From Flavobacterium alkalisoli (GTDB taxonomy: Bacteria > Bacteroidota > Bacteroidia > Flavobacteriales > Flavobacteriaceae): DNA of 64,000 bases. Positions 1-64,000 of the stretch are shown piece by piece. Both the position numbers and the translations under genes were made by a program. The stretch is taken from NCBI RefSeq assembly GCF_008000935.1, contig NZ_CP042831.1, forward strand, positions 3,038,001-3,102,000, given 5' to 3'. A model generated the notes under the pieces. That model was not told where the DNA came from and made no database searches. It saw only the letters and a list, made by a program, of their open reading frames with translations. Each line of letters begins with the position of its first letter. The first letter of the stretch is position 1.

Positions 1-1910
1 AATTTGTATTCTCCTGAAGGGTTTGTAAATGTAGCTCCGCTATTAGTACTTTCCGTTACACCTATTTTAATAAAATCACTTAAATAAGTAAATTCTTCAC
101 AATTATTATCCCCGTTATCAAAAGTAAGTATACCGCTAATTGTATTGTAATTACCTCCTCCATCCGGACAATAAGTGCTTACATAGGCATCATTAGGACT
201 AATATCCTCAAAAATGTAAAACTCTTCATCCTCATCAATACAAATATATGGATGATTCATGTTGTTATACATATTAAAATAGACATAACCAACAGATCCG
301 TTTTTCAAGTTAATATATGATAAGCCTGTACAATATTGCAGGTGAAGACGATTAAGGGATGGACAACCACTTAAATCTAAATACTCCAGAGATTCACAGT
401 GCCTAAACCAAACCTTAAGCAAAAGAGGCATTTGACCAATTTGTAACGATGTTAATAAAGGGGTTCCTTCAGCACCACCACAAGTTAATTCAGTTAAATT
501 AGGTAAATCATTCAATATTATTGTAGTTAAACTTACACAGTTGCTAAAATTCAGCACAGTAACATTTTCTAATCCTGAACAATCTATTTCCTGTAATAAT
601 CCACAACTTTCAACTTCAAAAGTATGCAACTCAGGATGAGTTCCTAAAGCAATTGAAGATATGTTAGGGGAATTTACAGCATTAAATATCTCTATATTTT
701 CTAATGCCGTAAGATCTAATGATTCAACAAAAGTACCATACATAATAAGTGATTCTAAACTCAATAAACCCGAAACATCAAGAGTAGTTATTGGGCAAAG
801 TGTACAATCAAGACTTATAAGATTACTAAGGTTACCCAAGGTTAAAGTGTTTAAACTCTCTGCTCTGTAACAATTTAAATCAATTAAACTAACTGCTTCA
901 CTAACATCCAGAGATTGCAATAATGATTGTTTACATGATAACTTTTCTAAAGAAGACAAACCATCTAAATTGATTTGTGTAAATATAGTATTATCAAAGT
1001 AAAGCTCTTTAAGACCTGTAATGTTTGAAATATTAACTGATACTATGTTGCTATTAGATATATTTAAGGTTTCTAAAGTTTCTATATAAGTAAAATCATA
1101 AGGTGATGTTAATGCAGAACAGCCACTCAAGTCTATGTGCTTAATATTGTTATTATCCTCACAATTAAATACAGTTAAAGAGGTACAGCCCGGCAAATAA
1201 ACTTCTTCGAGGTTTTGCAATCCGGATGTGTTTACACTAGTCAGTCCAGTACAAAATCCACTATCTATTTTTTTTAAATTTGTAAGATTAGTACAGTCAA
1301 GCTGCGATAAAGAAGTATAAGAACAGTTGATTTCTTCAAGACTTATAAGTCCCGATAAGTTTAATGGTATAGGACTGTTGTATGAATTCTCAATATCTAA
1401 AACTTTAAGATTCTGTAAGTTATTTATAGTTAATGATGCTAAGTTTTCACAATCACACTTTAAATGCTCTAAGTTAGTGAGTGTTGAACAATCGAGAGAA
1501 ACTAATTCATCTGTACGAAGATACACTTCTTCAAGATTAGGAAGTACTGACAAATCAATGAAAGAAAAATCAAATTCGATTGTAATAACACGTATATTCA
1601 CAAATGCTTCTAAACCATCAAAAGAATCCATTCCACTCCAACCCATAAAAACATGAGGAAAAGATAACTCCCAAACTGCAGCAGCCTCTATCATATCTAT
1701 TTCATTGTCGTTATTTGCATCAATAGTAATACATTCACCCAAACTATTCTTTGCATAACCATAATCTGAATAAATACTACATTCAGATTCGTCAATCAGA
1801 GTAAGAAAATATTTAAAATTAGGATCAGTAAAATCAATTGTTTGAGAATACAAACCTCCTGATAACAACAATAATAGTAGGTATAGTAATTTTATTCCAA
1901 AGATCTTCAT
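1..1910 (-). CDS. Leucine-rich-repeat secreted surface protein, 3' end outside window
   Basis: The frame is open from an ATG at 1910 to the window edge, so the C-terminus is missing. The N-terminus (MKIFGIKLLYLLLLLLSGG...) is a clear signal peptide ending near LYSQ. A segment rich in Asn/Asp (ITIDANNDNEIDMIEA) follows, then some 17 or more irregular leucine-rich repeats of the bacterial type (L-x-x-L-x-C/I-x-x-L/C), many with Cys at the turn. After the LRRs comes a beta-sandwich-like region near the edge (SGATFTNPSGEY), resembling the carboxypeptidase-regulatory-like modules of flavobacterial LRR proteins. In that family a T9SS sorting domain ends the protein. It would lie outside the window, so export by T9SS is inference. 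The likely role is extracellular binding or adhesion. Confidence 0.8.
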   Translation of the reverse strand, partial: MKIFGIKLLYLLLLLLSGGLYSQTIDFTDPNFKYFLTLIDESECSIYSDYGYAKNSLGECITIDANNDNEIDMIEAAAVWELSFPHVFMGWSGMDSFDGLEAFVNIRVITIEFDFSFIDLSVLPNLEEVYLRTDELVSLDCSTLTNLEHLKCDCENLASLTINNLQNLKVLDIENSYNSPIPLNLSGLISLEEINCSYTSLSQLDCTNLTNLKKIDSGFCTGLTSVNTSGLQNLEEVYLPGCTSLTVFNCEDNNNIKHIDLSGCSALTSPYDFTYIETLETLNISNSNIVSVNISNITGLKELYFDNTIFTQINLDGLSSLEKLSCKQSLLQSLDVSEAVSLIDLNCYRAESLNTLTLGNLSNLISLDCTLCPITTLDVSGLLSLESLIMYGTFVESLDLTALENIEIFNAVNSPNISSIALGTHPELHTFEVESCGLLQEIDCSGLENVTVLNFSNCVSLTTIILNDLPNLTELTCGGAEGTPLLTSLQIGQMPLLLKVWFRHCESLEYLDLSGCPSLNRLHLQYCTGLSYINLKNGSVGYVYFNMYNNMNHPYICIDEDEEFYIFEDISPNDAYVSTYCPDGGGNYNTISGILTFDNGDNNCEEFTYLSDFIKIGVTESTNSGATFTNPSGEYK

Positions 1911-2109
1911 GTTTTTTTGATTTAATTAATTAGTTGGTTGGTGTAATTCATATTAATCTGCCAAAATAAAAACTCATAATTCTAATGAAATAATTACTCA
2001 AAAAACACAAATATTAATGATTTCAGTAGCCTAATCAATCTCTATTTAAAGTATCCTTTATTACGGTTAATAGCTTTAAAGTATTGATTATAAAGATATA
2101 ATATATTTT

Positions 2110-3804
2110 TTATCCTCTAATAAGTTTTTTGTATTTAATACGCTTAGGCGTTAAATCACCTCCTAAACGTTTTTTCCTGTTCTCTTCATATTCAGAGAAA
2201 CTTCCCTCAAAGAAGTATACTTCAGAATCTCCTTCAAAAGCAAGGATATGTGTACATACCCTATCAAGGAACCATCTGTCGTGCGAAATAATAACTCCAC
2301 AACCCGCAAAGTTATCAAGACCTTCTTCAAGGGCCCTCAATGTATTTACATCCAGGTCGTTTGTTGGCTCATCCAGCAGCAATACGTTACCTTCTTCTTT
2401 AAGAGTGATGGCTAAGTGAAGCCTGTTTCTCTCACCTCCTGAAAGCGTAGCTACTTTTTTATTCTGATCGCTACCACTAAAATTAAACCTGCTTAGGTAT
2501 GCCCTTGAATTTACCTGACGGCCACCCATCATGATTAGTTCCTGTCCGTCACAAAAGTTTTCCCAAATTGTTTTTTCAGGATCAATGTTAGAGTGCGACT
2601 GATCTACATAAGCAATCTTTACAGTATCTCCTACAGTAAACTCTCCTTTATCCGGATTCTCCTGTCCCATTATCATTTTGAAGATTGTTGTTTTACCGGC
2701 ACCGTTAGGACCAATAATACCAACAATACCTGCCTGAGGAAGAGTAAAGTTTAGGTTATCATATAATAGTTTATCGCCAAATGCTTTAGCAACACCTTTA
2801 GCTTCAATTACATTAGTACCAAGTCTTGGTCCGTTCGGGATATAAATCTCTAGCTTCTCTTCAAGCTGTTTTTGATCTTCGTTTAATAACCTGTCGTAAT
2901 TTTGTAAACGGGCTTTCTGTTTTGTCTGACGGCCTTTAGCTCCCTGTCTAACCCATTCAAGCTCTCTTTCAAGAGTTTTTCTTCTTTTAGAAGCTGTTTT
3001 TTCTTCCTGCTCTAAACGTTTTGATTTTTGATCAAGCCATGAAGAATAGTTTCCTTTCCACGGAATACCTTCTCCCCTGTCTAGTTCAAGAATCCATCCG
3101 GCTACATTATCAAGGAAATAACGGTCGTGAGTTACTGCAATAACAGTACCTGCATAATGCTGTAAGTGTTGCTCTAACCAAAGTACACTCTCTGCATCAA
3201 GGTGGTTGGTAGGCTCATCCAGTAATAATACATCCGGTTGTTGTAATAGTAAACGACATAAAGCCACCCTTCTTCTTTCACCTCCCGAAAGCACTTTAAT
3301 AGGAGTATCCGGTTCCGGAGTACGAAGAGCATCCATAGCTATTTCAAGCTTAGTATCCAGCTCCCATGCACCAGATGCATCTATTTTATCCTGTAGCTCA
3401 GCCTGACGGTCCATAAGTTTCTGCATTTTATCTGCATCTTCATAAACCTCAGGAAGGCCAAACATGTCATTAATCTTATTAAACTCATCAAGTAAAGCAA
3501 CCGTTTCTGCTACACCTTCACGAACTATTTCGATTACTGTTTTATTTTCATCCAGTTGCGGTTCCTGCTCCAAATACCCAACAGTATATCCCGGGGCAAA
3601 AACAACATCTCCCTGATAGCTTTTATCAACTCCTGCAATAATTTTAAGAAGCGATGATTTACCAGATCCGTTTAAACCAAGGATACCAATTTTAGCTCCG
3701 TAGAAAAAGCTTAGATATATATCTTTTAATACCTGTTTGTTAGCGCCCTGGTAAGTTTTGCTTACACGGGACATTGAAAATATTACTTTCTTATCGTCTG
3801 ACAT
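2110..3804 (-). CDS. ettA: Energy-dependent translational throttle protein EttA (ABC-F ATPase)
   Basis: This 564-aa protein has two ABC ATPase domains and no membrane segments. The first Walker A (GLNGSGKS) lies at residues 43-50. Signature LSGGERRR and Walker B LLLDEPTNHLD follow, and the second domain carries GPNGAGKT, LSGGERNR and LLLDEPTNDLD. Between the domains is the charged linker typical of EttA (LERELEWVRQGAKGRQTKQK), which separates it from Uup and other ABC-F proteins. EttA binds the ribosomal E site and gates the first elongation steps according to ATP/ADP. The length fits the family (about 555 aa). The start MSDDKKVIFSMSRVSK is supported by a promoter just upstream. Confidence 0.95.
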   Translation of the reverse strand: MSDDKKVIFSMSRVSKTYQGANKQVLKDIYLSFFYGAKIGILGLNGSGKSSLLKIIAGVDKSYQGDVVFAPGYTVGYLEQEPQLDENKTVIEIVREGVAETVALLDEFNKINDMFGLPEVYEDADKMQKLMDRQAELQDKIDASGAWELDTKLEIAMDALRTPEPDTPIKVLSGGERRRVALCRLLLQQPDVLLLDEPTNHLDAESVLWLEQHLQHYAGTVIAVTHDRYFLDNVAGWILELDRGEGIPWKGNYSSWLDQKSKRLEQEEKTASKRRKTLERELEWVRQGAKGRQTKQKARLQNYDRLLNEDQKQLEEKLEIYIPNGPRLGTNVIEAKGVAKAFGDKLLYDNLNFTLPQAGIVGIIGPNGAGKTTIFKMIMGQENPDKGEFTVGDTVKIAYVDQSHSNIDPEKTIWENFCDGQELIMMGGRQVNSRAYLSRFNFSGSDQNKKVATLSGGERNRLHLAITLKEEGNVLLLDEPTNDLDVNTLRALEEGLDNFAGCGVIISHDRWFLDRVCTHILAFEGDSEVYFFEGSFSEYEENRKKRLGGDLTPKRIKYKKLIRG

Positions 3805-3839
3805 TATGTAATTTGATTAATTTAGTTTTAAGTAAGCAG

Positions 3840-3870
3840 CAAAGATAATCTGAAATGTAAAGATTTCAAA
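3840..3870 (-). promoter_or_regulatory. Bacteroidota-type promoter of ettA
   Basis: On the minus strand a -33 TTTG (3867-3870) is followed after 19 bases by a perfect -7 box TATCTTTG (3840-3847). This matches the TTG-N19-TAnnTTTG consensus of the primary sigma factor in Bacteroidota. The start codon lies about 36 bases downstream. Confidence 0.7.
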
Positions 3871-3895
3871 TTACCCGCACCTATTTATGATTTTA

Positions 3896-5992
3896 TTATT
3901 TTTCTATTACTTCATATATCTTCTCCAGAAGCTCATGCTGCTTAAATGGTTTAGACACATAGGCATTCATACCTAAGTCAAAACATTTTTGCTGCTCCCC
4001 TATTAATGAGTGTGCAGTAATTGCTATAATAGGAACATTATTTTTTAATTCTTCCCTTATAAATACTGTTGTTTGATAACCATCTTTTACTGGCATCTGT
4101 AGATCCATAAGGATTAGATCATACTGATTTTTAGCCAGCAAATCTATACCCTCCTGTCCGTTATTGGCAATATCAATATCAAAACCAAATCCTTTTATAA
4201 TGTTTTTGGCAAGATGCTGATTAAGTATGTTATCCTCACAAAGTAGTATGGAAAGTTTACCTAAGCTTTCAACTGGCTTTTTTTCCTCAATTTTTTCTTC
4301 AAGAGTATCTGCTTCACAAATCTTATCAAAATCAAGTATAAAATAAAATTCAGAACCTTTACCTAGAGTACTCTTTACACCCAGTTCTCCATCCATAAGC
4401 TCTACAAGCTGCTTAACGATATTAAGCCCTAATCCTGTACCACCGAATCTTCTTGTAGTACTTTCCTCTGCCTGTGTAAAACGTTCAAAAATAGTATTCA
4501 GTTTATCTTCAGGTATGCCTATACCGGTATCCTTTATAGAGAACTTAAGTTTGCAGTTACCATCGTTTTCTTCAATCTTTTTTACAGAAATTGTAACCTC
4601 TCCTTTTTCAGTAAATTTTAATGCATTCCCTGCCAGATTCATCAACACCTGATTTATACGTCCTTTGTCACCTACCACAGTCTCCGGCATATGGGCGTCA
4701 AGAAACAGATTAAATTCTACATTGCTTTGAGAAGCCTTTACTTTTAAAAGATCGTAAACATGTTTAAGGGTATTCTTTAAATTAAATTGTGACTTCTCTA
4801 TTACAAGCTTTCCTGATTCTATTTTTGAAAGATCAAGTATATCATTTATAATCAACAATAGGTTGTCGCCAGCTGTTTGCACATTCGTAACGAATTCCTT
4901 TTGCTTTTCATTTAATTCAGTACGTGCCAGTAAATCAGTAAAGCCTATTATAGCATTCATAGGAGTACGAATCTCATGGCTCATATTGGCCATAAAACTG
5001 TCTTTTACAAAAATAGCTTTCTCTGCAATTTCTTTTGCTTTAATCAATTCTGCTTCTACAGCTTTTCTGTCAGTTATGTCGTTTGCTATTTCTACAAATT
5101 TAAAAGGAACGCCTTTACTGTCTAAAAAAGGAACCACAACCACTTCAACCCAATACTGTTTTCCATCTTTAGTCTCACTGTTAACTTCATTTCTCCATAC
5201 AGCACCTGAGCTAATTGTATTCCATAGATTAGAAAATGCCCCTGTATTTCCGTAAGCAGTTTTTGTATCCTTAATACTTTTACCTATTAATTCTTTACGT
5301 TTAAATTTTGTAATACTACATGTTGTATCATTTACAAAAGTTATTTTACCTTCTTTATCAAAAATAATAACACCTGAAGTTTCATCTAAAGCTATTTTAT
5401 AACTTTCAAGTTCTCTGTTTACAGATTCCAGCTCTTTCTTTGCCATTCTGGCAACCTCTTCACGAAGGTTTGAGTTTCTTTTCCTTATTTCTAAGTTTCT
5501 TTTTCTTATTTCAACCTGATTCATTACGTGATGAGCTAAAGTTTTAAGTGCTTTACGCTGATCATCATCAATTTCTTTTACTACCGTATCAACAACACAA
5601 ATTGTACCTATGTTATAACCTTCGGAAGATTTTAGAGGTACTCCGGCATAAAAGCGTACACCAAAGTCTCCCGTTACATTTGGGTTATCTTTAAATATAG
5701 GATGTTTTGTAGCGTCTGGTACTTCAACTAAATCATCCTGCATTATAACATGCTGGCAAAAGGTTTCCTCTCGGGGTAACTCAGAAACATCCATCCCTTT
5801 TTTAGCTTTATACCATTGTCTTTTTTCATCAATAAAAGACACTAAAGCTATAGGGGTCTTGTATATATAAGACGCTAAATGAACAATATCATCAAACTCC
5901 TGTTCAGAGAATGTATCTAAAATATTATAGTCATGTAAAGCTTCGAGTCTTTCTTTTTCATTAGCAGGTATAGGAAAAGCTTTTTTTTCCAT
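3896..5992 (-). CDS. Hybrid sensor histidine kinase: GAF-PAS-HisKA-HATPase-REC
   Basis: This 698-aa cytoplasmic protein has no membrane segment. A GAF domain occupies about residues 25-160 and opens with the IPANEKERLEALHDYNILDT pattern typical of GAF sensors. A coiled coil follows at 160-198, then a PAS domain at about 200-310 ending in the usual DITDRK. The HisKA domain has phosphoacceptor H339 (MANMSHEIRTPMNAIIGF). The ATPase domain shows the N box (NLAGNALKFT), G1 (DTGIGIP) and G2 (GGTGLGL). A C-terminal receiver carries D630 (LILMDLQMP) and the conserved KPF. It is a phosphorelay starter with an intramolecular receiver. No HPt or output regulator lies beside it, so its target is unknown. 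Ligands of GAF and PAS cannot be read from sequence. Confidence 0.92.
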   Translation of the reverse strand: MEKKAFPIPANEKERLEALHDYNILDTFSEQEFDDIVHLASYIYKTPIALVSFIDEKRQWYKAKKGMDVSELPREETFCQHVIMQDDLVEVPDATKHPIFKDNPNVTGDFGVRFYAGVPLKSSEGYNIGTICVVDTVVKEIDDDQRKALKTLAHHVMNQVEIRKRNLEIRKRNSNLREEVARMAKKELESVNRELESYKIALDETSGVIIFDKEGKITFVNDTTCSITKFKRKELIGKSIKDTKTAYGNTGAFSNLWNTISSGAVWRNEVNSETKDGKQYWVEVVVVPFLDSKGVPFKFVEIANDITDRKAVEAELIKAKEIAEKAIFVKDSFMANMSHEIRTPMNAIIGFTDLLARTELNEKQKEFVTNVQTAGDNLLLIINDILDLSKIESGKLVIEKSQFNLKNTLKHVYDLLKVKASQSNVEFNLFLDAHMPETVVGDKGRINQVLMNLAGNALKFTEKGEVTISVKKIEENDGNCKLKFSIKDTGIGIPEDKLNTIFERFTQAEESTTRRFGGTGLGLNIVKQLVELMDGELGVKSTLGKGSEFYFILDFDKICEADTLEEKIEEKKPVESLGKLSILLCEDNILNQHLAKNIIKGFGFDIDIANNGQEGIDLLAKNQYDLILMDLQMPVKDGYQTTVFIREELKNNVPIIAITAHSLIGEQQKCFDLGMNAYVSKPFKQHELLEKIYEVIEK

Positions 5993-6120
5993 TAGTGTAG
6001 GGCTTGGGTATTACTTAAACAATAAATTAAGATAAGTAAAGGTAATAAAAATGAATTCTGATTTAAAATGTTAAATCAGTAATTTATATTATATAGCTTT
6101 AATAAAAAGAAATAGGGTGC

Positions 6121-6300
6121 TTAGATTCTGCCCTTCAAAGCATTAAATGCCCAGGAGATAGCAAAAAAACCAATTCCTACTACAGAAAAACCTATAGCAT
6201 AATCAGGATATTTTAATACTCCTAAAAGAACCAGAGCCGCACCAATAAGGAACAGTATAAATGAAGCCCACCCGAAGATGGTGTTTTTGTTCATTCCCAT
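6121..6300 (-). CDS. Small two-helix membrane protein, CAL67264-like
   Basis: This 59-aa ORF begins MGMNKNTIFGWASF and ends FNALKGRI. Two hydrophobic helices (about residues 10-28 and 34-53) are separated by a short LKYPDYA loop. It resembles a small conserved membrane protein of Flavobacteriia known to me by the label CAL67264 family, whose function is unknown. It sits between the kinase gene and holA on the same strand, 54 bases after the holA stop. MNKN, two codons downstream, is an alternative start. Confidence 0.75.
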   Translation of the reverse strand: MGMNKNTIFGWASFILFLIGAALVLLGVLKYPDYAIGFSVVGIGFFAISWAFNALKGRI

Positions 6301-6354
6301 TTTGTTATATTATATTTATAAAGGGTTTTAGCCTGCAAATATCGTGCTTTTTAT

Positions 6355-7359
6355 TTAATTAAATATTTTTACAAGCATCTCTTTAAGTAAATCAGCCTGA
6401 GATATGGCATTAGCCCCTACTCCTTTACTTTTTACATCTATATCACGTAAAGCATTAACTATGCTGCTAACTTTTTTCATAGGATAATTACGAAGTGCTA
6501 TATCATAATCCTTCACGAAATAAGGATTAACCTTAAGCATTTTTGCAGCATTCCCGGGACTTTTATCTTTTAATCCGTGATATTGGAGTAGTTGCGAAAA
6601 GAAACCAAATACCAAACCTGTAGTCATAACCAATGGATTATCCTTAGGGTTTTGAGAAAAATGACCGGCTATTTTATATGCCTTTAACTGATCCCTCTCC
6701 CCTATGGCTTTTCTAAGTTCAAAAACATTATAGTCTTTACTTATTCCAATATTATCCTCAATACTCTTTGGAGTTATGTTGCTGCCTTTAGGAAGTATTA
6801 TTAACAGCTTTTCAATCTCATTGTTAATCTTACTTAAGTCATTACCTAAAAACTCCACAAGCATTGCAGCAGCCTTGGGCTCAATTGTATACCCTTTACC
6901 CGAAAGCACTCTTTTAATCCAGTCGGCTACCTGGTTTTCATAAAGCTTTTTACTTTCATAAACCAGTCCGGCCTTATCTAAAAGTTTAGTAACTTTTTTA
7001 CGTTTATCCAGAGTTTTATACTTGTAAGCAAATACCAAAACTGTTGTAGGCTGCGGATTTTGTGCATAAGCTTCAAGCTTATCAATAGTTCTGGAAAGTT
7101 CCTGGGCCTCCTTTACTATCACTACCTGTCTTTCGGCCATCATAGGGTATCTCCTGGCGCTCGACATAATATCTTCAATACTTACATCCTTACCATAAAG
7201 CACCATCTGATTAAAACCTTTCTCCTCTTCACTAAGTATGTTGTCTTCAATATATTCGGTAAGCCTGTCTATATAGTACGGCTCTTCACCCATAAAAAAA
7301 TAAATGGGCTTTATGTTGCCCTGTTTTATATCGTTAACAATTTTTACTACTTCGTCCAC
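6355..7359 (-). CDS. holA: DNA polymerase III delta subunit (clamp-loader)
   Basis: The 334-aa protein has the length and architecture of HolA. The N-terminal AAA+-like region includes IYFFMGEEPYYIDRL, the typical opening, and VIVKEAQEL. A mid region (VTKLLDKAG...WIKRVLSGKGYTI) and the C-terminal collar domain (DYNVFELRKAIGERD...KEMLVKIFN) follow. In the cell it forms part of the gamma-complex clamp loader and opens the beta clamp. It is divergent from the HsdR_N-like gene with only 54 bases between starts, an arrangement I recall as common in Flavobacterium. Confidence 0.93.
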   Translation of the reverse strand: MDEVVKIVNDIKQGNIKPIYFFMGEEPYYIDRLTEYIEDNILSEEEKGFNQMVLYGKDVSIEDIMSSARRYPMMAERQVVIVKEAQELSRTIDKLEAYAQNPQPTTVLVFAYKYKTLDKRKKVTKLLDKAGLVYESKKLYENQVADWIKRVLSGKGYTIEPKAAAMLVEFLGNDLSKINNEIEKLLIILPKGSNITPKSIEDNIGISKDYNVFELRKAIGERDQLKAYKIAGHFSQNPKDNPLVMTTGLVFGFFSQLLQYHGLKDKSPGNAAKMLKVNPYFVKDYDIALRNYPMKKVSSIVNALRDIDVKSKGVGANAISQADLLKEMLVKIFN

Positions 7360-7401
7360 TAAGCCTTTGTTTAGTCAAATTAATTAAAATCAAAAAAATT
7401 A

Positions 7402-7409
7402 TACATTTG
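7402..7409 (+). promoter_or_regulatory. -7 promoter box, nearly leaderless
   Basis: TACATTTG is a perfect TAnnTTTG match only 4 bases before the ATG at 7414. If it is used, the transcript starts at or very near the start codon. No correctly spaced -33 TTG was seen. Confidence 0.45.
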
Positions 7410-7413
7410 CTTT

Positions 7414-7866
7414 ATGCAAAAGCTAAACTTTCCCAATTACACTTTCCGTTTCAAAAATAGTGAAAATAAGGTAGCCATTTTTGATGAAATACGTAAAAAA
7501 TTTATTCTTCTCACACCGGAGGAATGGGTCAGGCAGCATGTGGTACATTACCTGCTTAATGAAAAAAAATACCCCAAATCTTACATAAACGTTGAGAAAG
7601 TATTAAAAATCAACGGACTCACCAAACGATATGATGTAGTGGTTTTTAATCCTGACGGAAGCATTTTTCTACTGGTTGAATGCAAAGCTCCACAAGTTAC
7701 CATTACTCAAAATACGTTTGACCAGATAGCCCGTTACAACATGACCCTTAATGCTAATTATATGATGGTTACAAACGGGTTAAATCATTACTTTTGCCAT
7801 ATGAACTATGAACAGGAAAAATATAATTTTCTGCGAGAACTGCCTGAATTTACAATAAGCCGATGA
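7414..7866 (+). CDS. Orphan HsdR N-terminal-domain protein (PD-(D/E)xK nuclease-like)
   Basis: This 150-aa protein matches the type I restriction enzyme R-subunit N-terminal domain (HSDR_N) alone, without helicase or HsdM/HsdS neighbours. The PD-(D/E)xK core is visible: D in KRYDVVVFN, then LLVECKAP giving the ExK pair, and a downstream QIARYN helix. The fold is known from nucleases. Many stand-alone flavobacterial copies sit beside holA and have no proven role. The stop overlaps the start of the glycosyltransferase gene by ATGA, so the two are translationally coupled. Confidence 0.85.
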   Translation: MQKLNFPNYTFRFKNSENKVAIFDEIRKKFILLTPEEWVRQHVVHYLLNEKKYPKSYINVEKVLKINGLTKRYDVVVFNPDGSIFLLVECKAPQVTITQNTFDQIARYNMTLNANYMMVTNGLNHYFCHMNYEQEKYNFLRELPEFTISR

Positions 7867-8858
7867 ATAATATTGCCGTTGTTATTTTAAACTGGAACGG
7901 AAAAGCACTTTTAGAAGAGTTTTTACCTTACATCATTAAATATTCTGAAAATGCAGCTATATATGTTGCAGACAATGCTTCTACCGACACCTCTATAGAG
8001 TATGTAAAAACTGCTTTTACTCAAATTAAAATTATACAGAACAAAGGCAATTTTGGCTATGCAAAAGGGTACAATGAAGCCCTTAAGGAAGTTGATGAAG
8101 AAATTTATGCTTTAGTAAACTCTGATATTGAGGTTACCCCTAACTGGCTTTTACCAATAGCCGAGTTATTTGATAAAGACAAAGAAACAGCCATAGTACA
8201 ACCCAAAATACTTGACTATTACAAAAGAGATACTTTTGAATATGCCGGAGCTGCCGGTGGTTTTATTGATAAATACGGTTTTGCTTATTGCAGGGGTCGT
8301 GTTTTTGAAACTATTGAGCAGGATAATGGCCAGTACAATGACATTTCAGATATTTTTTGGGCTTCTGGCGCCTGCTTTTTTATACGAAAAAATGTTTTTT
8401 GGGAGCTTGGAGGATTTGATGAAGACTTTTTTGCCCATCAGGAAGAAATAGACCTTTGCTGGCGTGCATTTAACCAAAACTATAAAGCAAAAGTTTGTGG
8501 CACGTCTCATGTGTTTCATGTAGGCGGAGCCACACTAAAAAATACTAACCCTAAGAAGACTTTTCTCAACTTCAGGAACTCATTATGGATGATGCTTAAG
8601 AATCTTCCCACAGGCAAACTTTTCCCTGTACTATTTGTCCGACTTTTTCAGGACGGATTAGCAAGTATGCGGTTTCTTTATCAAGGCAAATTTGTCTTTT
8701 TATGGGCTGTTTTAAAGTCTCATTTTTATTTTTATTTATATCTGTTCAGATTTTTAAATAAAAGAAAATCAAAGCAGTATAAAAATTACTATAAAACAAA
8801 TAGTATCGTTTACAATTATTTCGTTTTAGGTAAGAAAAATTTTAACAATAGTTTATAG
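7863..8858 (+). CDS. Glycosyltransferase family 2 (rhamnosyltransferase-like)
   Basis: This 331-aa GT-A enzyme begins NIAVVILNWNGKALLEEF, the nucleotide-binding start of GT2 enzymes. VADNASTDTSIEYV, NKGNFGYAKGYNEAL and the metal-binding region ALVNSDIEV follow. GACFFIRKNVFWELGGFDED and HQEEIDLCWR form the acceptor/catalytic region. A hydrophobic stretch near 268-300 (VFLWAVLKSHFYFYLYLF) suggests membrane attachment. It probably transfers a sugar to a cell-envelope glycan. The exact sugar is not readable. It overlaps the previous gene by 4 bases. Confidence 0.9.
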   Translation: MNNIAVVILNWNGKALLEEFLPYIIKYSENAAIYVADNASTDTSIEYVKTAFTQIKIIQNKGNFGYAKGYNEALKEVDEEIYALVNSDIEVTPNWLLPIAELFDKDKETAIVQPKILDYYKRDTFEYAGAAGGFIDKYGFAYCRGRVFETIEQDNGQYNDISDIFWASGACFFIRKNVFWELGGFDEDFFAHQEEIDLCWRAFNQNYKAKVCGTSHVFHVGGATLKNTNPKKTFLNFRNSLWMMLKNLPTGKLFPVLFVRLFQDGLASMRFLYQGKFVFLWAVLKSHFYFYLYLFRFLNKRKSKQYKNYYKTNSIVYNYFVLGKKNFNNSL

Positions 8859-8889
8859 ACCAAAGCGTTATTATTTGCAGGAATATATA

Positions 8890-8897
8890 TAATTTTG
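8890..8897 (+). promoter_or_regulatory. -7 promoter box upstream of OmpA lipoprotein gene
   Basis: TAATTTTG is a perfect TAnnTTTG match 25 bases before the ATG at 8923. A TTTG at 8874-8877 is too close to be a normal -33 element. Confidence 0.4.
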
Positions 8898-8922
8898 TTT
8901 TAAAATTTAAACTTTCTATCTT

Positions 8923-9747
8923 ATGAGAAGAACCGTTCTATTACTATCATTGGCAGCAATGACGCTGACATCTTGTGGATCTAAAAAGAAGATTGCCGAG
9001 TTAGAAGCAAAGAACAAAGAGATCCAGGATCTATTAAACACAGCTACTATGAAGCTGAATACCTGTTTAGCCGAGAAAAATTCATTGACAGATCAGGTTG
9101 ATTACCTTAAAAAGAACAACTCTGACCTTCATAATACCATGGCTACTCTTTCATCAAAAGATGCAGCCAACGTTGAAAAATCTCTTGAGATGATTAAAGA
9201 GAAAGACCTTAAAATTACAAGACTACAGGATGCTTTAACACGTAAGGACTCTGTAACACTTGCATTAGTAACTAGTATTAAAAGAGCTGTTGGTATAAAC
9301 GATCCGGATATTGAAGTAAATGTTGAAAAAGGTGTTGTATATATTTCAATTGCAGATAAGTTACTATTTAAAAGCGGTAGCTATCAGGTAAGTGATAAAG
9401 CTAAAGAAGTTTTAGGTAAAGTTGCTGCAATCGTTAAAGACAAACCTAACTTTGAGTGCATGGTAGAAGGCCACACAGATAATGTGCCTATCAAAAATCC
9501 TGTACTACAGGATAACTGGGACTTAAGTGTTAAACGTGCTACATCTATCGTAAGAATACTTCAGGAAGATTTCAATATAGAACCTCAAAGATTAGTAGCT
9601 GCAGGACGCGGTGAGTATATTCCTCTTGAATCTAACGATACTGCCGATGGAAGAGCAAGAAACAGAAGAACTAGAATTTATGTACTTCCTAAAATCGATC
9701 AGTTCTATGATATGATCGAAAAAGAAATGAAAAACCAAACTAAATAA
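8923..9747 (+). CDS. OmpA-family peptidoglycan-binding lipoprotein
   Basis: The 274-aa protein has a lipoprotein signal (MTLTSCGS, lipid Cys near residue 18). A long coiled-coil region follows at about 22-125 (AELEAKNKEIQDLL...). A C-terminal OmpA domain has VEGHTDNVPI and the peptidoglycan-binding pattern NWDLSVKRATSIVRIL...GRARNRRTRI. It is anchored in the outer membrane and holds the cell wall through meso-diaminopimelate. The domain variant resembles MotB-type OmpA domains, but there is no motor context here. It is monocistronic, with a strong terminator after it. Confidence 0.92.
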   Translation: MRRTVLLLSLAAMTLTSCGSKKKIAELEAKNKEIQDLLNTATMKLNTCLAEKNSLTDQVDYLKKNNSDLHNTMATLSSKDAANVEKSLEMIKEKDLKITRLQDALTRKDSVTLALVTSIKRAVGINDPDIEVNVEKGVVYISIADKLLFKSGSYQVSDKAKEVLGKVAAIVKDKPNFECMVEGHTDNVPIKNPVLQDNWDLSVKRATSIVRILQEDFNIEPQRLVAAGRGEYIPLESNDTADGRARNRRTRIYVLPKIDQFYDMIEKEMKNQTK

Positions 9748-9767
9748 TCTTTAGTTTATTACAATAA

Positions 9768-9797
9768 AAAAGGCTGCCGATTGGCAGCCTTTTCATT
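9768..9797. terminator. Bidirectional rho-independent terminator
   Basis: An 11-bp perfect stem (AAAAGGCTGCC / GGCAGCCTTTT) has a GATT loop, with A-rich and T-rich flanks. It serves the OmpA gene and the convergent small gene. Confidence 0.9.
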
Positions 9798-9798
9798 T

Positions 9799-10038
9799 TT
9801 AAATTAATGAGTATTCGTTTCGTTTTTGTTGTTTCCTTGTATTAATGGCTTTACTCTTCTTTGAATTACCCATAGGTATACTTAAAATCATACCGGTAAT
9901 ACATATTAAAAGTAAAATAACGAGCATTGAAAAATATAAAATTCCGTTTGCTGTTGACAGATCGGGAAATGCAACAATTGAGTAATAAGTTGTGGAGAAA
10001 AAAGCAATTGTCGATAAAATTAAAGTAAAAACTCTCAT
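9799..10038 (-). CDS. Small two-TM membrane protein, unknown
   Basis: The 79-aa ORF begins MRVFTLILSTIAFFSTTYYS and has a second hydrophobic helix ILYFSMLVILLLICITGMIL. It ends in a basic tail (KKSKAINTRKQQKRNEY), which suggests a cytoplasmic C-terminus. I do not recognise a family. It is convergent with the OmpA gene and shares its terminator. Clean hydrophobic pattern and end at the terminator support it as a gene. Confidence 0.6.
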   Translation of the reverse strand: MRVFTLILSTIAFFSTTYYSIVAFPDLSTANGILYFSMLVILLLICITGMILSIPMGNSKKSKAINTRKQQKRNEYSLI

Positions 10039-10394
10039 AATCCTTAATTTGCGTTGTGGTAGAAATTGGTTAATTGAAAAGGATTAAATTTTAAAATATT
10101 CCTTCAGTATCACATTTTTATAACAATTAGTTAGATTTTAAATATTATAAAAATTCAAAAAAGAAAAAGATCTTTTGTGGGGTCTGATTTGGTCTTACAT
10201 TAGTAAAATTACAAAATTAATGTTAACACATGTTAATTACACCTAAATTTTTTGTTATTTAATTTGCTTTTTACACAAAATTTAATAAAGATTATTTATT
10301 ATTTAAATAAAATGAAATAAATTCAAAGATTTTAGAATAAGCAAATAAATACTTATTTTCGTACGCGGAATTTAAACTGGTAAAATACATACTG
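10039..10394. other. AT-rich intergenic region before lpdA
   Basis: No gene was seen. It holds divergent upstream regions for the small membrane protein and lpdA. A palindrome at 10223-10236 (TTAACA-CA-TGTTAA) could be an operator. No convincing TAnnTTTG box with a spaced TTG was found before lpdA. Confidence 0.5.
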
Positions 10395-11783
10395 ATGAAA
10401 TACGATATTATAGTTTTAGGAAGCGGTCCAGGCGGTTATGTTACTGCAATAAGGGCTTCACAACTTGGCTTTAAAGTAGCTGTTGTAGAAAAAGAGAACC
10501 TTGGCGGTATTTGCCTTAACTGGGGATGTATACCTACTAAAGCACTTTTAAAGAGTGCTCAGGTATTCGATTATCTTAAACACGCTTCAGACTACGGACT
10601 TACAGTAAAAGAGTTTGATAAGGATTTTAACGCTGTTATTGAGCGTAGCCGTGGCGTTGCCGACGGTATGAGCAAAGGTGTTCAGTTCCTTATGAAAAAA
10701 AATAAGATTGAGGTTATTTATGGCGCCGGTAAAGTTAAGGCCGGTAAAAAAGTTGACGTTACCGATAAAGATGGTAAAACAACTGAAATAAGTGCAGATC
10801 ATATTATTATAGCTACAGGTGCACGTTCAAGAGAACTACCTAACCTTCCACAGGATGGTAAAAAAGTTATTGGTTACCGTCAGGCAATGACATTACCTGA
10901 GCAACCTAAATCAATGATTGTTGTAGGTTCCGGAGCTATAGGTGTTGAATTTGCTCACTTCTATAACTCAATGGGGACAGATGTAACTATTGTTGAGTTT
11001 ATGCCTAATATTGTTCCTGTTGAAGACGAGGATATCTCAAAACAATTTGAGCGTTCACTTAAAAAATCAGGTGTCAAGATAATGACTAACTCTTCTGTAG
11101 AGAAAGTTGATACAACAGGTAACGGAGTTAAAGCTACGGTAAAAACATCTAAAGGAGAAGAAATCCTTGAAGCAGACATCGTCCTTTCTGCAGTAGGTAT
11201 CAAATCAAACATCGAGAACATCGGTCTTGAAGAGGTTGGTATCGCTACAGACAGAGATAAAATATTAGTAAACAGCTACTACCAGACTAACATCCCGGGT
11301 TACTATGCTATTGGTGATGTTGTTCCAGGTCAGGCTCTTGCACACGTTGCTTCTGCAGAGGGTATTCTTTGTGTGGAGAAAATTGCAGGTATGCACGTAG
11401 AACCTCTTGATTACGGAAACATTCCTGGCTGTACTTATGCTACTCCTGAGATTGCTTCTGTAGGTCTTACTGAAAAACAGGCTAAAGAGAAAGGTTACCA
11501 GCTTAAAATTGGCAAATTCCCATTCACGGCTTCAGGAAAAGCAAAAGCTGCTGGTACTCCAGACGGTTTTGTAAAAGTTATTTTTGACGCTAAATATGGT
11601 GAATGGTTAGGCTGCCACATGATTGGTGCCGGTGTTACCGATATGATTGCTGAAGCTGTTGTTGCCCGTAAACTGGAAACTACAGGTCACGAAATATTAA
11701 AAGCAGTTCACCCTCACCCTACTATGAGTGAAGCGGTAATGGAAGCTGTTGCTGATGCTTATGGTGAAGTAATTCACTTATAG
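10395..11783 (+). CDS. lpdA: Dihydrolipoyl dehydrogenase (E3)
   Basis: The 462-aa flavoprotein re-oxidises dihydrolipoamide in pyruvate and 2-oxoglutarate dehydrogenase complexes, using FAD and NAD+. The FAD fold GSGPGGYVTAIRA is at residues 9-21. The redox disulfide is C40/C45 in GGICLNWGCIPTK. The NAD fold is VVGSGAIGVEFAHF, the second FAD motif is YAIGDV, and the C-terminal catalytic pair H441/E446 is in HPHPTMSE. It is a single gene with its own terminator. The acetyltransferase and E1 genes are not nearby. Confidence 0.96.
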   Translation: MKYDIIVLGSGPGGYVTAIRASQLGFKVAVVEKENLGGICLNWGCIPTKALLKSAQVFDYLKHASDYGLTVKEFDKDFNAVIERSRGVADGMSKGVQFLMKKNKIEVIYGAGKVKAGKKVDVTDKDGKTTEISADHIIIATGARSRELPNLPQDGKKVIGYRQAMTLPEQPKSMIVVGSGAIGVEFAHFYNSMGTDVTIVEFMPNIVPVEDEDISKQFERSLKKSGVKIMTNSSVEKVDTTGNGVKATVKTSKGEEILEADIVLSAVGIKSNIENIGLEEVGIATDRDKILVNSYYQTNIPGYYAIGDVVPGQALAHVASAEGILCVEKIAGMHVEPLDYGNIPGCTYATPEIASVGLTEKQAKEKGYQLKIGKFPFTASGKAKAAGTPDGFVKVIFDAKYGEWLGCHMIGAGVTDMIAEAVVARKLETTGHEILKAVHPHPTMSEAVMEAVADAYGEVIHL

Positions 11784-11804
11784 TAAGTAATAACGATAAC
11801 AATA

Positions 11805-11834
11805 AAATCCGCTCTTATTCAGAGCGGATTTTTT
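11805..11834 (+). terminator. Rho-independent terminator of lpdA
   Basis: A perfect 11-bp stem AAATCCGCTCT / AGAGCGGATTT with loop TATTC is followed by a T run. Confidence 0.9.
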
Positions 11835-11865
11835 ATTTCATATATTTATATAAAAAACTAACCAA

Positions 11866-12360
11866 ATGAAAATTAAAGCAATATTCTTTTTCCTATTTAG
11901 CTTATTCTCAATTTCATTGAGTTTTTCTCAACAAAAAGAGAATATAACTCAGTTCCCCCAAATAACAGGATATATAAATGATTTTGAAAATATTTATACC
12001 CCGGAAGAAATAAAAGAGCTTACAGAAATTATTTCCTTGTTTGAAAAAGAAACAGGAAATGAAATTGTGGTTGCGACTATCGATAATATTAGTAATTATG
12101 ATAGTTTCGAAAAATATACTATTGACCTATCTAACTATTGGGGTGTAGGTAAACCTGATAAAAACAATGGATTGAGTATAATATTAAGTAAAAAACTCCG
12201 ACTTGTAAGGATTAACACCGGTATAGGGACAGAAGAAGTAATTAGTGATGATTTTTGCCAACAGTTAATCAACAAACACGCTATACCTAATTATAAAGAA
12301 GGAAATTTCTTTACAGGTACAAAACTTATGCTTCTAGCTATAATAGAAGCATGGAGATAA
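11866..12360 (+). CDS. TPM-domain secreted protein
   Basis: This 164-aa protein has a signal peptide (MKIKAIFFFLFSLFSISLSFSQ). A TPM_phosphatase domain follows: ITGYINDFENIYTPEEIKEL, then FEKETGNEIVVATID, WGVGKPDKNNGLSIIL and RINTGIGTEEVISDD. The family is periplasmic or membrane-associated and is linked to photosystem repair in plants. Bacterial roles are mostly unknown. Unlike many TPM proteins this one has no C-terminal membrane anchor and ends after the domain, so it is predicted to be a soluble periplasmic protein. Confidence 0.85.
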   Translation: MKIKAIFFFLFSLFSISLSFSQQKENITQFPQITGYINDFENIYTPEEIKELTEIISLFEKETGNEIVVATIDNISNYDSFEKYTIDLSNYWGVGKPDKNNGLSIILSKKLRLVRINTGIGTEEVISDDFCQQLINKHAIPNYKEGNFFTGTKLMLLAIIEAWR

Positions 12361-12450
12361 AATATCAAACTCATACTTTCACTTATCTATAACATAGTTA
12401 CCGTACATTATTTGTAAATTTACTATTGTTAAACTATAAATTGCAATATA

Positions 12451-12906
12451 ATGGAAAGAGGAAACTACGGAAGGTTTTTACTGATGCTACTTGTTTCATT
12501 TATAGTAATGTATGCTGTAATGTATGCCAATGTAGCCAGTGAAAGTCATATATACTTCAGTCTAAACCGATTTTATATGACTATATTAATGGTTGTTCCC
12601 ATGGCCTTGGTAATGTTGCTGTTTATGCAGAAAATGTATAGAAACAGAAGTAAAAACAATATCATTATCATTACAGGAGTATTATTGTTCACGGCATCAT
12701 TTGTAATGTTAAGAACCCAAGCCTACATAAATGACGAGCGATACATGGAAGCCATGATACCCCACCACTCTTCAGCTATATTATCTAGTGAGCATGCAGA
12801 TTTAAAAGATCCGGAAGTACAGGCTCTTTCCCGACAGATTATTGAATCTCAAAAAAGAGAGATTGAACAGATGAAGGATATTTTAAAGAGAATGGAAGAT
12901 AAATAA
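12451..12906 (+). CDS. DUF305-type membrane protein
   Basis: The 151-aa protein has three hydrophobic helices (about residues 9-29, 42-60, 70-87). A short extracytoplasmic domain with the DUF305 signature follows: INDERYMEAMIPHHSSAILSSEHADLKDPEVQALSRQI (quoted in parts: YMEAMIPHHSSAI, then LSRQIIESQKREIEQM). The paired His residues suggest metal binding, and DUF305 proteins often accompany copper handling. No copper gene is adjacent here, so the function stays open. Confidence 0.85.
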   Translation: MERGNYGRFLLMLLVSFIVMYAVMYANVASESHIYFSLNRFYMTILMVVPMALVMLLFMQKMYRNRSKNNIIIITGVLLFTASFVMLRTQAYINDERYMEAMIPHHSSAILSSEHADLKDPEVQALSRQIIESQKREIEQMKDILKRMEDK

Positions 12907-13004
12907 GTCTTTGTTATTTGAGTATAGTAAAATTCATACTGTTTATACTCACTCTAAATATCATAATTTTATTATCTTGCGTTTCTTTAACAGAAAGGCT
13001 ATAA

Positions 13005-14480
13005 ATGGATAATAACATACCCGAAACTACTTCTAATAACGAAAAACAGATAACCCTGTTTCAGTCATTAATCCCAATAATTTTACTTGTCGCTTTTTTA
13101 GCACTTAACGTTTATATTTTTAAGGACAACGCTATTGGCGGATCTAATCAGTTTGTACTGTTAATGGGAGGTGCATTTGCAGCTGTAGTTGGCTTTGTGA
13201 ATAAAGTCCCTTATGAAAAGATGCTTAACAAAGTGTCTAAAAACATTAAATCTACTTCGGGCGCTATTTTAATCCTTCTACTTGTAGGTTCTTTATCGGG
13301 CACCTGGCTTATAAGCGGAATAGTACCCGCGATGATATATTACGGATTACAAATACTGCATCCGGATATTTTTCTTCCGGCTTGTGTAATTATCTGTTCT
13401 ATAATATCTATAGCTACCGGTAGTTCATGGACAACTTCAGCTACTGTAGGTGTAGCACTAATAGGGATAGGAAATACAATAGGCATCAATCCGGGCATGG
13501 TTGCCGGAGCAGTAATTTCGGGTGCTTATTTTGGAGATAAAATGTCTCCCCTATCTGACACAACCAATCTTGCACCTGCAATGGCAGGGACCGATTTGTT
13601 TACCCATATAAAATACATGGTCTATACAACGGTGCCTACCTATATAATTACATTAATCCTGTTTATTATTTTAGGACTAACACAAAACATGGAAGGAGCT
13701 ACCGATACAGCAACAACACTAAATGCCATAAAAGAAAGTTTTACCATTAGCCCTTGGCTGTTTATTGTACCTATTATAGTAATCGCTCTAATTGTAAAAA
13801 AAACAGAACCACTTATAGCCCTGCTTATAGGGACTTTATTAGGAGCATTATTTGCTGTTATATTCCAGCCGGAACTCGTTGCTAAAATAGGCGGAGGAGA
13901 TAAACTGGACTTTATTTCAGGATATAAAGGCATCATGAATTCTATTACCGTTAGAAGTTCTGTAGAAACATCAAACGAAACATTACAGGGACTTTTTGAG
14001 TCTAAAGGTATGGAAGGAATGTTAGGGACCATTTGGCTTATATTATGCGCTATGGTTTTTGGCGGTGTTATGGAAGCTATAGGAGCATTAAAGGCAATAA
14101 GCAGAGCAATGCTTAAAGTCGCTAACGGTATTTTTGGCCTTTTTGCGAGTACGGTTAGCAGTTGTATTGTACTTAATGTAACAGCATCCGATCAATACTT
14201 AGCAATTGTAGTACCCGGTAAAATGTTCGCCGAAGCTTATCGTGAAAAAGGGCTCGCTCCAGAAAACCTTAGCCGTACATTAGAAGATTCAGGAACAGTA
14301 ACTTCAGTACTTGTTCCCTGGAATACATGTGGTGCCTATCAATCGAGCGTATTAGGAGTATCTACCTTACACTACCTTCCTTACGCATTTTTCAATATTT
14401 TAAGTCCGATTATGACTTTAATCTTTGCAGCTTTTAGGATTAAAATCAGACAATTAACCCAAAGAGTTGTTTCGGCATAA
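13005..14480 (+). CDS. nhaC: Na+/H+ antiporter NhaC family
   Basis: The 491-aa inner-membrane protein has about 11-12 hydrophobic helices. Family features include ATGSSWTTSATVGVALIGIG, GAVISGAYFGDKMSPLSDTTNLAP (polar helix with the D-K and SPLSDTTN transport motif) and LEDSGTVTSVLVPWNTCGAY near the C-terminus. NhaC proteins exchange sodium for protons and some exchange malate and lactate. It is monocistronic; the next gene on the same strand is about 110 bases away with its own promoter box. Confidence 0.92.
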   Translation: MDNNIPETTSNNEKQITLFQSLIPIILLVAFLALNVYIFKDNAIGGSNQFVLLMGGAFAAVVGFVNKVPYEKMLNKVSKNIKSTSGAILILLLVGSLSGTWLISGIVPAMIYYGLQILHPDIFLPACVIICSIISIATGSSWTTSATVGVALIGIGNTIGINPGMVAGAVISGAYFGDKMSPLSDTTNLAPAMAGTDLFTHIKYMVYTTVPTYIITLILFIILGLTQNMEGATDTATTLNAIKESFTISPWLFIVPIIVIALIVKKTEPLIALLIGTLLGALFAVIFQPELVAKIGGGDKLDFISGYKGIMNSITVRSSVETSNETLQGLFESKGMEGMLGTIWLILCAMVFGGVMEAIGALKAISRAMLKVANGIFGLFASTVSSCIVLNVTASDQYLAIVVPGKMFAEAYREKGLAPENLSRTLEDSGTVTSVLVPWNTCGAYQSSVLGVSTLHYLPYAFFNILSPIMTLIFAAFRIKIRQLTQRVVSA

Positions 14481-14544
14481 ATGAATTCTATATTCCAATA
14501 AACATTTATGATACTTATAACTATAGTTAAAAACTATTATAATG

Positions 14545-14552
14545 TATTTTTG
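14545..14552 (+). promoter_or_regulatory. -7 promoter box of peroxiredoxin operon
   Basis: TATTTTTG is a perfect TAnnTTTG match, 38 bases before the ATG at 14591. It fits a transcript with a short AT-rich leader. Confidence 0.5.
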
Positions 14553-14590
14553 CACCGAATTAAAATTATAAACCATAAATTAATAATAGT

Positions 14591-15229
14591 ATGTCTTTAG
14601 TAGGAAAAAAATTTCCAAACATTGCAGTTGATGCTATCTCAGAAATGGGAGACAACCTTAAAATTAACATTTTTGAAGAAGCAGTAAATAATAACAAAAA
14701 AGTACTTTTATTTTGGTACCCTAAAGATTTCACTTTTGTATGTCCTACTGAGCTTCATGCTTTTCAGGCTGCTCTTGGTGAGTTTGAAAAAAGAAACACT
14801 ATTGTAATAGGTGCTTCTTGCGATACTAACGAGGTTCACTTTGCGTGGTTAAACACTCCAAAAAACAACGGTGGTATTGAAGGTGTTACTTACCCGCTTT
14901 TAGCTGATACTAACAGAAACCTTTCCAGTATCCTTGGTATTCTTGATGTAGAAACTGCAGGATACAACGAAGAAACTGATTCAGTTCTTTTAGAAGGTTC
15001 TAATGTTACTTACAGAGCTACTTACCTTGTTGACGAAACAGGAAAAATTTTCCACGAAAGCGTAAACGATATGCCTCTTGGCCGTAATGTAAACGAATAC
15101 TTAAGATTAATCGACGCTTACACGCACGTACAAACTAAAGGTGAGGTTTGCCCTGCAAACTGGGAAGAAGGTAAAGAAGCTATGACAGCAGACCGTACAG
15201 GTGTTGCTTCTTACTTAAGCGTAAACTAA
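14591..15229 (+). CDS. 2-Cys peroxiredoxin (AhpC/Prx1 type)
   Basis: The 212-aa protein reduces peroxides with a thiol donor. Peroxidatic C51 lies in DFTFVCPTELHAF and resolving C187 in GEVCPANW. The length and the C-terminal arm fit typical 2-Cys Prx of the Prx1/AhpC class. The next two genes (thioredoxin-like, DUF6952) follow within 19 bases and form an operon, so the thioredoxin-like protein is the natural electron donor candidate. No OxyR is adjacent. Confidence 0.93.
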   Translation: MSLVGKKFPNIAVDAISEMGDNLKINIFEEAVNNNKKVLLFWYPKDFTFVCPTELHAFQAALGEFEKRNTIVIGASCDTNEVHFAWLNTPKNNGGIEGVTYPLLADTNRNLSSILGILDVETAGYNEETDSVLLEGSNVTYRATYLVDETGKIFHESVNDMPLGRNVNEYLRLIDAYTHVQTKGEVCPANWEEGKEAMTADRTGVASYLSVN

Positions 15230-15248
15230 TATAAAAATTAAAGAAGCC

Positions 15249-15563
15249 ATGTTAAAAGAACTGGAAAAAGATAATTTGGCAGAAATCGTTTCAGGAGAGC
15301 CAATTGTAGTAGTACAATATTCGGCCGGATGGTGCGGAAACTGCAGAATCATGAAGCCAAAATTCAAAAAAATGGCTTCTGAAAATGAAAACATAACGTT
15401 TGTGATTGCTGATGCCGAGAATTTCCCGGAATCAAGAAAACTGGCGAAGGTAGACAACCTGCCTACATTTGCCACTTTTAAAAACGGGGTTCTTATTAAT
15501 CAGACACAAACAAATAAAGTAGACGTTTTAACCGAATTAGTTAATGAAGTTACCAGTAATTAA
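15249..15563 (+). CDS. Thioredoxin-family protein with CGNC active site
   Basis: The 104-aa thioredoxin fold has the active site SAGWCGNCRIMKPKF (C29, C32) and cis-Pro loop DNLPTFATF. The CGNC pair differs from the CGPC of classic thioredoxin, which usually shifts redox potential and partner choice. It lies between peroxiredoxin and the DUF6952 gene, and its 3' end overlaps the latter by 20 bases. It probably recycles the upstream peroxiredoxin. Confidence 0.9.
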   Translation: MLKELEKDNLAEIVSGEPIVVVQYSAGWCGNCRIMKPKFKKMASENENITFVIADAENFPESRKLAKVDNLPTFATFKNGVLINQTQTNKVDVLTELVNEVTSN

Positions 15564-15804
15564 GCATTTAACCCAGTTTATTGAAGATAACGACCAGGAT
15601 TATATTATAGAAACCCTGGAAGTACTTGAGGCATTAACCGAAGTCCCTTCTCTTAAAGATGAAGAACTGGATGTTATAGGTGAACTTATCTCTAACCTGT
15701 ATGGTGCCCTTGAGGTAAATAAAATGGTTAAGGACGGAATGGACCGCAAAGAAGCACTAAACAGCTTTATGTCGCGTGTTCTTGGTGCAATTGATAAAAA
15801 TTAG
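15544..15804 (+). CDS. DUF6952-like small protein
   Basis: This 86-aa helical, acidic protein begins MKLPVIKHLTQFIEDNDQDY and has no membrane segment or Cys. Its place after peroxiredoxin and thioredoxin is one I recall as conserved in Flavobacteriia, where the family is labelled DUF6952. The function is unknown. The 20-base overlap with the thioredoxin gene suggests translational coupling. Confidence 0.75.
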   Translation: MKLPVIKHLTQFIEDNDQDYIIETLEVLEALTEVPSLKDEELDVIGELISNLYGALEVNKMVKDGMDRKEALNSFMSRVLGAIDKN

Positions 15805-15823
15805 GTTTTTACATAATTTACCT

Positions 15824-15856
15824 AAACGCTCTGTTATTACAACAGAGCGTTTTTTG
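15824..15856 (+). terminator. Rho-independent terminator of peroxiredoxin operon
   Basis: A 12-bp perfect stem AAACGCTCTGTT / AACAGAGCGTTT with loop ATTAC is followed by Ts. Confidence 0.9.
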
Positions 15857-15858
15857 TT

Positions 15859-15866
15859 TACTTTTG
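15859..15866 (+). promoter_or_regulatory. -7 promoter box of AraC-type regulator
   Basis: TACTTTTG matches TAnnTTTG perfectly and directly abuts the preceding terminator, 22 bases before the ATG at 15888. It shows that an upstream TTG start at 15864 is not credible. Confidence 0.55.
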
Positions 15867-15887
15867 TTTAAAACAACGCTGAAAAGA

Positions 15888-16448
15888 ATGCACATCTATA
15901 TAAAAAATATGGTTTGTAACCGCTGTATTACTGCAGTTAAAAACGAACTTGAAAAACTAAATGCCAATATAAGATCTATTGATTTAGGAGAAGTAGAAAT
16001 TGAAGAAGATTTATCTCCTCAAGAGCTCACAGAACTTGGTATTACGCTTAAACAATTAGGGTTTGAAATAATAAACGACAAAAAAGGCCGGCTTATAGAG
16101 CAAATTAAAAATGAGATCGTTTATGTAATTCATCATTCTGAGAGTATACTTAATACAAACCTTTCCTTTTGGCTGGCAGATAAACTCCATTATGATTATA
16201 CTTATTTAAGCAACCTCTTCTCTGAAGTTGAAGGCACTACCATCGAGAAATACTTTATAGCTCAACGCATAGAAAAAGTAAAAGAACTATTGGTGTATGA
16301 TGAACTCTCGTTAAGTGAAATTGCCGAAGCTATGGGATACAGCAGTGCTGCCTATTTATCGAGCCAGTTTAAAAAAGTAACAGGCTTCACCCCTACCTAT
16401 TACAAGTCGGTAAAAGAAAATAAACGCAGGAAAATAGATGAGCTTTAA
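15888..16448 (+). CDS. AraC-family regulator with N-terminal HMA-like CxxC domain
   Basis: This 186-aa protein has two parts. Residues 1-62 look like a heavy-metal-associated (HMA) fold: MHIYIKNMVCNRCITAVKNE, with CxxC in the metal-loop position, then an edge resembling the HMA C-terminal strand (LKQLGFEII). Residues about 75-180 form an AraC DNA-binding domain: FWLADKLHYDYTYLSNLFSE is the first helix-turn-helix, LSLSEIAEAMGYSSAAYLSS the second. A metal or thiol sensor that controls transcription is a reasonable inference. The start at 15888 was chosen over TTG at 15864 because the latter overlaps a promoter box. Targets are unknown; tpx lies downstream with its own promoter. Confidence 0.85.
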   Translation: MHIYIKNMVCNRCITAVKNELEKLNANIRSIDLGEVEIEEDLSPQELTELGITLKQLGFEIINDKKGRLIEQIKNEIVYVIHHSESILNTNLSFWLADKLHYDYTYLSNLFSEVEGTTIEKYFIAQRIEKVKELLVYDELSLSEIAEAMGYSSAAYLSSQFKKVTGFTPTYYKSVKENKRRKIDEL

Positions 16449-16542
16449 GCTAATACATTTTTGTTAGAAACAGCAGCTCAGCCTTAGTCTTAATATAACT
16501 ATAAAACTACTTCCCTACCCAAACTCTTATAATATATTTTCT

Positions 16543-16550
16543 TACTTTTG
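16543..16550 (+). promoter_or_regulatory. -7 promoter box of tpx
   Basis: TACTTTTG is a perfect TAnnTTTG box 21 bases before the tpx ATG at 16572. It overlaps the upstream in-frame TTG at 16548, which argues for the ATG as start. Confidence 0.55.
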
Positions 16551-16571
16551 TTAGCTAACAAATCTAAGAAA

Positions 16572-17069
16572 ATGGCTAACATAACTTTAGGAGGAAATCC
16601 GGTAAAAACATCAGGTGAACTACCTCAAAACGGTACTGCAGCACCACAATTTACATTAACAGGAACAGATCTTTCATCAGTATCTCTTTCTGATTTTAAA
16701 GGTACTAAACTTGTACTTAACATCTTCCCTAGTATTGATACCGGGACATGTGCTACATCTGTAAGAAAGTTTAATGAAAAAGCATCTTCTCTGGAAAACA
16801 CAAAAGTTCTTTGTATTTCCCGCGACCTTCCTTTTGCACAAAAACGTTTTTGTGGAGCAGAGGGAATTGAAAACGTAATTTCTCTTTCTGATTTTAAAGA
16901 TGGTTCGTTTGGAAATAACTACGGACTTACAATTGCTGACGGACCTCTGGCAGGTTTACATTCTCGTGCAGTAGTTGTTGTTGATGAAAACGGAAATGTA
17001 AAATACACTGAACAGGTTTCTGAAATTGCTGATGAGCCTAATTATGAAAATGCTTTAGCGGCACTTTAA
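16572..17069 (+). CDS. tpx: Thiol peroxidase
   Basis: The 165-aa atypical 2-Cys peroxiredoxin has peroxidatic C60 in [14 protein letters not shown] and resolving C94 in [15 protein letters not shown], the same spacing as E. coli Tpx (61/95). The N-terminus [17 protein letters not shown] is also family-typical. It removes lipid and alkyl hydroperoxides with thioredoxin. It starts the run tpx-dgkA-ftsK, with 15 bases to the next ATG, but regulation together with those genes is uncertain. Confidence 0.95.
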
Positions 17070-17084
17070 TAATTTTCTCTTTTG

Positions 17085-17453
17085 ATGAAGGATAACAGGT
17101 TTATTATAGGCAGGTTAAAAAGCATGGTATATGCTGCTAAGGGGGCAGTAAAACTGTTAACTACAGAGCATAGTATAATGGTACAGTTTTCTATAGGTAT
17201 ACTAGTAACCATCGCCGGATTCTATTTTGAAATATCAACCACCGAATGGCTTTTTCAAATATTTGCTATAGGTCTTGTTATTTCTATTGAAGGACTTAAC
17301 ACTGCTATTGAGAAAATAGCCGACTTCATCCATCCGCAATACAACGAACGTATCGGTTTTATAAAAGATATTGCTGCAGGTGCCGTGTTTTTTGCGGCAC
17401 TTACAGCTATAGCTATCGGCATAATTATTTATTACCCTAAATTTTTCTGCTGA
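17085..17453 (+). CDS. dgkA: Diacylglycerol kinase (DgkA family)
   Basis: The 122-aa integral membrane protein has three helices. The catalytic/metal motif is EGLNTAIEKIADFI, preceded by the N-terminal amphipathic part RLKSMVYAAKGAVKLLTTEHSI. It phosphorylates diacylglycerol or undecaprenol for lipid recycling. In Gram-positive relatives the undecaprenol activity dominates, and which applies here is not readable. The start ATG at 17085 is preferred over TTG one codon upstream. Confidence 0.9.
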   Translation: MKDNRFIIGRLKSMVYAAKGAVKLLTTEHSIMVQFSIGILVTIAGFYFEISTTEWLFQIFAIGLVISIEGLNTAIEKIADFIHPQYNERIGFIKDIAAGAVFFAALTAIAIGIIIYYPKFFC

Positions 17454-17498
17454 TTTAAGGTTTTATTCTATTTTTACAATTAGGTAAGTAAATTATAA

Positions 17499-19997
17499 AT
17501 GGCAAAAAGCAATAAAAAAGATACTGGCAAAAAAGAAGCTAAACCCACTACGGAAAAAAAGAAATTCCAACTTTCAAGACGCAATAAAGTATTGGTAGGA
17601 ATTTTGTTTTTCCTTTTTTCCATAGCATTACTGCTTTCTTTTGTTTCTTATTTTTTATATGGTGATTTTGACCAAAGTGGCCTTTCTGATTTAGGAAACA
17701 GGCAGGAAAAGGTTTATAACTGGCTGGGTAAGTTTGGAGCTTACCTTGCAGACCTGTTTATATACAGAGGATTTGGTGCTGCTTCCTTTATTTTTATCCG
17801 CTTTTTCTTTTTACTGGGTTCTTACCTGGTATTAGACTTACCCGTTGGCAAACTGAAAAAAACATTATTCTGGGATTTATATCTGGTAATAATCCTTTCG
17901 GTCCTTTTTGGTTTTTTCAATCAGTATCTTCCTGAATTAGGAGGTATTATAGGTTATGAAATAAACCTTTACATGCAGGACTATCTTGCCAAGACAGGAA
18001 CTCTTCTTGTTCTTATTTTCGGTTTATTCGTATTCCTTTTATTAAGGGTAAAAATATCTCCGGATGCCATTAAAACATTTTTTGAAAAAAGACAGCAGGA
18101 AAGAGAAGCTGCTGAAGAAGAAAAAAGACTACAGGAAATTGCTGCGCAGGAACAGGCACAAAACACTCCTCAAAACATAACTGTTCCTACAGTAAACAAC
18201 ACTTACGATACAGATGAAGAAGATGATCTGGATTTAGAAAATATAGAACTAAAGACTGTGCCTTCATCTCAATTTGAAATAAACAAGGAATCCCTTAAGC
18301 CAACTATAAGTCATTCATCAGAAATCAATCTGAATCCTAAGGTTAAAGAAGAAACTCCTAAACCTGAGGAAATACAACAGAATGAAATAATTGAAAGTAG
18401 CGACGAAAGCTTTGTTATAGAAAAATCTGCGGAAGAAGACGTTGTAGAAGAAAATCTTGCTGCAAAACTTGTTCAGGATTTTGGAGAGTTTGACCCTACC
18501 CTGGACCTTTCCAATTATCAAATGCCATCAATTGAGCTTCTAAGAGAATACTCTTCAGGAGGTATAACTATTAATCAGGCAGAACTTGAAGAAAATAAAA
18601 ACCGTATTGTAGAGACTCTTAAAAACTACAAAATTGACATTGCTCAAATTAAAGCAACTGTTGGCCCTACGGTTACATTATATGAAATAATACCGGAAGC
18701 CGGTATACGTATATCAAAAATTAAAAGTCTTGAAGATGATATTGCACTATCACTTTCGGCTTTAGGAATACGTATTATCGCTCCTATTCCGGGTAAAGGA
18801 ACCATTGGTATTGAAGTACCCAACAAGACCCCTACTATGGTTTCCATGAAAAGTGTAATAGGTTCTCCTAAGTTCCAAAATGCGGAAATGGAATTACCTA
18901 TAGCTTTAGGTAAAACCATATCTAATGAGACTTTTGTGGTAGACCTTGCCAAAATGCCTCACCTTCTTATGGCCGGTGCTACAGGACAGGGTAAATCGGT
19001 AGGTTTAAACGCAGTGCTTACCTCATTACTATATAAAAAGCATCCTGCCGAAGTTAAATTTGTACTTGTAGACCCTAAAAAGGTTGAGCTTACTTTATTT
19101 AATAAAATCGAAAGACATTATCTGGCCAAGCTTCCTGATAGTGAAGACGCGATTATAACTGACAATACAAAGGTTATCAACACATTAAACTCATTATGTA
19201 TTGAAATGGACAACCGTTATAACCTTTTAAAGGATGCAATGGTTAGAAACATTAAAGAATACAACGATAAGTTTAAACAAAGAAAACTTAATCCTGAAAA
19301 CGGACACCGTTTCCTTCCTTACATAGTACTTGTAGTTGACGAGTTTGCCGACCTTATAATGACAGCTGGTAAAGAAGTAGAAACTCCTATTGCCCGTTTG
19401 GCACAGCTAGCACGTGCTATTGGTATTCACCTTATTATCGCTACACAAAGGCCGTCGGTTAACGTAATTACAGGTATTATTAAAGCGAACTTCCCTGCAA
19501 GGATAGCCTTTAGGGTAACATCTAAAATTGACTCCAGAACTATTCTTGACAGTCAGGGTGCTGATCAGCTTATAGGTCGAGGTGATTTGCTTTATACTCA
19601 GGGTAATGATCTTACTCGTGTACAATGTGCTTTTGTAGATACGCCGGAAGTAGATAAAATAACCGAATTTATAGGTTCGCAAAAGGCATATCCTGATGCT
19701 TATCAACTTCCTGAATATGTAGGAGAAGAAAGTGGCACTAATCTTGATATAGATGTATCTGAGAGAGACTCTATGTTCAGGGAAGCCGCAGAAGTTATTG
19801 TTACAGCCCAACAAGGTTCAGCATCATTACTTCAGCGTAAATTAAAACTTGGGTACAACCGTGCCGGAAGGCTTATCGACCAGCTGGAAGCAGCGGGTAT
19901 TGTAGGTCCTTTTGAAGGCAGTAAAGCCCGTAATGTTTTAATTCCTGACCTTACGTCGCTGGAACAATTTTTTAAGAATGAAGAAAACAACTTTTAA
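17499..19997 (+). CDS. ftsK: DNA translocase FtsK
   Basis: This 832-aa protein has four N-terminal membrane helices within residues about 30-190. A charged Glu/Pro-rich linker follows (about 190-330), then the alpha/beta motor. Walker A GATGQGKS is at 493-500 and Walker B IVLVVDEFADL has D614/E615. A winged-helix gamma domain near the C-terminus (SLLQRKLKLGYNRAGRLIDQ) reads KOPS-type sites. It pumps chromosome ends at the septum during division and acts with XerCD. It belongs to a run with the downstream lolA, lptF/G and ribB genes. Confidence 0.96.
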   Translation: MAKSNKKDTGKKEAKPTTEKKKFQLSRRNKVLVGILFFLFSIALLLSFVSYFLYGDFDQSGLSDLGNRQEKVYNWLGKFGAYLADLFIYRGFGAASFIFIRFFFLLGSYLVLDLPVGKLKKTLFWDLYLVIILSVLFGFFNQYLPELGGIIGYEINLYMQDYLAKTGTLLVLIFGLFVFLLLRVKISPDAIKTFFEKRQQEREAAEEEKRLQEIAAQEQAQNTPQNITVPTVNNTYDTDEEDDLDLENIELKTVPSSQFEINKESLKPTISHSSEINLNPKVKEETPKPEEIQQNEIIESSDESFVIEKSAEEDVVEENLAAKLVQDFGEFDPTLDLSNYQMPSIELLREYSSGGITINQAELEENKNRIVETLKNYKIDIAQIKATVGPTVTLYEIIPEAGIRISKIKSLEDDIALSLSALGIRIIAPIPGKGTIGIEVPNKTPTMVSMKSVIGSPKFQNAEMELPIALGKTISNETFVVDLAKMPHLLMAGATGQGKSVGLNAVLTSLLYKKHPAEVKFVLVDPKKVELTLFNKIERHYLAKLPDSEDAIITDNTKVINTLNSLCIEMDNRYNLLKDAMVRNIKEYNDKFKQRKLNPENGHRFLPYIVLVVDEFADLIMTAGKEVETPIARLAQLARAIGIHLIIATQRPSVNVITGIIKANFPARIAFRVTSKIDSRTILDSQGADQLIGRGDLLYTQGNDLTRVQCAFVDTPEVDKITEFIGSQKAYPDAYQLPEYVGEESGTNLDIDVSERDSMFREAAEVIVTAQQGSASLLQRKLKLGYNRAGRLIDQLEAAGIVGPFEGSKARNVLIPDLTSLEQFFKNEENNF

Positions 19998-20646
19998 GAT
20001 GTACAATTTTATAAAGGTATTAGCCGTATTTTTTATAACCTTTTCACTTAACGCACAGGATTCAGCTCAAAAAGCCAAAAAGCTTCTTGATGATGTATCG
20101 GCAAAAATTAAAGGGTATGAAAATATAGTTTTTGACTTTAAATACTCCTACTCCAACCCAAACAGTAACCTTAATCAGGAAAGCAAAGGAAATGTTTCTA
20201 TGCAGGGAGAAATGTACGTTTTAAACTTTATGGGCATTACACGTATTTTTGACGGAAAAAAAATATACAATATTGTACCCGAAGACGAAGAGATAACCAT
20301 TTCAAATTATGATAAGGAGAAGAAAGATGAACTTACTCCTTCTAAAATGCTTACTTTTTTCAGTTCAGGTTATAAATATTCAATGGACATCCTTCAAAAT
20401 GTAAAAGGACGTAAAATACAGTATGTAAAACTAAAGCCTATTGATGCTAATGACAAGGCTAAAGAAATACTTATTGGTATTGATTACCAGACAAAACACA
20501 TCCATAATCTGATACAGGTAGACAAAGATGGCAGTAAAAGTACTTTTACTATAAATTCTTTTAAAACAAATCAGCCTTTGTCAAAAAATCATTTTACCTT
20601 TACCGAAAGTAAATATCCTAATTATTACATTAATAGATTAGACTAG
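19978..20646 (+). CDS. lolA: LolA-like outer-membrane lipoprotein carrier
   Basis: The 222-aa protein has a signal peptide (FIKVLAVFFITFSLNAQ) and a LolA/LolB-type fold pattern: KIKGYENIVFDFKYSY, a SKGNVSMQGEMYVLNF strand region and FDGKKIYNIVPEDEE. It would carry lipoproteins across the periplasm. The given start overlaps the ftsK end by 20 bases. An ATG at 19999, two bases after the ftsK stop, is equally possible and gives a tidier signal peptide. The neighbouring LptF/G gene also serves outer-membrane biogenesis. Confidence 0.85.
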   Translation: MKKTTFKMYNFIKVLAVFFITFSLNAQDSAQKAKKLLDDVSAKIKGYENIVFDFKYSYSNPNSNLNQESKGNVSMQGEMYVLNFMGITRIFDGKKIYNIVPEDEEITISNYDKEKKDELTPSKMLTFFSSGYKYSMDILQNVKGRKIQYVKLKPIDANDKAKEILIGIDYQTKHIHNLIQVDKDGSKSTFTINSFKTNQPLSKNHFTFTESKYPNYYINRLD

Positions 20647-20653
20647 TTTTCCG

Positions 20654-22129
20654 GTGAAAATCTTAGACCGCTATATCCTCAAATCGTTTGTCACGACATT
20701 TGCTACAGTATTTATTATCCTGTTCTTTATATTTATTTTACAGGGAATATGGCTGTTTATTGCCGAACTTGCAGGGAAAGACCTTGATGTTTGGCTAGTT
20801 ACAAAATTCCTTTTGTTTTATTCTCCTAAAATGATTCCGCTGGTATTACCACTATCAATACTATTAGCCGGAATTATGACTTTTGGAAGTTTTGCCGAAA
20901 ACTATGAGTTTGCTGCCATGAAATCTTCCGGTATTTCTCTTGGGCGAGCCATGAGGGGGCTTACCATATTCATTTTCGGATTAAGTATTGTTGCATTCAT
21001 ATTTGCAAATAATGTTATCCCAAAGGCTGAATATAAGTTTGTTAACCTTAGAAAAAACATAATACAACGACAACCGGCTATGGCTATCGTTGAAGGACAA
21101 TTCAATTCCATTGGCGATAACTTTAATATAAAAGTTAGCAAAAAGTCTGGCGAAAAAGGGGAAAAACTTACCGATGTAACTATTCATAAAAGAGGAAAAG
21201 GAGAAGCTCAGGCAACTATAATAAGAGCTAAGAATGGTTTACTTAAAAGTAACGAATCCTCTAATCTTTTACAGCTTGAACTTTTTGATGGTTACTATTA
21301 TGAGGAACTTAAATCTAAGAACTCAAGAGAACAACAAAAAGCTCCGTTTGCTAAAAGTACCTTCTCTAAACAGATTATGAATATTGACCTTTCCATGTTG
21401 AATAATAATGATATGGATGAGGAAAAGATTTCACAAACAAACGGAATGCTTAACATCAGTGAGCTTAATTATACTCTGGATTCACTGGAAAACAATTATA
21501 CCAAAGAAGAGCGTTCTATAACCGACAATGTGGTAAAACGCACTTCTAATGCACTTTCCAGAAAAACGAGCTATACAGAAAGGGACTTTAGCCATATTGA
21601 AAAACTTCCTGATTCTGTAAAAACAGATAAAAACGACCTTTTAAGTCTTATGGTCGATTCCAAAAAACAAAGAATACTGGATATAGCCATTAATAACACT
21701 AGTAGTAGTGCAAATATCATTAAACAGAGTATTAATGCTCAAAATGAAAGAATGAAGAACATTAATAACCACTGGCTGGCATTATACGAAAAGTTTGTAA
21801 TTGCTTATGCCTGTCTTTTAATGTTTTTTATAGGTGCACCTCTTGGAGCTATTATCCGTAAAGGAGGTATTGGATTACCAATAGTATTTGCCGTAATCAT
21901 ATTTATCGTATTCCACTTTATAAATACTTTTGGTAAGAAACTGGCGCAGGAAAACGGCATCCCTCCTTTTTTAGGATCATGGATGTCATCAATTGTATTA
22001 ACACCTCTGGCAATATTACTAACATACAGAGCCACTAATGATATAGGCATGATTAATATGGATGCAATTATGCTTCCGTTGCAAAAAGCCGTAATGAAAT
22101 TATTTAAGATTAAATCAAACGAAGAATAA
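20654..22129 (+). CDS. LptF/LptG-family permease
   Basis: This 491-aa permease begins at [23 protein letters not shown], the usual YjgP/YjgQ opening. Three helices lie before residue 130, then a large periplasmic beta domain with a long insert (about 130-375), and three helices close the protein. Features include the [17 protein letters not shown] loop and [18 protein letters not shown]. It forms the membrane part of the LptB2FG exporter that extracts lipopolysaccharide from the inner membrane. Flavobacteria often carry a single such gene type per locus, so F and G cannot be told apart here. Confidence 0.92.
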
Positions 22130-22130
22130 A

Positions 22131-23264
22131 ATGTCTGCTGAGCATATAAAACTAAATACTATAGAAGAAGCTATAGAAGATATTCGCAACGGTAAAGTTA
22201 TTATTGTTGTTGATGATGAAGATCGTGAAAATGAAGGAGATTTTCTTGCCGCTGCCGATAAGGTTACACCAGAAATGATAAACTTTATGGCAACACACGG
22301 AAAAGGACTTATATGTACTCCCCTAACCGAAAAGCGCTGTAAAGAACTTGAGCTGAATGTTATGGTTACTAACAACACCGATAGTATGCAGACTGCCTTT
22401 ACAGTTTCTATAGACCTTAAAGGTAATGGTGTTACTACTGGTATTTCTGCTCACGACAGGGCTAAAACCGTAGAAGCTTTGGTAGACCCTACAACAAAAC
22501 CAAGCGATTTAGGGAGGCCTGGGCACATTTTCCCTCTTATAGCTAAAGAAGGTGGTGTATTAAGGAGAACAGGCCATACAGAAGCCGCTATTGACTTTGC
22601 AAGGCTTGCCGGTTTTAGACCTGCAGGTGTAATTTGTGAAATAATGAACGATGATGGCTCAATGGCCAGGTTACCGCAGTTATATGAAGTAGCTAAAAAA
22701 TTTGACCTTAAACTGGTATCTATAGAAGACCTTGTTGCATATAGAATGCAGCATGACAGCCTTATCCAGAAAAAAGAAGATTTTGAAGTAGAAACCAGAT
22801 TTGGCACTTTCCGTATAAGGGCTTATCTGCAAACTACAAATAAACAAGTGCATGTTGCCCTTACAAAAGGCAGCTGGAACATAGGTGAACCTGTTTTAAC
22901 CCGTATTAACTCTACACAGGTTAATAACGACATTTTAGGCACGCTAACAAACGACGCCGACAGAAAGCTTGATAATATGTTTCAACGTATAAATAAGGAA
23001 GGTAAAGGCGCGATACTATTCATAAATCAGGAAATTCAACCATCTGAACTTTTAACCCGTATAAAAGAGTTAAAGGAATTACAGTCAAAAGGCATCAATA
23101 AAGCTCCACAAATTAAAATGGATGTGAAGGATTTTGGTATCGGAGCACAGATTTTACATGACATTGATATCTCAAAAATACGCCTTCTTACGAACTCTAC
23201 ACAAACAAAACGTGTAGGTATGATAGGCTACGGACTGGAAATTACCGAGTATGTGGAATATTAA
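22131..23264 (+). CDS. ribB: 3,4-dihydroxy-2-butanone 4-phosphate synthase with degenerate GTP cyclohydrolase II domain
   Basis: The 377-aa protein starts one base after the LptF/G stop. Residues 1-205 are a full DHBP synthase: [13 protein letters not shown] (catalytic acids), [15 protein letters not shown]-like [10 protein letters not shown], and [18 protein letters not shown]. It makes the four-carbon unit of riboflavin from ribulose 5-phosphate. The second half aligns with GTP cyclohydrolase II in outline (FGTFRIRAY...[21 protein letters not shown]), but the zinc-binding Cys residues of active RibA are absent. It therefore probably works only as RibB. Confidence 0.92.
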
Positions 23265-23350
23265 GAAAAAATATTTTTTTCTTAACCATAAGTAAATGAA
23301 AGGCTTAAAAAACAGTACGAAAATATTTTACTTTTTTTACCTAAAATGTT

Positions 23351-23380
23351 TTTGAAAACCGGAAAAGCTTTCTATATTTG
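23351..23380 (+). promoter_or_regulatory. Promoter of tRNA-Ser
   Basis: A -33 TTTG (23351-23354) and -7 TATATTTG (23373-23380) are separated by 18 bases, 31 bases upstream of the tRNA. This is the best-formed Bacteroidota promoter in the window together with that of ettA. Confidence 0.75.
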
Positions 23381-23411
23381 CACCGCAATCAGGGAATGAG
23401 AGCGACATACT

Positions 23412-23496
23412 GGAGAAATGGCAGAGCGGTCGAATGCGGCGGTCTTGAAAACCGTTGACTGTAACAGGTCCGGGGGTTCGAATCCCTCTTTCTCCG
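23412..23496 (+). tRNA. tRNA-Ser, anticodon TGA
   Basis: The 85-base class II tRNA has acceptor stem GGAGAAA (23412-23418) pairing with TTTCTCC (23489-23495) and discriminator G at 23496. The anticodon stem GCGGT/ACCGT closes the loop CTTGAAA with anticodon TGA at 23446-23448. A long variable arm precedes the GGTTCGAAT T-loop region. CCA is not encoded. Its 3' end is the attachment site of the genomic island that follows. Confidence 0.95.
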
Positions 23497-23574
23497 CGAA
23501 AGGAAGTTTCAAAAGAAACTTTACAAGTCAAAAAACCTTAAAACACTAGTGTTTTAAGGTTTTTTTGTTTTTAG
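23485..23574 (+). repeat. Left attachment repeat (attL), 3' tRNA end plus terminator
   Basis: It starts with the 13-base identity CCTCTTTCTCCGC, which is the tRNA-Ser 3' end. It continues through an AAGTTTC-AAAA-GAAACTT hairpin and the terminator palindrome to GTTTTTAG. It matches 52167-52255 with a few substitutions and one indel. Confidence 0.88.
23536..23566 (+). terminator. Terminator of tRNA-Ser
   Basis: A 24-bp perfect palindrome (23536-23559, CCTTAAAACACT and its complement) is followed by seven Ts. An identical palindrome sits in the right repeat at 52217-52240. Confidence 0.85.
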
Positions 23575-23608
23575 ATATATTCTAAAACACACATATAATA
23601 TCAAAGGA

Positions 23609-23669
23609 TAGTTACTTTTTTAGTTACTTTCTAAAATCAACCTTTTTTAGGGATTAAAAAAAGTAACTA
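23609..23669. repeat. Candidate arm-type recombinase sites, left end
   Basis: The 10-base word TAGTTACTTT occurs at 23609 and 23621 (12 bases apart) and inverted at 23660-23669. It lies between the attachment repeat and the recombinase gene, where arm-type sites of tyrosine recombinases are normally found. Binding is inference. Confidence 0.4.
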
Positions 23670-23747
23670 ATTAACGGAATTCGCTGAGATTCCTAGGGAC
23701 TCATGAAATTTTCAATTCAATTTGAATATTAATTAAATTTCATAGTT

Positions 23748-24691
23748 ATGTTAAAAGTAATTTTTTACATCAAAGCAGAGAAGTATCTAAATGGAGAAAA
23801 CCCTATTTTTTCCAAAATCTCCTACAACAACAAATCAATTACATTAAGCACAGGAAAATCCATCTCTAAAGAACGATGGCAATCTACCAATAAACTTAGA
23901 AACGTATTAAAAATTGAAAAAGAAAAAGTGCTAAAGCAATCATTAGACTTGTATCAATTAAGGATTGAGAAAAAATTTCTAGAATTATACAAAACAGATT
24001 TAAATGTATCATTAATTGACTTAAAGAAACAAATTAAAGGTAAGCCTAAATTAAACATCAAGTCAGCGGGCATTCTTGAAATATTTGATAAATATAATTT
24101 AAGTTTCAAAAAGAGGGTGGCAATCGGTGAGCGGGCCCCGGCATCATTACAAAAATATAATCGATCAAAAGACCTTGTTAAAGAATTCATTAAAAATAAA
24201 TATAATTTAAACGACTATCCAGTAAATGAAATAAATGGTGCTTTTATATATAATTTAGAGTCTTTCTTAAAATATGATAGTAAATACAAGTACAAAAAGT
24301 GTATTAAAAATAACTCAGTAGTTAAATATTTTAAAAACTTTAAAACTGTATGCAACTATGGTATTAAACTAGAATTAATAAAAACCCTTTTGACATATAT
24401 GATGGAAAAATCACCGTTAAAGATGCTATATATTTAAATCAACAAGAATTAGATTTAATAGAAAATAAAATATTCAATACAGAAAGATTAGAAAAGGTAA
24501 AAGATATTTTCTTATTTAGTTGTTATACTGGTTATGCTCCTATAGATGCATGTAATTTAACTGAAAGGAATCTTTACAAAGACAATGATGGGAACTTATG
24601 GATTAAAACTCATCGGACTAAAACTTCTATAAAAGCTAATATAAAGAAAGCCCCTATCAAAAGGGGCTTTAATAATTCTATTAATACCTAA
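23748..24691 (+). pseudogene. Tyrosine recombinase (integrase), frameshifted and truncated
   Basis: The first frame (to 24437) encodes an arm-DNA-binding domain (MLKVIFYIKAEKYLNGENPI, then ISKERW) and a SAM-like core-binding domain (FDKYNLSFKKRVAIGER...). Near 24380-24388 the frame breaks. The next frame continues perfectly as NPFDIYDGKITVKDAIYLNQ and VKDIFLFSCYTGYAPIDACN, the start of a Bacteroidota integrase catalytic domain, to a stop at 24689. The C-terminal HxxR box and the catalytic Tyr are missing. The reading ends in a hairpin region. Both the one-base-type shift and the missing 3' end make it inactive. It is the recombinase expected for a tRNA-Ser island. Confidence 0.85.
24647..24670 (-). 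terminator. Hairpin at the 3' end of the island operon
   Basis: A 9-bp stem AAAGCCCCT / AGGGGCTTT has a six-base loop, 76 bases after the last gene of the minus-strand operon. The T-run is weak on either strand, so termination strength is uncertain. Confidence 0.5.
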
Positions 24692-24745
24692 AACATACCG
24701 GATCATTATCTCCGACCCTAATCTTTAATACAAAAATTAAATAGG

Positions 24746-25861
24746 CTAATCCGTAATCGTCGGTAATTTGAAGGTATCGGTCTGGATATTGGCCGCATAG
24801 GCCTCATAAAGGCTCTTTAGTTTTTTATATTCTTCCGAATCTCTGTCATACTTTGCCAGCTGCTCTTTCAGTCGTTGTCCCTTACGGTTATATATGGAGT
24901 CATTATAGAGTTTCATAGCATCCTGTAGTGCTCCGGTTACCTCTCCGGTCTTGTCTTCAGGACCATAGAATTTCTTAAGTAGTGAAGCTGTTGCCAATGT
25001 TGGTGCAAATCCCTCCAGGTCCTGTCTTTTCCTTCCGTCCAGAAGAATAATCAAATAAGGTGCTTTGCCTTTATACACAGTACCGCTCTGCTTATCCACA
25101 AGTCGCAGTTTTTTATTTCCCGGGGTTCCTGACAGGTCTACCTTAAGGTTTTTGAACTCATCAAGGTCATTATTGTTGCAGATGATAAATTCCCTAGGTT
25201 CGGTTGGCGGAATAATCGGTGAATCAAATTTAACCTCAATCGAAGAGGACAGATTTGGTCTTCCCGAAAACAGTGCATCGCCAAGTTTGGAGCCGATATT
25301 TACCAGTTGAGAACCACCCAGCAGATAAGGTGCTGCCGGTAAAAAGACTGGGATGCCTGCCGCCGAAGTAAACAGTCCGGACAGCGTCTCAAATATCTGG
25401 GTGTCGAAATTGTCAAACATCAGTTCGAAGGAAGCAATCAGGTTCTCAGCATCCATTCCGGGTGTATAGTACACAATATTAGTACCTTCCTCCAAAGCAT
25501 TAAACTCCAGATAGGCATTCTCCTCTACCTTATCGGCTTTCATATTTATGGCCCTGGAAGTAGCCTTAAAGGTCTGGGAACTTTTCACCCCGGTAACAAG
25601 AATGACATCTTTCTTACCACCTAAAAACTTCTTATACTCTCCGATATATACCGTAGCGATTTCAATACTCATGGGTTTACCGATTCCTATCGGCTTAAAG
25701 TTCCTTTCAAGTTGTATTGCAGTAAGATCATTTTGGGAAATCGCCTCGTTATTTACCCTTAGAACCTGCCCTCCGGGCATATTCAGTTCTCCAGTAATCC
25801 TTTTAGCCTGCAACTCCTCGGTATCCACCAGGGTGTTGCCAATAACTGATAATGTTGCCAT
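24746..25861 (-). CDS. Unknown 371-aa island protein, last gene of operon
   Basis: I recognise no family. The protein begins MATLSVIGNTLVDTEELQ with no signal peptide. Residues 1-150 look beta-rich. Residues about 161-190 form a Gly/Ala/Pro hydrophobic stretch (FTSAAGIPVFLPAAPYLLGG) that could insert in or lie on a membrane. A second beta-rich part (EFIICNNNDLDEFKNLKVDL) is followed by a helical, charged C-terminus (RLKEQLAKYDRDSEEYKKLK). It lies 51 bases after the LysM-NlpC gene. The layout suggests a structural or membrane-contact component, but no function can be given. Confidence 0.7.
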   Translation of the reverse strand: MATLSVIGNTLVDTEELQAKRITGELNMPGGQVLRVNNEAISQNDLTAIQLERNFKPIGIGKPMSIEIATVYIGEYKKFLGGKKDVILVTGVKSSQTFKATSRAINMKADKVEENAYLEFNALEEGTNIVYYTPGMDAENLIASFELMFDNFDTQIFETLSGLFTSAAGIPVFLPAAPYLLGGSQLVNIGSKLGDALFSGRPNLSSSIEVKFDSPIIPPTEPREFIICNNNDLDEFKNLKVDLSGTPGNKKLRLVDKQSGTVYKGKAPYLIILLDGRKRQDLEGFAPTLATASLLKKFYGPEDKTGEVTGALQDAMKLYNDSIYNRKGQRLKEQLAKYDRDSEEYKKLKSLYEAYAANIQTDTFKLPTITD

Positions 25862-25912
25862 AATAGATATATTCTTTAATTAGACTTCGCTTCTCAAATC
25901 GTTAAAGCTGGA

Positions 25913-26572
25913 TTAAAGGACTCCCGAAAACCTTCCCCATACCGTATCAGCCCTGTTGAAGACTGCCGGAGAAGTCTCCTGTATAGCTGTTCCGAAATTC
26001 CTGGAATTACCCGAGCTGCAGTGGATCACTTTTTTCATAACGCCTGCTTTCACCTCACTTACAATGCCCACATGCCCTATGGCCCTACCCGCTCCGTAGA
26101 CCACAATACATCCCGGCTCCGGAGTACTTATCTTTTCAAAAATACCGGAAGGGCTCTCCACATCACTCACCATGGCATCGGTATAGATCCATCCCCCGAA
26201 TTTCCTGTAGAAGGGCAGTTCTGTCTTTCGCGACAGGCCCAGTACCCAGCATACAAAACCACTGCAGTCGCAATAACCGTCTCTGGAAGGAAGCGCATCT
26301 GTAGGATACATCCCGCCACCCCCAAGCTTATATCTGATGGCAGAGCCGATTACAGATTGAGCGCGAAACACAAGTTCTCCGGCATTTACAGGATCGGTAA
26401 AAACGGCCTCCTCGGGAAGGTCCTGCATATTGGGAAGTATTAAAACCTGTCCCACAAAAATATGATCCGGGTTGGTAATAACCGGATTCATGGCTAAAAG
26501 TACCGAAAGCGGGACATGATACCTTTCAGCTATCCTGCCAAGTGTATCCCCTTTTTTGATCGTATATTGCAT
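25913..26572 (-). CDS. LysM plus NlpC/P60 peptidoglycan hydrolase without signal peptide
   Basis: In this 219-aa protein a LysM module occupies residues 1-48 (YTIKKGDTLGRIAERYHVPL...VGQVLILPN) from the very first residue, leaving no room for a Sec signal. The NlpC/P60 domain (about 68-219) has catalytic C103 in GYCDCSGFVCWV and H167 in AIGHVGIV. Enzymes of this kind cut peptide stems of peptidoglycan. A signal-less LysM hydrolase is usual for phage tails and contractile injection baseplates, or for lysis-released enzymes. It follows the patatin gene by 34 bases and precedes the 371-aa gene by 51. Confidence 0.88.
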   Translation of the reverse strand: MQYTIKKGDTLGRIAERYHVPLSVLLAMNPVITNPDHIFVGQVLILPNMQDLPEEAVFTDPVNAGELVFRAQSVIGSAIRYKLGGGGMYPTDALPSRDGYCDCSGFVCWVLGLSRKTELPFYRKFGGWIYTDAMVSDVESPSGIFEKISTPEPGCIVVYGAGRAIGHVGIVSEVKAGVMKKVIHCSSGNSRNFGTAIQETSPAVFNRADTVWGRFSGVL

Positions 26573-26606
26573 TATATATTGATATTGGTTGGTTTGTAAG
26601 GCTATA

Positions 26607-28328
26607 TTATTTCATAAGCCCTGTATCTTCGAGTTCTTTCAATATGGTTTTCTCTAAAAATTTATATACTTTTTTTCGTAGTATAAGTCGGTTAAGGATC
26701 GTTACCCAAAAGTTATCAGCAAATCTATTTATCAGGACTTCAATTCTTTTTTTTGCCGGGTTTTTATACCTTGCAATAAACTTTTCACGAGACAGCTTGG
26801 GAAACTCCTGATACTGTAGTTTTGCGTCTTCACCAAAGTTAGCTGTATCAGAAATGTCCTTTTTATTGTCCAGCTGCCTTAGGTCCGGGATAATCGGAAA
26901 TAGCCGCGCACTGTTTTCATCCCCTTTAATTTCATTGAAAACAAATCGGTTTCTTGCTTTTTCATTGGGTTCACAACAAAGACGTTGGGTAATATTTTCT
27001 TCAGTAACGGCAAAATAATACCTTAGGAAACTCTGGCAGTTCTGTCTGCCAAGATAATAATCGTGATGGCGCAGTGAACGGTCCAGAAATCCGGCAAAAC
27101 CGCTCAGGGGAGCCGTGGCCAGATCCTTACCTGCCCCTACCCGTTCACCGGTGCTGATGTCCTTTCGTACCGGAGCTATCAGGAACTTGGTACGGTCGCT
27201 CAACTCCAAAGCATCCAAAAGACCATCCTGATTGAACATCACCTGGTTGCGCAGTGCCTTAAACATCCCTTTAAGGATAGATAAAATATCCCTTGGAGGA
27301 TTGACATACGCAACGGAATTATCCTGGTTGGGGAACGGGTCAATCATAATTACAGCATACCTGTCTCTTTTTACAAGCTCTTTGTTCTTTTCCTTATTAA
27401 TTTTCATAGCGATGCCAAAAGGCTCATTATTGATCAGTCCACCATCGATGGAGTTGAATTCATAGTTGATACCCTGAGGCAGTAGAGGAGTAATTCCCTT
27501 TTTCTGTCCGAAAAGATATTTGGGATAACGGTTGATATACTCTCCTGCAATGCTTATCTCCCTTGACTTTAAGCCTATGGGAAAGGCAGCAGTACTCAAA
27601 GTGGCATTCTTCAGGTAGCCCATATCACCCGGGTTTTCAAGATTCAGTACATAATACAATGAGTTTTGGTCCTCAGGTACACCTTCAGGAAAATTCTCGT
27701 TGGCAAGACGGTAACGAAAAAAGCCGGCGTGGCTGGTAATTACCGTACCTCCCTGAGCGCTTCCCCCAAAATCAATCCTAAAATTCACACCACGCAGATT
27801 GGTGGTGGTCAGCACCAGATCAAGGCTATTGGAAATATAGGGAGGATAATGCTGCACCTCCTTGATGTGCAGTGCAGACTCAGCTATGGAATCAATAGAT
27901 GCACTATTGAGCAAAGACTCCGGCTTCTCTCCCTTTTTAAGGTCATCAGTAAATAACATACGTTCAAATGTGGTATACTGTATATCATCGGCCATCTCAA
28001 CCCAACCTTGGTAAAACCTATTATTTCTTCCGTAGGGATTGTCTCTGTTGACATGCTCAAAGTTCTGATCGACCAGATTTAAAAGTGTAAGGGAACCTGT
28101 TATACCTCCGGCTGAAGCACCACTAATGACATCAATCTCTACATCATGCATGGGAATTGAAAAATCATAATCGGGATGACCTTCTCCCAAAGCCCTGTTT
28201 TTTTGCTTGGCCCGTTCCCAAATGGAGAGGGTCTCAAGCAGATAGTCCATGGCACCTGCTGTATAGGCACCTGCAGAAACAGCACCTGCCATCGCTATGG
28301 AAATTTTAAATTTTTTATCCTCTTCCAT
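26607..28328 (-). CDS. Patatin-like phospholipase
   Basis: This 573-aa protein has the patatin catalytic parts: a Gly/Ala-rich opening (SIAMAGAVSAGAYTAGAMDY), nucleophile Ser72 in ISGASAGGI (GxSxG), and Asp295 in SIDGGLINNEPFG (DGG), forming the Ser-Asp dyad. LSTAAFPIGL is also typical. No signal peptide or T9SS domain is present. The C-terminal half has basic segments (NPAKKRIEVLINRF, LILRKKVYKFLEKTIL) that may bind lipid. It should release fatty acids from membrane phospholipid. In this operon, between fibre genes and a peptidoglycan hydrolase, it may be an effector, which is inference. Confidence 0.9.
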   Translation of the reverse strand: MEEDKKFKISIAMAGAVSAGAYTAGAMDYLLETLSIWERAKQKNRALGEGHPDYDFSIPMHDVEIDVISGASAGGITGSLTLLNLVDQNFEHVNRDNPYGRNNRFYQGWVEMADDIQYTTFERMLFTDDLKKGEKPESLLNSASIDSIAESALHIKEVQHYPPYISNSLDLVLTTTNLRGVNFRIDFGGSAQGGTVITSHAGFFRYRLANENFPEGVPEDQNSLYYVLNLENPGDMGYLKNATLSTAAFPIGLKSREISIAGEYINRYPKYLFGQKKGITPLLPQGINYEFNSIDGGLINNEPFGIAMKINKEKNKELVKRDRYAVIMIDPFPNQDNSVAYVNPPRDILSILKGMFKALRNQVMFNQDGLLDALELSDRTKFLIAPVRKDISTGERVGAGKDLATAPLSGFAGFLDRSLRHHDYYLGRQNCQSFLRYYFAVTEENITQRLCCEPNEKARNRFVFNEIKGDENSARLFPIIPDLRQLDNKKDISDTANFGEDAKLQYQEFPKLSREKFIARYKNPAKKRIEVLINRFADNFWVTILNRLILRKKVYKFLEKTILKELEDTGLMK

Positions 28329-28353
28329 ATGGCTTGTTATTTTTTAAACATGG

Positions 28354-29031
28354 CTAAAGTTGTGCATTGGGCGATACTATAATCTGTAAATCACCTGGTT
28401 TTATTCGAATACCTGTCGTACCTCGTGAAGAATCAATCCTAAAACTACAGAAATAGGTATTTGGTACTTTGAACCACAGGTAGATGAAATTGTCCGAACC
28501 AACATATTGTCCAGCCGTAATTTCCGTTGAACGGTTAACATGTGCTCTTTGGTTAATTAGATTATGTCCCGCAACATAACAATAGCCTACCCATACTATA
28601 TCAATAATCTCCCCTCCAACATAGCCATACCCTTCTGCCTTTATATGGTACATACCGTTCAGCGTATAGGTATTGTAGGGAAGTTTTATATGAAAAATAT
28701 TTGTTGCACTATTGGTTTGCGTACCAAATGTAGCCACGGCAAGCTCAACTCCTCCTACACTACTTCCGCTACCGGTGTTGAGCGTGATGTTTCCCGATGC
28801 AGGAGCGATTCCATTAACTGTTTTTACAGGAGCAAAGGTTTCTACCGAAGCTTTTACTCCTGCCGGTGTTACATATTTGGCATTGTTGGTCCCTGCCGTA
28901 ATTTCTGCCGTCGAAGCTTTGTCCTCGCTTTGGTGAACAAAACTGTCTACCACATCCGAAAATTGCATCTCTGTTGGGCGATCTCCCGTATTAAAATAGC
29001 CCTTTAGGGTGTTTTTATTTTGCGTTGCCAT
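28354..29031 (-). CDS. Tail-fibre-like protein, type A copy 4
   Basis: This 225-aa protein begins ATQNKNTLKGYFNTGDRPTE, the most divergent N-terminus of the four type A copies. It keeps the shared module FNTGDRPTExQFSDVVDSFVHQSEDKAS (key residues Gly, Arg-Pro-Thr, Gln-Phe, Ser-Phe-x-His, Glu). The fibre-like stretch TAGTNNAKYVTPAGVKAS and FAPVKTVNGIAPASGNI follow, as in phage fibre shafts. The C-terminal domain (about 95-225) contains NIFHIKLP, GQYVGSDNFIYLWFK and ends in SPNAQL. It lies 25 bases before the patatin gene. Confidence 0.72.
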   Translation of the reverse strand: MATQNKNTLKGYFNTGDRPTEMQFSDVVDSFVHQSEDKASTAEITAGTNNAKYVTPAGVKASVETFAPVKTVNGIAPASGNITLNTGSGSSVGGVELAVATFGTQTNSATNIFHIKLPYNTYTLNGMYHIKAEGYGYVGGEIIDIVWVGYCYVAGHNLINQRAHVNRSTEITAGQYVGSDNFIYLWFKVPNTYFCSFRIDSSRGTTGIRIKPGDLQIIVSPNAQL

Positions 29032-29044
29032 TAAATGATTCTAT

Positions 29045-29722
29045 TTATAATTGTGCCTGAGCACTTACAATAACCTCAATATCGCCTTCATAAACCTGAA
29101 AACCATTACCTACTTTGATCGAATCCACTTTAAATGAACAGTAATACGTGTTGGGTACCTTTAGCCATAAATAGATATGATTATCTGAACCAACATACTG
29201 ACCGGCAGTAACGGCTGTGGACCTGATTACCTCTGTCTTTGGATTCTTTAGAATCCCGGCATTTTTATAACAGTACCCTACCCATACCACATCTATGATA
29301 TCTGTAGCGTTATATACATAACCTTTAGCCTCAAAATGAAACATCGCATTGTGCAATGCAAGACTATGAGGCAATTTCAGATGAAAAATATTTGTGGAGC
29401 TACTGGTTCCGGTGAAAAATTTGACTACTCCCAATTCAGTACTTCCCACAACTGTTCCGCCTCCCGTGTTGATTGCTACATCGCCTGCAACAGGGGCTAT
29501 CCCATTCACGGTCTTAACAGGTGCAAAGGTCTGCACTGAAACTTTTGCACCTGCCGGTGTTACATATTTCGTATTGTTGGTCCCTGCCTGAATTTCTGCC
29601 GTCGAAGCTTTGTCCTCGCTTTGATGAACAAAACTGTCCACCACATCCGAAAACTGATCTTCCGAAGGACGGTCTCCCGTATTAAAAAAACTTTTTAATA
29701 TATTTCTAAGTTGAATTGCCAT
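29045..29722 (-). CDS. Tail-fibre-like protein, type A copy 3
   Basis: This 225-aa protein has the same design as the other type A proteins: AIQLRNILKSFFNTGDRPSE, the shaft VTPAGAKVSVQTFAPVKTVN, and a C-terminal domain with NIFHLKLP, DIIDVVWVGYCYKN and GQYVGSDNHIYLWLK, ending in SAQAQL. Differences from other copies gather at about 90-108, 119-126 and 150-162. Those segments would be surface loops if the C-terminal domain binds a receptor. It is separated from copy 4 by 13 bases. Confidence 0.72.
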   Translation of the reverse strand: MAIQLRNILKSFFNTGDRPSEDQFSDVVDSFVHQSEDKASTAEIQAGTNNTKYVTPAGAKVSVQTFAPVKTVNGIAPVAGDVAINTGGGTVVGSTELGVVKFFTGTSSSTNIFHLKLPHSLALHNAMFHFEAKGYVYNATDIIDVVWVGYCYKNAGILKNPKTEVIRSTAVTAGQYVGSDNHIYLWLKVPNTYYCSFKVDSIKVGNGFQVYEGDIEVIVSAQAQL

Positions 29723-29737
29723 TTATTTTTTATTTTA

Positions 29738-30175
29738 TTATATACTTTCTGAACTTAGCATCTTCCATGGATACCATGTATCACCATAACGATTCCTGAA
29801 ATATATATTATTGTAAGAACCATATGCATGATAAGTTTGATAAACAAAACCACTTGTAGTAGTAACTTCAAGTTTTCCGGCTTTAGCTATAGGATAATTT
29901 AACCCAGAGGCTGCTCTTGCATTTAATTTCTGAAAGAAAAGTCCTGTTTCAGTATAATTATTAAGATCTGCGGCATCAGGAATTGAGCCTTTATCACTAA
30001 GTGTAACATCTTCATTTGCTTTTGTGTTTAGGGAACCATTTAAGTTCTCAATCTTCGATTGTGGAATTATCTCGTCTTTATGCCAAAAAGACTGCCAGGT
30101 ATCCCAAAATTGTGATTGGGTTGGTCTCTCACCTGTTTTAAACCAATTTAATATTGTATTTAAATTTACCGCCAT
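29738..30175 (-). CDS. Tail-fibre-like protein, type B copy 2 (one pyocin-knob-like domain)
   Basis: The 145-aa protein begins VNLNTILNWFKTGERPTQSQ and then FWDTWQSFWHKDE, a start common in flavobacterial phage-type fibre proteins. A short linker follows (IPQSKIENLNGSLNTKAN). One knob-like unit occupies about residues 65-145: LNNYTETGLFFQ, NYPIAKAGKLEV, YQTYHAYGSYNNIYFRNRYG and WYPWKML. Such knobs bind carbohydrates at fibre tips in pyocins and phages. The N-terminal module is recognisably the same as in the type A proteins. Confidence 0.7.
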   Translation of the reverse strand: MAVNLNTILNWFKTGERPTQSQFWDTWQSFWHKDEIIPQSKIENLNGSLNTKANEDVTLSDKGSIPDAADLNNYTETGLFFQKLNARAASGLNYPIAKAGKLEVTTTSGFVYQTYHAYGSYNNIYFRNRYGDTWYPWKMLSSESI

Positions 30176-30180
30176 ATTAT

Positions 30181-30858
30181 TTATAATTGCGTCTGACTAC
30201 TTACTATAACTTCTAATTGTCCCGGTAACACCTGAATACCATTCCCTACTTTCATTGAGTCTATCTTAAATGAGCAGTAATATGTTCTGGGGACTTTAAA
30301 CCACAAATAGATATAATTATCACTACCGATATACTGACCTGCTGTAATGGTTGAAGATTTGCTTACCACCGTATTAGCATAAATTAGGTTTGCCTGCGGT
30401 TTATAACATCTGCCTACCCACACAATATCAATAACATCGCTAGATCTGTAGGCGAATCCTTCTGCCTTAAAATGAAACATATTTTGATGAACATTAATAT
30501 TAAAAGGCAGTTTTATGTGAAATATATCGGTACTGCTGTCAGGTGTATGCAAATATCTTAATACAGCCGGTTCAACACTACAAACATCATTACCTCCTCC
30601 CGTATTAATAGAAACATTGCCTGAAACCGGTGTCTGCCCGTTTACGGTTTTAACCGGTGCAAAGGTTTGTACTGAGGCTTTTGCCCCTGCAGGTGTTACA
30701 TACTTGGCATTGTTTGTTCCTGCCTGAATTTCTGCCGTAGAGGCCTTGTCTTCGCTTTGGTGAACAAAACTGTCTACTAGATCCGAAAACTGATTTTCTG
30801 TAGGACGATCCCCTGTATTAAAAAAACTCTTTAGTATATTTCTAAGTTGAATTGGCAT
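30181..30858 (-). CDS. Tail-fibre-like protein, type A copy 2
   Basis: The 225-aa protein begins PIQLRNILKSFFNTGDRPTE and has the shared shaft (VTPAGAKASVQTFAPVKTVN) and C-terminal domain (DIFHIKLP, VIDIVWVGRCYK, GQYIGSDNYIYLWFK), ending in SSQTQL. Relative to copies 1 and 3 it differs most in the segment after GGG (NDVCSVEPAVLRYLHTPDSS). It is bracketed by the two type B genes with gaps of 5 and 7 bases, which gives an A-B-A-B order. Confidence 0.72.
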   Translation of the reverse strand: MPIQLRNILKSFFNTGDRPTENQFSDLVDSFVHQSEDKASTAEIQAGTNNAKYVTPAGAKASVQTFAPVKTVNGQTPVSGNVSINTGGGNDVCSVEPAVLRYLHTPDSSTDIFHIKLPFNINVHQNMFHFKAEGFAYRSSDVIDIVWVGRCYKPQANLIYANTVVSKSSTITAGQYIGSDNYIYLWFKVPRTYYCSFKIDSMKVGNGIQVLPGQLEVIVSSQTQL

Positions 30859-30865
30859 AGTGAAT

Positions 30866-31576
30866 CTAGATTGATGTTGTAACTACCTTTTTCCATGCAT
30901 ACCAGCTAGAACCATACTTAGTTCGGATATACTGATCATTGTTAGGTCCGTATGAATGATAGGTTTGATAAACCAAAGAAGAGTTAGTACTTTGCTGAAC
31001 CTCTAATTTTCCAGCTAAGGCTATAGGGTAATTTGAACCTGCAATTGCTGCAGCATTGCTATTTTGAAAATATACTCCTGTTTCGGTATATGTATTAAGA
31101 TCTGCCCCACTTAGTATAGTGTCTTTTCTTGCACTGTTCACTCGTTTCCAGTCACTCCAACCAAGAGTATGGTAATAATTTCTATAATAAACAGTTTCAT
31201 TAGGACCAAAAACATGATAAACCTGATAAACAAATTCTGTATCGGAGTTTATCATGTTAGCTACTACCTGCAATTTTCCGGCATAAGGAGCCGGATAATT
31301 AAATCCCCCTGCCGCACCTGCCGTAATCCTTTGAAAATAATAACCGGTTTCCATATAGTCATTCAAATCCGCTGAAGTGGGTATATAGTCCTGAAATGTC
31401 AGGGTACTTGCCTTATTAGCCTTCGCGTTAAATGTTGTCTCTAAATTCTCAATCTTGTTCTGTGGTATCGACTCTTCTTTGTGCCAGAAAGACTGCCATG
31501 TATCCCAAAACTGGGATTGGGTTGGCCTTTCCCCTGTTTTAAACCAATTTAATATCGTGTTTATATTTACTGCCAT
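30866..31576 (-). CDS. Tail-fibre-like protein, type B copy 1 (two pyocin-knob-like domains)
   Basis: The 236-aa protein has the module VNINTILNWFKTGERPTQSQ at the N-terminus. Two knob-like units follow at about 67-146 and 153-232. Unit 1 has LNDYMETGYYFQ, NYPAPYAGKLQV, YQVYHVFGPNETVYYRNYY and WSDWKRV. Unit 2 has LNTYTETGVYFQ, NYPIALAGKLEV, YQTYHSYGPNNDQYIRTKYG and WYAWKKV. Unit 2 resembles the single unit of the 145-aa copy more than unit 1 does. The gap to copy A1 is 5 bases. Confidence 0.72.
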   Translation of the reverse strand: MAVNINTILNWFKTGERPTQSQFWDTWQSFWHKEESIPQNKIENLETTFNAKANKASTLTFQDYIPTSADLNDYMETGYYFQRITAGAAGGFNYPAPYAGKLQVVANMINSDTEFVYQVYHVFGPNETVYYRNYYHTLGWSDWKRVNSARKDTILSGADLNTYTETGVYFQNSNAAAIAGSNYPIALAGKLEVQQSTNSSLVYQTYHSYGPNNDQYIRTKYGSSWYAWKKVVTTSI

Positions 31577-31581
31577 ACTAT

Positions 31582-32259
31582 TTACAATTGTGTCTGATTA
31601 GTTACAAAAACTTCTATATCTCCCGGATTAACCTGGAAACCGTTACCTACCTTAATGGAATCTACCTTAAAAGTCACATAATAGGTATTTGCTGCCTTAA
31701 ACCATAAATAAATATGATTGTCCGAACCGATATACTGACCGGCCGTTATAACCGTAGACCTACTCACATCTGTTTTTTTATAGGTTAGGGTCCCCTGATT
31801 TTTATAACAATAGCCTACCCAGACGATATCTATAATATCGGCCGCATTATAGGCATAGCCTTCGGCTTTGAAATGGAACATGGCATTGTGCTGGTCAACA
31901 CGATGTGGTAACTTCAAATGGAAAATATTAGTTGCACTGCTACTTGTGTGTCTGAACTTCACAACACCCAGTTCCACACTCCCGTAATCGGTACCGCCAC
32001 CTATATTCAGGGCAACATTTCCGGAAACAGGTGTCAGACCATTCACGGTCTTAACCGGTGCAAAGGTCTGTACTGAGGCCTTCGCCCCTGCCGGTGTAAC
32101 ATATTTGACATTATTAGTTCCTACCTGCACCTCTGCCGTGGAGGCCTTATCTTCGCTCTGATGGACAAAACTGTCTACCACATCAGAGAACTGCGCCTCT
32201 GTCGGACGGTCCCCGGTATTAAAAAAGCCCTTAAGTATATTTCTGAGTTGTATTGCCAT
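31582..32259 (-). CDS. Tail-fibre-like protein, type A copy 1
   Basis: The 225-aa protein begins AIQLRNILKGFFNTGDRPTE and has the shaft VTPAGAKASVQTFAPVKTVN. The C-terminal domain contains NIFHLKLP, HNAMFHFKAEGYAYNAADII and GQYIGSDNHIYLWFK, and ends in TNQTQL. It is the first fibre gene after the 1564-aa giant protein, 5 bases downstream, so translation of the two is likely linked. No signal peptide is present. Confidence 0.72.
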   Translation of the reverse strand: MAIQLRNILKGFFNTGDRPTEAQFSDVVDSFVHQSEDKASTAEVQVGTNNVKYVTPAGAKASVQTFAPVKTVNGLTPVSGNVALNIGGGTDYGSVELGVVKFRHTSSSATNIFHLKLPHRVDQHNAMFHFKAEGYAYNAADIIDIVWVGYCYKNQGTLTYKKTDVSRSTVITAGQYIGSDNHIYLWFKAANTYYVTFKVDSIKVGNGFQVNPGDIEVFVTNQTQL

Positions 32260-32264
32260 AGTAA

Positions 32265-35200
32265 TTATCGAATTAAGAATGTTCCGCCAACAATCATGTC
32301 CCCTATTCCTCCTATATCCTGCCAGTTATCCTCACTGTATATGGTAAGTATATTTTCCTTTGTGCTTATCATGCCCGAGAAGTTCTCCGCCAGAACCTTA
32401 TAGTGATGGTATACCGGATTCCCCTCACTGTCCAAAACAGTATGGTTCCCTAACGGGTAGTATACCTCGGCAGCATTGGTTACAATCGTATCTTCCTTAA
32501 CCCAGTTGCCCTGGCTGTTCATTTTATAGAGATGATACTTGCCGTTATAGACCGTGCGATCCCACGCCAGAATCACCGAATTGAGAACACCCTGACTGAT
32601 CGGCTCGCTGTAGTACTGCAGCACCGGTGATTCCGGAAGTGTATTATTTACCACATTGCTCATCACGACCTTGGATACCTCCGATGGTGCATAATCGATA
32701 ATAAGTGCTCCCGTACTGTCATTGTATTTCACCTGTCTGGATACGGTTATCCTGTAGAACAGGGGATCGCCGTAAGGGGTGTAACCCAAATCATCGAAAT
32801 CATCACGGAAAACCCATTGAGGCTGTGATAATAACATCGTTTCGGTCAGATCGACAGTCTTTACCAACTGCATGGTCCTTACAGAAAGGGAATCCGCAGC
32901 ATTGCTGGTACGGTATAAGTTAATTTTCTTAATATGCTGCGTTTTAGGATAGGCATTTATAGTAAATTCTATCGCCGGTGTGATTCCTAATGCCTCATTC
33001 TCCAGTATTGATATGACCTTAACCACATCAGGTGAAGCAGCAGGGCTGGTATTCACCATACTTATCGGTCCCAAAATAGGGCTGTAATCACTCGACTTCA
33101 TCTGCATGTTCATTTCTTTGGCTGCATAGAAGTACTTAGCGTTGGAAGCACCATCCAACCCAAAATCCGTAAACTGCGTAATATAGGGATTCTGCTGCAG
33201 TACCTTCATCATCGGCGCCATATCAAACTCAGGATCCGTCGGGCTGAGCAGGTTACCGTTTCTGTCCCTTACCTTCTGCTTTTTAGGAACCGGTGTATAA
33301 CCTGTCCCTTTTACATGACTGAAAACAATTGGTATTTCCGTAAGCGGCACAAAACAGTTCAGTATGGTATCCTTAAAGAAGTCCCTGATTATCAGTTGCC
33401 CGTGAACCGGAGTTGATCCAATGACCACCTGATTCAGGGAAGTTATTGTAGTTATATGTGCTACATCTGCCTCGTTAGTATAGAAATCATTATGATTGTC
33501 AATAAAAGCATTGATGGCTGCTATAAAATCGGGACTATCAGGAAGCGGCAAAGCTATTCCCTGCGCATCCGGAAAACTCTCAAACTGGCCGTCAGGATAG
33601 TTAAAACTTAAAAAGTTATTCCAACGGTTAACATAGAACTCCTCCTCACCATTCAAAAATATATTTTTCATTATCGATTCCACTGTGGAGGGTTGCTGTC
33701 CCTGTGGCGTCCTGTTATATACTGCCGACAGGAGCTGAATATCACTAGCCCTTCCAAACTGGACCGCATAAGGCTTATGCCCTTCTTTATAATCTGTGGT
33801 AAAGGTATAGGTGGATTTACCGAAAAAGTCAGGTCTTGTAGCGTAATCACCGCCTTCGGGTTGTTTGGGAGGCTCCGGTTCTCTGATGGCCTTGGCAAAC
33901 ATCAGTACAGGGGTCGAAAGTTTGGAATCGTAATTGTACAGGTTATCATGACTTCTCAGACCAAATACGGAATACCTGAGATCATCTTCGCCCTGCGGAA
34001 GGATATTGGCAGAAGTAAGGCCCAAAGTGGTATCCTCATACAGATACACCTTATACCCCGGATAGTAATTAACCATCTGACTGATTGAGGACTGCCCGTC
34101 AGGAATTATTTTCCCTTCATAGGAAGCCTGTTGGGTCTCATCTGCCGGAAAGGATAAATCACTGATATATAGGGTAAGGTCTGCACCGGAAACTCCAATA
34201 TTTTTAGCATTGACAACCTTAAATACCTTTCGCGTACCCTGTGCGTCGGCAAGGGTATGTATCCTTACGGTTCCGTTATAGAACTCAACCGAATCATGGC
34301 CTTGGGTATACTGGCTGTGCTGTGGCATCTGAAAGGATGGGAAAGTAACCTCATACAATCCCAGGTGCTTAAGCTCAATAACGGGCTCCTCCCCTTCATC
34401 GGCAACATTTACCTCTTCCATGAATTTCTTCACCGTGGCATTTTTATAGATACCCCTGAATTTCTGTACATGGGTTTCCGCTATATTATCGGAATTGATA
34501 ATGGCAATGCTCTCCCTGTGGACAGCAGTCTGATCAATATTTATCTTAAAGCCCGAAGGGTTATTCAGTGTCGGTTCATTCCATGAGGTAGTGCTCTGCA
34601 TATTCTCTACAACCAAAAACAGGGCGCCCGCCTCCGGGGACTCAAGGTCCTCATCCGGTACGACAGTGGTCTGCGCATTGATGATGGCTCCGCTAATTGC
34701 CCTTTTGTATACTGTAAATTCAGGATATGTCGAGGCAGTATTAACCGCCTGGACTACATATTCGAACTCACCAGCCACCAATACGCTTCCTATAAAGTTA
34801 TTGGCAGTCCCTGCAGGCACCGATGGTATAATCACCTGATTTTCCAGCTCAGGATCCTCCTGCCCCGTACTCACCAGTTCATACGGTGTGGTCTTTATGA
34901 TAACCAGCAATGGATTACTATGATTGGTTACCGAGAGGATCTTACCGGAAACGGTATGTGGTAACCTGTTCCTGAAAAACAGTTCGATGTTTTCTGCAAA
35001 AAGTTCCTCATTGTCCGGGAATTCCGTATAACCTTCAATCAGTTCATTTCCTATTTTCTGCTGATAGTCAATAAGCTCCTGGGCATGATCATATTCAAAA
35101 GTCATACGCACAAGAGTCTTATCAGCTTGGCCAATATCATCATACTTGTCCTGTTCCATGGCACTGGTTAGAAACAAAGGATTTTCCTTCTGTATTAATA

Positions 35201-36959
35201 CCGTATTGATATTGGTAGGCGGCAGCAGGTCATTGGCCGGCACAATAACAGACTCAATAGTCCTGATTACCGAACTGGAAGTGGCCCTGGAGAACCAGTT
35301 GATCCCGTAAGAACTATAATCGTGAGAGCCTGATTCCTTTTCGCGGTGTACAAACAAGGCATGTCCCGGATCTGGAATAACAATGGAGACAGTTTCCCTT
35401 TTTTCGTAGGTGGTACTTACTGTACTGTCCAGATTGCCGTACCGTGAATTATTCGAGAGTTCGGGTTTTCGCCAATTGGGCTGCCCGGTCTTCCTATATT
35501 CGATACCTGCATAGACCGGATTTGTAAGGTCTGCAGAGATGAACTCATAATTTTTATAAAAGAAAGCCGCATTTTCCTGCTCATCGGGAAGGTCTTCATT
35601 AAACAAAGAGAGATAGCGGGTCCTACCGTCATGGGAATATCCGTCGGGATCGGTGATACTCGCCGGTGATTCGATCATGTTACCGGTATACATCCCGGGA
35701 ACGGGAGCTTTCAGGTCAACAGGGACCGGCAGTCGCTGATCTGTTAGTGCAGTGGGAAGGGAGCAATACAGGTGATGGACCTCCCTTGCACCCAAACCGT
35801 CCTGAAGGTCACCAAAGGTAACATATTCTGCTATATAGATAAATCGGGAACCGCTCTCAACCACACCCCCAAAATCAAGTACGCCCAGACCCATCATCCT
35901 TGCAATATGGTAGTCCAGTGAAGCCATGACAAGCAGCTGCAGGTTTGATATTTCAAACTCTGAGGCTTCCTGCGTACCACCCGGCCCCTCCACCGCATCA
36001 TAGCTAAAGGTTTCCATAGCCATCGGATTACTTGCGCTGTCACTTAACTGTATATAGCGCTGCACACCATTTTTTATGCGTTCATCAGGAGGGACACTTC
36101 CCCCACTCCAACGCAGCTTGTAATTATTCACATTAACAAGCGCATTGTCATTATAGCGGAGCCAGCGCCCGTTTACGATATTGGCCGCCGGTTCAAGCCT
36201 TTCAAAGGCTGTGGCATCATCAAGGGTGAGTGCATGCTTACCGAGCAGTGTCCAGGTTATTTTCCTGTCGGAAACCAAATCCGAATAAAGTTCAAAGTCG
36301 ATACTGGTCGGATAGGTACCGGTGCATTGTAATCGGATACTTCGTATATTTTCACTGTAGAGCTTTTTGCCGTTAATACCTGTAAAATCATAGGTTTTAC
36401 GCAACGTTGCCCTTCTTGGTGCTGTCAGTGTGTTTTCCTCTACCGAAAGCAGTTCTGTTTTAATAGTGGCCTGGCTTGCATTGGAAAGGTTTACCTTAAC
36501 CGAAAAGCTTAGTTCACTCTGGTTTTCAACCTCGAGTATCCCTCCCTGCCCCATGTAGGAAGCAATAAATCCCTGCGGGTTCTGTCCCGGGTTGACAGAG
36601 GCACGTACCTGTGCATATATTGAGCCATTTTTAAAACGTACGTGGAACATCTTACCGCTTACTGCATAGGCCCAATACAGGGAGCTGTCATTAATGGTTC
36701 CCGGTATGGCAGAAAAACTGACTGTTGCTAATTTTCCGGTATTCTGATAGGGCGCCCTGTAAATATTTACAAAATCCGCTGTTTTGTTAAAATTAATACC
36801 CGGCGTGGCATAATCCCCCTTGGGAAGGTGTTGGGACAACCCGTTTTTAAGCATCCATCGAAGATGGATGCCTTTTGTACTGTCCGTACCTGTAGAACCT
36901 GCACTCTGAAGATATATATGTGGTGATTGAAGAGAGGTTTTTGCTGTTATCTCAATCAT
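32265..36959 (-). CDS. Giant island protein, 1564 aa, unknown family
   Basis: I do not recognise a named family. The protein begins MIEITAKTSLQSPHIYLQSA with STKGIHLRWMLKNGLSQHLP soon after, and has no signal peptide or membrane helix. It is beta-rich throughout. Fibronectin-III-like stretches appear in the last third (PAIEFTINAYPKTQHIKKIN and SPVLQYYSEPISQGVLNSVI, which read as tandem Ig-like sandwiches). The C-terminus (IGDMIVGGTFLIR) is hydrophobic. Codon use and G+C content are unlike the neighbouring chromosome, with more Gly, Pro and GC-rich codons. It lies 20 bases after the 2411-aa gene and 5 before the fibre genes. A scaffold for the fibres is possible but only inference. Confidence 0.75.
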   Translation of the reverse strand: MIEITAKTSLQSPHIYLQSAGSTGTDSTKGIHLRWMLKNGLSQHLPKGDYATPGINFNKTADFVNIYRAPYQNTGKLATVSFSAIPGTINDSSLYWAYAVSGKMFHVRFKNGSIYAQVRASVNPGQNPQGFIASYMGQGGILEVENQSELSFSVKVNLSNASQATIKTELLSVEENTLTAPRRATLRKTYDFTGINGKKLYSENIRSIRLQCTGTYPTSIDFELYSDLVSDRKITWTLLGKHALTLDDATAFERLEPAANIVNGRWLRYNDNALVNVNNYKLRWSGGSVPPDERIKNGVQRYIQLSDSASNPMAMETFSYDAVEGPGGTQEASEFEISNLQLLVMASLDYHIARMMGLGVLDFGGVVESGSRFIYIAEYVTFGDLQDGLGAREVHHLYCSLPTALTDQRLPVPVDLKAPVPGMYTGNMIESPASITDPDGYSHDGRTRYLSLFNEDLPDEQENAAFFYKNYEFISADLTNPVYAGIEYRKTGQPNWRKPELSNNSRYGNLDSTVSTTYEKRETVSIVIPDPGHALFVHREKESGSHDYSSYGINWFSRATSSSVIRTIESVIVPANDLLPPTNINTVLIQKENPLFLTSAMEQDKYDDIGQADKTLVRMTFEYDHAQELIDYQQKIGNELIEGYTEFPDNEELFAENIELFFRNRLPHTVSGKILSVTNHSNPLLVIIKTTPYELVSTGQEDPELENQVIIPSVPAGTANNFIGSVLVAGEFEYVVQAVNTASTYPEFTVYKRAISGAIINAQTTVVPDEDLESPEAGALFLVVENMQSTTSWNEPTLNNPSGFKINIDQTAVHRESIAIINSDNIAETHVQKFRGIYKNATVKKFMEEVNVADEGEEPVIELKHLGLYEVTFPSFQMPQHSQYTQGHDSVEFYNGTVRIHTLADAQGTRKVFKVVNAKNIGVSGADLTLYISDLSFPADETQQASYEGKIIPDGQSSISQMVNYYPGYKVYLYEDTTLGLTSANILPQGEDDLRYSVFGLRSHDNLYNYDSKLSTPVLMFAKAIREPEPPKQPEGGDYATRPDFFGKSTYTFTTDYKEGHKPYAVQFGRASDIQLLSAVYNRTPQGQQPSTVESIMKNIFLNGEEEFYVNRWNNFLSFNYPDGQFESFPDAQGIALPLPDSPDFIAAINAFIDNHNDFYTNEADVAHITTITSLNQVVIGSTPVHGQLIIRDFFKDTILNCFVPLTEIPIVFSHVKGTGYTPVPKKQKVRDRNGNLLSPTDPEFDMAPMMKVLQQNPYITQFTDFGLDGASNAKYFYAAKEMNMQMKSSDYSPILGPISMVNTSPAASPDVVKVISILENEALGITPAIEFTINAYPKTQHIKKINLYRTSNAADSLSVRTMQLVKTVDLTETMLLSQPQWVFRDDFDDLGYTPYGDPLFYRITVSRQVKYNDSTGALIIDYAPSEVSKVVMSNVVNNTLPESPVLQYYSEPISQGVLNSVILAWDRTVYNGKYHLYKMNSQGNWVKEDTIVTNAAEVYYPLGNHTVLDSEGNPVYHHYKVLAENFSGMISTKENILTIYSEDNWQDIGGIGDMIVGGTFLIR

Positions 36960-36979
36960 GATCTTTTTTATTTATAGGT

Positions 36980-39900
36980 TTATAAAACATCAATTGTTAT
37001 CGGTGGTACATTACCGGACTCCTCGTAACTGTAGCCGTTCCATATCTTATATCGGAACTTAAAGGAAAGACTTGGAGCCGTAATTGCCTGCGAAGAATGC
37101 ATAATGATAGCCTGAGCATAATCTTTCGAGAAGACTACTTTGTAATTCGTATCCGGACTGCTGCCATTCATCACCTGAAGCGTGTCCATTATCTCACTTA
37201 TCGGGATCCTCGGGATATTAAAAGGTTCAGGATTTCGTACTATTACTGCTATAACCTTATTATCATTACTGTTCCTTATAAAATTAAATTCGGTCGATAC
37301 AGCCTCATCCAAAGGTTCCAGTCCCAGTATTCCCTCAAAAATCCTATCATAGGCGTGTTGATATTGGTTAATATAACTATCTGCCGGATTGGCAACTCCT
37401 ACTATGGTTTTGTAGGCCATGTCAACCTGCTGAGCGGTTAAAGGTTTGGAAATGGAGAAGACTGCCTCCCTTGATACAGAGTCATCCCCTGTTCCATCGG
37501 TAAGCAGATAACTGTTCACCTGTTCTGCAAAACTTGCATAACGAGAGGTCTTAAATACAAACTTGTGTACTTCACGGGTTTCGTCCACTGCACTAAACTG
37601 GCCATTACCGTCACTGTCATAAAGATTGTTCACTATGGCCGTATATAATTTCTCCGGCTTGAGGTGCTTCAGGGCAATACTGATAAACTTAGAGGCCGGC
37701 TTAATCGGGTCAGCCCCAACAATAATACAGTTATTGGCTTGGTAAAGGTTTGCCCACTGGCTAATCACAAATGGTACCGGCGGGAAGAGATCATCCCTCC
37801 ACTCCTCAACGGTCTGAGGGATATGTATCGTTGTAATATCGTTTTCATCATAATCAAGATAAGGTGGATTGACAATTTGAGTCCCCTCTACCGGATCTTT
37901 AATAACTATTTTCATCCTACCACTAACTGGTGCTTTTCCGTTATACGTTTGCCAGGTATTAAAGAAATGGGTAGCATAGGTTTTGGCAAAGAAGAGATAT
38001 ATCTGTGATGTCTCATCATTATAGAACAGAGGCTTAGCACTCAATAGGTTACCATCAGCATTTGGATAGGACCTCTCATAATCAATATACTGTCGCAGCG
38101 AGGTTAGTGCAAAAGCATCCGGATTACTGTTAATCTGATTCCCTCCGTAGGTGGATTGCGGATGGGTATGGAAATATCCAACAGGTCCCCCTGTGGTAAA
38201 GCCATAGGTAAACGGATACAGTTGGCTGTTCTCCCCATTATCAACAGTGTCCTTTAGTACAAACTGAACCACATAAGAGGTGTCAGGTCTCCATACAGGC
38301 TGGATATATTTGGTAATCCCGTCAATGGTTGCCTGTGCATCCTGAGATATGGCAGCCTGTCCCGGAATATTTAAATTATACTCATAGCTTTCCAGTGACA
38401 GCCAGCAAACCTGATGCAAAAGCGTGGTATCGGGAATTTTGTCAAAAGCATAATGTCCCAAATCATTCAGATAATCCAGGATCTCTCCGATGGCTCCCAC
38501 GGCATTCTGGTAGCTCCCTGCATCCGGATGTACAATAAAATCCAGCAACAGGTCTATGTAGTCCTGCAGGTCTCCAATAATTCCGTATTGCGGATTGGCA
38601 GTATCGAAATCGTTCAGGAAATCAATAATATCCTGCGCACAGCCTATCTGAACCGAAAAGTCAAATAGGTTATCAATATCAGGAAAACAGTTATGGTAAA
38701 TCTCCTCAATGGAATTGAATAGGTCCTCAAGAGTGGTTTCTTTATCACCTCCGCAATCACAGTTGCCCATTATACTGATTCCGTTCTGTATCTCCTGAGC
38801 GGCAGCATAAGCCACTTGGTAACTTGCTAGCGATCCGTTAGCGATAAAGTTATTTATGTCCTTAAGCTGGTCGTAATATAACTTTTTAGCCAATTCATAA
38901 TCTGGGAAATTACTATCAAAATCACCTACCGTAGAAAGATAGGACTGCATACATCCGGTCATTGCTGTCATGTCACTTTCCTCAGCCACTCCGGGATCCA
39001 TTAGGCAGGACTGATAAATTGCCATCAAGTCGTCATATAGCTTACAAAGCTCATAATCTTCATCACAGCCACAATCGCATCCTCCTGTCTGTTCTATACC
39101 TTCAATAATTTTCGCTAGAGCCTGATAAGCCCTTACATAATGCTCAAGGGTCTGATCGGCCATGAAAGTATCGATGTCCTTAGTCTGATCGATATAAATA
39201 TTCTCCACCTCGTACTGAGGGTATTGCTTATCAAAATCATAAATCAGACTTCTGGAGTTGGCAATGCATTTGGCAACATCCGGAATCTCTTCCTCTCGGA
39301 TTTGTGAAGGGTCTATTAGACAACCATTATAAATCTGAAGTAGTGAATCATACAGCTCACACAAAGTCTCATCCTTTTCACATTTTGTCTCAAAAACATC
39401 TATTTCAAGCTTAATTCCTTCTCCCGGGACTATAAAATCCCTTATATCACCCGCGAGTACGGTTGCTTTTCTGCCATCATTGATCAGTTCATAACGGGTA
39501 GTAGGAAATTCCGGGAACAGCCTTACACCTAATATTTGATGTCTGCTCTCAATAGTCAGAACGTTACCGCTGACCATAAATCCGAAAGGATTTCCTTTTA
39601 CCTTATGTCCGCTACCAAAATCCCATGCCGTTAACAGAGTGGTATTATTATCTGCCTGATACAGATTATTATCCAGATCAAAAGAATAGCCCTGCGAGGA
39701 TATATTACCCTGCTGTCCGTTGATCAGGTTTAGTTCGCTGATAAGAGAATCTGTAGATTGCGGTGTACCTGTGGCCAGGCCTAAAGCAATCTGGGCATTA
39801 AGGTTATTTATACCCTGTATCTGAGCCTGAAGCGAATTCAAAAGGACCGGATTAGGATAAAGTGGTTCTATGACTATTTTAGTAACTGCCCTCCAGGAAG

Positions 39901-42900
39901 GTTTATTATAGAGTATCGATTCGTTAAGCTGTGAGGTACTTAAAAGTACCGTATGAGGCTCACTCTGGTTAATCGCATTAGGGTCCGGATTGCCGTATTG
40001 CACCTCCAGAGCCAAATCATCTATTAGTGGAGCGTAGTACTTTATTCTTACTCCCTGACTGTCACTGCTGAGCTTTAGTGATATGTATACCGAAGGTTCC
40101 GGCAAAATTGTCTGAAGTTTCTTTTTATTACCGAAGGCCAATGATTTTGCAAAACCAAATACATTGGTATGATCCGTTATCTCCGCATAATCATTATCTG
40201 TTGTGTTAAGCAGTAAAAAAGCGGCTTCATTGGAATAGATCATCTGGTTACCGTCAAAGAAATAATACTGCTGTTGTAACGGCTTGTCCAAAAAGTCAGC
40301 ACATTTAGGAGAAAGGTGTTCACCTTCACAGAAAAGTGTACCGGGAGTCAGCCCATACTGTTCAGGAATGTACCATCCAGGTTCCCCCTGTTCAGTATAA
40401 GAGAAAGGTGTTGTTGCCAATAACCTTACCGTATTGTACCTGCCATCTGATTTCTGAAACTGACCTATTTTAAGGTTATCAAAAGCCGAACTCTGATCAT
40501 CAGGATACAAGGCCTTATAAGGATGATAATCCACCCATGCTGCCGATACGCCTTGTGAGGCCGGCCTCCATGATTTTATAACCAGACTCTCCAGTGAATA
40601 CTGGTGTTTCACCTGACGTAACTCTTTTCCTTTAACCACCTTATCTGGTGGTATCAGATCAGTATATTTATCGGGCGGATTAGTAACTCCGCCTATCAGA
40701 TTTCCAACCGCACCCGGCAATAGTGCTTTTTCGGTCTTTAAATCAATATAAGTATCCAGAGGGATTATATGCTGGGTAATCTGCGAAGGTAGGTTTGAAG
40801 GTATTGAACTACCCAGATATGCCAATTCAAATGTTTCATTGCTAAGCATATTAACCCCTTTGACAATTTGTGGGATTATGGCAGTATTAGTACCATTAAT
40901 CAATGGATTAATTGGAGTTCTGTCAACATTCTTGCTCTTCTCCCAAAGTACTTCAACTTCCTGATCAAAAGAGAACTTGAAGACAAACAGTATTTTGATC
41001 TTAATCTTTATTCTTACCTTACCGTAGATCAGATATGGTTGTGATGCCTCAACAGCAAAAAGTATTTGGAATGATGCAGACAGTTCTACAAACTTGACAT
41101 TGATCTCGGCACCAACACCGGCATCAAGATAAGCACCGAACTGAGGCTTCTCAAAACTTATCTTACCTCCAACCTCAATATATGCCCAGGCATGTACCTT
41201 GATAATTCCGGCATAGTTCCTTTGGAAGTCAAACTCACCCCTTGAACCGGCCTCAATACCCCTGCCTGAAAGCATTAGGTAACTCTTAAGGGTAACTAAC
41301 TGTAGTATTTCTGCGGTAACAGGGTTATCCCTGGTTCCAATATTCACATACCACTTCGATGGATTATTAAAAAAGAAAGCAGCCTGAACATCGGCATAAA
41401 GTTTCAGTATAGATCCACTTCCTGTAGGCATTTTAAAATCTGCTCCAAAGCCGAATTCCAGGGAATTATCCCCGATAGCCACAAAGGCAAAAAACGGCGG
41501 ATCCTGAGTATTGTCAAGTCCTAACCTTGCGGATAAAACAGCGGCTCGCCCGTCAATCATAAATAATGACGGAACGGACAACAGAATCATTGCTTTAATA
41601 TTAAGAACCGTACCATTGTCAAACGAGGTTCCCAACGATGCACCTGCACCTATAGAAAAAGGATCCTGGGCATTGTTTGTCTGATTTGGTCCCCTAAATT
41701 TAGTAACATGAATACCACGTGGCGGCACCTTATAATAATCATACCAAGTATCTACTCCGGAAACGAGACCCACGGCCTCTTTCTCGGCAACATACCTATA
41801 GCCTAATAATCCTCGGAAACCATAAATGGCAAATGTGCCTAAAGGAATAGGAGCCGGGAATTCAATTGAGGCATCTATGATAAAGGCCGGGTATCTAGGT
41901 GCCAATTTCATATCGGCACTACCGGTTATTTTGGCTTTTGGTAATTGAATTTTGATACCTCCGGCATACTCAGGTGAAGTTCCCGGCTCCGGAATGGATA
42001 ACCATCCGTTTATTATGGCAACTGGCGTACTGGCTGGTATTGTAAGATCCAAATAAAGAGTTTGAATATGCAGATAGGCCTGTGGCTTGTTAGGAAGGTC
42101 ATCCGTACAATAATAATACTTGATACCATCTCCCCTTATTTCGACTCCTAACGGATCTACGTTAATACCACCATCAAATCCGAAATAATTGAACTTGCGC
42201 ATTACGCCATTCACTTCTTTCTGGTGTGATCCATAATGGATTGCAGTAACCGTGATATCCGCAGGACCAAGAGGTAATACTATTGGTTCAGCAAGATTGA
42301 TGGAACCGCCATCAAACTCCATAGAACCATCACTATAAATACGTAGTCTGTCAATCTCAATAGGTCCCAATTTAAGGACATCTCTTAGTATACCTTCAAA
42401 CTGCAAAGTTCCTGAGGTACCCAAATAAAATGGACTATTACTATTATCCCTGCCTAATTCAACTGTTTTAAGGTTATAAGTAAAAATATCTTTTAATGTA
42501 ATCGGTAACTGTTGTGTTTTGGCTGTAAGATTAAAACCTCCATCTTCCTGTACATGTCCTTCAATGTCAATTTGCATTGGAGAATCTTCCAAAAAATGTC
42601 CTTCCGGATAGGTGAACTTATTCAATTCCAGTACTCCGGAAATATTGGAGGAAATAACTTTACTTTGGCTAAAGGTTATGTCAAAACTCCTGAAACCAAC
42701 TTTAAAACCATTATCATTTCCAATTCTTTTCCACAATATATTTTCATTAAGCGATGCCAAATAACTATAATATTCGGAAGCAGTTGTAAATTTCAGTACC
42801 TGTGATGAACCCACAGGCTGCAATGAAAGCGGAAACTTAAACGCATAAGGCACGTCTTGATTTAGCGTTGCTAAATAAGCTCTTAAATCAACATAATTTG

Positions 42901-44215
42901 AGAAATTTACCTCGAAAAACTGATTCGTTTCATCATTTTTTTCATACAGAGTTACAGGATAAATAAAATTAAACTTATCGTTAAAATACTGGAATTCTGT
43001 TCCTACTCCGACTGGTACCGCTTCAAGACCAATAATACCTGAAAAACCTCCGGTGCCTATTAAAAGATCATACGCTCCTAATCGTAAAGAAGTAGTTGTA
43101 TTTCCTGTAATTTCGGATTCCTGAGTAAACCATCGTGGAGGAAAAGTGACCGATACAGCACGAGCATAAACCCCGGTAAAATTCTCTGGTCTATTATCAT
43201 TAAAAGCTTCTGGTATGTTGGTACTCTTACTCAAGTCCAGCTTAAGGCTCTCAATCTGAACCAGAAGACCTGTATCGCCAATTTCACAATATCTTGGATT
43301 TAGGGTTCCCGCAAGTTCCAAATTATAACCTACTCCCGCATCTGTATCAGCATATAAAATAGCCTTAGCAAAATCAAAATAAGCTTTACTTTCAGGATTA
43401 GGATCGGGCAAGGTTCCTAAATCATTCCATGGCTTAAGTATATTTCTCGGAAATTCAATTGAAGCTGATACTTCCAAGGTCACCCTTGCCCGTGGTATCA
43501 GTATTTCCCTTAAGTAGGTTTTAAAATCATAAGGAACGAAGGCTTTAAAAAAGGCTTCCGTATTATCTTGTGTTGTAGCTACATCCGTATTTAGGAGATA
43601 AGTCTTAAAAACAGCAACTGAAGCAATACTTTCATATTTTATCTCAATATCTCTTACAAGTTCTTGAGCGGGATTGTCTGTCACCGGATAAGAGATGGGT
43701 GCGCTCAAATGTCCGGACAGAGCAGTATTTAAATCATCAACAAATAGATTTACCGGATTTAACGAAGGAGGTATATCAACAGCTCTATTTTTAATAGCTT
43801 GATCAACAACTTCTATTTCGGAAATATTGAAAACGGTAAGACCTAACTTGTAAAAATCCTCAAGACTAAAAGAAAAAGTCTCAATATCAAAACTTTTAAA
43901 ATGAGCAATAATTGGCCAATTATACTCAATTGTGATCGGAAATGAGGAAATATCATTTTGATCTGTATCGCGGTTGAGAACAAATTTTAAACCTAAAAGC
44001 AGATCAAATGCTATTTGCTCACGAGTTATAATTTCTAAATTATAAAAAGCAGTTGAACCATCGTTACTGACTGATGACTGAAAATCTTTGTAAAAGATTT
44101 TTTCAAAAATATCGGCAGCCATTGTTTTTACAAAATCAAAGCTGTCAGGTATTGAATCTAATGTGATAAGATTCTTTAATGACGGATAATATTTTAGGTT
44201 GGTATTTACTGGCAT
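36980..44215 (-). CDS. Giant island protein, 2411 aa, unknown family
   Basis: This is the longest complete gene here. It has no signal peptide (MPVNTNLKYYPSLKNLITLD). The N-terminal 600 residues are beta-rich (EVNFSNYVDLRAYLATL). A middle part, about 600-1120, is a long run of amphipathic strands rich in Gly and aromatics (SIGAGASLGTSFDNGTVLNI, PSLFMIDGRAAVLSARLGLD, ending in KVRIKIKIKILFVFKFSFDQ). That is the look of a lipid-binding or barrel-like sheet. Residues about 1611-1932 are three Cys-containing helical repeats. The C-terminal part (to PPITIDVL) contains Ig-like segments. I know no function. A lipoprotein gene precedes it by 3 bases. Confidence 0.75.
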   Translation of the reverse strand: MPVNTNLKYYPSLKNLITLDSIPDSFDFVKTMAADIFEKIFYKDFQSSVSNDGSTAFYNLEIITREQIAFDLLLGLKFVLNRDTDQNDISSFPITIEYNWPIIAHFKSFDIETFSFSLEDFYKLGLTVFNISEIEVVDQAIKNRAVDIPPSLNPVNLFVDDLNTALSGHLSAPISYPVTDNPAQELVRDIEIKYESIASVAVFKTYLLNTDVATTQDNTEAFFKAFVPYDFKTYLREILIPRARVTLEVSASIEFPRNILKPWNDLGTLPDPNPESKAYFDFAKAILYADTDAGVGYNLELAGTLNPRYCEIGDTGLLVQIESLKLDLSKSTNIPEAFNDNRPENFTGVYARAVSVTFPPRWFTQESEITGNTTTSLRLGAYDLLIGTGGFSGIIGLEAVPVGVGTEFQYFNDKFNFIYPVTLYEKNDETNQFFEVNFSNYVDLRAYLATLNQDVPYAFKFPLSLQPVGSSQVLKFTTASEYYSYLASLNENILWKRIGNDNGFKVGFRSFDITFSQSKVISSNISGVLELNKFTYPEGHFLEDSPMQIDIEGHVQEDGGFNLTAKTQQLPITLKDIFTYNLKTVELGRDNSNSPFYLGTSGTLQFEGILRDVLKLGPIEIDRLRIYSDGSMEFDGGSINLAEPIVLPLGPADITVTAIHYGSHQKEVNGVMRKFNYFGFDGGINVDPLGVEIRGDGIKYYYCTDDLPNKPQAYLHIQTLYLDLTIPASTPVAIINGWLSIPEPGTSPEYAGGIKIQLPKAKITGSADMKLAPRYPAFIIDASIEFPAPIPLGTFAIYGFRGLLGYRYVAEKEAVGLVSGVDTWYDYYKVPPRGIHVTKFRGPNQTNNAQDPFSIGAGASLGTSFDNGTVLNIKAMILLSVPSLFMIDGRAAVLSARLGLDNTQDPPFFAFVAIGDNSLEFGFGADFKMPTGSGSILKLYADVQAAFFFNNPSKWYVNIGTRDNPVTAEILQLVTLKSYLMLSGRGIEAGSRGEFDFQRNYAGIIKVHAWAYIEVGGKISFEKPQFGAYLDAGVGAEINVKFVELSASFQILFAVEASQPYLIYGKVRIKIKIKILFVFKFSFDQEVEVLWEKSKNVDRTPINPLINGTNTAIIPQIVKGVNMLSNETFELAYLGSSIPSNLPSQITQHIIPLDTYIDLKTEKALLPGAVGNLIGGVTNPPDKYTDLIPPDKVVKGKELRQVKHQYSLESLVIKSWRPASQGVSAAWVDYHPYKALYPDDQSSAFDNLKIGQFQKSDGRYNTVRLLATTPFSYTEQGEPGWYIPEQYGLTPGTLFCEGEHLSPKCADFLDKPLQQQYYFFDGNQMIYSNEAAFLLLNTTDNDYAEITDHTNVFGFAKSLAFGNKKKLQTILPEPSVYISLKLSSDSQGVRIKYYAPLIDDLALEVQYGNPDPNAINQSEPHTVLLSTSQLNESILYNKPSWRAVTKIVIEPLYPNPVLLNSLQAQIQGINNLNAQIALGLATGTPQSTDSLISELNLINGQQGNISSQGYSFDLDNNLYQADNNTTLLTAWDFGSGHKVKGNPFGFMVSGNVLTIESRHQILGVRLFPEFPTTRYELINDGRKATVLAGDIRDFIVPGEGIKLEIDVFETKCEKDETLCELYDSLLQIYNGCLIDPSQIREEEIPDVAKCIANSRSLIYDFDKQYPQYEVENIYIDQTKDIDTFMADQTLEHYVRAYQALAKIIEGIEQTGGCDCGCDEDYELCKLYDDLMAIYQSCLMDPGVAEESDMTAMTGCMQSYLSTVGDFDSNFPDYELAKKLYYDQLKDINNFIANGSLASYQVAYAAAQEIQNGISIMGNCDCGGDKETTLEDLFNSIEEIYHNCFPDIDNLFDFSVQIGCAQDIIDFLNDFDTANPQYGIIGDLQDYIDLLLDFIVHPDAGSYQNAVGAIGEILDYLNDLGHYAFDKIPDTTLLHQVCWLSLESYEYNLNIPGQAAISQDAQATIDGITKYIQPVWRPDTSYVVQFVLKDTVDNGENSQLYPFTYGFTTGGPVGYFHTHPQSTYGGNQINSNPDAFALTSLRQYIDYERSYPNADGNLLSAKPLFYNDETSQIYLFFAKTYATHFFNTWQTYNGKAPVSGRMKIVIKDPVEGTQIVNPPYLDYDENDITTIHIPQTVEEWRDDLFPPVPFVISQWANLYQANNCIIVGADPIKPASKFISIALKHLKPEKLYTAIVNNLYDSDGNGQFSAVDETREVHKFVFKTSRYASFAEQVNSYLLTDGTGDDSVSREAVFSISKPLTAQQVDMAYKTIVGVANPADSYINQYQHAYDRIFEGILGLEPLDEAVSTEFNFIRNSNDNKVIAVIVRNPEPFNIPRIPISEIMDTLQVMNGSSPDTNYKVVFSKDYAQAIIMHSSQAITAPSLSFKFRYKIWNGYSYEESGNVPPITIDVL
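38420..39385 (-). repeat. Three Cys-containing ~105-aa repeats inside the 2411-aa protein
   Basis: The repeats start at ETLCELYDSLLQIYNGCLID, YELCKLYDDLMAIYQSCLMD and TLEDLFNSIEEIYHNCFPDI. Each continues with a conserved C (VAKCIANS, MTGCMQSY, IGCAQDII), then DFDxxxPxYE/G, an I-D-x-F/L helix, and an A-Y-Q-x-A-x-x-I-I helix. Linkers are GGCDCGCDEDYE and GNCDCGGDKET, Cys-Gly rich. The pattern points to disulfide- or metal-stabilised helical bundles. Confidence 0.7.
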
Positions 44216-44218
44216 AAT

Positions 44219-45208
44219 CTAATCTTTAATGAAAACTTTCCTTAACTCATCAATTTTCTCCTGCTGCTCCTTATCTTTTTCAGTATATTTTTGATACATC
44301 TCCTCATTATTTTCAAATTCATCTATAACAAGTCCTGTTTTACCATCAATAATTCTGTGCAACAATCTTTTTTCTCCTAACCTATAAGGAACTATCCAAA
44401 AATCTCCTAGTTTGTTTTTATTCCGTATTATATCAAGTATCGCTACATTATATACAGTATCGTCATTATCAATAAGCTCTTTTCTTCCTTTTAATATAAT
44501 TGATATAATTGTTGCAAAATCCATTTTAAATCCATCTTCATGATTAACAGACATTGATAAATCTCCATTTTCATCAAAACCGTCTTCTGCACCGATAGAA
44601 ACGCCCCGAAATATTAAGTACATACTGCCAACTCTAGCCTTATTTATATTACAGGAATAATGACTAATAGTACCATCTGGATAGTAAGAAAACCAACAAG
44701 TATATTCTACGAGGGCCTCATCTGTAAATTCAGAATACTCGGAGTTCCCAGTATATATATTATCGTCAAGAGGTAAAACCTGCATTTTAATTTCTTCAAT
44801 ATATTTTAATATGTTATCACCTGAATAAGCATAACGTACAACATCATACTTATCTTTAGGCTTTAAGTAAGTTTGGTCGTAGGTGACATACTCATAATTA
44901 TAAGATTCTGTATTAACATTTGTTACCTTAATTAAATGATTCTTTCTAGCCTCCCAATAAGCATTATCATTATTACCATAAATTTCTATTACTTGGCTCC
45001 TAAGTAAGCTGTTTTTCATATCTCTTTTTAATTCCTTAGAAGGATTGAAGACTTTTCGTTCCGGTGTTAGTTCGGGTACATTCACACCTTTAATATTGAC
45101 AAATTTTTCTTTCATGACATATTGTTTATATTTAGGTGCCTTACTCACCGTGCATGATGTAAAAGCAGCTATAATAATAATTGTAATAAGGACTATTTTC
45201 TTTTCCAT
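44219..45208 (-). CDS. Island lipoprotein, 329 aa
   Basis: It begins MEKKIVLITIIIIAAFTSCT, a lipoprotein signal with lipid Cys at residue 19. It is the only gene of the minus-strand run with export information. The mature part is charged and mixed alpha/beta (RKVFNPSKELKRDMKNSLLR, YTCWFSYYPDGTISHYSCNI), and it ends in a Lys/Glu-rich helix (KDKEQQEKIDELRKVFIKD). I do not recognise a family. Its start overlaps the end of the protease gene by 16 bases, and it lies 3 bases before the giant gene. It may anchor the complex in the outer membrane, which is inference. Confidence 0.75.
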   Translation of the reverse strand: MEKKIVLITIIIIAAFTSCTVSKAPKYKQYVMKEKFVNIKGVNVPELTPERKVFNPSKELKRDMKNSLLRSQVIEIYGNNDNAYWEARKNHLIKVTNVNTESYNYEYVTYDQTYLKPKDKYDVVRYAYSGDNILKYIEEIKMQVLPLDDNIYTGNSEYSEFTDEALVEYTCWFSYYPDGTISHYSCNINKARVGSMYLIFRGVSIGAEDGFDENGDLSMSVNHEDGFKMDFATIISIILKGRKELIDNDDTVYNVAILDIIRNKNKLGDFWIVPYRLGEKRLLHRIIDGKTGLVIDEFENNEEMYQKYTEKDKEQQEKIDELRKVFIKD

Positions 45209-48200
45209 GATTGTGCTATTTTACGTGCTTTTAACCATTGCCAATAATATGTTGCTGGCTGGGAAGTATACAATGAAGTAGCAAGCTGAGTATAATCCAT
45301 AATATTATCCGTTTTTCTCGAATCAAATGAAAATTTTTCCCACCTACTGAAAGTATGCCCTAACCCCAACGAATGCAGGACTTCATGTGCGCAAGTAATT
45401 TTATCATTTTCATTCTGTGTAAACATGATCGCGTCTGAATTTTCCCCTGATGAAAAGCCTCCAAGAAATCTGCCATCTAGTTCAACAGCTTGATTTGTTA
45501 TTGCATCTTTAGTTTTTGCTCTGCGGTTTATAAAATAGATTATTAAACTCGTTTGCGGCAAACCATTTACAGGTATAGGATTTGAAACAGCATCGGGAAG
45601 TTTACTCTTAAGGTAATCTTTAATAGGAACATAGCCTGAGGGAGGTGTGCCTTCTATTTTTCCTGCAATTAGAATACCATCTCCGGAATTAACGATATAA
45701 TCACCTCCTAATAGAAATTTAGGATCGGTCGATACATCAATTATTGGACTCTCATCAAATATCGGAATATTAGCCTTTATTCCTGCTTGGTGTAAATATC
45801 TTATTAAATAATCACGTTGTTTATCATACATCGACCGACTGACAATAGTAGTCCCAGGTCCATCAAAATTTTTAATTGTAACATTAGCAATGATAACATT
45901 GAGCTGTATTTCCGGCTCCTGAAAAATTTTAATCATCCCCGCAATATTTTCTTTTCTTTGGCCATTAATGTTTTCTGTAGCAAATATCTCAAGTCTTCTA
46001 TTTTGTTCATCTGCTGATGCTTCTTGTAGTCTTTTTATCTTTATTGTAAAATTATCTTCTATGGAGGAGTCTGTAAAAAGGGATCCCGGTAATATATAAT
46101 CCTTGATATTATTTGGTTTATTCTCTCTATTTCCTATTTCAGTACCGTCATTATATACGGTTATTTCATAATTACTTGCTTCGTAGGTTATAGTAAGTCT
46201 TTCAGGAACAGCATTTACAATAATTCTTAACTTCAGAACAGCCTCTTCAGCAGGACCCAGTCTTAGCCAAGTTGTAAAATACTCATCATTAGGTAAGGTT
46301 CCCCATGGAACGAGAACAGCATCATATATCTCTCTTTTTAACTGAGAATATATTTCAGGTCTGAATTCAAAGGGTAAATCAAATTGATTCATATCAGTCT
46401 GTCCGATAAGGATACCTGTAATTTCACTAAAAGGAGGATAATAAATATTACTGGAACTTAATGGTTCAGTACGCATCCAGTCAACTCCGTACTCACCAAT
46501 GCCATAAAAATTATCCGATGGTATCCCTTTCCAATTATCTTTTGGTAAAAAGTTGACAATGGTATCTGCTATTTGTGAAGCATAACTAAACGAATTAGAA
46601 AATCCTGTACTAGTAAATATAAGACCATTTCCGGAGTAAACCATTATCTCACTTCCAACCGCGGGAAAAGCCACAATAACCTCTCCATCAATATTTTCAT
46701 ATTTAATTCCCACCTCAGCACTATACACCCCATCAGTATATGACAAGTTTTTAAATTCTACATAAATATTTAATTTGTCATCTGTATTAATATTTAAAAG
46801 GCTGTTATATTGATCATTAGTAATACCCAACATATAACTCCGATTAAGATTATTAAAATCTGTACCATTACCTGTTATACTAAGATAAAAAATCGGAGTA
46901 CCATTAACCATTTTTTGATTTTTCCAAAATCTTAGAGTATCACCTGTTAAAGCATCATTTATATTAAAAATACTATTCAAATCATAGTCTATACTATATT
47001 TAGCAATTAATTCCTGTGTACTTTTAATAAATTCAGTTTCAGGAGAATCAATTGTATATGCCACATATAATCTATTTGCTGCAGCCTGATCATAAACAAT
47101 ATAATTTTGTGTCAAGTATTTTGAGTTATTAAATTTAGCCATTGCTAATTTTTTGTATACGACAGTCTCGATAAGATTATCATTATTCTCATAATCTAAA
47201 GCTTCGTAAATCCTTTCCAAATCTATAGGACCAAAAATATCCTCACAATTATTAAAATTATCAACTAAATCAGTCTCTCGATAAAATGCATATACAAAAT
47301 TTGCAACCATTACTCTATCAGGATCATTATCTATTTGAGTAATACCTCCTGAAATATTGTTGATATAAGCCGGCTTTTTAAATATTATGTCCGTGTGATC
47401 TTTTGGGTTTATTACAGTCTTGTCGCCAACATCTGTTGCATACCTCTCTTCAATATAATAACTTTTGTTAAATGAATCATTTAGGTAGAAAAACGAATCG
47501 AACGTTTCATTTTTTGTTAAATCAAATTGTATATTGAAATAAATTGTGTTCTCAGGTATTGGATACTTACTTGTATTAGGCTGCGGTCCCTCAAGACGTG
47601 GCCACATAAAATTTTCATTTGTTCTTGAAATTCCTGGAGATGTACTACCTGTAATTATCCTTATAGGCCAATGTTGTGTCTTTAAAAAATTAGATACACC
47701 GCTATGAACATTAGCTGGTCCAGGTGGATTATAAAAGTCAACGGACCTTCCCCTTTTTCCTAAAACATATAGGTACAAATTATTTTTTGTTATGAATTTA
47801 TTTATTATGTTCAAATAAATCTCCGAAGTATAAAAAATTTTATCCGAATTACTATTACTATCTGGAAAATGTATGACCTTGTTAACATCACTATTCCTTT
47901 GAATATCCTTACTTTGCAAGCTTTCGACAGATATATGAGCTCCATAAAAAGCCGCAGGATCCAAAAACATAAAAACATTTTCTCTGAAAATTTTATCGCT
48001 TACCGAAGCAGGTTTATTACCCGCTATATCTGAAGGATTACTACTATTGACATTTAAGATACATTCCTTCGCTTTCAGATAGTCTATATCAAGACTAAAT
48101 CCCGATTCTTCTATACTCTGCACATAGTCACCAAAATCAATAACCACGTCAAACCCTAAGTTATTTTTAAAGGAACCAATAACATCTCCGGCTTTAACCT

Positions 48201-48690
48201 TTGGTAAATTATAGGTGGTTTGGTTAAAAAATTTCTTTATAATCTTCTCATCAGAAGTGATACTGGAATCTATCCCTATATAAGTTGCTTTAAACTGCTC
48301 ATTCGGGTTAGCGGCATTAAACTCTCCAAAATCATCCCAAAGCTGAGCAATTAAGGGAGTTGCGTCAGGATCTCCCAAAGCTGTAACTAAATCTTCATTA
48401 TTGAAAGTCTTTATAAAGTTACTTTTTTTAATCCCCCTGTAAATCAGATATTTGATTTTCACTCCCATATATAAAGAATTCAAAGGCTTCAAAACAACGT
48501 TCACCTTGTCACTGTAGGCTGAATTGGGAACTACGAATAAATGTCCGTCAGTCACAGCATACGCCTTAAGTTCGCCAGTAAAAGTAAAGGAGGAAGTAAC
48601 CCTAAAACTATTTTCATCTATAGGTCCAAAACCCAGATTATTCTCTTCCGATAAACCGTCTGTATTTGTAAAAAAATAAGAAGTCGCCAT
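45193..48690 (-). CDS. Large metzincin-type metalloprotease, 1165 aa, first gene of operon
   Basis: The zinc site HEVLHSLGLGH is at residues 1102-1112 (HExxHxxGxxH), with a Met-turn NIMDY at about 1129-1133. These identify a metzincin, close to the pappalysin (M43) type. The catalytic domain is only the last ~200 residues. About 950 residues precede it, beta-rich and of no family known to me (MATSYFFTNTDGLSEENNLG, VKIKYLIYRGIKKSNFIKTF). There is no signal peptide and no T9SS C-terminal domain; the protein ends WLKARKIAQSWKRK. The gene is much more AT-rich than the giant genes downstream. A toxin-like or processing role for the operon products is possible. Confidence 0.8.
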   Translation of the reverse strand: MATSYFFTNTDGLSEENNLGFGPIDENSFRVTSSFTFTGELKAYAVTDGHLFVVPNSAYSDKVNVVLKPLNSLYMGVKIKYLIYRGIKKSNFIKTFNNEDLVTALGDPDATPLIAQLWDDFGEFNAANPNEQFKATYIGIDSSITSDEKIIKKFFNQTTYNLPKVKAGDVIGSFKNNLGFDVVIDFGDYVQSIEESGFSLDIDYLKAKECILNVNSSNPSDIAGNKPASVSDKIFRENVFMFLDPAAFYGAHISVESLQSKDIQRNSDVNKVIHFPDSNSNSDKIFYTSEIYLNIINKFITKNNLYLYVLGKRGRSVDFYNPPGPANVHSGVSNFLKTQHWPIRIITGSTSPGISRTNENFMWPRLEGPQPNTSKYPIPENTIYFNIQFDLTKNETFDSFFYLNDSFNKSYYIEERYATDVGDKTVINPKDHTDIIFKKPAYINNISGGITQIDNDPDRVMVANFVYAFYRETDLVDNFNNCEDIFGPIDLERIYEALDYENNDNLIETVVYKKLAMAKFNNSKYLTQNYIVYDQAAANRLYVAYTIDSPETEFIKSTQELIAKYSIDYDLNSIFNINDALTGDTLRFWKNQKMVNGTPIFYLSITGNGTDFNNLNRSYMLGITNDQYNSLLNINTDDKLNIYVEFKNLSYTDGVYSAEVGIKYENIDGEVIVAFPAVGSEIMVYSGNGLIFTSTGFSNSFSYASQIADTIVNFLPKDNWKGIPSDNFYGIGEYGVDWMRTEPLSSSNIYYPPFSEITGILIGQTDMNQFDLPFEFRPEIYSQLKREIYDAVLVPWGTLPNDEYFTTWLRLGPAEEAVLKLRIIVNAVPERLTITYEASNYEITVYNDGTEIGNRENKPNNIKDYILPGSLFTDSSIEDNFTIKIKRLQEASADEQNRRLEIFATENINGQRKENIAGMIKIFQEPEIQLNVIIANVTIKNFDGPGTTIVSRSMYDKQRDYLIRYLHQAGIKANIPIFDESPIIDVSTDPKFLLGGDYIVNSGDGILIAGKIEGTPPSGYVPIKDYLKSKLPDAVSNPIPVNGLPQTSLIIYFINRRAKTKDAITNQAVELDGRFLGGFSSGENSDAIMFTQNENDKITCAHEVLHSLGLGHTFSRWEKFSFDSRKTDNIMDYTQLATSLYTSQPATYYWQWLKARKIAQSWKRK

Positions 48691-49274
48691 AAATACTAAG
48701 TTGTATTAAAAATTAAATAGAAATATACAAACATGTTGTAGCCATTAATATTCTTACAATGACTTTACCAAGCTTATAACATTAGAACTACATCGAAATA
48801 AAATCTCTTGCTTTTTCAGATAATCTTTTGCGATAAAAAATCTGAAACAATACAGAGTAGCAATTTTTAATTGCGAATAAAAAAAATAATTGAAAGTAAA
48901 CTTGTGAATTTGTTTCCATAATATTAAATTCTGAAATCTTAAATAACTAAAAACCTTAAGCTTAGAATTTAATATGATATATACAACTATTACTAATTAC
49001 AAATAGTTATTGAAGAAAGGATAACAGTAGAATATTATCAATATATAAATTAAACGGTAAGGTGTTTTACAAATATATAACTAACTATACAAGCAAATAT
49101 TGTTTGAAAGTAAATTTATAATAAAAATTTCGTTAAATTATTATATGATATTTTACTTTTATATCTCTAAAGTAAATTACACACTGCAAATATAAGACTA
49201 TTTTCTTATAAAGCATTTTTTGTTACAATAGTATTAAAGTCAGAATTTATAAAACTATGAAAATTAATATTTTA
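48691..49274. other. AT-rich divergent intergenic region in island
   Basis: No gene was seen. It holds the upstream regions of the minus-strand operon and the plus-strand RCC1 gene. On the minus strand a perfect TATATTTG box occurs at 49187-49194, which would give a ~490-base leader. A 7-of-8 box CATGTTTG at 48728-48735 has an ATTG 21 bases upstream (48757-48760). Either could drive the operon. Confidence 0.4.
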
Positions 49275-49282
49275 TATGTTTG
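49275..49282 (+). promoter_or_regulatory. -7 promoter box of RCC1 protein gene
   Basis: TATGTTTG is a perfect TAnnTTTG match 23 bases before the ATG at 49306. It overlaps the upstream in-frame ATG at 49276, so the downstream ATG is the likely start. Confidence 0.5.
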
Positions 49283-49305
49283 TAAAAATTTCACATCTTA
49301 TCCAT

Positions 49306-52062
49306 ATGAAAAATATTTATATAACAGTTGCACTCTTGTTTTTCTATTTGATTTCCTATTCTCAGTGTTATACAAAAGTTAGCTCAAAAGTATTTCATAA
49401 TTTAACTATTCGGACTGATGGAACGTTGTGGGCCTGGGGACAAAATGAGAACGATCAGATAGGCGACAACTCAGGAAATAATCAACCATCTCCAATACAA
49501 ATTGGAACTGATAATAGCTGGACTAGTGTCAGTGCTGGTACCCAGTATTCACTTGCAATTAAATCTGATGGGACATTATGGGCTTGGGGTTCTAACAGCT
49601 ATGGACAAACAGGCAATGGCGGGGCAGATATTCCTGAAATGGTTGGTGAAGATACCGACTGGATACTGGCCGAAGCCGGATTATCTTTTAGTGCTGCCAT
49701 AAAGTCTGATGGAACATTATGGATGTGGGGAGCGAATTTCTATGGACAACTTGGAAATAACTCAACAACAAATCTTAATACACCAACACAGGTTGGCGAA
49801 GATACTAACTGGGTTGCCGTTTCTTTAGGAGCCCAGCATACTTTAGCCTTAAAATCCGATGGAACACTATGGGCATGGGGATTAAATTCATATGGGCAAC
49901 TGGGAATAGGGCTAATGGGCAATCAACATGTGCCTATACAGATTGGCACAGATAACGACTGGATTGCTATTGAGGCCGGTTATAGCGCCAGCTACGCCAT
50001 TAAGGGGAATGGCACACTGTGGGGCTGGGGTAGTAATGGATTTGGGCAGGTAGGAAATGCTTCTTCAAGTGATCAAATATTTCCGATACAAATAGGCGCA
50101 AATACCTGGCAACACATTGAGTCAACAAATCATTGTCTGGCTATACGTTCGGATGGTACATTATGGTCATGGGGAAGAAATGTCGCCGGGGAAGTATGGA
50201 ATGTCACTCCCGGGGTAAATCAGTCATCACCTGTCCAGGTTGGTACTGATAATAATTGGACACAGGCTGTTACAGGCTTTTATCACAGTATTGCATTGAA
50301 AAATAATGGAACTCTTTACAGTTGGGGAGATAACGAATTTGGAACTCTTGGTAATGATTCTTTTGTTGACAGTCTTACATTAATTCAGATAGGGACAACC
50401 TGTACAGAAATAATATGTAATATAAATACTCCTTCCCTTTCTCCTTTAGTCACTGAATGTTCCCTTGAATTTGACGATATAGTAATACCTACTACAACTA
50501 ACAGTTGCGGAGGTACGGTGACAGCATCGCTTCACCTTGGAGCATTTCCTCTAACTGAGACAGGTACTATAGTTTGGAAATTCGGAAATGAAGCAGATGC
50601 CATTTTTGTCGAGCAGGAAGTTATTATTCAGGACACCGAACTGCCGGTACCTTCTCAAGAAACCTTATCCACAATTACAGCTTCTTGCAGTATAACAAGT
50701 GAACAAATAAGCATCCCGACTGCAATTGATAGTTGTGCCGGAGAAATTACAGCCACAACAAGTAATTCTTTAAATTTTGATGAGCAGGGCAGTTATACCA
50801 TAATCTGGTCTTATGATGATGGAAACGGAAATATTACTACCCAAAGTCAACAGGTACTAATTGAAGATAGTGAAATGCCTGTTCCAACTTTAGAAAATCT
50901 ACCTACACTTTCTTCTCAATGTGAATTAAGCGAGAATGATATTGAACATCCAACAGCTCTGGATAATTGTGCGGGAGTAGTTATTGCTACTACAGAAGAT
51001 TCTTTAGAATTTTCTGATCAGGGCACATATACTATAAATTGGATCTATAATGATGGAAATGGAAATATAACAACTCAGCAGCAGTCAGTTATCATTAATG
51101 ATACACAGGCTCCAGTGCCGACATTGGAAACTTTGCCTTCAATTTCAGGAGAATGTTCTCTTTCAAATAATGATATAACATATCCGACAGCTCTAGATAA
51201 TTGTGCGGGAGTAGTTATTGCTACTACAGAAGATTCATTAGAGTTTTCTGATCAGGGCACATATACTATAATTTGGATTTATAGTGATGGTAACGGAAAT
51301 AATTTTACTCAACAACAGCAAGTTGTGATTGAAGATACCCAAGCTCCGGTGCCTGCAATAAATACCTTACCTGATTTAATATCAGAATGTGGACTTACAT
51401 CTGAAGAAATACAGACTCCGACAGCTATTGATGATTGTGAAGGAGAAACTATTGCCACAACTAACAATTCATTAAATTTTAGTGAACAGGGTAATTATAC
51501 AATTCTATGGACATTTGAAGACAGTAACGGAAATAGTATTGACCAGGAACAACAAATCATAATTGAAGATGTTACAAGTCCTACCGTTATAACGCAAGAC
51601 ATAACAGTGGATCTTAACGGAGCTGCATCAATTACTATCACTTCAGAGGAAATAAATAATGGATCTTATGATAACTGCAATATAGAAAGCATAGAAATTA
51701 ATATCAATAATTTTACTCAACCTGGAATATACGAAGTTGTTCTAACTGTTTATGATAATGCTGGAAATGAATCTTCTGACATCGCAACTGTAACGGTTGT
51801 AGACTCATCATTAAATATAAATGATTTTACAAAAGGGGACATATCAATCTATCCGATTCCTGCCAGAGATTTTATTACTATAAAAAAGCCTGAGGATATA
51901 CTTATCCTATCAACAGATTTTTATGATATGTTAGGCAAAAAGTTATTTAATATAGAAGGTAATATTGACAGGATAGATACCTCTTTTTTATCAGCATCCA
52001 GCTATTTTATTATTATCCATACTGATAAAGGAGTTTTGAAAAAGAATTTAATTATAAAATAA
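49306..52062 (+). CDS. T9SS-exported protein with seven RCC1 repeats and HYR-like repeats
   Basis: The 918-aa protein starts MKNIYITVALLFFYLISYSQ, a signal peptide. Seven RCC1 repeats follow, each with (S/N)DGTLWAWGxNxxGQ(L/T)G, enough for one closed seven-bladed beta-propeller (about 30-365). From about 375 on come five HYR/Ig-like repeats of ~78 aa (C-(S/E)L-x-I-x-x-P-T-A-x-D-x-C-x-G, then GxYTIxWxxxDxNGN) and a sixth (VTSPTVITQDITVDLNGAAS). The C-terminus (ISIYPIPARDFITIK...KGVLKKNLIIK) is a type A T9SS sorting domain. It is surface-exposed or secreted. It is the only plus-strand cargo gene of the island. Confidence 0.9.
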   Translation: MKNIYITVALLFFYLISYSQCYTKVSSKVFHNLTIRTDGTLWAWGQNENDQIGDNSGNNQPSPIQIGTDNSWTSVSAGTQYSLAIKSDGTLWAWGSNSYGQTGNGGADIPEMVGEDTDWILAEAGLSFSAAIKSDGTLWMWGANFYGQLGNNSTTNLNTPTQVGEDTNWVAVSLGAQHTLALKSDGTLWAWGLNSYGQLGIGLMGNQHVPIQIGTDNDWIAIEAGYSASYAIKGNGTLWGWGSNGFGQVGNASSSDQIFPIQIGANTWQHIESTNHCLAIRSDGTLWSWGRNVAGEVWNVTPGVNQSSPVQVGTDNNWTQAVTGFYHSIALKNNGTLYSWGDNEFGTLGNDSFVDSLTLIQIGTTCTEIICNINTPSLSPLVTECSLEFDDIVIPTTTNSCGGTVTASLHLGAFPLTETGTIVWKFGNEADAIFVEQEVIIQDTELPVPSQETLSTITASCSITSEQISIPTAIDSCAGEITATTSNSLNFDEQGSYTIIWSYDDGNGNITTQSQQVLIEDSEMPVPTLENLPTLSSQCELSENDIEHPTALDNCAGVVIATTEDSLEFSDQGTYTINWIYNDGNGNITTQQQSVIINDTQAPVPTLETLPSISGECSLSNNDITYPTALDNCAGVVIATTEDSLEFSDQGTYTIIWIYSDGNGNNFTQQQQVVIEDTQAPVPAINTLPDLISECGLTSEEIQTPTAIDDCEGETIATTNNSLNFSEQGNYTILWTFEDSNGNSIDQEQQIIIEDVTSPTVITQDITVDLNGAASITITSEEINNGSYDNCNIESIEININNFTQPGIYEVVLTVYDNAGNESSDIATVTVVDSSLNINDFTKGDISIYPIPARDFITIKKPEDILILSTDFYDMLGKKLFNIEGNIDRIDTSFLSASSYFIIIHTDKGVLKKNLIIK

Positions 52063-52087
52063 TTCATAATTTTATAAAAATTTCAGA

Positions 52088-52135
52088 GTTACCCTATTGG
52101 TTACCCTGTTTTAGATATTATTGTGAATACCCTGT
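52088..52135. repeat. Candidate arm-type sites, right end
   Basis: TACCCTRT occurs at 52090, 52102 and 52128. The first two lie 12 bases apart within GTTACCCT direct copies (52088 and 52100), matching the 12-base spacing of GTTAC words at the left end (23611, 23623). They lie just inside the right attachment repeat. Confidence 0.4.
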
Positions 52136-52166
52136 AAATACTGGTGTTTTAAATGAGGTTGCGGAG

Positions 52167-52255
52167 CCTCTTTCTCCGCAAAAGAAGTTTCAAAAGAAAC
52201 TTTAAAAGTTAAAAAACCTTAAAACACTAGTGTTTTAAGGTTTTTTCGTTTTTAG
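52167..52255 (+). repeat. Right attachment repeat (attR)
   Basis: CCTCTTTCTCCGC at 52167-52179 equals the tRNA-Ser 3' end. The AAGTTTC hairpin, the 24-bp terminator palindrome (52217-52240) and GTTTTTAG follow as in the left copy, with few differences and one indel. Confidence 0.88.
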
Positions 52256-52705
52256 GCATATCTGTCACTAAAGATATTTTGTAAAAATCCTTCCGGCTGT
52301 AGGAAGCGGTCGCGGCCAAGCTTTCCGCTGAAAATTCTTCTGGCCTTCTTTAATCCGCAGTAGCCCCGGGCGGCCCGCATCTGCATAAGTGGATTTAAAG
52401 AAGTCAGCTTCTTTGGGGAGCAACACCCCGGCCATATCCAGCAGTACCCTTGAATCAAACTGATTACGCAGATCAATGATCAGATTTTGTTTTTTACAGG
52501 CCAGTTCCAAATTGTCACCAACATTACTTCTGCTTACATAGGTCATATCCAAATAAGCGGTATTCGGTTGGGGTATACTGACAATCAATACCTGCTGTAG
52601 GGAATCCTTGATCTTCTTTGGTTCATGACCAAATTCCTGTTTTTTGAAGCGAATTGGATTGCTCAAGAAGTTATTGTACCTACTAAGTTTATATCGCAAA
52701 AGCAC
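52256..52705 (-). pseudogene. Remnant of S41-like peptidase
   Basis: The longest frame (to 52705) encodes PNTAYLDMTYVSRSNVGDNL and KKQNLIIDLRNQFDSRVLLD. This resembles the region before the catalytic Ser of S41 C-terminal processing peptidases (LIIDLRN). A second frame at the 3' side (GRDRFLQPEGFLQNIFSDRYA read in another phase) suggests a frameshift. The catalytic Ser/Lys part is absent. Its G+C is higher than that of the surrounding sequence. It abuts the island's right end. The family call rests on short similarity and is uncertain. Confidence 0.4.
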
Positions 52706-52924
52706 TTGGGATTTAAGGAAAAATTATTTTCACTCAGCGTATTAGCAAAGATTTGAGTGATGTTCTTTTGTATAATTGCCTGCATTCGATTATATTGAAA
52801 TATTGTGTAAAATCTATAATGCCGGAAACTCCGTTAAAAACATACCATTTTAGTTAAATATTTAAAAATGGTCATACAGATAAACTGTATTATGTCAGAA
52901 ATTTGATAATAAATCTTAGTATCT

Positions 52925-53869
52925 ATGTTCAATAAATCACTTTTTATAGTATCTGCTTTTATATTATTAAGCTGTGGGGCAACAAAAACAGCAAGCAGCC
53001 ATTTTGTATTTAAAGATTCTAAAGCCGAACAAAAATATATCACCTCGTATAATAATACAATGAAACTATGGCCTGTTTCTTATGAGGAAAAAGATATTAA
53101 TACCTCCTTTGGCACAGCACATGTTATAATAAGCGGTCCTACATCTGGTGAGCCGTTGGTACTATTGCATGGTATGGACGCCAGCTCTACTATGTGGTAT
53201 CCAAATATTGGGGATTATGCAAAAAAATACAGGGTATATACCATAGATTATTTAATGGAGCCCGGAAAATCAGTTTCAAAAGGCGATAAACTTAATACAG
53301 ATGAGATTATTTCTTGGTATGATCAGGTTTTCAATAATCTCGGATTAGAACAGTTTAATCTTGTCGGAATGTCAAGAGGCGGATGGATGGCAACACATTA
53401 TACGCTACATTCTAAGGACAGAATAAAAAAACTCATATTGCTGGCACCGGTACAAACCTTTAACAATATTGAGGTTGATACTAAAACTATGACAGCTGCT
53501 AATTTTAAATTCTTCCCAAACAGAAATAATTTAAAAAAAGCTGTGAATGCCCTCTCACGCAGGCCCGAAAAAATAGCTCCTGCCTTTAAGGAACAGATGT
53601 ACCTTGGTGTAAAAAATACAAAGTCTAATTTTGATGTGCTGCAAATGACTCCTTTCAGTAAGAAAGAACTTAAAGCGTTAACACTACCTGTATTAGTGCT
53701 TGTTGGCGATCATGATATTCTTAATAATAGTAATATAGTTGAAAAAGCAGGTAAAATACTGCCTAAAATAAATGCTGCAGTTATTGAAGATGCCGGGCAT
53801 TTTCTTACTATAGACCAAAAAGATGAGGTAGACAGGCGTATAATTGAATTTCTGGATACAAAAAAGTAA
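52925..53869 (+). CDS. Alpha/beta-hydrolase lipoprotein
   Basis: The 314-aa protein begins MFNKSLFIVSAFILLSCGAT, a lipoprotein signal with lipid Cys near 17. The hydrolase fold shows the oxyanion motif LVLLHGMDASSTMW, nucleophile Ser in VGMSRGGWM (GxSxG), the acid in LVGDHDIL and the His in DAGHFLTI. It is a serine hydrolase of the outer membrane or periplasm. The substrate cannot be read; esters, lactones or peptides are possible. It lies outside the island. The stop at 53867-53869 is directly followed, in frame, by a gene remnant. Confidence 0.9.
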   Translation: MFNKSLFIVSAFILLSCGATKTASSHFVFKDSKAEQKYITSYNNTMKLWPVSYEEKDINTSFGTAHVIISGPTSGEPLVLLHGMDASSTMWYPNIGDYAKKYRVYTIDYLMEPGKSVSKGDKLNTDEIISWYDQVFNNLGLEQFNLVGMSRGGWMATHYTLHSKDRIKKLILLAPVQTFNNIEVDTKTMTAANFKFFPNRNNLKKAVNALSRRPEKIAPAFKEQMYLGVKNTKSNFDVLQMTPFSKKELKALTLPVLVLVGDHDILNNSNIVEKAGKILPKINAAVIEDAGHFLTIDQKDEVDRRIIEFLDTKK

Positions 53870-53965
53870 TGCATGCCTGATGATATTAAGGAAATAACAG
53901 GGATTGAGGTTAAGGAAAGAATTTCCGACAGTGTTCTTAAAGCTGCCGACGAGGTGGTAACCTGA
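53870..53965 (+). pseudogene. Short KdpD remnant
   Basis: In the same frame as the hydrolase and directly after its stop, about 30 codons read PDDIKEITGIEVKERISDSV and KAADEVV. This is the conserved segment of the KdpD sensor N-terminal region (ITGIxVxExxPDxVLxxADEVV). The rest of KdpD is absent. A stop TGA closes it at 53963. It is too short to be functional and marks a deletion here. Confidence 0.5.
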
Positions 53966-54023
53966 CTTGGTTTGTATTTATGTATTTTAAACAATGTATT
54001 TTCTTAATAAAAATAGTTAATTA

Positions 54024-55961
54024 TTACATCTTCAATATAATAAACTCAGACCTCCTATTCATTTCATGTTGTGCATCAGTACAAGGTATACCATTAGAAC
54101 AGTCATTTATAAGCTGTGTTTCACCATATCCTATTGCACTTTCAATTCTTTCTGCAGCTATACCTTGCGATATAATGTAATCTCTGGTAGCTTTAGCCCT
54201 TCTGTCAGAAAGTTCTAAATTATATTGATCTCTACCACGGGAATCAGTATGTGATTCTATCTTAATTACCATATTAGGATATTCATTCATTAAAAACACT
54301 ACTTTATTCAACTCTACAGCAGCATCATTTCTGATGTAAGATTTATCAAGATCAAAATAAATAATGTCAATCTTGATTTTAAGCAATCCGTTCTCTTTAA
54401 TTATCAATTCATGGCTAATACCCAGAGGAACTACAGTTTCACCTGTAACACTTCCTGTAAGCACCGTTTTATTAGTCACTCTATATCCTTGTTTGGAAGC
54501 TTCTACAAAATAATTAATATTACAGTCTATAGGAGTTGTAAAAGCATACTCTCCACCAATTTGTGATACTGTACGTTCCCTTTCTACTCCCTTTGTATCA
54601 TAAAGAACAACCGTTGCTCCGGATATCCTTTCACCTGTGAGTTCTTCAGAAACGATCCCTTTAATTACCTGTTTACAAACTATTGGCGTTCTTTCAAAAG
54701 AATAAATATCATCATCCCCTTTTCCGGTTTTTCTGTTACTACAGACAAAGCCTTTATTTGTTTCTTCATTCACTATGTAGGCAAAATCATCCATATTAGT
54801 ATTAAGAGGTCCTCCAAGATTAACCGGTTTTTGAAATGTACCATCTGTAATAACACTTTCAAAAACATCCAGTCCGCCCAATCCCAAATGCCCGTCGGTA
54901 GCAAAATACAATGCTCTGTCGGTCACATAAGGAAACATCTCCCTTCCATTTGTATTAATGGTTTCTCCAAGGTTTTTAGGCTGTCCGTAGTTACCATCGC
55001 CTAATATGTCTACAACAAAAATATCAGTCTCCCCTATTGTTCCCGGCATATCAGAAACAAAATAAAGCTTTGTACCATCTTTACTTACTGCCGGCTGCCC
55101 TACCGAATAGCTATCATTATTAAAAGGCAGTTCTTTTATATTCTCCCATCTTATTTTTCCGTCCTTTTCTACTGCTGTGGCAGAATATAATTTTAAATGA
55201 TTAACCCCGTTACCGTCTTTTTTAAGTTTACCTTCATAATTATTCCTGGTAAAGTAAATGGTTTTTTCATCAGGCGAAAAAGCCACACAGGCTTCATGGT
55301 ATTTGGTATTTATATCCTTCGAGAACTTTTCCAGAAAAGTTACATCGGTCTGTACCGGATTAATCCTTCCAAGATGTAAATTAAGAAAAGGCTGGTTATT
55401 CCATCCGTATTTTCTTGTATGGAAATAAGAGGAATCTATAGCTGTAGCATATACAAGCTGACCTTTAAAATACATAGGCGCAAAATCTGAATTCTTGGAA
55501 TTAATAGACAGGTTTTGCAATGTAAACTGAGGTTCCAGAGCCAACAGATCATCAATTGTAATATCTTTTAAAGAAAAATCTTTTACCCTGTCATCATTGT
55601 ATGCTTTTTCTGCAAACTGTTTCATCCATTTCTTTGCTAAAGGATAATTTTGTGTACCCTCTAATGTTTGTGCATAGCGAAATAAATATTTTGAAGAAAC
55701 TTCATTAGGATATTCTGATACCAATTGTCCATACCATTTATTAGCTTCCTGCATTTGGGTATTAAAGTAATAGGAATCTCCTGCCCTTTCAAGTGTTATA
55801 CGCGAAGTATCACCTTTTTTTATAGCATTTTCGTAGGCTTTTGCAGCTTCCACATACCACATATTATCAAACAATGCATCGGCATTTTTGTTCCCGGTTT
55901 GTGCCAAGCCTGTGTAAGCTCCCAAAATAAATATTAGTATAACTATTTTTTTCATAATCAA
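54024..55961 (-). CDS. T9SS-associated OmpA-family protein with PD40 repeats
   Basis: The 645-aa protein has a signal peptide (MKKIVILIFILGAYTGLAQ). A TPR-like helical region occupies about 25-115, then a WD40-like PD40 propeller (CVAFSPDEKTIYFTRNNYEG, AVSKDGTKLYFVSD, YVTDRALYFATDGHLGLGGL) and an Ig-like carboxypeptidase-regulatory domain (IKGIVSEELTGERISGATVV). A C-terminal OmpA domain follows with IKIESHTDSRGRDQYNLELS and NRRSEFIIL. It is the outer-membrane, peptidoglycan-linked member of a PorP/OmpA pair. The PorP/SprF gene lies 6 bases upstream, and the adhesin gene precedes that. Confidence 0.93.
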   Translation of the reverse strand: MIMKKIVILIFILGAYTGLAQTGNKNADALFDNMWYVEAAKAYENAIKKGDTSRITLERAGDSYYFNTQMQEANKWYGQLVSEYPNEVSSKYLFRYAQTLEGTQNYPLAKKWMKQFAEKAYNDDRVKDFSLKDITIDDLLALEPQFTLQNLSINSKNSDFAPMYFKGQLVYATAIDSSYFHTRKYGWNNQPFLNLHLGRINPVQTDVTFLEKFSKDINTKYHEACVAFSPDEKTIYFTRNNYEGKLKKDGNGVNHLKLYSATAVEKDGKIRWENIKELPFNNDSYSVGQPAVSKDGTKLYFVSDMPGTIGETDIFVVDILGDGNYGQPKNLGETINTNGREMFPYVTDRALYFATDGHLGLGGLDVFESVITDGTFQKPVNLGGPLNTNMDDFAYIVNEETNKGFVCSNRKTGKGDDDIYSFERTPIVCKQVIKGIVSEELTGERISGATVVLYDTKGVERERTVSQIGGEYAFTTPIDCNINYFVEASKQGYRVTNKTVLTGSVTGETVVPLGISHELIIKENGLLKIKIDIIYFDLDKSYIRNDAAVELNKVVFLMNEYPNMVIKIESHTDSRGRDQYNLELSDRRAKATRDYIISQGIAAERIESAIGYGETQLINDCSNGIPCTDAQHEMNRRSEFIILKM

Positions 55962-55967
55962 ACCGTA

Positions 55968-56894
55968 TTAAAAAAACCTTGGTGATTTTAAACCTTCCTC
56001 TTTAGATTTAAGCTCAAACCGCAACATAATTTCATGACTGCCTGAGGTAAATTGCTGGAGTTCTGTAGTAGTATAATCGTAAGCATATCCTATTAATATA
56101 GACTGTGTTAACTGGAACCCTACCAAGCCACTTACCGAATCGCCTGTACGATAAGATGCTCCTATTCTAAACTTGTCATAAAACATAAAGTTGGCTGATA
56201 AATCGGCTACAACCGGTGCTCCCGATACATATTTAAGTAAAAAAGCAGGCTTGAACTTTGTATTAGCCGAAAGATCGAAAACCAATCCTCCGATTAGATA
56301 AAAGTGCATACGCTCATCTGCCAGTCCTTCTTTTGTACCATCATACCTTTCATCTACTAAAAAGTTAGGTACCGATAGCCCTACGTAGCTTCTTTCTCCA
56401 TCATAGTAAACCCCTGCACCTATGGTAGGTAAAAAACGGTTGACTATATTATCCTGATATTGAAAATCATCTCCGTTTTGCATAGTCCCCTTACTCCAGT
56501 CAATATTTAATATCCTTCCACCCGCATTTACACCAAAAGACAGATTCATTGTTTCTGAAGTCTTTATTGTGTAGGAAAAATTTGCATTTAACCATTGCTC
56601 TTCAGACGGACCAATGCTCTCATTAAGAAAAGAAAGACCTAACCCTACATTTTTGCCTACGGGCGAATCCATACTTAATGTCTGCGTTACAGGAGCTCCG
56701 TCAATACCTACCCACTGTGACCTGTAAATACCCGTAAGGGTAAAATGTCCTAAAGAACCTGCGTATGCCGGATTTACACTCAATGTATTGTACATATATT
56801 GGGTATACTGCGGATCCTGCTGGCTATAAGCCTGTGATACAATAAACAGTATAAATAATGTCAGTATTTGTTTTATTTTGTAAATCATAATCAA
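55968..56894 (-). CDS. PorP/SprF-family outer-membrane protein
   Basis: The 308-aa protein has a signal peptide (QILTLFILFIVSQAYSQ). A 14-strand-type barrel follows, typical of the T9SS PorP/SprF family: QDPQYTQYMYNTLSVNPAYA, GLGLSFLNESIGPSEE, GGLVFDLSANTKFKPAFLLK, GYAYDYTTTEL and GSHEIMLRFEL near the end. These proteins fix type B T9SS substrates (CHU_C domain) to the cell surface. The giant adhesin just upstream carries exactly that domain, so it is the likely partner. Confidence 0.94.
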   Translation of the reverse strand: MIMIYKIKQILTLFILFIVSQAYSQQDPQYTQYMYNTLSVNPAYAGSLGHFTLTGIYRSQWVGIDGAPVTQTLSMDSPVGKNVGLGLSFLNESIGPSEEQWLNANFSYTIKTSETMNLSFGVNAGGRILNIDWSKGTMQNGDDFQYQDNIVNRFLPTIGAGVYYDGERSYVGLSVPNFLVDERYDGTKEGLADERMHFYLIGGLVFDLSANTKFKPAFLLKYVSGAPVVADLSANFMFYDKFRIGASYRTGDSVSGLVGFQLTQSILIGYAYDYTTTELQQFTSGSHEIMLRFELKSKEEGLKSPRFF

Positions 56895-56924
56895 CTATTA
56901 TTAGGTATATATACTGTTAATATA

Positions 56925-59900
56925 TTATCGTTTTAGATATAACCATCCCTGAATTTCCTCTGATCCGTCACCTAAATCAAGGATATAGAAATAGGTACCT
57001 ACCGGTAGTGTTTTCTCAGGTCCGTCTGATGTTCCCGTCCAAGTATTGTCATAACCTTTTGCACTAAACACTTCATCTCCCCAACGACTGTAAATTCTCA
57101 GTACATTGTTTGGATAATTAGTGATGCAGTCTATGTAGAAAGTATCATTATCGCCGTCTCCATTAGGAGAAAACTCGTTATAGATATCCAGACATTTAGG
57201 ACTTACCGAAGCGCTGCCTTCATCATTATCAGGGTTATAATCTACCTGGTCTAAAGATTCCAACCTGGCTATATTGAGGTAATTGCTATTATCGACCACC
57301 TTAGCTGTTATTACAAGAGTTTCTGAACTGTTTCCGGCAATTTGAGATATCGACCAAACTCCTGTAAGCGGATTATAATCACCTGTACTTGCTGAGTAGG
57401 AATCAAACTCATATCCGTTTGGTAAAGCATCACTAACTATTACGTTGGTTGCCTCAAGAGCACTAATATTTTCTGCTGTTATGATAAAGCTCACCAAGGT
57501 ATTCATTGCCGGTTCAGCATTGTCAACCGTCTTGGTTATACCGATATCTGTACGCGGAACTTCAATAAACGCAGCATCTTCATCATCCTCACTCTGGTCT
57601 CCGTCATCATTATCAGGTGTACTGTCAATATCAAACTGATCGCTCGCAGTTATCTGGGCTATATTCTTATAATCCTCATCATTTAATCCTGCTGGATCAT
57701 ATACTGTTGCCTCATAGGTTAAGGTGACTCCTCCTAAAGGAACAGTAAGGCCTTGCCATGTAATTGTATAGCCGTTAAATATACCGCCTCCGCTAATATT
57801 ACTTACATCATAATAACCAACAGGCACAATGTCTTCTACTGCAACACCGGTGGCTGTTGTAGGGCCATCATTATTTATTTGTATAGTAAACACAAGGGTT
57901 TCTCCCACATTTGCGGTAATATTGTTTACCGTTTTTTCCAGACTCAAATCGGCCATTTCAACAATAATATCCAAGGTTGCAAAATCGTCTTCTATAGTTA
58001 CACCATTGCCGGGGGTACTATCCGGGTCAGAAACATCACTTTGCATGATTTCTGCTATATTGGTATATTCACCTGTATTTCCTGTAGGTACATTAACCGT
58101 AGAGTAAACCAACAGTGTTTGTGTACCTCCCGAAAGCACAGCTCCTGTAGTCCATACTCCGGTTGTGTTGTTATAAACTCCGCTGGTTGCAGTATAAGAC
58201 AAAAAACTAAAGCCTGACGGCAATAAATCTTCTACTACAACGCCTGTTGCAACTCCGGGACCATCATTGGTTACCGTAACTCCAAATACCACCAGAGCTC
58301 CTACATTATAGGATGTATTTCCATCAATTGTATTTTTAGCTATTGAAAGATCTGCGAATACTGTAGCCGGAGTTACAGAAACACTGGCATAATCATCTTC
58401 GGTATCGGTTCCGTTGTTAGGAGTCGAATCGGGATCAGGAAGATTACTGGCTGTTACCTCAGCTATGTTTTCATAATTACCTGTAGCATTTACTGTAGTC
58501 GTTACCTGTAAAGTTTCTGACTCCCCATTTCCTAATGTTCCCACATTCCATAATCCCGTTGTACTGTTGTATGTCCCTGTTGTGGCACTGAATGAGTTAT
58601 AAGTATAGCCATCAGGCAGTAAATCTGTCACCTGAACACCTGTTGTAGTTTGCGGGCCATCATTAGTAATAACAACCTCAAAGATAACCTGTGAACCAAC
58701 GAGTGGCGTAGCATTATTGACTGTTTTAGTTACTGATAAATCCGCGGCTGTAGCAACCGGAGTGGTGGTCGCACTTGCATAGTCATCCTCTATATCAATT
58801 CCGTTGTTCGGAGTCGAATCAGGATCCGGTAAATTACTGGCCGTTACCTCGACAATGTTTTCATAATCACCAATAGTATTAACTGTAACCGTTATCTGTA
58901 AAGTTTCTGACTCTCCATTAGCCAAGCTGCCCACATTCCATAACCCAGTTGTATTGTTGTAGGTTCCGGTTGTAGCACTAAATGAGTTATACGCATAGCC
59001 ATCAGGTAATAAATCCGTTACCTGAACACCTGTTGCTGTTTGCGGACCATCATTAGTAATAACAACCTCAAAAGTAACCTGTGAACCAACCAATGGCGTG
59101 GCATTATTGACAGTCTTCGTTACCGATAAATCTGCTGCGGTAGTAATTGGAGTTGTGGTTGCACTCGCGTAGTCATCCTCAGTGTCAATCCCATTATTTG
59201 ATACGGAATCAGGGTCCGGCAAGTCACTAGCCGTAACTTCTGCAATATTCAGATAATTACCACTAATGTTAACCGTAGCCGTTACTAATAAAGTTTCGCT
59301 TTCACCATTAGCCAAGCTGCCCACATTCCATAACCCAGTTGTATTGTTGTAGGTTCCGGTTGTAGCACTAAATGAGTTATACGTATAGCCATCTGGAAGT
59401 AACTCCGTTACCTGAACGCCTGTTGCTGTTTGGGGGCCATCGTTGGTTAAAACAATCTCAAAGATAACCTGTGAACCAACGAGTGGCATAGCATTATTGA
59501 CTGTTTTAGTTAATGACAAGTCAGCAACTAAAGGAATTGGTATTGTTGATACTGATCCATAATCATCTTCTGTAGTAACCCCATTATTTGGTGTACTATC
59601 TGGGTCCAATACATCGCTGGAGAAGATTTCAGCTATATTTAAATAATCCCCTGTACTATTAACAACTGCTGTTATTTGAAGGGATATTGAAGCTCCTGAT
59701 ATTAGCGGATCACCAATTGTCCATAAACCTGTTATACTGTTATATATACCTTCCGTCGCATTATAAGATACAAAAGTATATCCCGAAGGAAGAACATCCT
59801 CAATCACAACTCCTGTTGCAGATGCAGGTCCTGCATTACTAACTTCGATATTAAAAATTATCTGGCTTCCTACTAATGGTGTGGTATTGCCTCCAACAAT

Positions 59901-62900
59901 CGTTTTGGTTAACTCCAAATCGGCTGTAGGTATAATTGGGGTAGTTATTGCAGTGGCATAATCGTCCTCTGTATCAACACCGTTACCAGGTGTACTGTCG
60001 GGATCAGCTTCGTTACTCGAGGTAATTTCTGCAACATTTAAATAATCACCTGTTGATTGTACCGTAGCATTTATCAATAAGGTTTGAGAAGCACCGGCAG
60101 GTAAAGCACTTACTAACCACTCACCCGTATTACTATTATAAACACCATCTGTTGAACTGGCTATTACATAAGAATATCCTGAAGGAAGCAAATCAGTAAC
60201 TACAACTCCTGTTGCTGTTTGAGGGCCGTCGTTCGTAACTATTATTTCGAATGTAACTCCTCCTCCAATTATCGGAGTAGGATTGTTTACTGTTTTAGTT
60301 AACGACAAATCTGCAAAAACTGCAATTGGTACCGTAGTAACACTCGCATAATCATCCTCTGTATCAATACCATTACCCGGAGTACTATCCGGGTCTGGTT
60401 CATTACTTGAGGTAATTTCCGCTACATTCAGATAATCTCCTGTCGGTTGTACTATAGCATTAATTAAAAGAGTTTCAGATGTACCTGACGGTAACGTACC
60501 TACCGACCATTCACCAATAGTACTGTTATAAATACCTCCCGTTGTAGTAGCCACCACAAATGCATATCCTGAAGGCAGTAAATCGGTAACCACAACTCCA
60601 TTTGCGGTTTGAGGTCCGTCATTTGTTACGGAAATTGTAAATACAACTCCATTGCCTACAAGAGGGGTTGGATTGTTTACTGTTTTTGTTATTGATAAAT
60701 CAGCAGAAACAGCAATTGGCACTGTAATAGCACTCGCATAATCATCTTCTGTATCAATACCATTACCCGGAGTACTATCGGGATCGGGTTCATTACTCGA
60801 GGTGATTTCTGCAATATTTAAATAATCTCCTGTCGGTTGTACTATACCATTTATTAATAGGGTTTCAGACGTACCTGACGGCATCGTCCCTACTACCCAT
60901 TCCCCGGTGGTACTATTATAAATACCTGCTGTTGTGGTAGCAACCACATACGAATAACCGGAAGGAAGCTGGTCGGTAACCACAACTCCTGTTGCCGTTT
61001 GAGGTCCATTGTTTGTAACTATTATTTCAAATATAACGCCACTGCCTACCAGAGGTGTTGGGTTATTTACCGTTTTGGTTATTGATAAATCGGCAGAAAC
61101 TGCAATTGGCACAGTAGCAACACTGGTATAATCATCCTCAGTATCGAGTCCGTTTCCTGGTGTACTGTCAGGATCCGGAGTATCACTTGCAGTAATTTCA
61201 GCTACATTCAGATAATCTCCTGAAGGTAGTACACTTGCATTTATTAATAATGTTTCTGATACACCGGAAGCAACAGTTCCAACCTCCCAAATACCTGTCA
61301 GGTTATTATAAATTCCGGAAGTTGTGGTAGCAACTATAAAAGAATATCCGGAAGGTAACAGATCGGTTACCTGAATCCCGGTCGCATCCTGTGGACCGTC
61401 ATTTGTTACGGTAATTGTAAATACAACTCCAGATCCTACTAATGGCGTAGGATGATTAACTGTTTTAGTGATTGATAAATCGGCAGATATAGGTATAGGT
61501 ACAGTACTTACACTGGCATAATCATCCTCTGTATCAATAACGTTACCAGGGGTGGAATCCGGATCCGGTAAGTTGCTTGAAGTAACTTCTGCAATGTTCG
61601 TATAATCTCCCGATCCATTTACCGTTGCTGTAACCTGTAAGGTATGGAAAACTCCACTATCAAGATTACCTATTGTCCATAAACCGGTTACAGAGTCATA
61701 AGCTCCTGCAGTCGCAGTATAGGAAACATAAGTATAACCTGTAGGTAGTAAATCTGTAACAGTTACGCCACTTGTATCCTCAGGTCCTGCATTGGTTATC
61801 TGAATACTAAAGGTTACCTGTGAACCAACTAATGGCGTAGCATTATTAACCGTTTTGGTCAATGATAAATCGGCTGATTGTACTACCGGATTGGTTATTG
61901 CGCTTGCATAATCATCCTCGGTGTCTACTGCATTATTCGGAGTAGAGTCAGGGTCCGGTAAATCACTGGCAGTTACCTCTGCAATGTTTTCATAATCACC
62001 TGTCGCATTAACCGTGGCGTTTACCAACAAAGTTTCGCTTTCACCATTTGCCAAAGTTCCTATATTCCATAATCCGTTTGTACTGTTATAGGTTCCTGTT
62101 GTGGCACTAAATGAATTATAGCTATAACCATCAGGCAGTAAATCGGTTATTTGAACACCTGTTGCTGTTTGCGGACCATCATTAGTAATAATAATCTCAA
62201 AAGTTACCTGTGAACCAACTAATGGCGTAGTATTATTAACCATTTTGGTCAATGATAAATCGGCTGATTGTACTACCGGGGCGGTTGTTACACTCGAATA
62301 GTCATCTTCGGTATCAATTCCGTTATTCGGCGTGGAGTCAGGATCAGGAAGATTGCTGGCCGTTACCTCAGCGATGTTTTCATAATCGCCTGTCGCATTA
62401 ACCGTAGCGGTTACCTGTAAGGTCTCAAAGCTTCCTGTGGCGATACTCCCTACTGTCCATAATCCTGTCGTATTATTGTAAGCACCTGTGGTAGCTGTTG
62501 AGGAAACAAAGGCATACCCTGTAGGAAGCAGATCGGTTACTGTTACTCCTGTAGCATCCTGAGGACCGTCATTGCTTACCGTTATCGTAAAGGTTACGTT
62601 TGTGCCAACCAGTGGCGTAGCATTGTTAACCGTTTTTGTTATTGATAAATCTGCTGACTGTGCTACCGGGGCGGTTGTTACACTCGAATAGTCATCTTCG
62701 GTATCAATTCCGTTATTCGGCGTGGAGTCAGGATCAGGAAGATTGCTGGCCGTTACCTCAGCGATGTTTTCATAATCGCCTGTCGTATTAACGATTGCCA
62801 TCACTAACAATGTTTCTGATTCACTGGTTGCCAAGGTTCCTACATTCCATAATCCGGTTGTACTGTTATAGGTTCCCGTTGTTGCACTAAATGAATTATA

Positions 62901-64000
62901 GGTATAACCATCAGGCAGTAAATCCATTATTTGAACACCTGTTGCTGTTTGCGGACCATCATTAGTAATAATAATCTCAAAAGTTACCTGTGAACCCACG
63001 AGCGGTGCGGCATTATTTACCGTTTTGGTTACTGACAGGTCTGCTGCTGTGGCTATAGGAGTGGTTGTTACACTTGCATAATCATCTTCGGTATCGATTC
63101 CGTTATTAGGAGTAGAATCGGGGTCTGGTAAATCACTGGCTGTTACTTCAGTAATGTTTTCATAATCGCCTGCGGCATTAACCGTAGCGGTTACCTGTAA
63201 GGTCTCAAAGCTTCCCATTGCAATACTACCTACTGTCCATAATCCTGTAGTATTATTGTAAGCTCCTGTGGTAGCTGTTGAAGATACAAAGGCATACCCT
63301 GTAGGAAGCAGGTCGGTTACTGTTACTCCTGTAGCATCCTGAGGACCGTCATTATTTACCGTTACCGTAAAGGTTACGTTACTACCAGCCAACGGCGTAG
63401 CATTATTTACCGTTTTGGTTACTGATAAATCTGCTGCTGTGGCTATAGGAGTGGTTGTTACACTGGCATAGTCATCCTCGGTATCTACTGCATTGTTTGG
63501 AGTCGAATCAGGATCCGGTAAATTACTGGCCGTTACCTCAGCTATATTCTCATAATCACCTGTAGCATTTACGGTCGCTATTACTAATAATGTTTCACTT
63601 TCACCGTTAGCCAAGCTTCCTACATTCCATAACCCTGTTGTGTTGTTGTAAGTTCCTGTAGTTGCACTAAATGAGTTATAGGTATATCCGTCAGGTAATA
63701 AATCCGTTACCTGAACACCTGTGGCTGTTTGCGGTCCATCATTGGTAATGACTACCTCAAAAGTAACCTGTGAACCAACTAATGGCGTAGCATTATTAAC
63801 CGTTTTGGTCAATGATAAATCGGCTGATTGGGCTACCGGAGTGGTTATTGCGCTTGCATAATCATCCTCGGTGTCTACCGCATTATTCGGAGTAGAGTCA
63901 GGGTCTGGTAAATCACTGGCTGTTACTTCAGTAATGTTTTCATAATCGCCTGTCACATTAACCGTAGCGGTTACCAACAAAGTTTCGCTTTCACCATTTG
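56925..64000 (-). CDS. Giant DUF11-repeat surface adhesin, 5' end outside window
   Basis: The frame stays open to the window edge, so the N-terminus and signal peptide are missing. At least 17 DUF11-like Ig-type repeats of about 130 aa follow one another: ADLSLTKTVNNATPLVGSQV, then DGPQTATGVQVTDLLPDGY, ETLLVTATVNATGDYENIAE and LPDPDSTPNN. Near-identical DNA repeats result. The last three are more divergent. The C-terminus is the CHU_C domain, a T9SS type B sorting signal: NEFSPNGDGDNDTFYIDCI and GWLYLKR. It is anchored or exported with the adjacent PorP/SprF protein. A SprB-like role in adhesion or gliding is inference from context. Confidence 0.93.
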   Translation of the reverse strand, partial: NGESETLLVTATVNVTGDYENITEVTASDLPDPDSTPNNAVDTEDDYASAITTPVAQSADLSLTKTVNNATPLVGSQVTFEVVITNDGPQTATGVQVTDLLPDGYTYNSFSATTGTYNNTTGLWNVGSLANGESETLLVIATVNATGDYENIAEVTASNLPDPDSTPNNAVDTEDDYASVTTTPIATAADLSVTKTVNNATPLAGSNVTFTVTVNNDGPQDATGVTVTDLLPTGYAFVSSTATTGAYNNTTGLWTVGSIAMGSFETLQVTATVNAAGDYENITEVTASDLPDPDSTPNNGIDTEDDYASVTTTPIATAADLSVTKTVNNAAPLVGSQVTFEIIITNDGPQTATGVQIMDLLPDGYTYNSFSATTGTYNSTTGLWNVGTLATSESETLLVMAIVNTTGDYENIAEVTASNLPDPDSTPNNGIDTEDDYSSVTTAPVAQSADLSITKTVNNATPLVGTNVTFTITVSNDGPQDATGVTVTDLLPTGYAFVSSTATTGAYNNTTGLWTVGSIATGSFETLQVTATVNATGDYENIAEVTASNLPDPDSTPNNGIDTEDDYSSVTTAPVVQSADLSLTKMVNNTTPLVGSQVTFEIIITNDGPQTATGVQITDLLPDGYSYNSFSATTGTYNSTNGLWNIGTLANGESETLLVNATVNATGDYENIAEVTASDLPDPDSTPNNAVDTEDDYASAITNPVVQSADLSLTKTVNNATPLVGSQVTFSIQITNAGPEDTSGVTVTDLLPTGYTYVSYTATAGAYDSVTGLWTIGNLDSGVFHTLQVTATVNGSGDYTNIAEVTSSNLPDPDSTPGNVIDTEDDYASVSTVPIPISADLSITKTVNHPTPLVGSGVVFTITVTNDGPQDATGIQVTDLLPSGYSFIVATTTSGIYNNLTGIWEVGTVASGVSETLLINASVLPSGDYLNVAEITASDTPDPDSTPGNGLDTEDDYTSVATVPIAVSADLSITKTVNNPTPLVGSGVIFEIIVTNNGPQTATGVVVTDQLPSGYSYVVATTTAGIYNSTTGEWVVGTMPSGTSETLLINGIVQPTGDYLNIAEITSSNEPDPDSTPGNGIDTEDDYASAITVPIAVSADLSITKTVNNPTPLVGNGVVFTISVTNDGPQTANGVVVTDLLPSGYAFVVATTTGGIYNSTIGEWSVGTLPSGTSETLLINAIVQPTGDYLNVAEITSSNEPDPDSTPGNGIDTEDDYASVTTVPIAVFADLSLTKTVNNPTPIIGGGVTFEIIVTNDGPQTATGVVVTDLLPSGYSYVIASSTDGVYNSNTGEWLVSALPAGASQTLLINATVQSTGDYLNVAEITSSNEADPDSTPGNGVDTEDDYATAITTPIIPTADLELTKTIVGGNTTPLVGSQIIFNIEVSNAGPASATGVVIEDVLPSGYTFVSYNATEGIYNSITGLWTIGDPLISGASISLQITAVVNSTGDYLNIAEIFSSDVLDPDSTPNNGVTTEDDYGSVSTIPIPLVADLSLTKTVNNAMPLVGSQVIFEIVLTNDGPQTATGVQVTELLPDGYTYNSFSATTGTYNNTTGLWNVGSLANGESETLLVTATVNISGNYLNIAEVTASDLPDPDSVSNNGIDTEDDYASATTTPITTAADLSVTKTVNNATPLVGSQVTFEVVITNDGPQTATGVQVTDLLPDGYAYNSFSATTGTYNNTTGLWNVGSLANGESETLQITVTVNTIGDYENIVEVTASNLPDPDSTPNNGIDIEDDYASATTTPVATAADLSVTKTVNNATPLVGSQVIFEVVITNDGPQTTTGVQVTDLLPDGYTYNSFSATTGTYNSTTGLWNVGTLGNGESETLQVTTTVNATGNYENIAEVTASNLPDPDSTPNNGTDTEDDYASVSVTPATVFADLSIAKNTIDGNTSYNVGALVVFGVTVTNDGPGVATGVVVEDLLPSGFSFLSYTATSGVYNNTTGVWTTGAVLSGGTQTLLVYSTVNVPTGNTGEYTNIAEIMQSDVSDPDSTPGNGVTIEDDFATLDIIVEMADLSLEKTVNNITANVGETLVFTIQINNDGPTTATGVAVEDIVPVGYYDVSNISGGGIFNGYTITWQGLTVPLGGVTLTYEATVYDPAGLNDEDYKNIAQITASDQFDIDSTPDNDDGDQSEDDEDAAFIEVPRTDIGITKTVDNAEPAMNTLVSFIITAENISALEATNVIVSDALPNGYEFDSYSASTGDYNPLTGVWSISQIAGNSSETLVITAKVVDNSNYLNIARLESLDQVDYNPDNDEGSASVSPKCLDIYNEFSPNGDGDNDTFYIDCITNYPNNVLRIYSRWGDEVFSAKGYDNTWTGTSDGPEKTLPVGTYFYILDLGDGSEEIQGWLYLKR
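58340..64000 (-). repeat. Tandem 390-bp repeats in the DUF11 gene
   Basis: The codons for ADLS begin near 63820, 63430, 63040, 62650, 62260, 61870, 61480, 61090, 60700 and 60310, an exact 390-base step. One step of 399 separates the next pair (59911 to 59512), then 390 again to 59122 and 58732. Units of two alternating types are seen at the 5' side. Confidence 0.92.

Follow-up and report, generated by a model that had tools for sequence, protein, structure and literature searches.

The operon is located in the window, a stretch of 64,000 nt from Flavobacterium alkalisoli (GCF_008000935.1, contig NZ_CP042831.1, positions 3,038,001–3,102,000 of the forward strand), whose genome is a single contig of 3.99 Mb. 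It consists of 13 minus-strand genes that run from position 48690 to 24746. A sequence-only reading of this DNA had described thirteen genes on one strand with very small gaps or overlaps. The ORF check returns the same coordinates and lengths, and the re-measured successive intergenic gaps are -16, 3, 20, 5, 5, 7, 5, 15, 13, 25, 34 and 51 bp. The metzincin, giants, fibre-like proteins and patatin named in that reading are also present by ORFs and domain matches. The genes and the features that flank them are as follows.

23412–23497, tRNA-Ser
23485–23580, unstranded, left att-like repeat, tRNA-Ser 3' end and terminator (direct repeat with 52167–52261)
23748–24437, plus strand, truncated tyrosine-type integrase, 229 aa (PF17293, 24.5 bits; PF13102, 38.4 bits)
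24746–25861, minus strand, 371-aa protein, last operon gene (no family above cut-off)
25913–26572, minus strand, LysM-CHAP peptidoglycan hydrolase, proposed endolysin, without signal peptide (PF01476, 53.7 bits; PF05257, 34.9 bits)
26607–28328, minus strand, patatin-like phospholipase (PF01734, 31.7 bits)
28354–29031, minus strand, fibre F1 (shared N-terminal module)
29045–29722, minus strand, fibre F2 (shared N-terminal module)
29738–30175, minus strand, fibre F3, one knob-like repeat (PHROG tail-fibre matches)
30181–30858, minus strand, fibre F4 (shared N-terminal module)
30866–31576, minus strand, fibre F5, two knob-like repeats (PHROG tail-fibre matches; similar stretches in 201 phage records)
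31582–32259, minus strand, fibre F6 (residues 8–35 are 64% identical to gp46 of Flavobacterium phage lotta8-1)
32265–36959, minus strand, core gene C, 1564-aa giant (predicted FN3-like and CBM-like jelly-roll domains)
36980–44215, minus strand, core gene B, 2411-aa DUF6603 giant (PF20248; predicted long amphipathic beta-meander)
44219–45208, minus strand, 329-aa lipoprotein, candidate metzincin immunity protein (position and lipobox-like N-terminus)
45193–48690, minus strand, core gene A, 1165 aa, conserved N-terminal domain and C-terminal metzincin cargo (A-domain profile; Astacin match)
49276–52062, plus strand, RCC1-repeat, HYR, type IX-sorted protein, within the island (PF25390, PF18962)
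52167–52261, unstranded, right att-like repeat (partner of 23485–23580)

The lipoprotein is the only operon protein with a clear export signal, as the sequence-only reading had it. With a crude signal rule the patatin is positive as well, at its glycine-rich start; this is read as a false positive. By Pfam, none of the 13 operon proteins has a type IX sorting domain, unlike T9SS substrates and the neighbouring RCC1 protein, which has one. No sheath, tube or baseplate family is matched by the operon proteins (Pfam on all 13; PHROGs and NCBIfam on 10 of the 13), and PHROGs on the same number gave no terminase, portal or capsid family, the nearest being a single weak virion-structural match of F1 (E 0.007). 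The sheath and gp25-type baseplate genes that characterize an eCIS, T6SS or tailocin are thus absent from the locus. The earlier statement that no such machinery is visible holds for the operon proteins, but the genome does contain a contractile prophage 0.47 Mb away. The 371-aa protein has no match in phage records and no relative among the BLAST matches listed for the loci compared below.

The C-terminus of A in the window matches Pfam Astacin at 22.6 bits (cut-off 22.5), and the HExxHxxGxxH and MDY motifs can be read in the sequence. A has no match in NCBIfam and no export signal. Protein B matches PF20248 (DUF6603) at 33.2 bits, above the curated cut-off of 27. Structure modelling and search covered residues 1–1110 of B and 1–1010 of C; the model of B is weak (pLDDT 74.5, pTM 0.43). 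Domains resembling FN3 and CBM jelly-rolls are predicted in C. By sequence, the giants match no known structural family beyond the unnamed DUF6603, and a match to baseplate, sheath or ordinary secreted families, which would have counted against the sequence-only reading, is not seen. B and C, the putative carriers, resemble no delivery machine at the level of sequence.

The operon is, as judged from sequence features, part of a 28.7-kb (approximately 29-kb) att-bounded island inserted at tRNA-Ser. The att-like direct repeat has 92.7% identity over 96 columns (E 9e-33). It was found by a plus-strand self-comparison at E 1e-8, and among the matches listed, which span the first 56.9 kb and leave aside pairs of fibre genes, the other repeats are confined to the RCC1 gene. 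Between the repeats are the truncated integrase, the thirteen genes and the RCC1/type IX-sorted gene. The integrase retains only the N-terminal arm-binding and SAM-like domains; it aligns over 199 aa, at 23% identity, with the 418-aa integrase from the F. limnosediminis region. A copy of the system in F. akiainvivens adjoins tRNA-Ser(TGA) and is bounded by a perfect 47-bp repeat, so that att repeats are found in two species; beside it is a 48% identical counterpart of the RCC1 protein. A tRNA site, flanking repeats and an integrase, the properties of a tRNA-targeting island, are all present, with the integrase in truncated form. The distribution is patchy: of 395 genomes sampled from the phylum 6 have B, as do 2 of 60 relatives, and both counts include the own genome.

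One search with B gave 622 homologues at E 0.001 or better, and a scan of species genomes gave 33 loci in Bacteroidota, Acidobacteriota and Chlorobiota. A comparison was made of 27 loci, i.e., the window, 21 of the 33 with wider flanks and five from further genomes; the other 12 are outside this count. All 27 have the order A, B, C with C directly after B, and the B-C gap ranges from -4 to 204 bp (median 11). The grouping is thus more than chance, and the conserved gene order called for in the sequence-only reading is present in other genomes. An A-domain profile finds the domain in 31 of 31 genomes with the system, once in 26 and twice in five. Five loci (L026, L028, L029, L030 and L034) have no gene between A and B. 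A-B-C appears to be the core of an apparently undescribed gene set: the listed results of full-text literature searches include no description of such a system, and the term DUF6603 occurs in no paper of the library searched. B and C have no match among 50,697 phage records, and C is also absent from plasmid records. Scans of IMG/VR gave no match for B and one record for C. This record is a predicted provirus of 63.7 kb with the order A, toxin-like protein, partner similar to family I3 (see below), B, C, fibre and integrase-like gene. Beyond the integrase-like gene, its genes are phage-like by eye.

The conserved A domain is approximately 350 aa, and the C-terminus that follows it is exchanged between loci. 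Of 29 relatives tested, 28 match the domain, and in 26 of these it lies at the N-terminus. The two exceptions, L026 and L030, have it internally, preceded by an extension, which includes a subtilase in L026; the unmatched relative, L008, is cut by a contig end. The full metzincin motif is present in the window and six loci (L009, L013, L017, L018, L019 and L025), and looser motifs are seen by eye in L011 and L012, for nine in total. A ends in a C15-peptidase-like region in L008, L026 and L029 (below cut-off in L029), and A of L024 has an esterase-like match. A second architecture has A ending near 700 aa, with the next gene encoding a protein of about 900–1200 aa. A comparison of 33 of these separate cargo proteins, with two short ones dropped and some near-duplicates kept, shows that the N-termini (residues 1–500) match in 502 of 528 pairs and the last 150 residues in 87 of 528. 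The C-termini form 8 groups, the largest of which (n=20) includes EndoU nucleases. The EndoU match is 35.2 bits in L027 (cut-off 25.3) and 20.8 bits, below cut-off, in L003. In another group, a single member shows a weak toxin-deaminase match, below cut-off. Only L027 is above a curated cut-off among ten C-termini scanned; four show no family or only E >0.04, and besides these, two show nothing beyond chance. The EndoU Pfam domain is precomputed in 6 of 23 database homologues of the cargo, and a seventh is named EndoU.

Taken from these comparisons, the metzincin is one replaceable variant of the cargo of A. The metzincin hydrolase of the sequence-only reading is present, but it is not a fixed part of the system. 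The fixed N-terminus with swapped C-termini that characterizes polymorphic toxins is found among the relatives, and the window represents a single form. Similarly, a recognised toxin domain, EndoU, occurs in L027, and the window itself has the metzincin only.

The gene next to the cargo looks like an immunity gene, a candidate by its position, family and predicted compartment. Each of the five EndoU-group toxins with a locus is followed by a member of a small protein family, I1. In leave-one-out searches, nine of its ten members are recovered at E <1e-6 and one at 0.016, and a search of 1002 ORFs (some repeated) at E 0.01 matched its own members alone. Between L002 and G278 the toxin ends are 40% identical and the partners 44% identical. 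Another family, I3, is encoded after the toxins of L006, L010, L021 and a second cassette that lies upstream in F. limnosediminis. Links between toxin ends connect this cassette with L006 and L010 but do not extend to L021, a locus that also has I1 genes.

Compartment differs with cargo type. Under a strict rule the gene after a metzincin-type A is exported in 7 of 9 loci, against 0 of 12 for genes that follow a separate toxin (Fisher p=0.0003, with classes assigned by hand on sequences already seen). The two metzincin loci that fail the rule are L017 and L019, and the L017 partner is a lipoprotein by eye. The partner of peptidoglycan-binding payloads is exported in 1 of 3 cases by the rule and 3 of 3 by eye, and that of four other single-chain loci in 3 of 4. 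The comparison leaves aside the five loci without a gene between A and B, L031, G149 and fragments. The same rule finds no export signal in 104 of the 107 proteins of the core (A, B, C and fibres, some of them partial). The 329-aa lipoprotein of the window is probably the immunity protein of the metzincin.

The six fibres are of two types: F1, F2, F4 and F6 are 62–77% identical, and F3 and F5 are 58% identical. Both types are alike over approximately the first 36 residues. Over 28 residues this N-terminal module matches gp46 of the contractile phage lotta8-1, a structural protein whose gene lies a short way past that of the baseplate hub. The phage proteins that match F5, where annotated and among the matches listed, are fibre or minor-tail proteins. 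The module is detected in 18 of the 27 loci, four of which, with the window, supplied the profile seeds.

Several loci also carry lysis-type genes. The wall enzyme of the window was first read as LysM-NlpC/P60. LysM stands, but the NlpC/P60 match (18.6 bits) is below its cut-off of 23 and CHAP (34.9 bits, cut-off 26) is the better fit. This protein has PHROG endolysin and minor-tail matches. A wall hydrolase, i.e., a protein similar to one of five verified hydrolases, is detected in 11 of the 27 loci; PHROG endolysins are found at G278, G321 and G470, and other loci have M15, amidase-2 or amidase-3 enzymes. In the Flavobacterium copies G278, G083 and G341, a 95-aa holin-like protein, a CHAP protein and a lipoprotein (166 aa in G278) are encoded just upstream of A. 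The G278 genes are in the order expected of a lysis cassette; its 95-aa protein and lipoprotein have no match to lysis families. The window has no recognisable holin or spanin. For the LysM-CHAP protein, a role in release as an endolysin is more likely than one as a weapon; of the wall-attacking hydrolase first proposed, the enzyme is retained and not the attack. The patatin may be an accessory effector or a lysis helper. In Chryseobacterium FH1 a relative immediately follows C, whereas in Winogradskyella the position is further downstream.

Comparison of the sequences shows the A-B-C core, the swapping of cargo, the cargo-matched neighbours, the phage fibre module and the att-bounded island. 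With moderate confidence, the island is proposed to be a mobile polymorphic-toxin system with a lysis-released, non-contractile delivery complex. The fibres and lysis-type genes point to the lysis-released complex of the sequence-only reading, what is seen being the genes alone. In the proposed mechanism, B and C would be synthesized in the cytoplasm and assemble into a carrier complex. Phage-type N-termini would attach the fibres to this complex, and the fibres would determine the target range. The A domain would bring in the cargo, whether this is fused to it (metzincin, C15-like, esterase-like) or is a toxin from the next gene (EndoU, others). A fraction of cells would lyse and release the complex by means of the endolysin and, in some loci, its holin-like and spanin-like partners. 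The fibres and the CBM/FN3 domains of C would bind the target surface, and the amphipathic beta-sheet of B may contact or cross the membrane. The cargo-adjacent gene would protect kin in the compartment where the cargo acts. A bolder version, offered only tentatively, is that lysis-released toxin particles have an additional architecture, distinct from both contractile tails and Tc toxins. Here B would be a conduit inserted into the outer membrane of the target (amphipathic beta-sheet or barrel), C a carbohydrate-binding shell with interchangeable phage fibres and A a universal adaptor for fused hydrolases or separate nucleases, carried on an integrative island across several phyla.

The operon may instead arm a contractile tail or tailocin encoded elsewhere, with fibres and toxins loaded onto the tail of a resident prophage. 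Tailocins are released by lysis, as is presumed here. At about 3.56–3.59 Mb the own genome contains a contractile prophage similar to lotta8, which holds its one PF10758 sheath, and the 399-aa fibre of this prophage carries the same module (59% identity to F5 over 56 aa; profile E 8e-20). The genome has no PF04984, PF05943 or PF04965 match. Among the 31 genomes with the system, a PF04984 sheath is matched in 11 (9 above cut-off), gp25 (PF04965) in 19 (18 above cut-off) and PF10758 in 4, the own genome included. However, of the 30 genomes common to the three scans, 17 are without either sheath family and 9 without any of the three families, most of these genomes being drafts and three families being tested; a contractile tail therefore seems unnecessary. 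The absence of B and C from the phage records also argues against such an arrangement, which is judged unlikely and is kept alive by the prophage in the own genome.

That the operon is a remnant or moron region of a phage outside those recorded, with no delivery function of its own, has a rather low probability. It would account for the fibre module, the endolysin, the S24 repressor and the DUF3164 protein encoded in the vicinity of the G278 copy (G083 and G341 have similar genes) and the predicted provirus that contains the whole set. Both giants are, however, intact and conserved in three phyla, PHROGs on 10 of the 13 window proteins gave none of the virion families named above, the IMG/VR record has no Terminase_6N match, and toxins and immunity candidates are matched in pairs. 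About equally improbable is a surface or secreted digestive operon with an unrecognised export route, in which a protease, phospholipase, wall hydrolase and carbohydrate-binding giant serve nutrition. The recognised enzymes of the window operon are hydrolases throughout, C has a CBM-like domain and the island includes a type IX-sorted protein, but the core proteins are without export signals, and EndoU with unexported partners, as in the relatives, has no place in digestion. Patatin, EndoU and deaminase domains also recur in defence systems, and the toxins might act in the producer itself, as in phage defence or abortive infection. This is very improbable: PADLOC on 9 of the 13 window proteins gave one weak match (REase_II, E 0.001, on the 371-aa protein), and fibres, lysis genes and exported immunity candidates are a poor fit.

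If the lysis-released, non-contractile delivery complex is real, it would represent a new kind of bacterial weapon, one that has carrier proteins of its own, and provide a first functional hypothesis for DUF6603 giants. It would also be a case of phage tail fibres put to a second use, on a carrier that does not contract. The adaptor-cargo rule, i.e., a fused enzyme or next-gene toxin with compartment-matched protection, gives predictions that are testable gene by gene.

The system shares properties with several known ones. In the portion of PMC10847048 that concerns Yersinia entomophaga, the Tc toxin YenTc is released by a T10SS, a holin-endolysin-spanin lysis cassette. Giant cytoplasmic proteins without signal peptides are common to both systems, and in both, on the reading proposed here, the toxin is carried by larger proteins. 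The CHAP endolysin is shared with the T10SS cassette, but the G278-type holin-like protein and lipoprotein are without a lysis-family match. Unlike Tc toxins, the operon has phage tail-type fibres and adjacent immunity-like genes, and no Tc (TcA, TcB, TcC) or RHS family is matched by the window proteins (Pfam, E up to 0.5). Phage-type fibres, a LysM protein and toxin genes in one operon are also properties of eCIS and tailocins in the sections of PMC8213781 that treat them; here, in contrast, the core is two giants and a cargo adaptor.

TANFOR toxins of Bacteroidetes are similar in the N-terminal carrier domain, with toxin in the same chain or next gene, in a downstream immunity gene (here a candidate) and in EndoU among the toxins, as outlined in parts of PMC7073777. 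The same parts give a Sec signal in about 87% of TANFOR toxins and neighbours enriched in T9SS substrates, whereas the core proteins here are almost all without a signal and have giants as partners. B shares with DUF6603 proteins the PF20248 domain itself. On plasmids it matches only stretches of 22% identity in four Mycetohabitans records, two of which bear the name DUF6603 protein, and a Mycetohabitans plasmid copy adjoins a phospholipase D-like gene.

An RCC1-repeat protein is encoded inside the island, the 28.7-kb insertion at tRNA-Ser that holds the operon, and a second group of genes lies outside it in the window:

49276-52062, RCC1-repeat protein, type IX-sorted, inside the island
54024-63998, DUF11-repeat protein, very long, bearing a CHU_C type IX signal, then PorP-like (assigned by eye) and OmpA-family genes, outside the island

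Comparison of loci shows counterparts of the RCC1-repeat protein near three other copies of the system, those of F. akiainvivens (48%), genome G459 (43% over 402 aa) and genome G457 (32% over 381 aa). This recurrence, together with the location inside the island, points to a possible extra function of the island.

A family of approximately 215-223 aa, which reads as DNA-binding response regulators, clusters close to the system in nine loci (L002, L004, L006, L010, L014, L018, L021, L027 and L034). This proximity suggests that expression of the system may be regulated.

The F. limnosediminis region (L055, L106) has a second cassette of the cargo adaptor A, toxin and partner, in tandem and upstream of the first (approximately G452:C5:61678-66659). 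The tandem arrangement is similar to toxin cassette banks. Homologues of the second giant, C, from L044-L051 (genomes G278, G083, G341 and G321) open with a DESGS stretch that resembles the start of a vWA domain; no such start was seen in the window's copy of C.

In a plasmid of Mycetohabitans endofungorum, a fungal endosymbiont, a DUF6603 protein has two neighbours, one specified by a phospholipase D-like gene and the other 1322 aa long (L104). This locus may be distantly related to the system.

The F. alkalisoli genome also has a contractile prophage:

3555001-3595000 (L113-L114), prophage similar to Flavobacterium phage lotta8-1

The prophage's fibre and the island fibres have the same N-terminal module.
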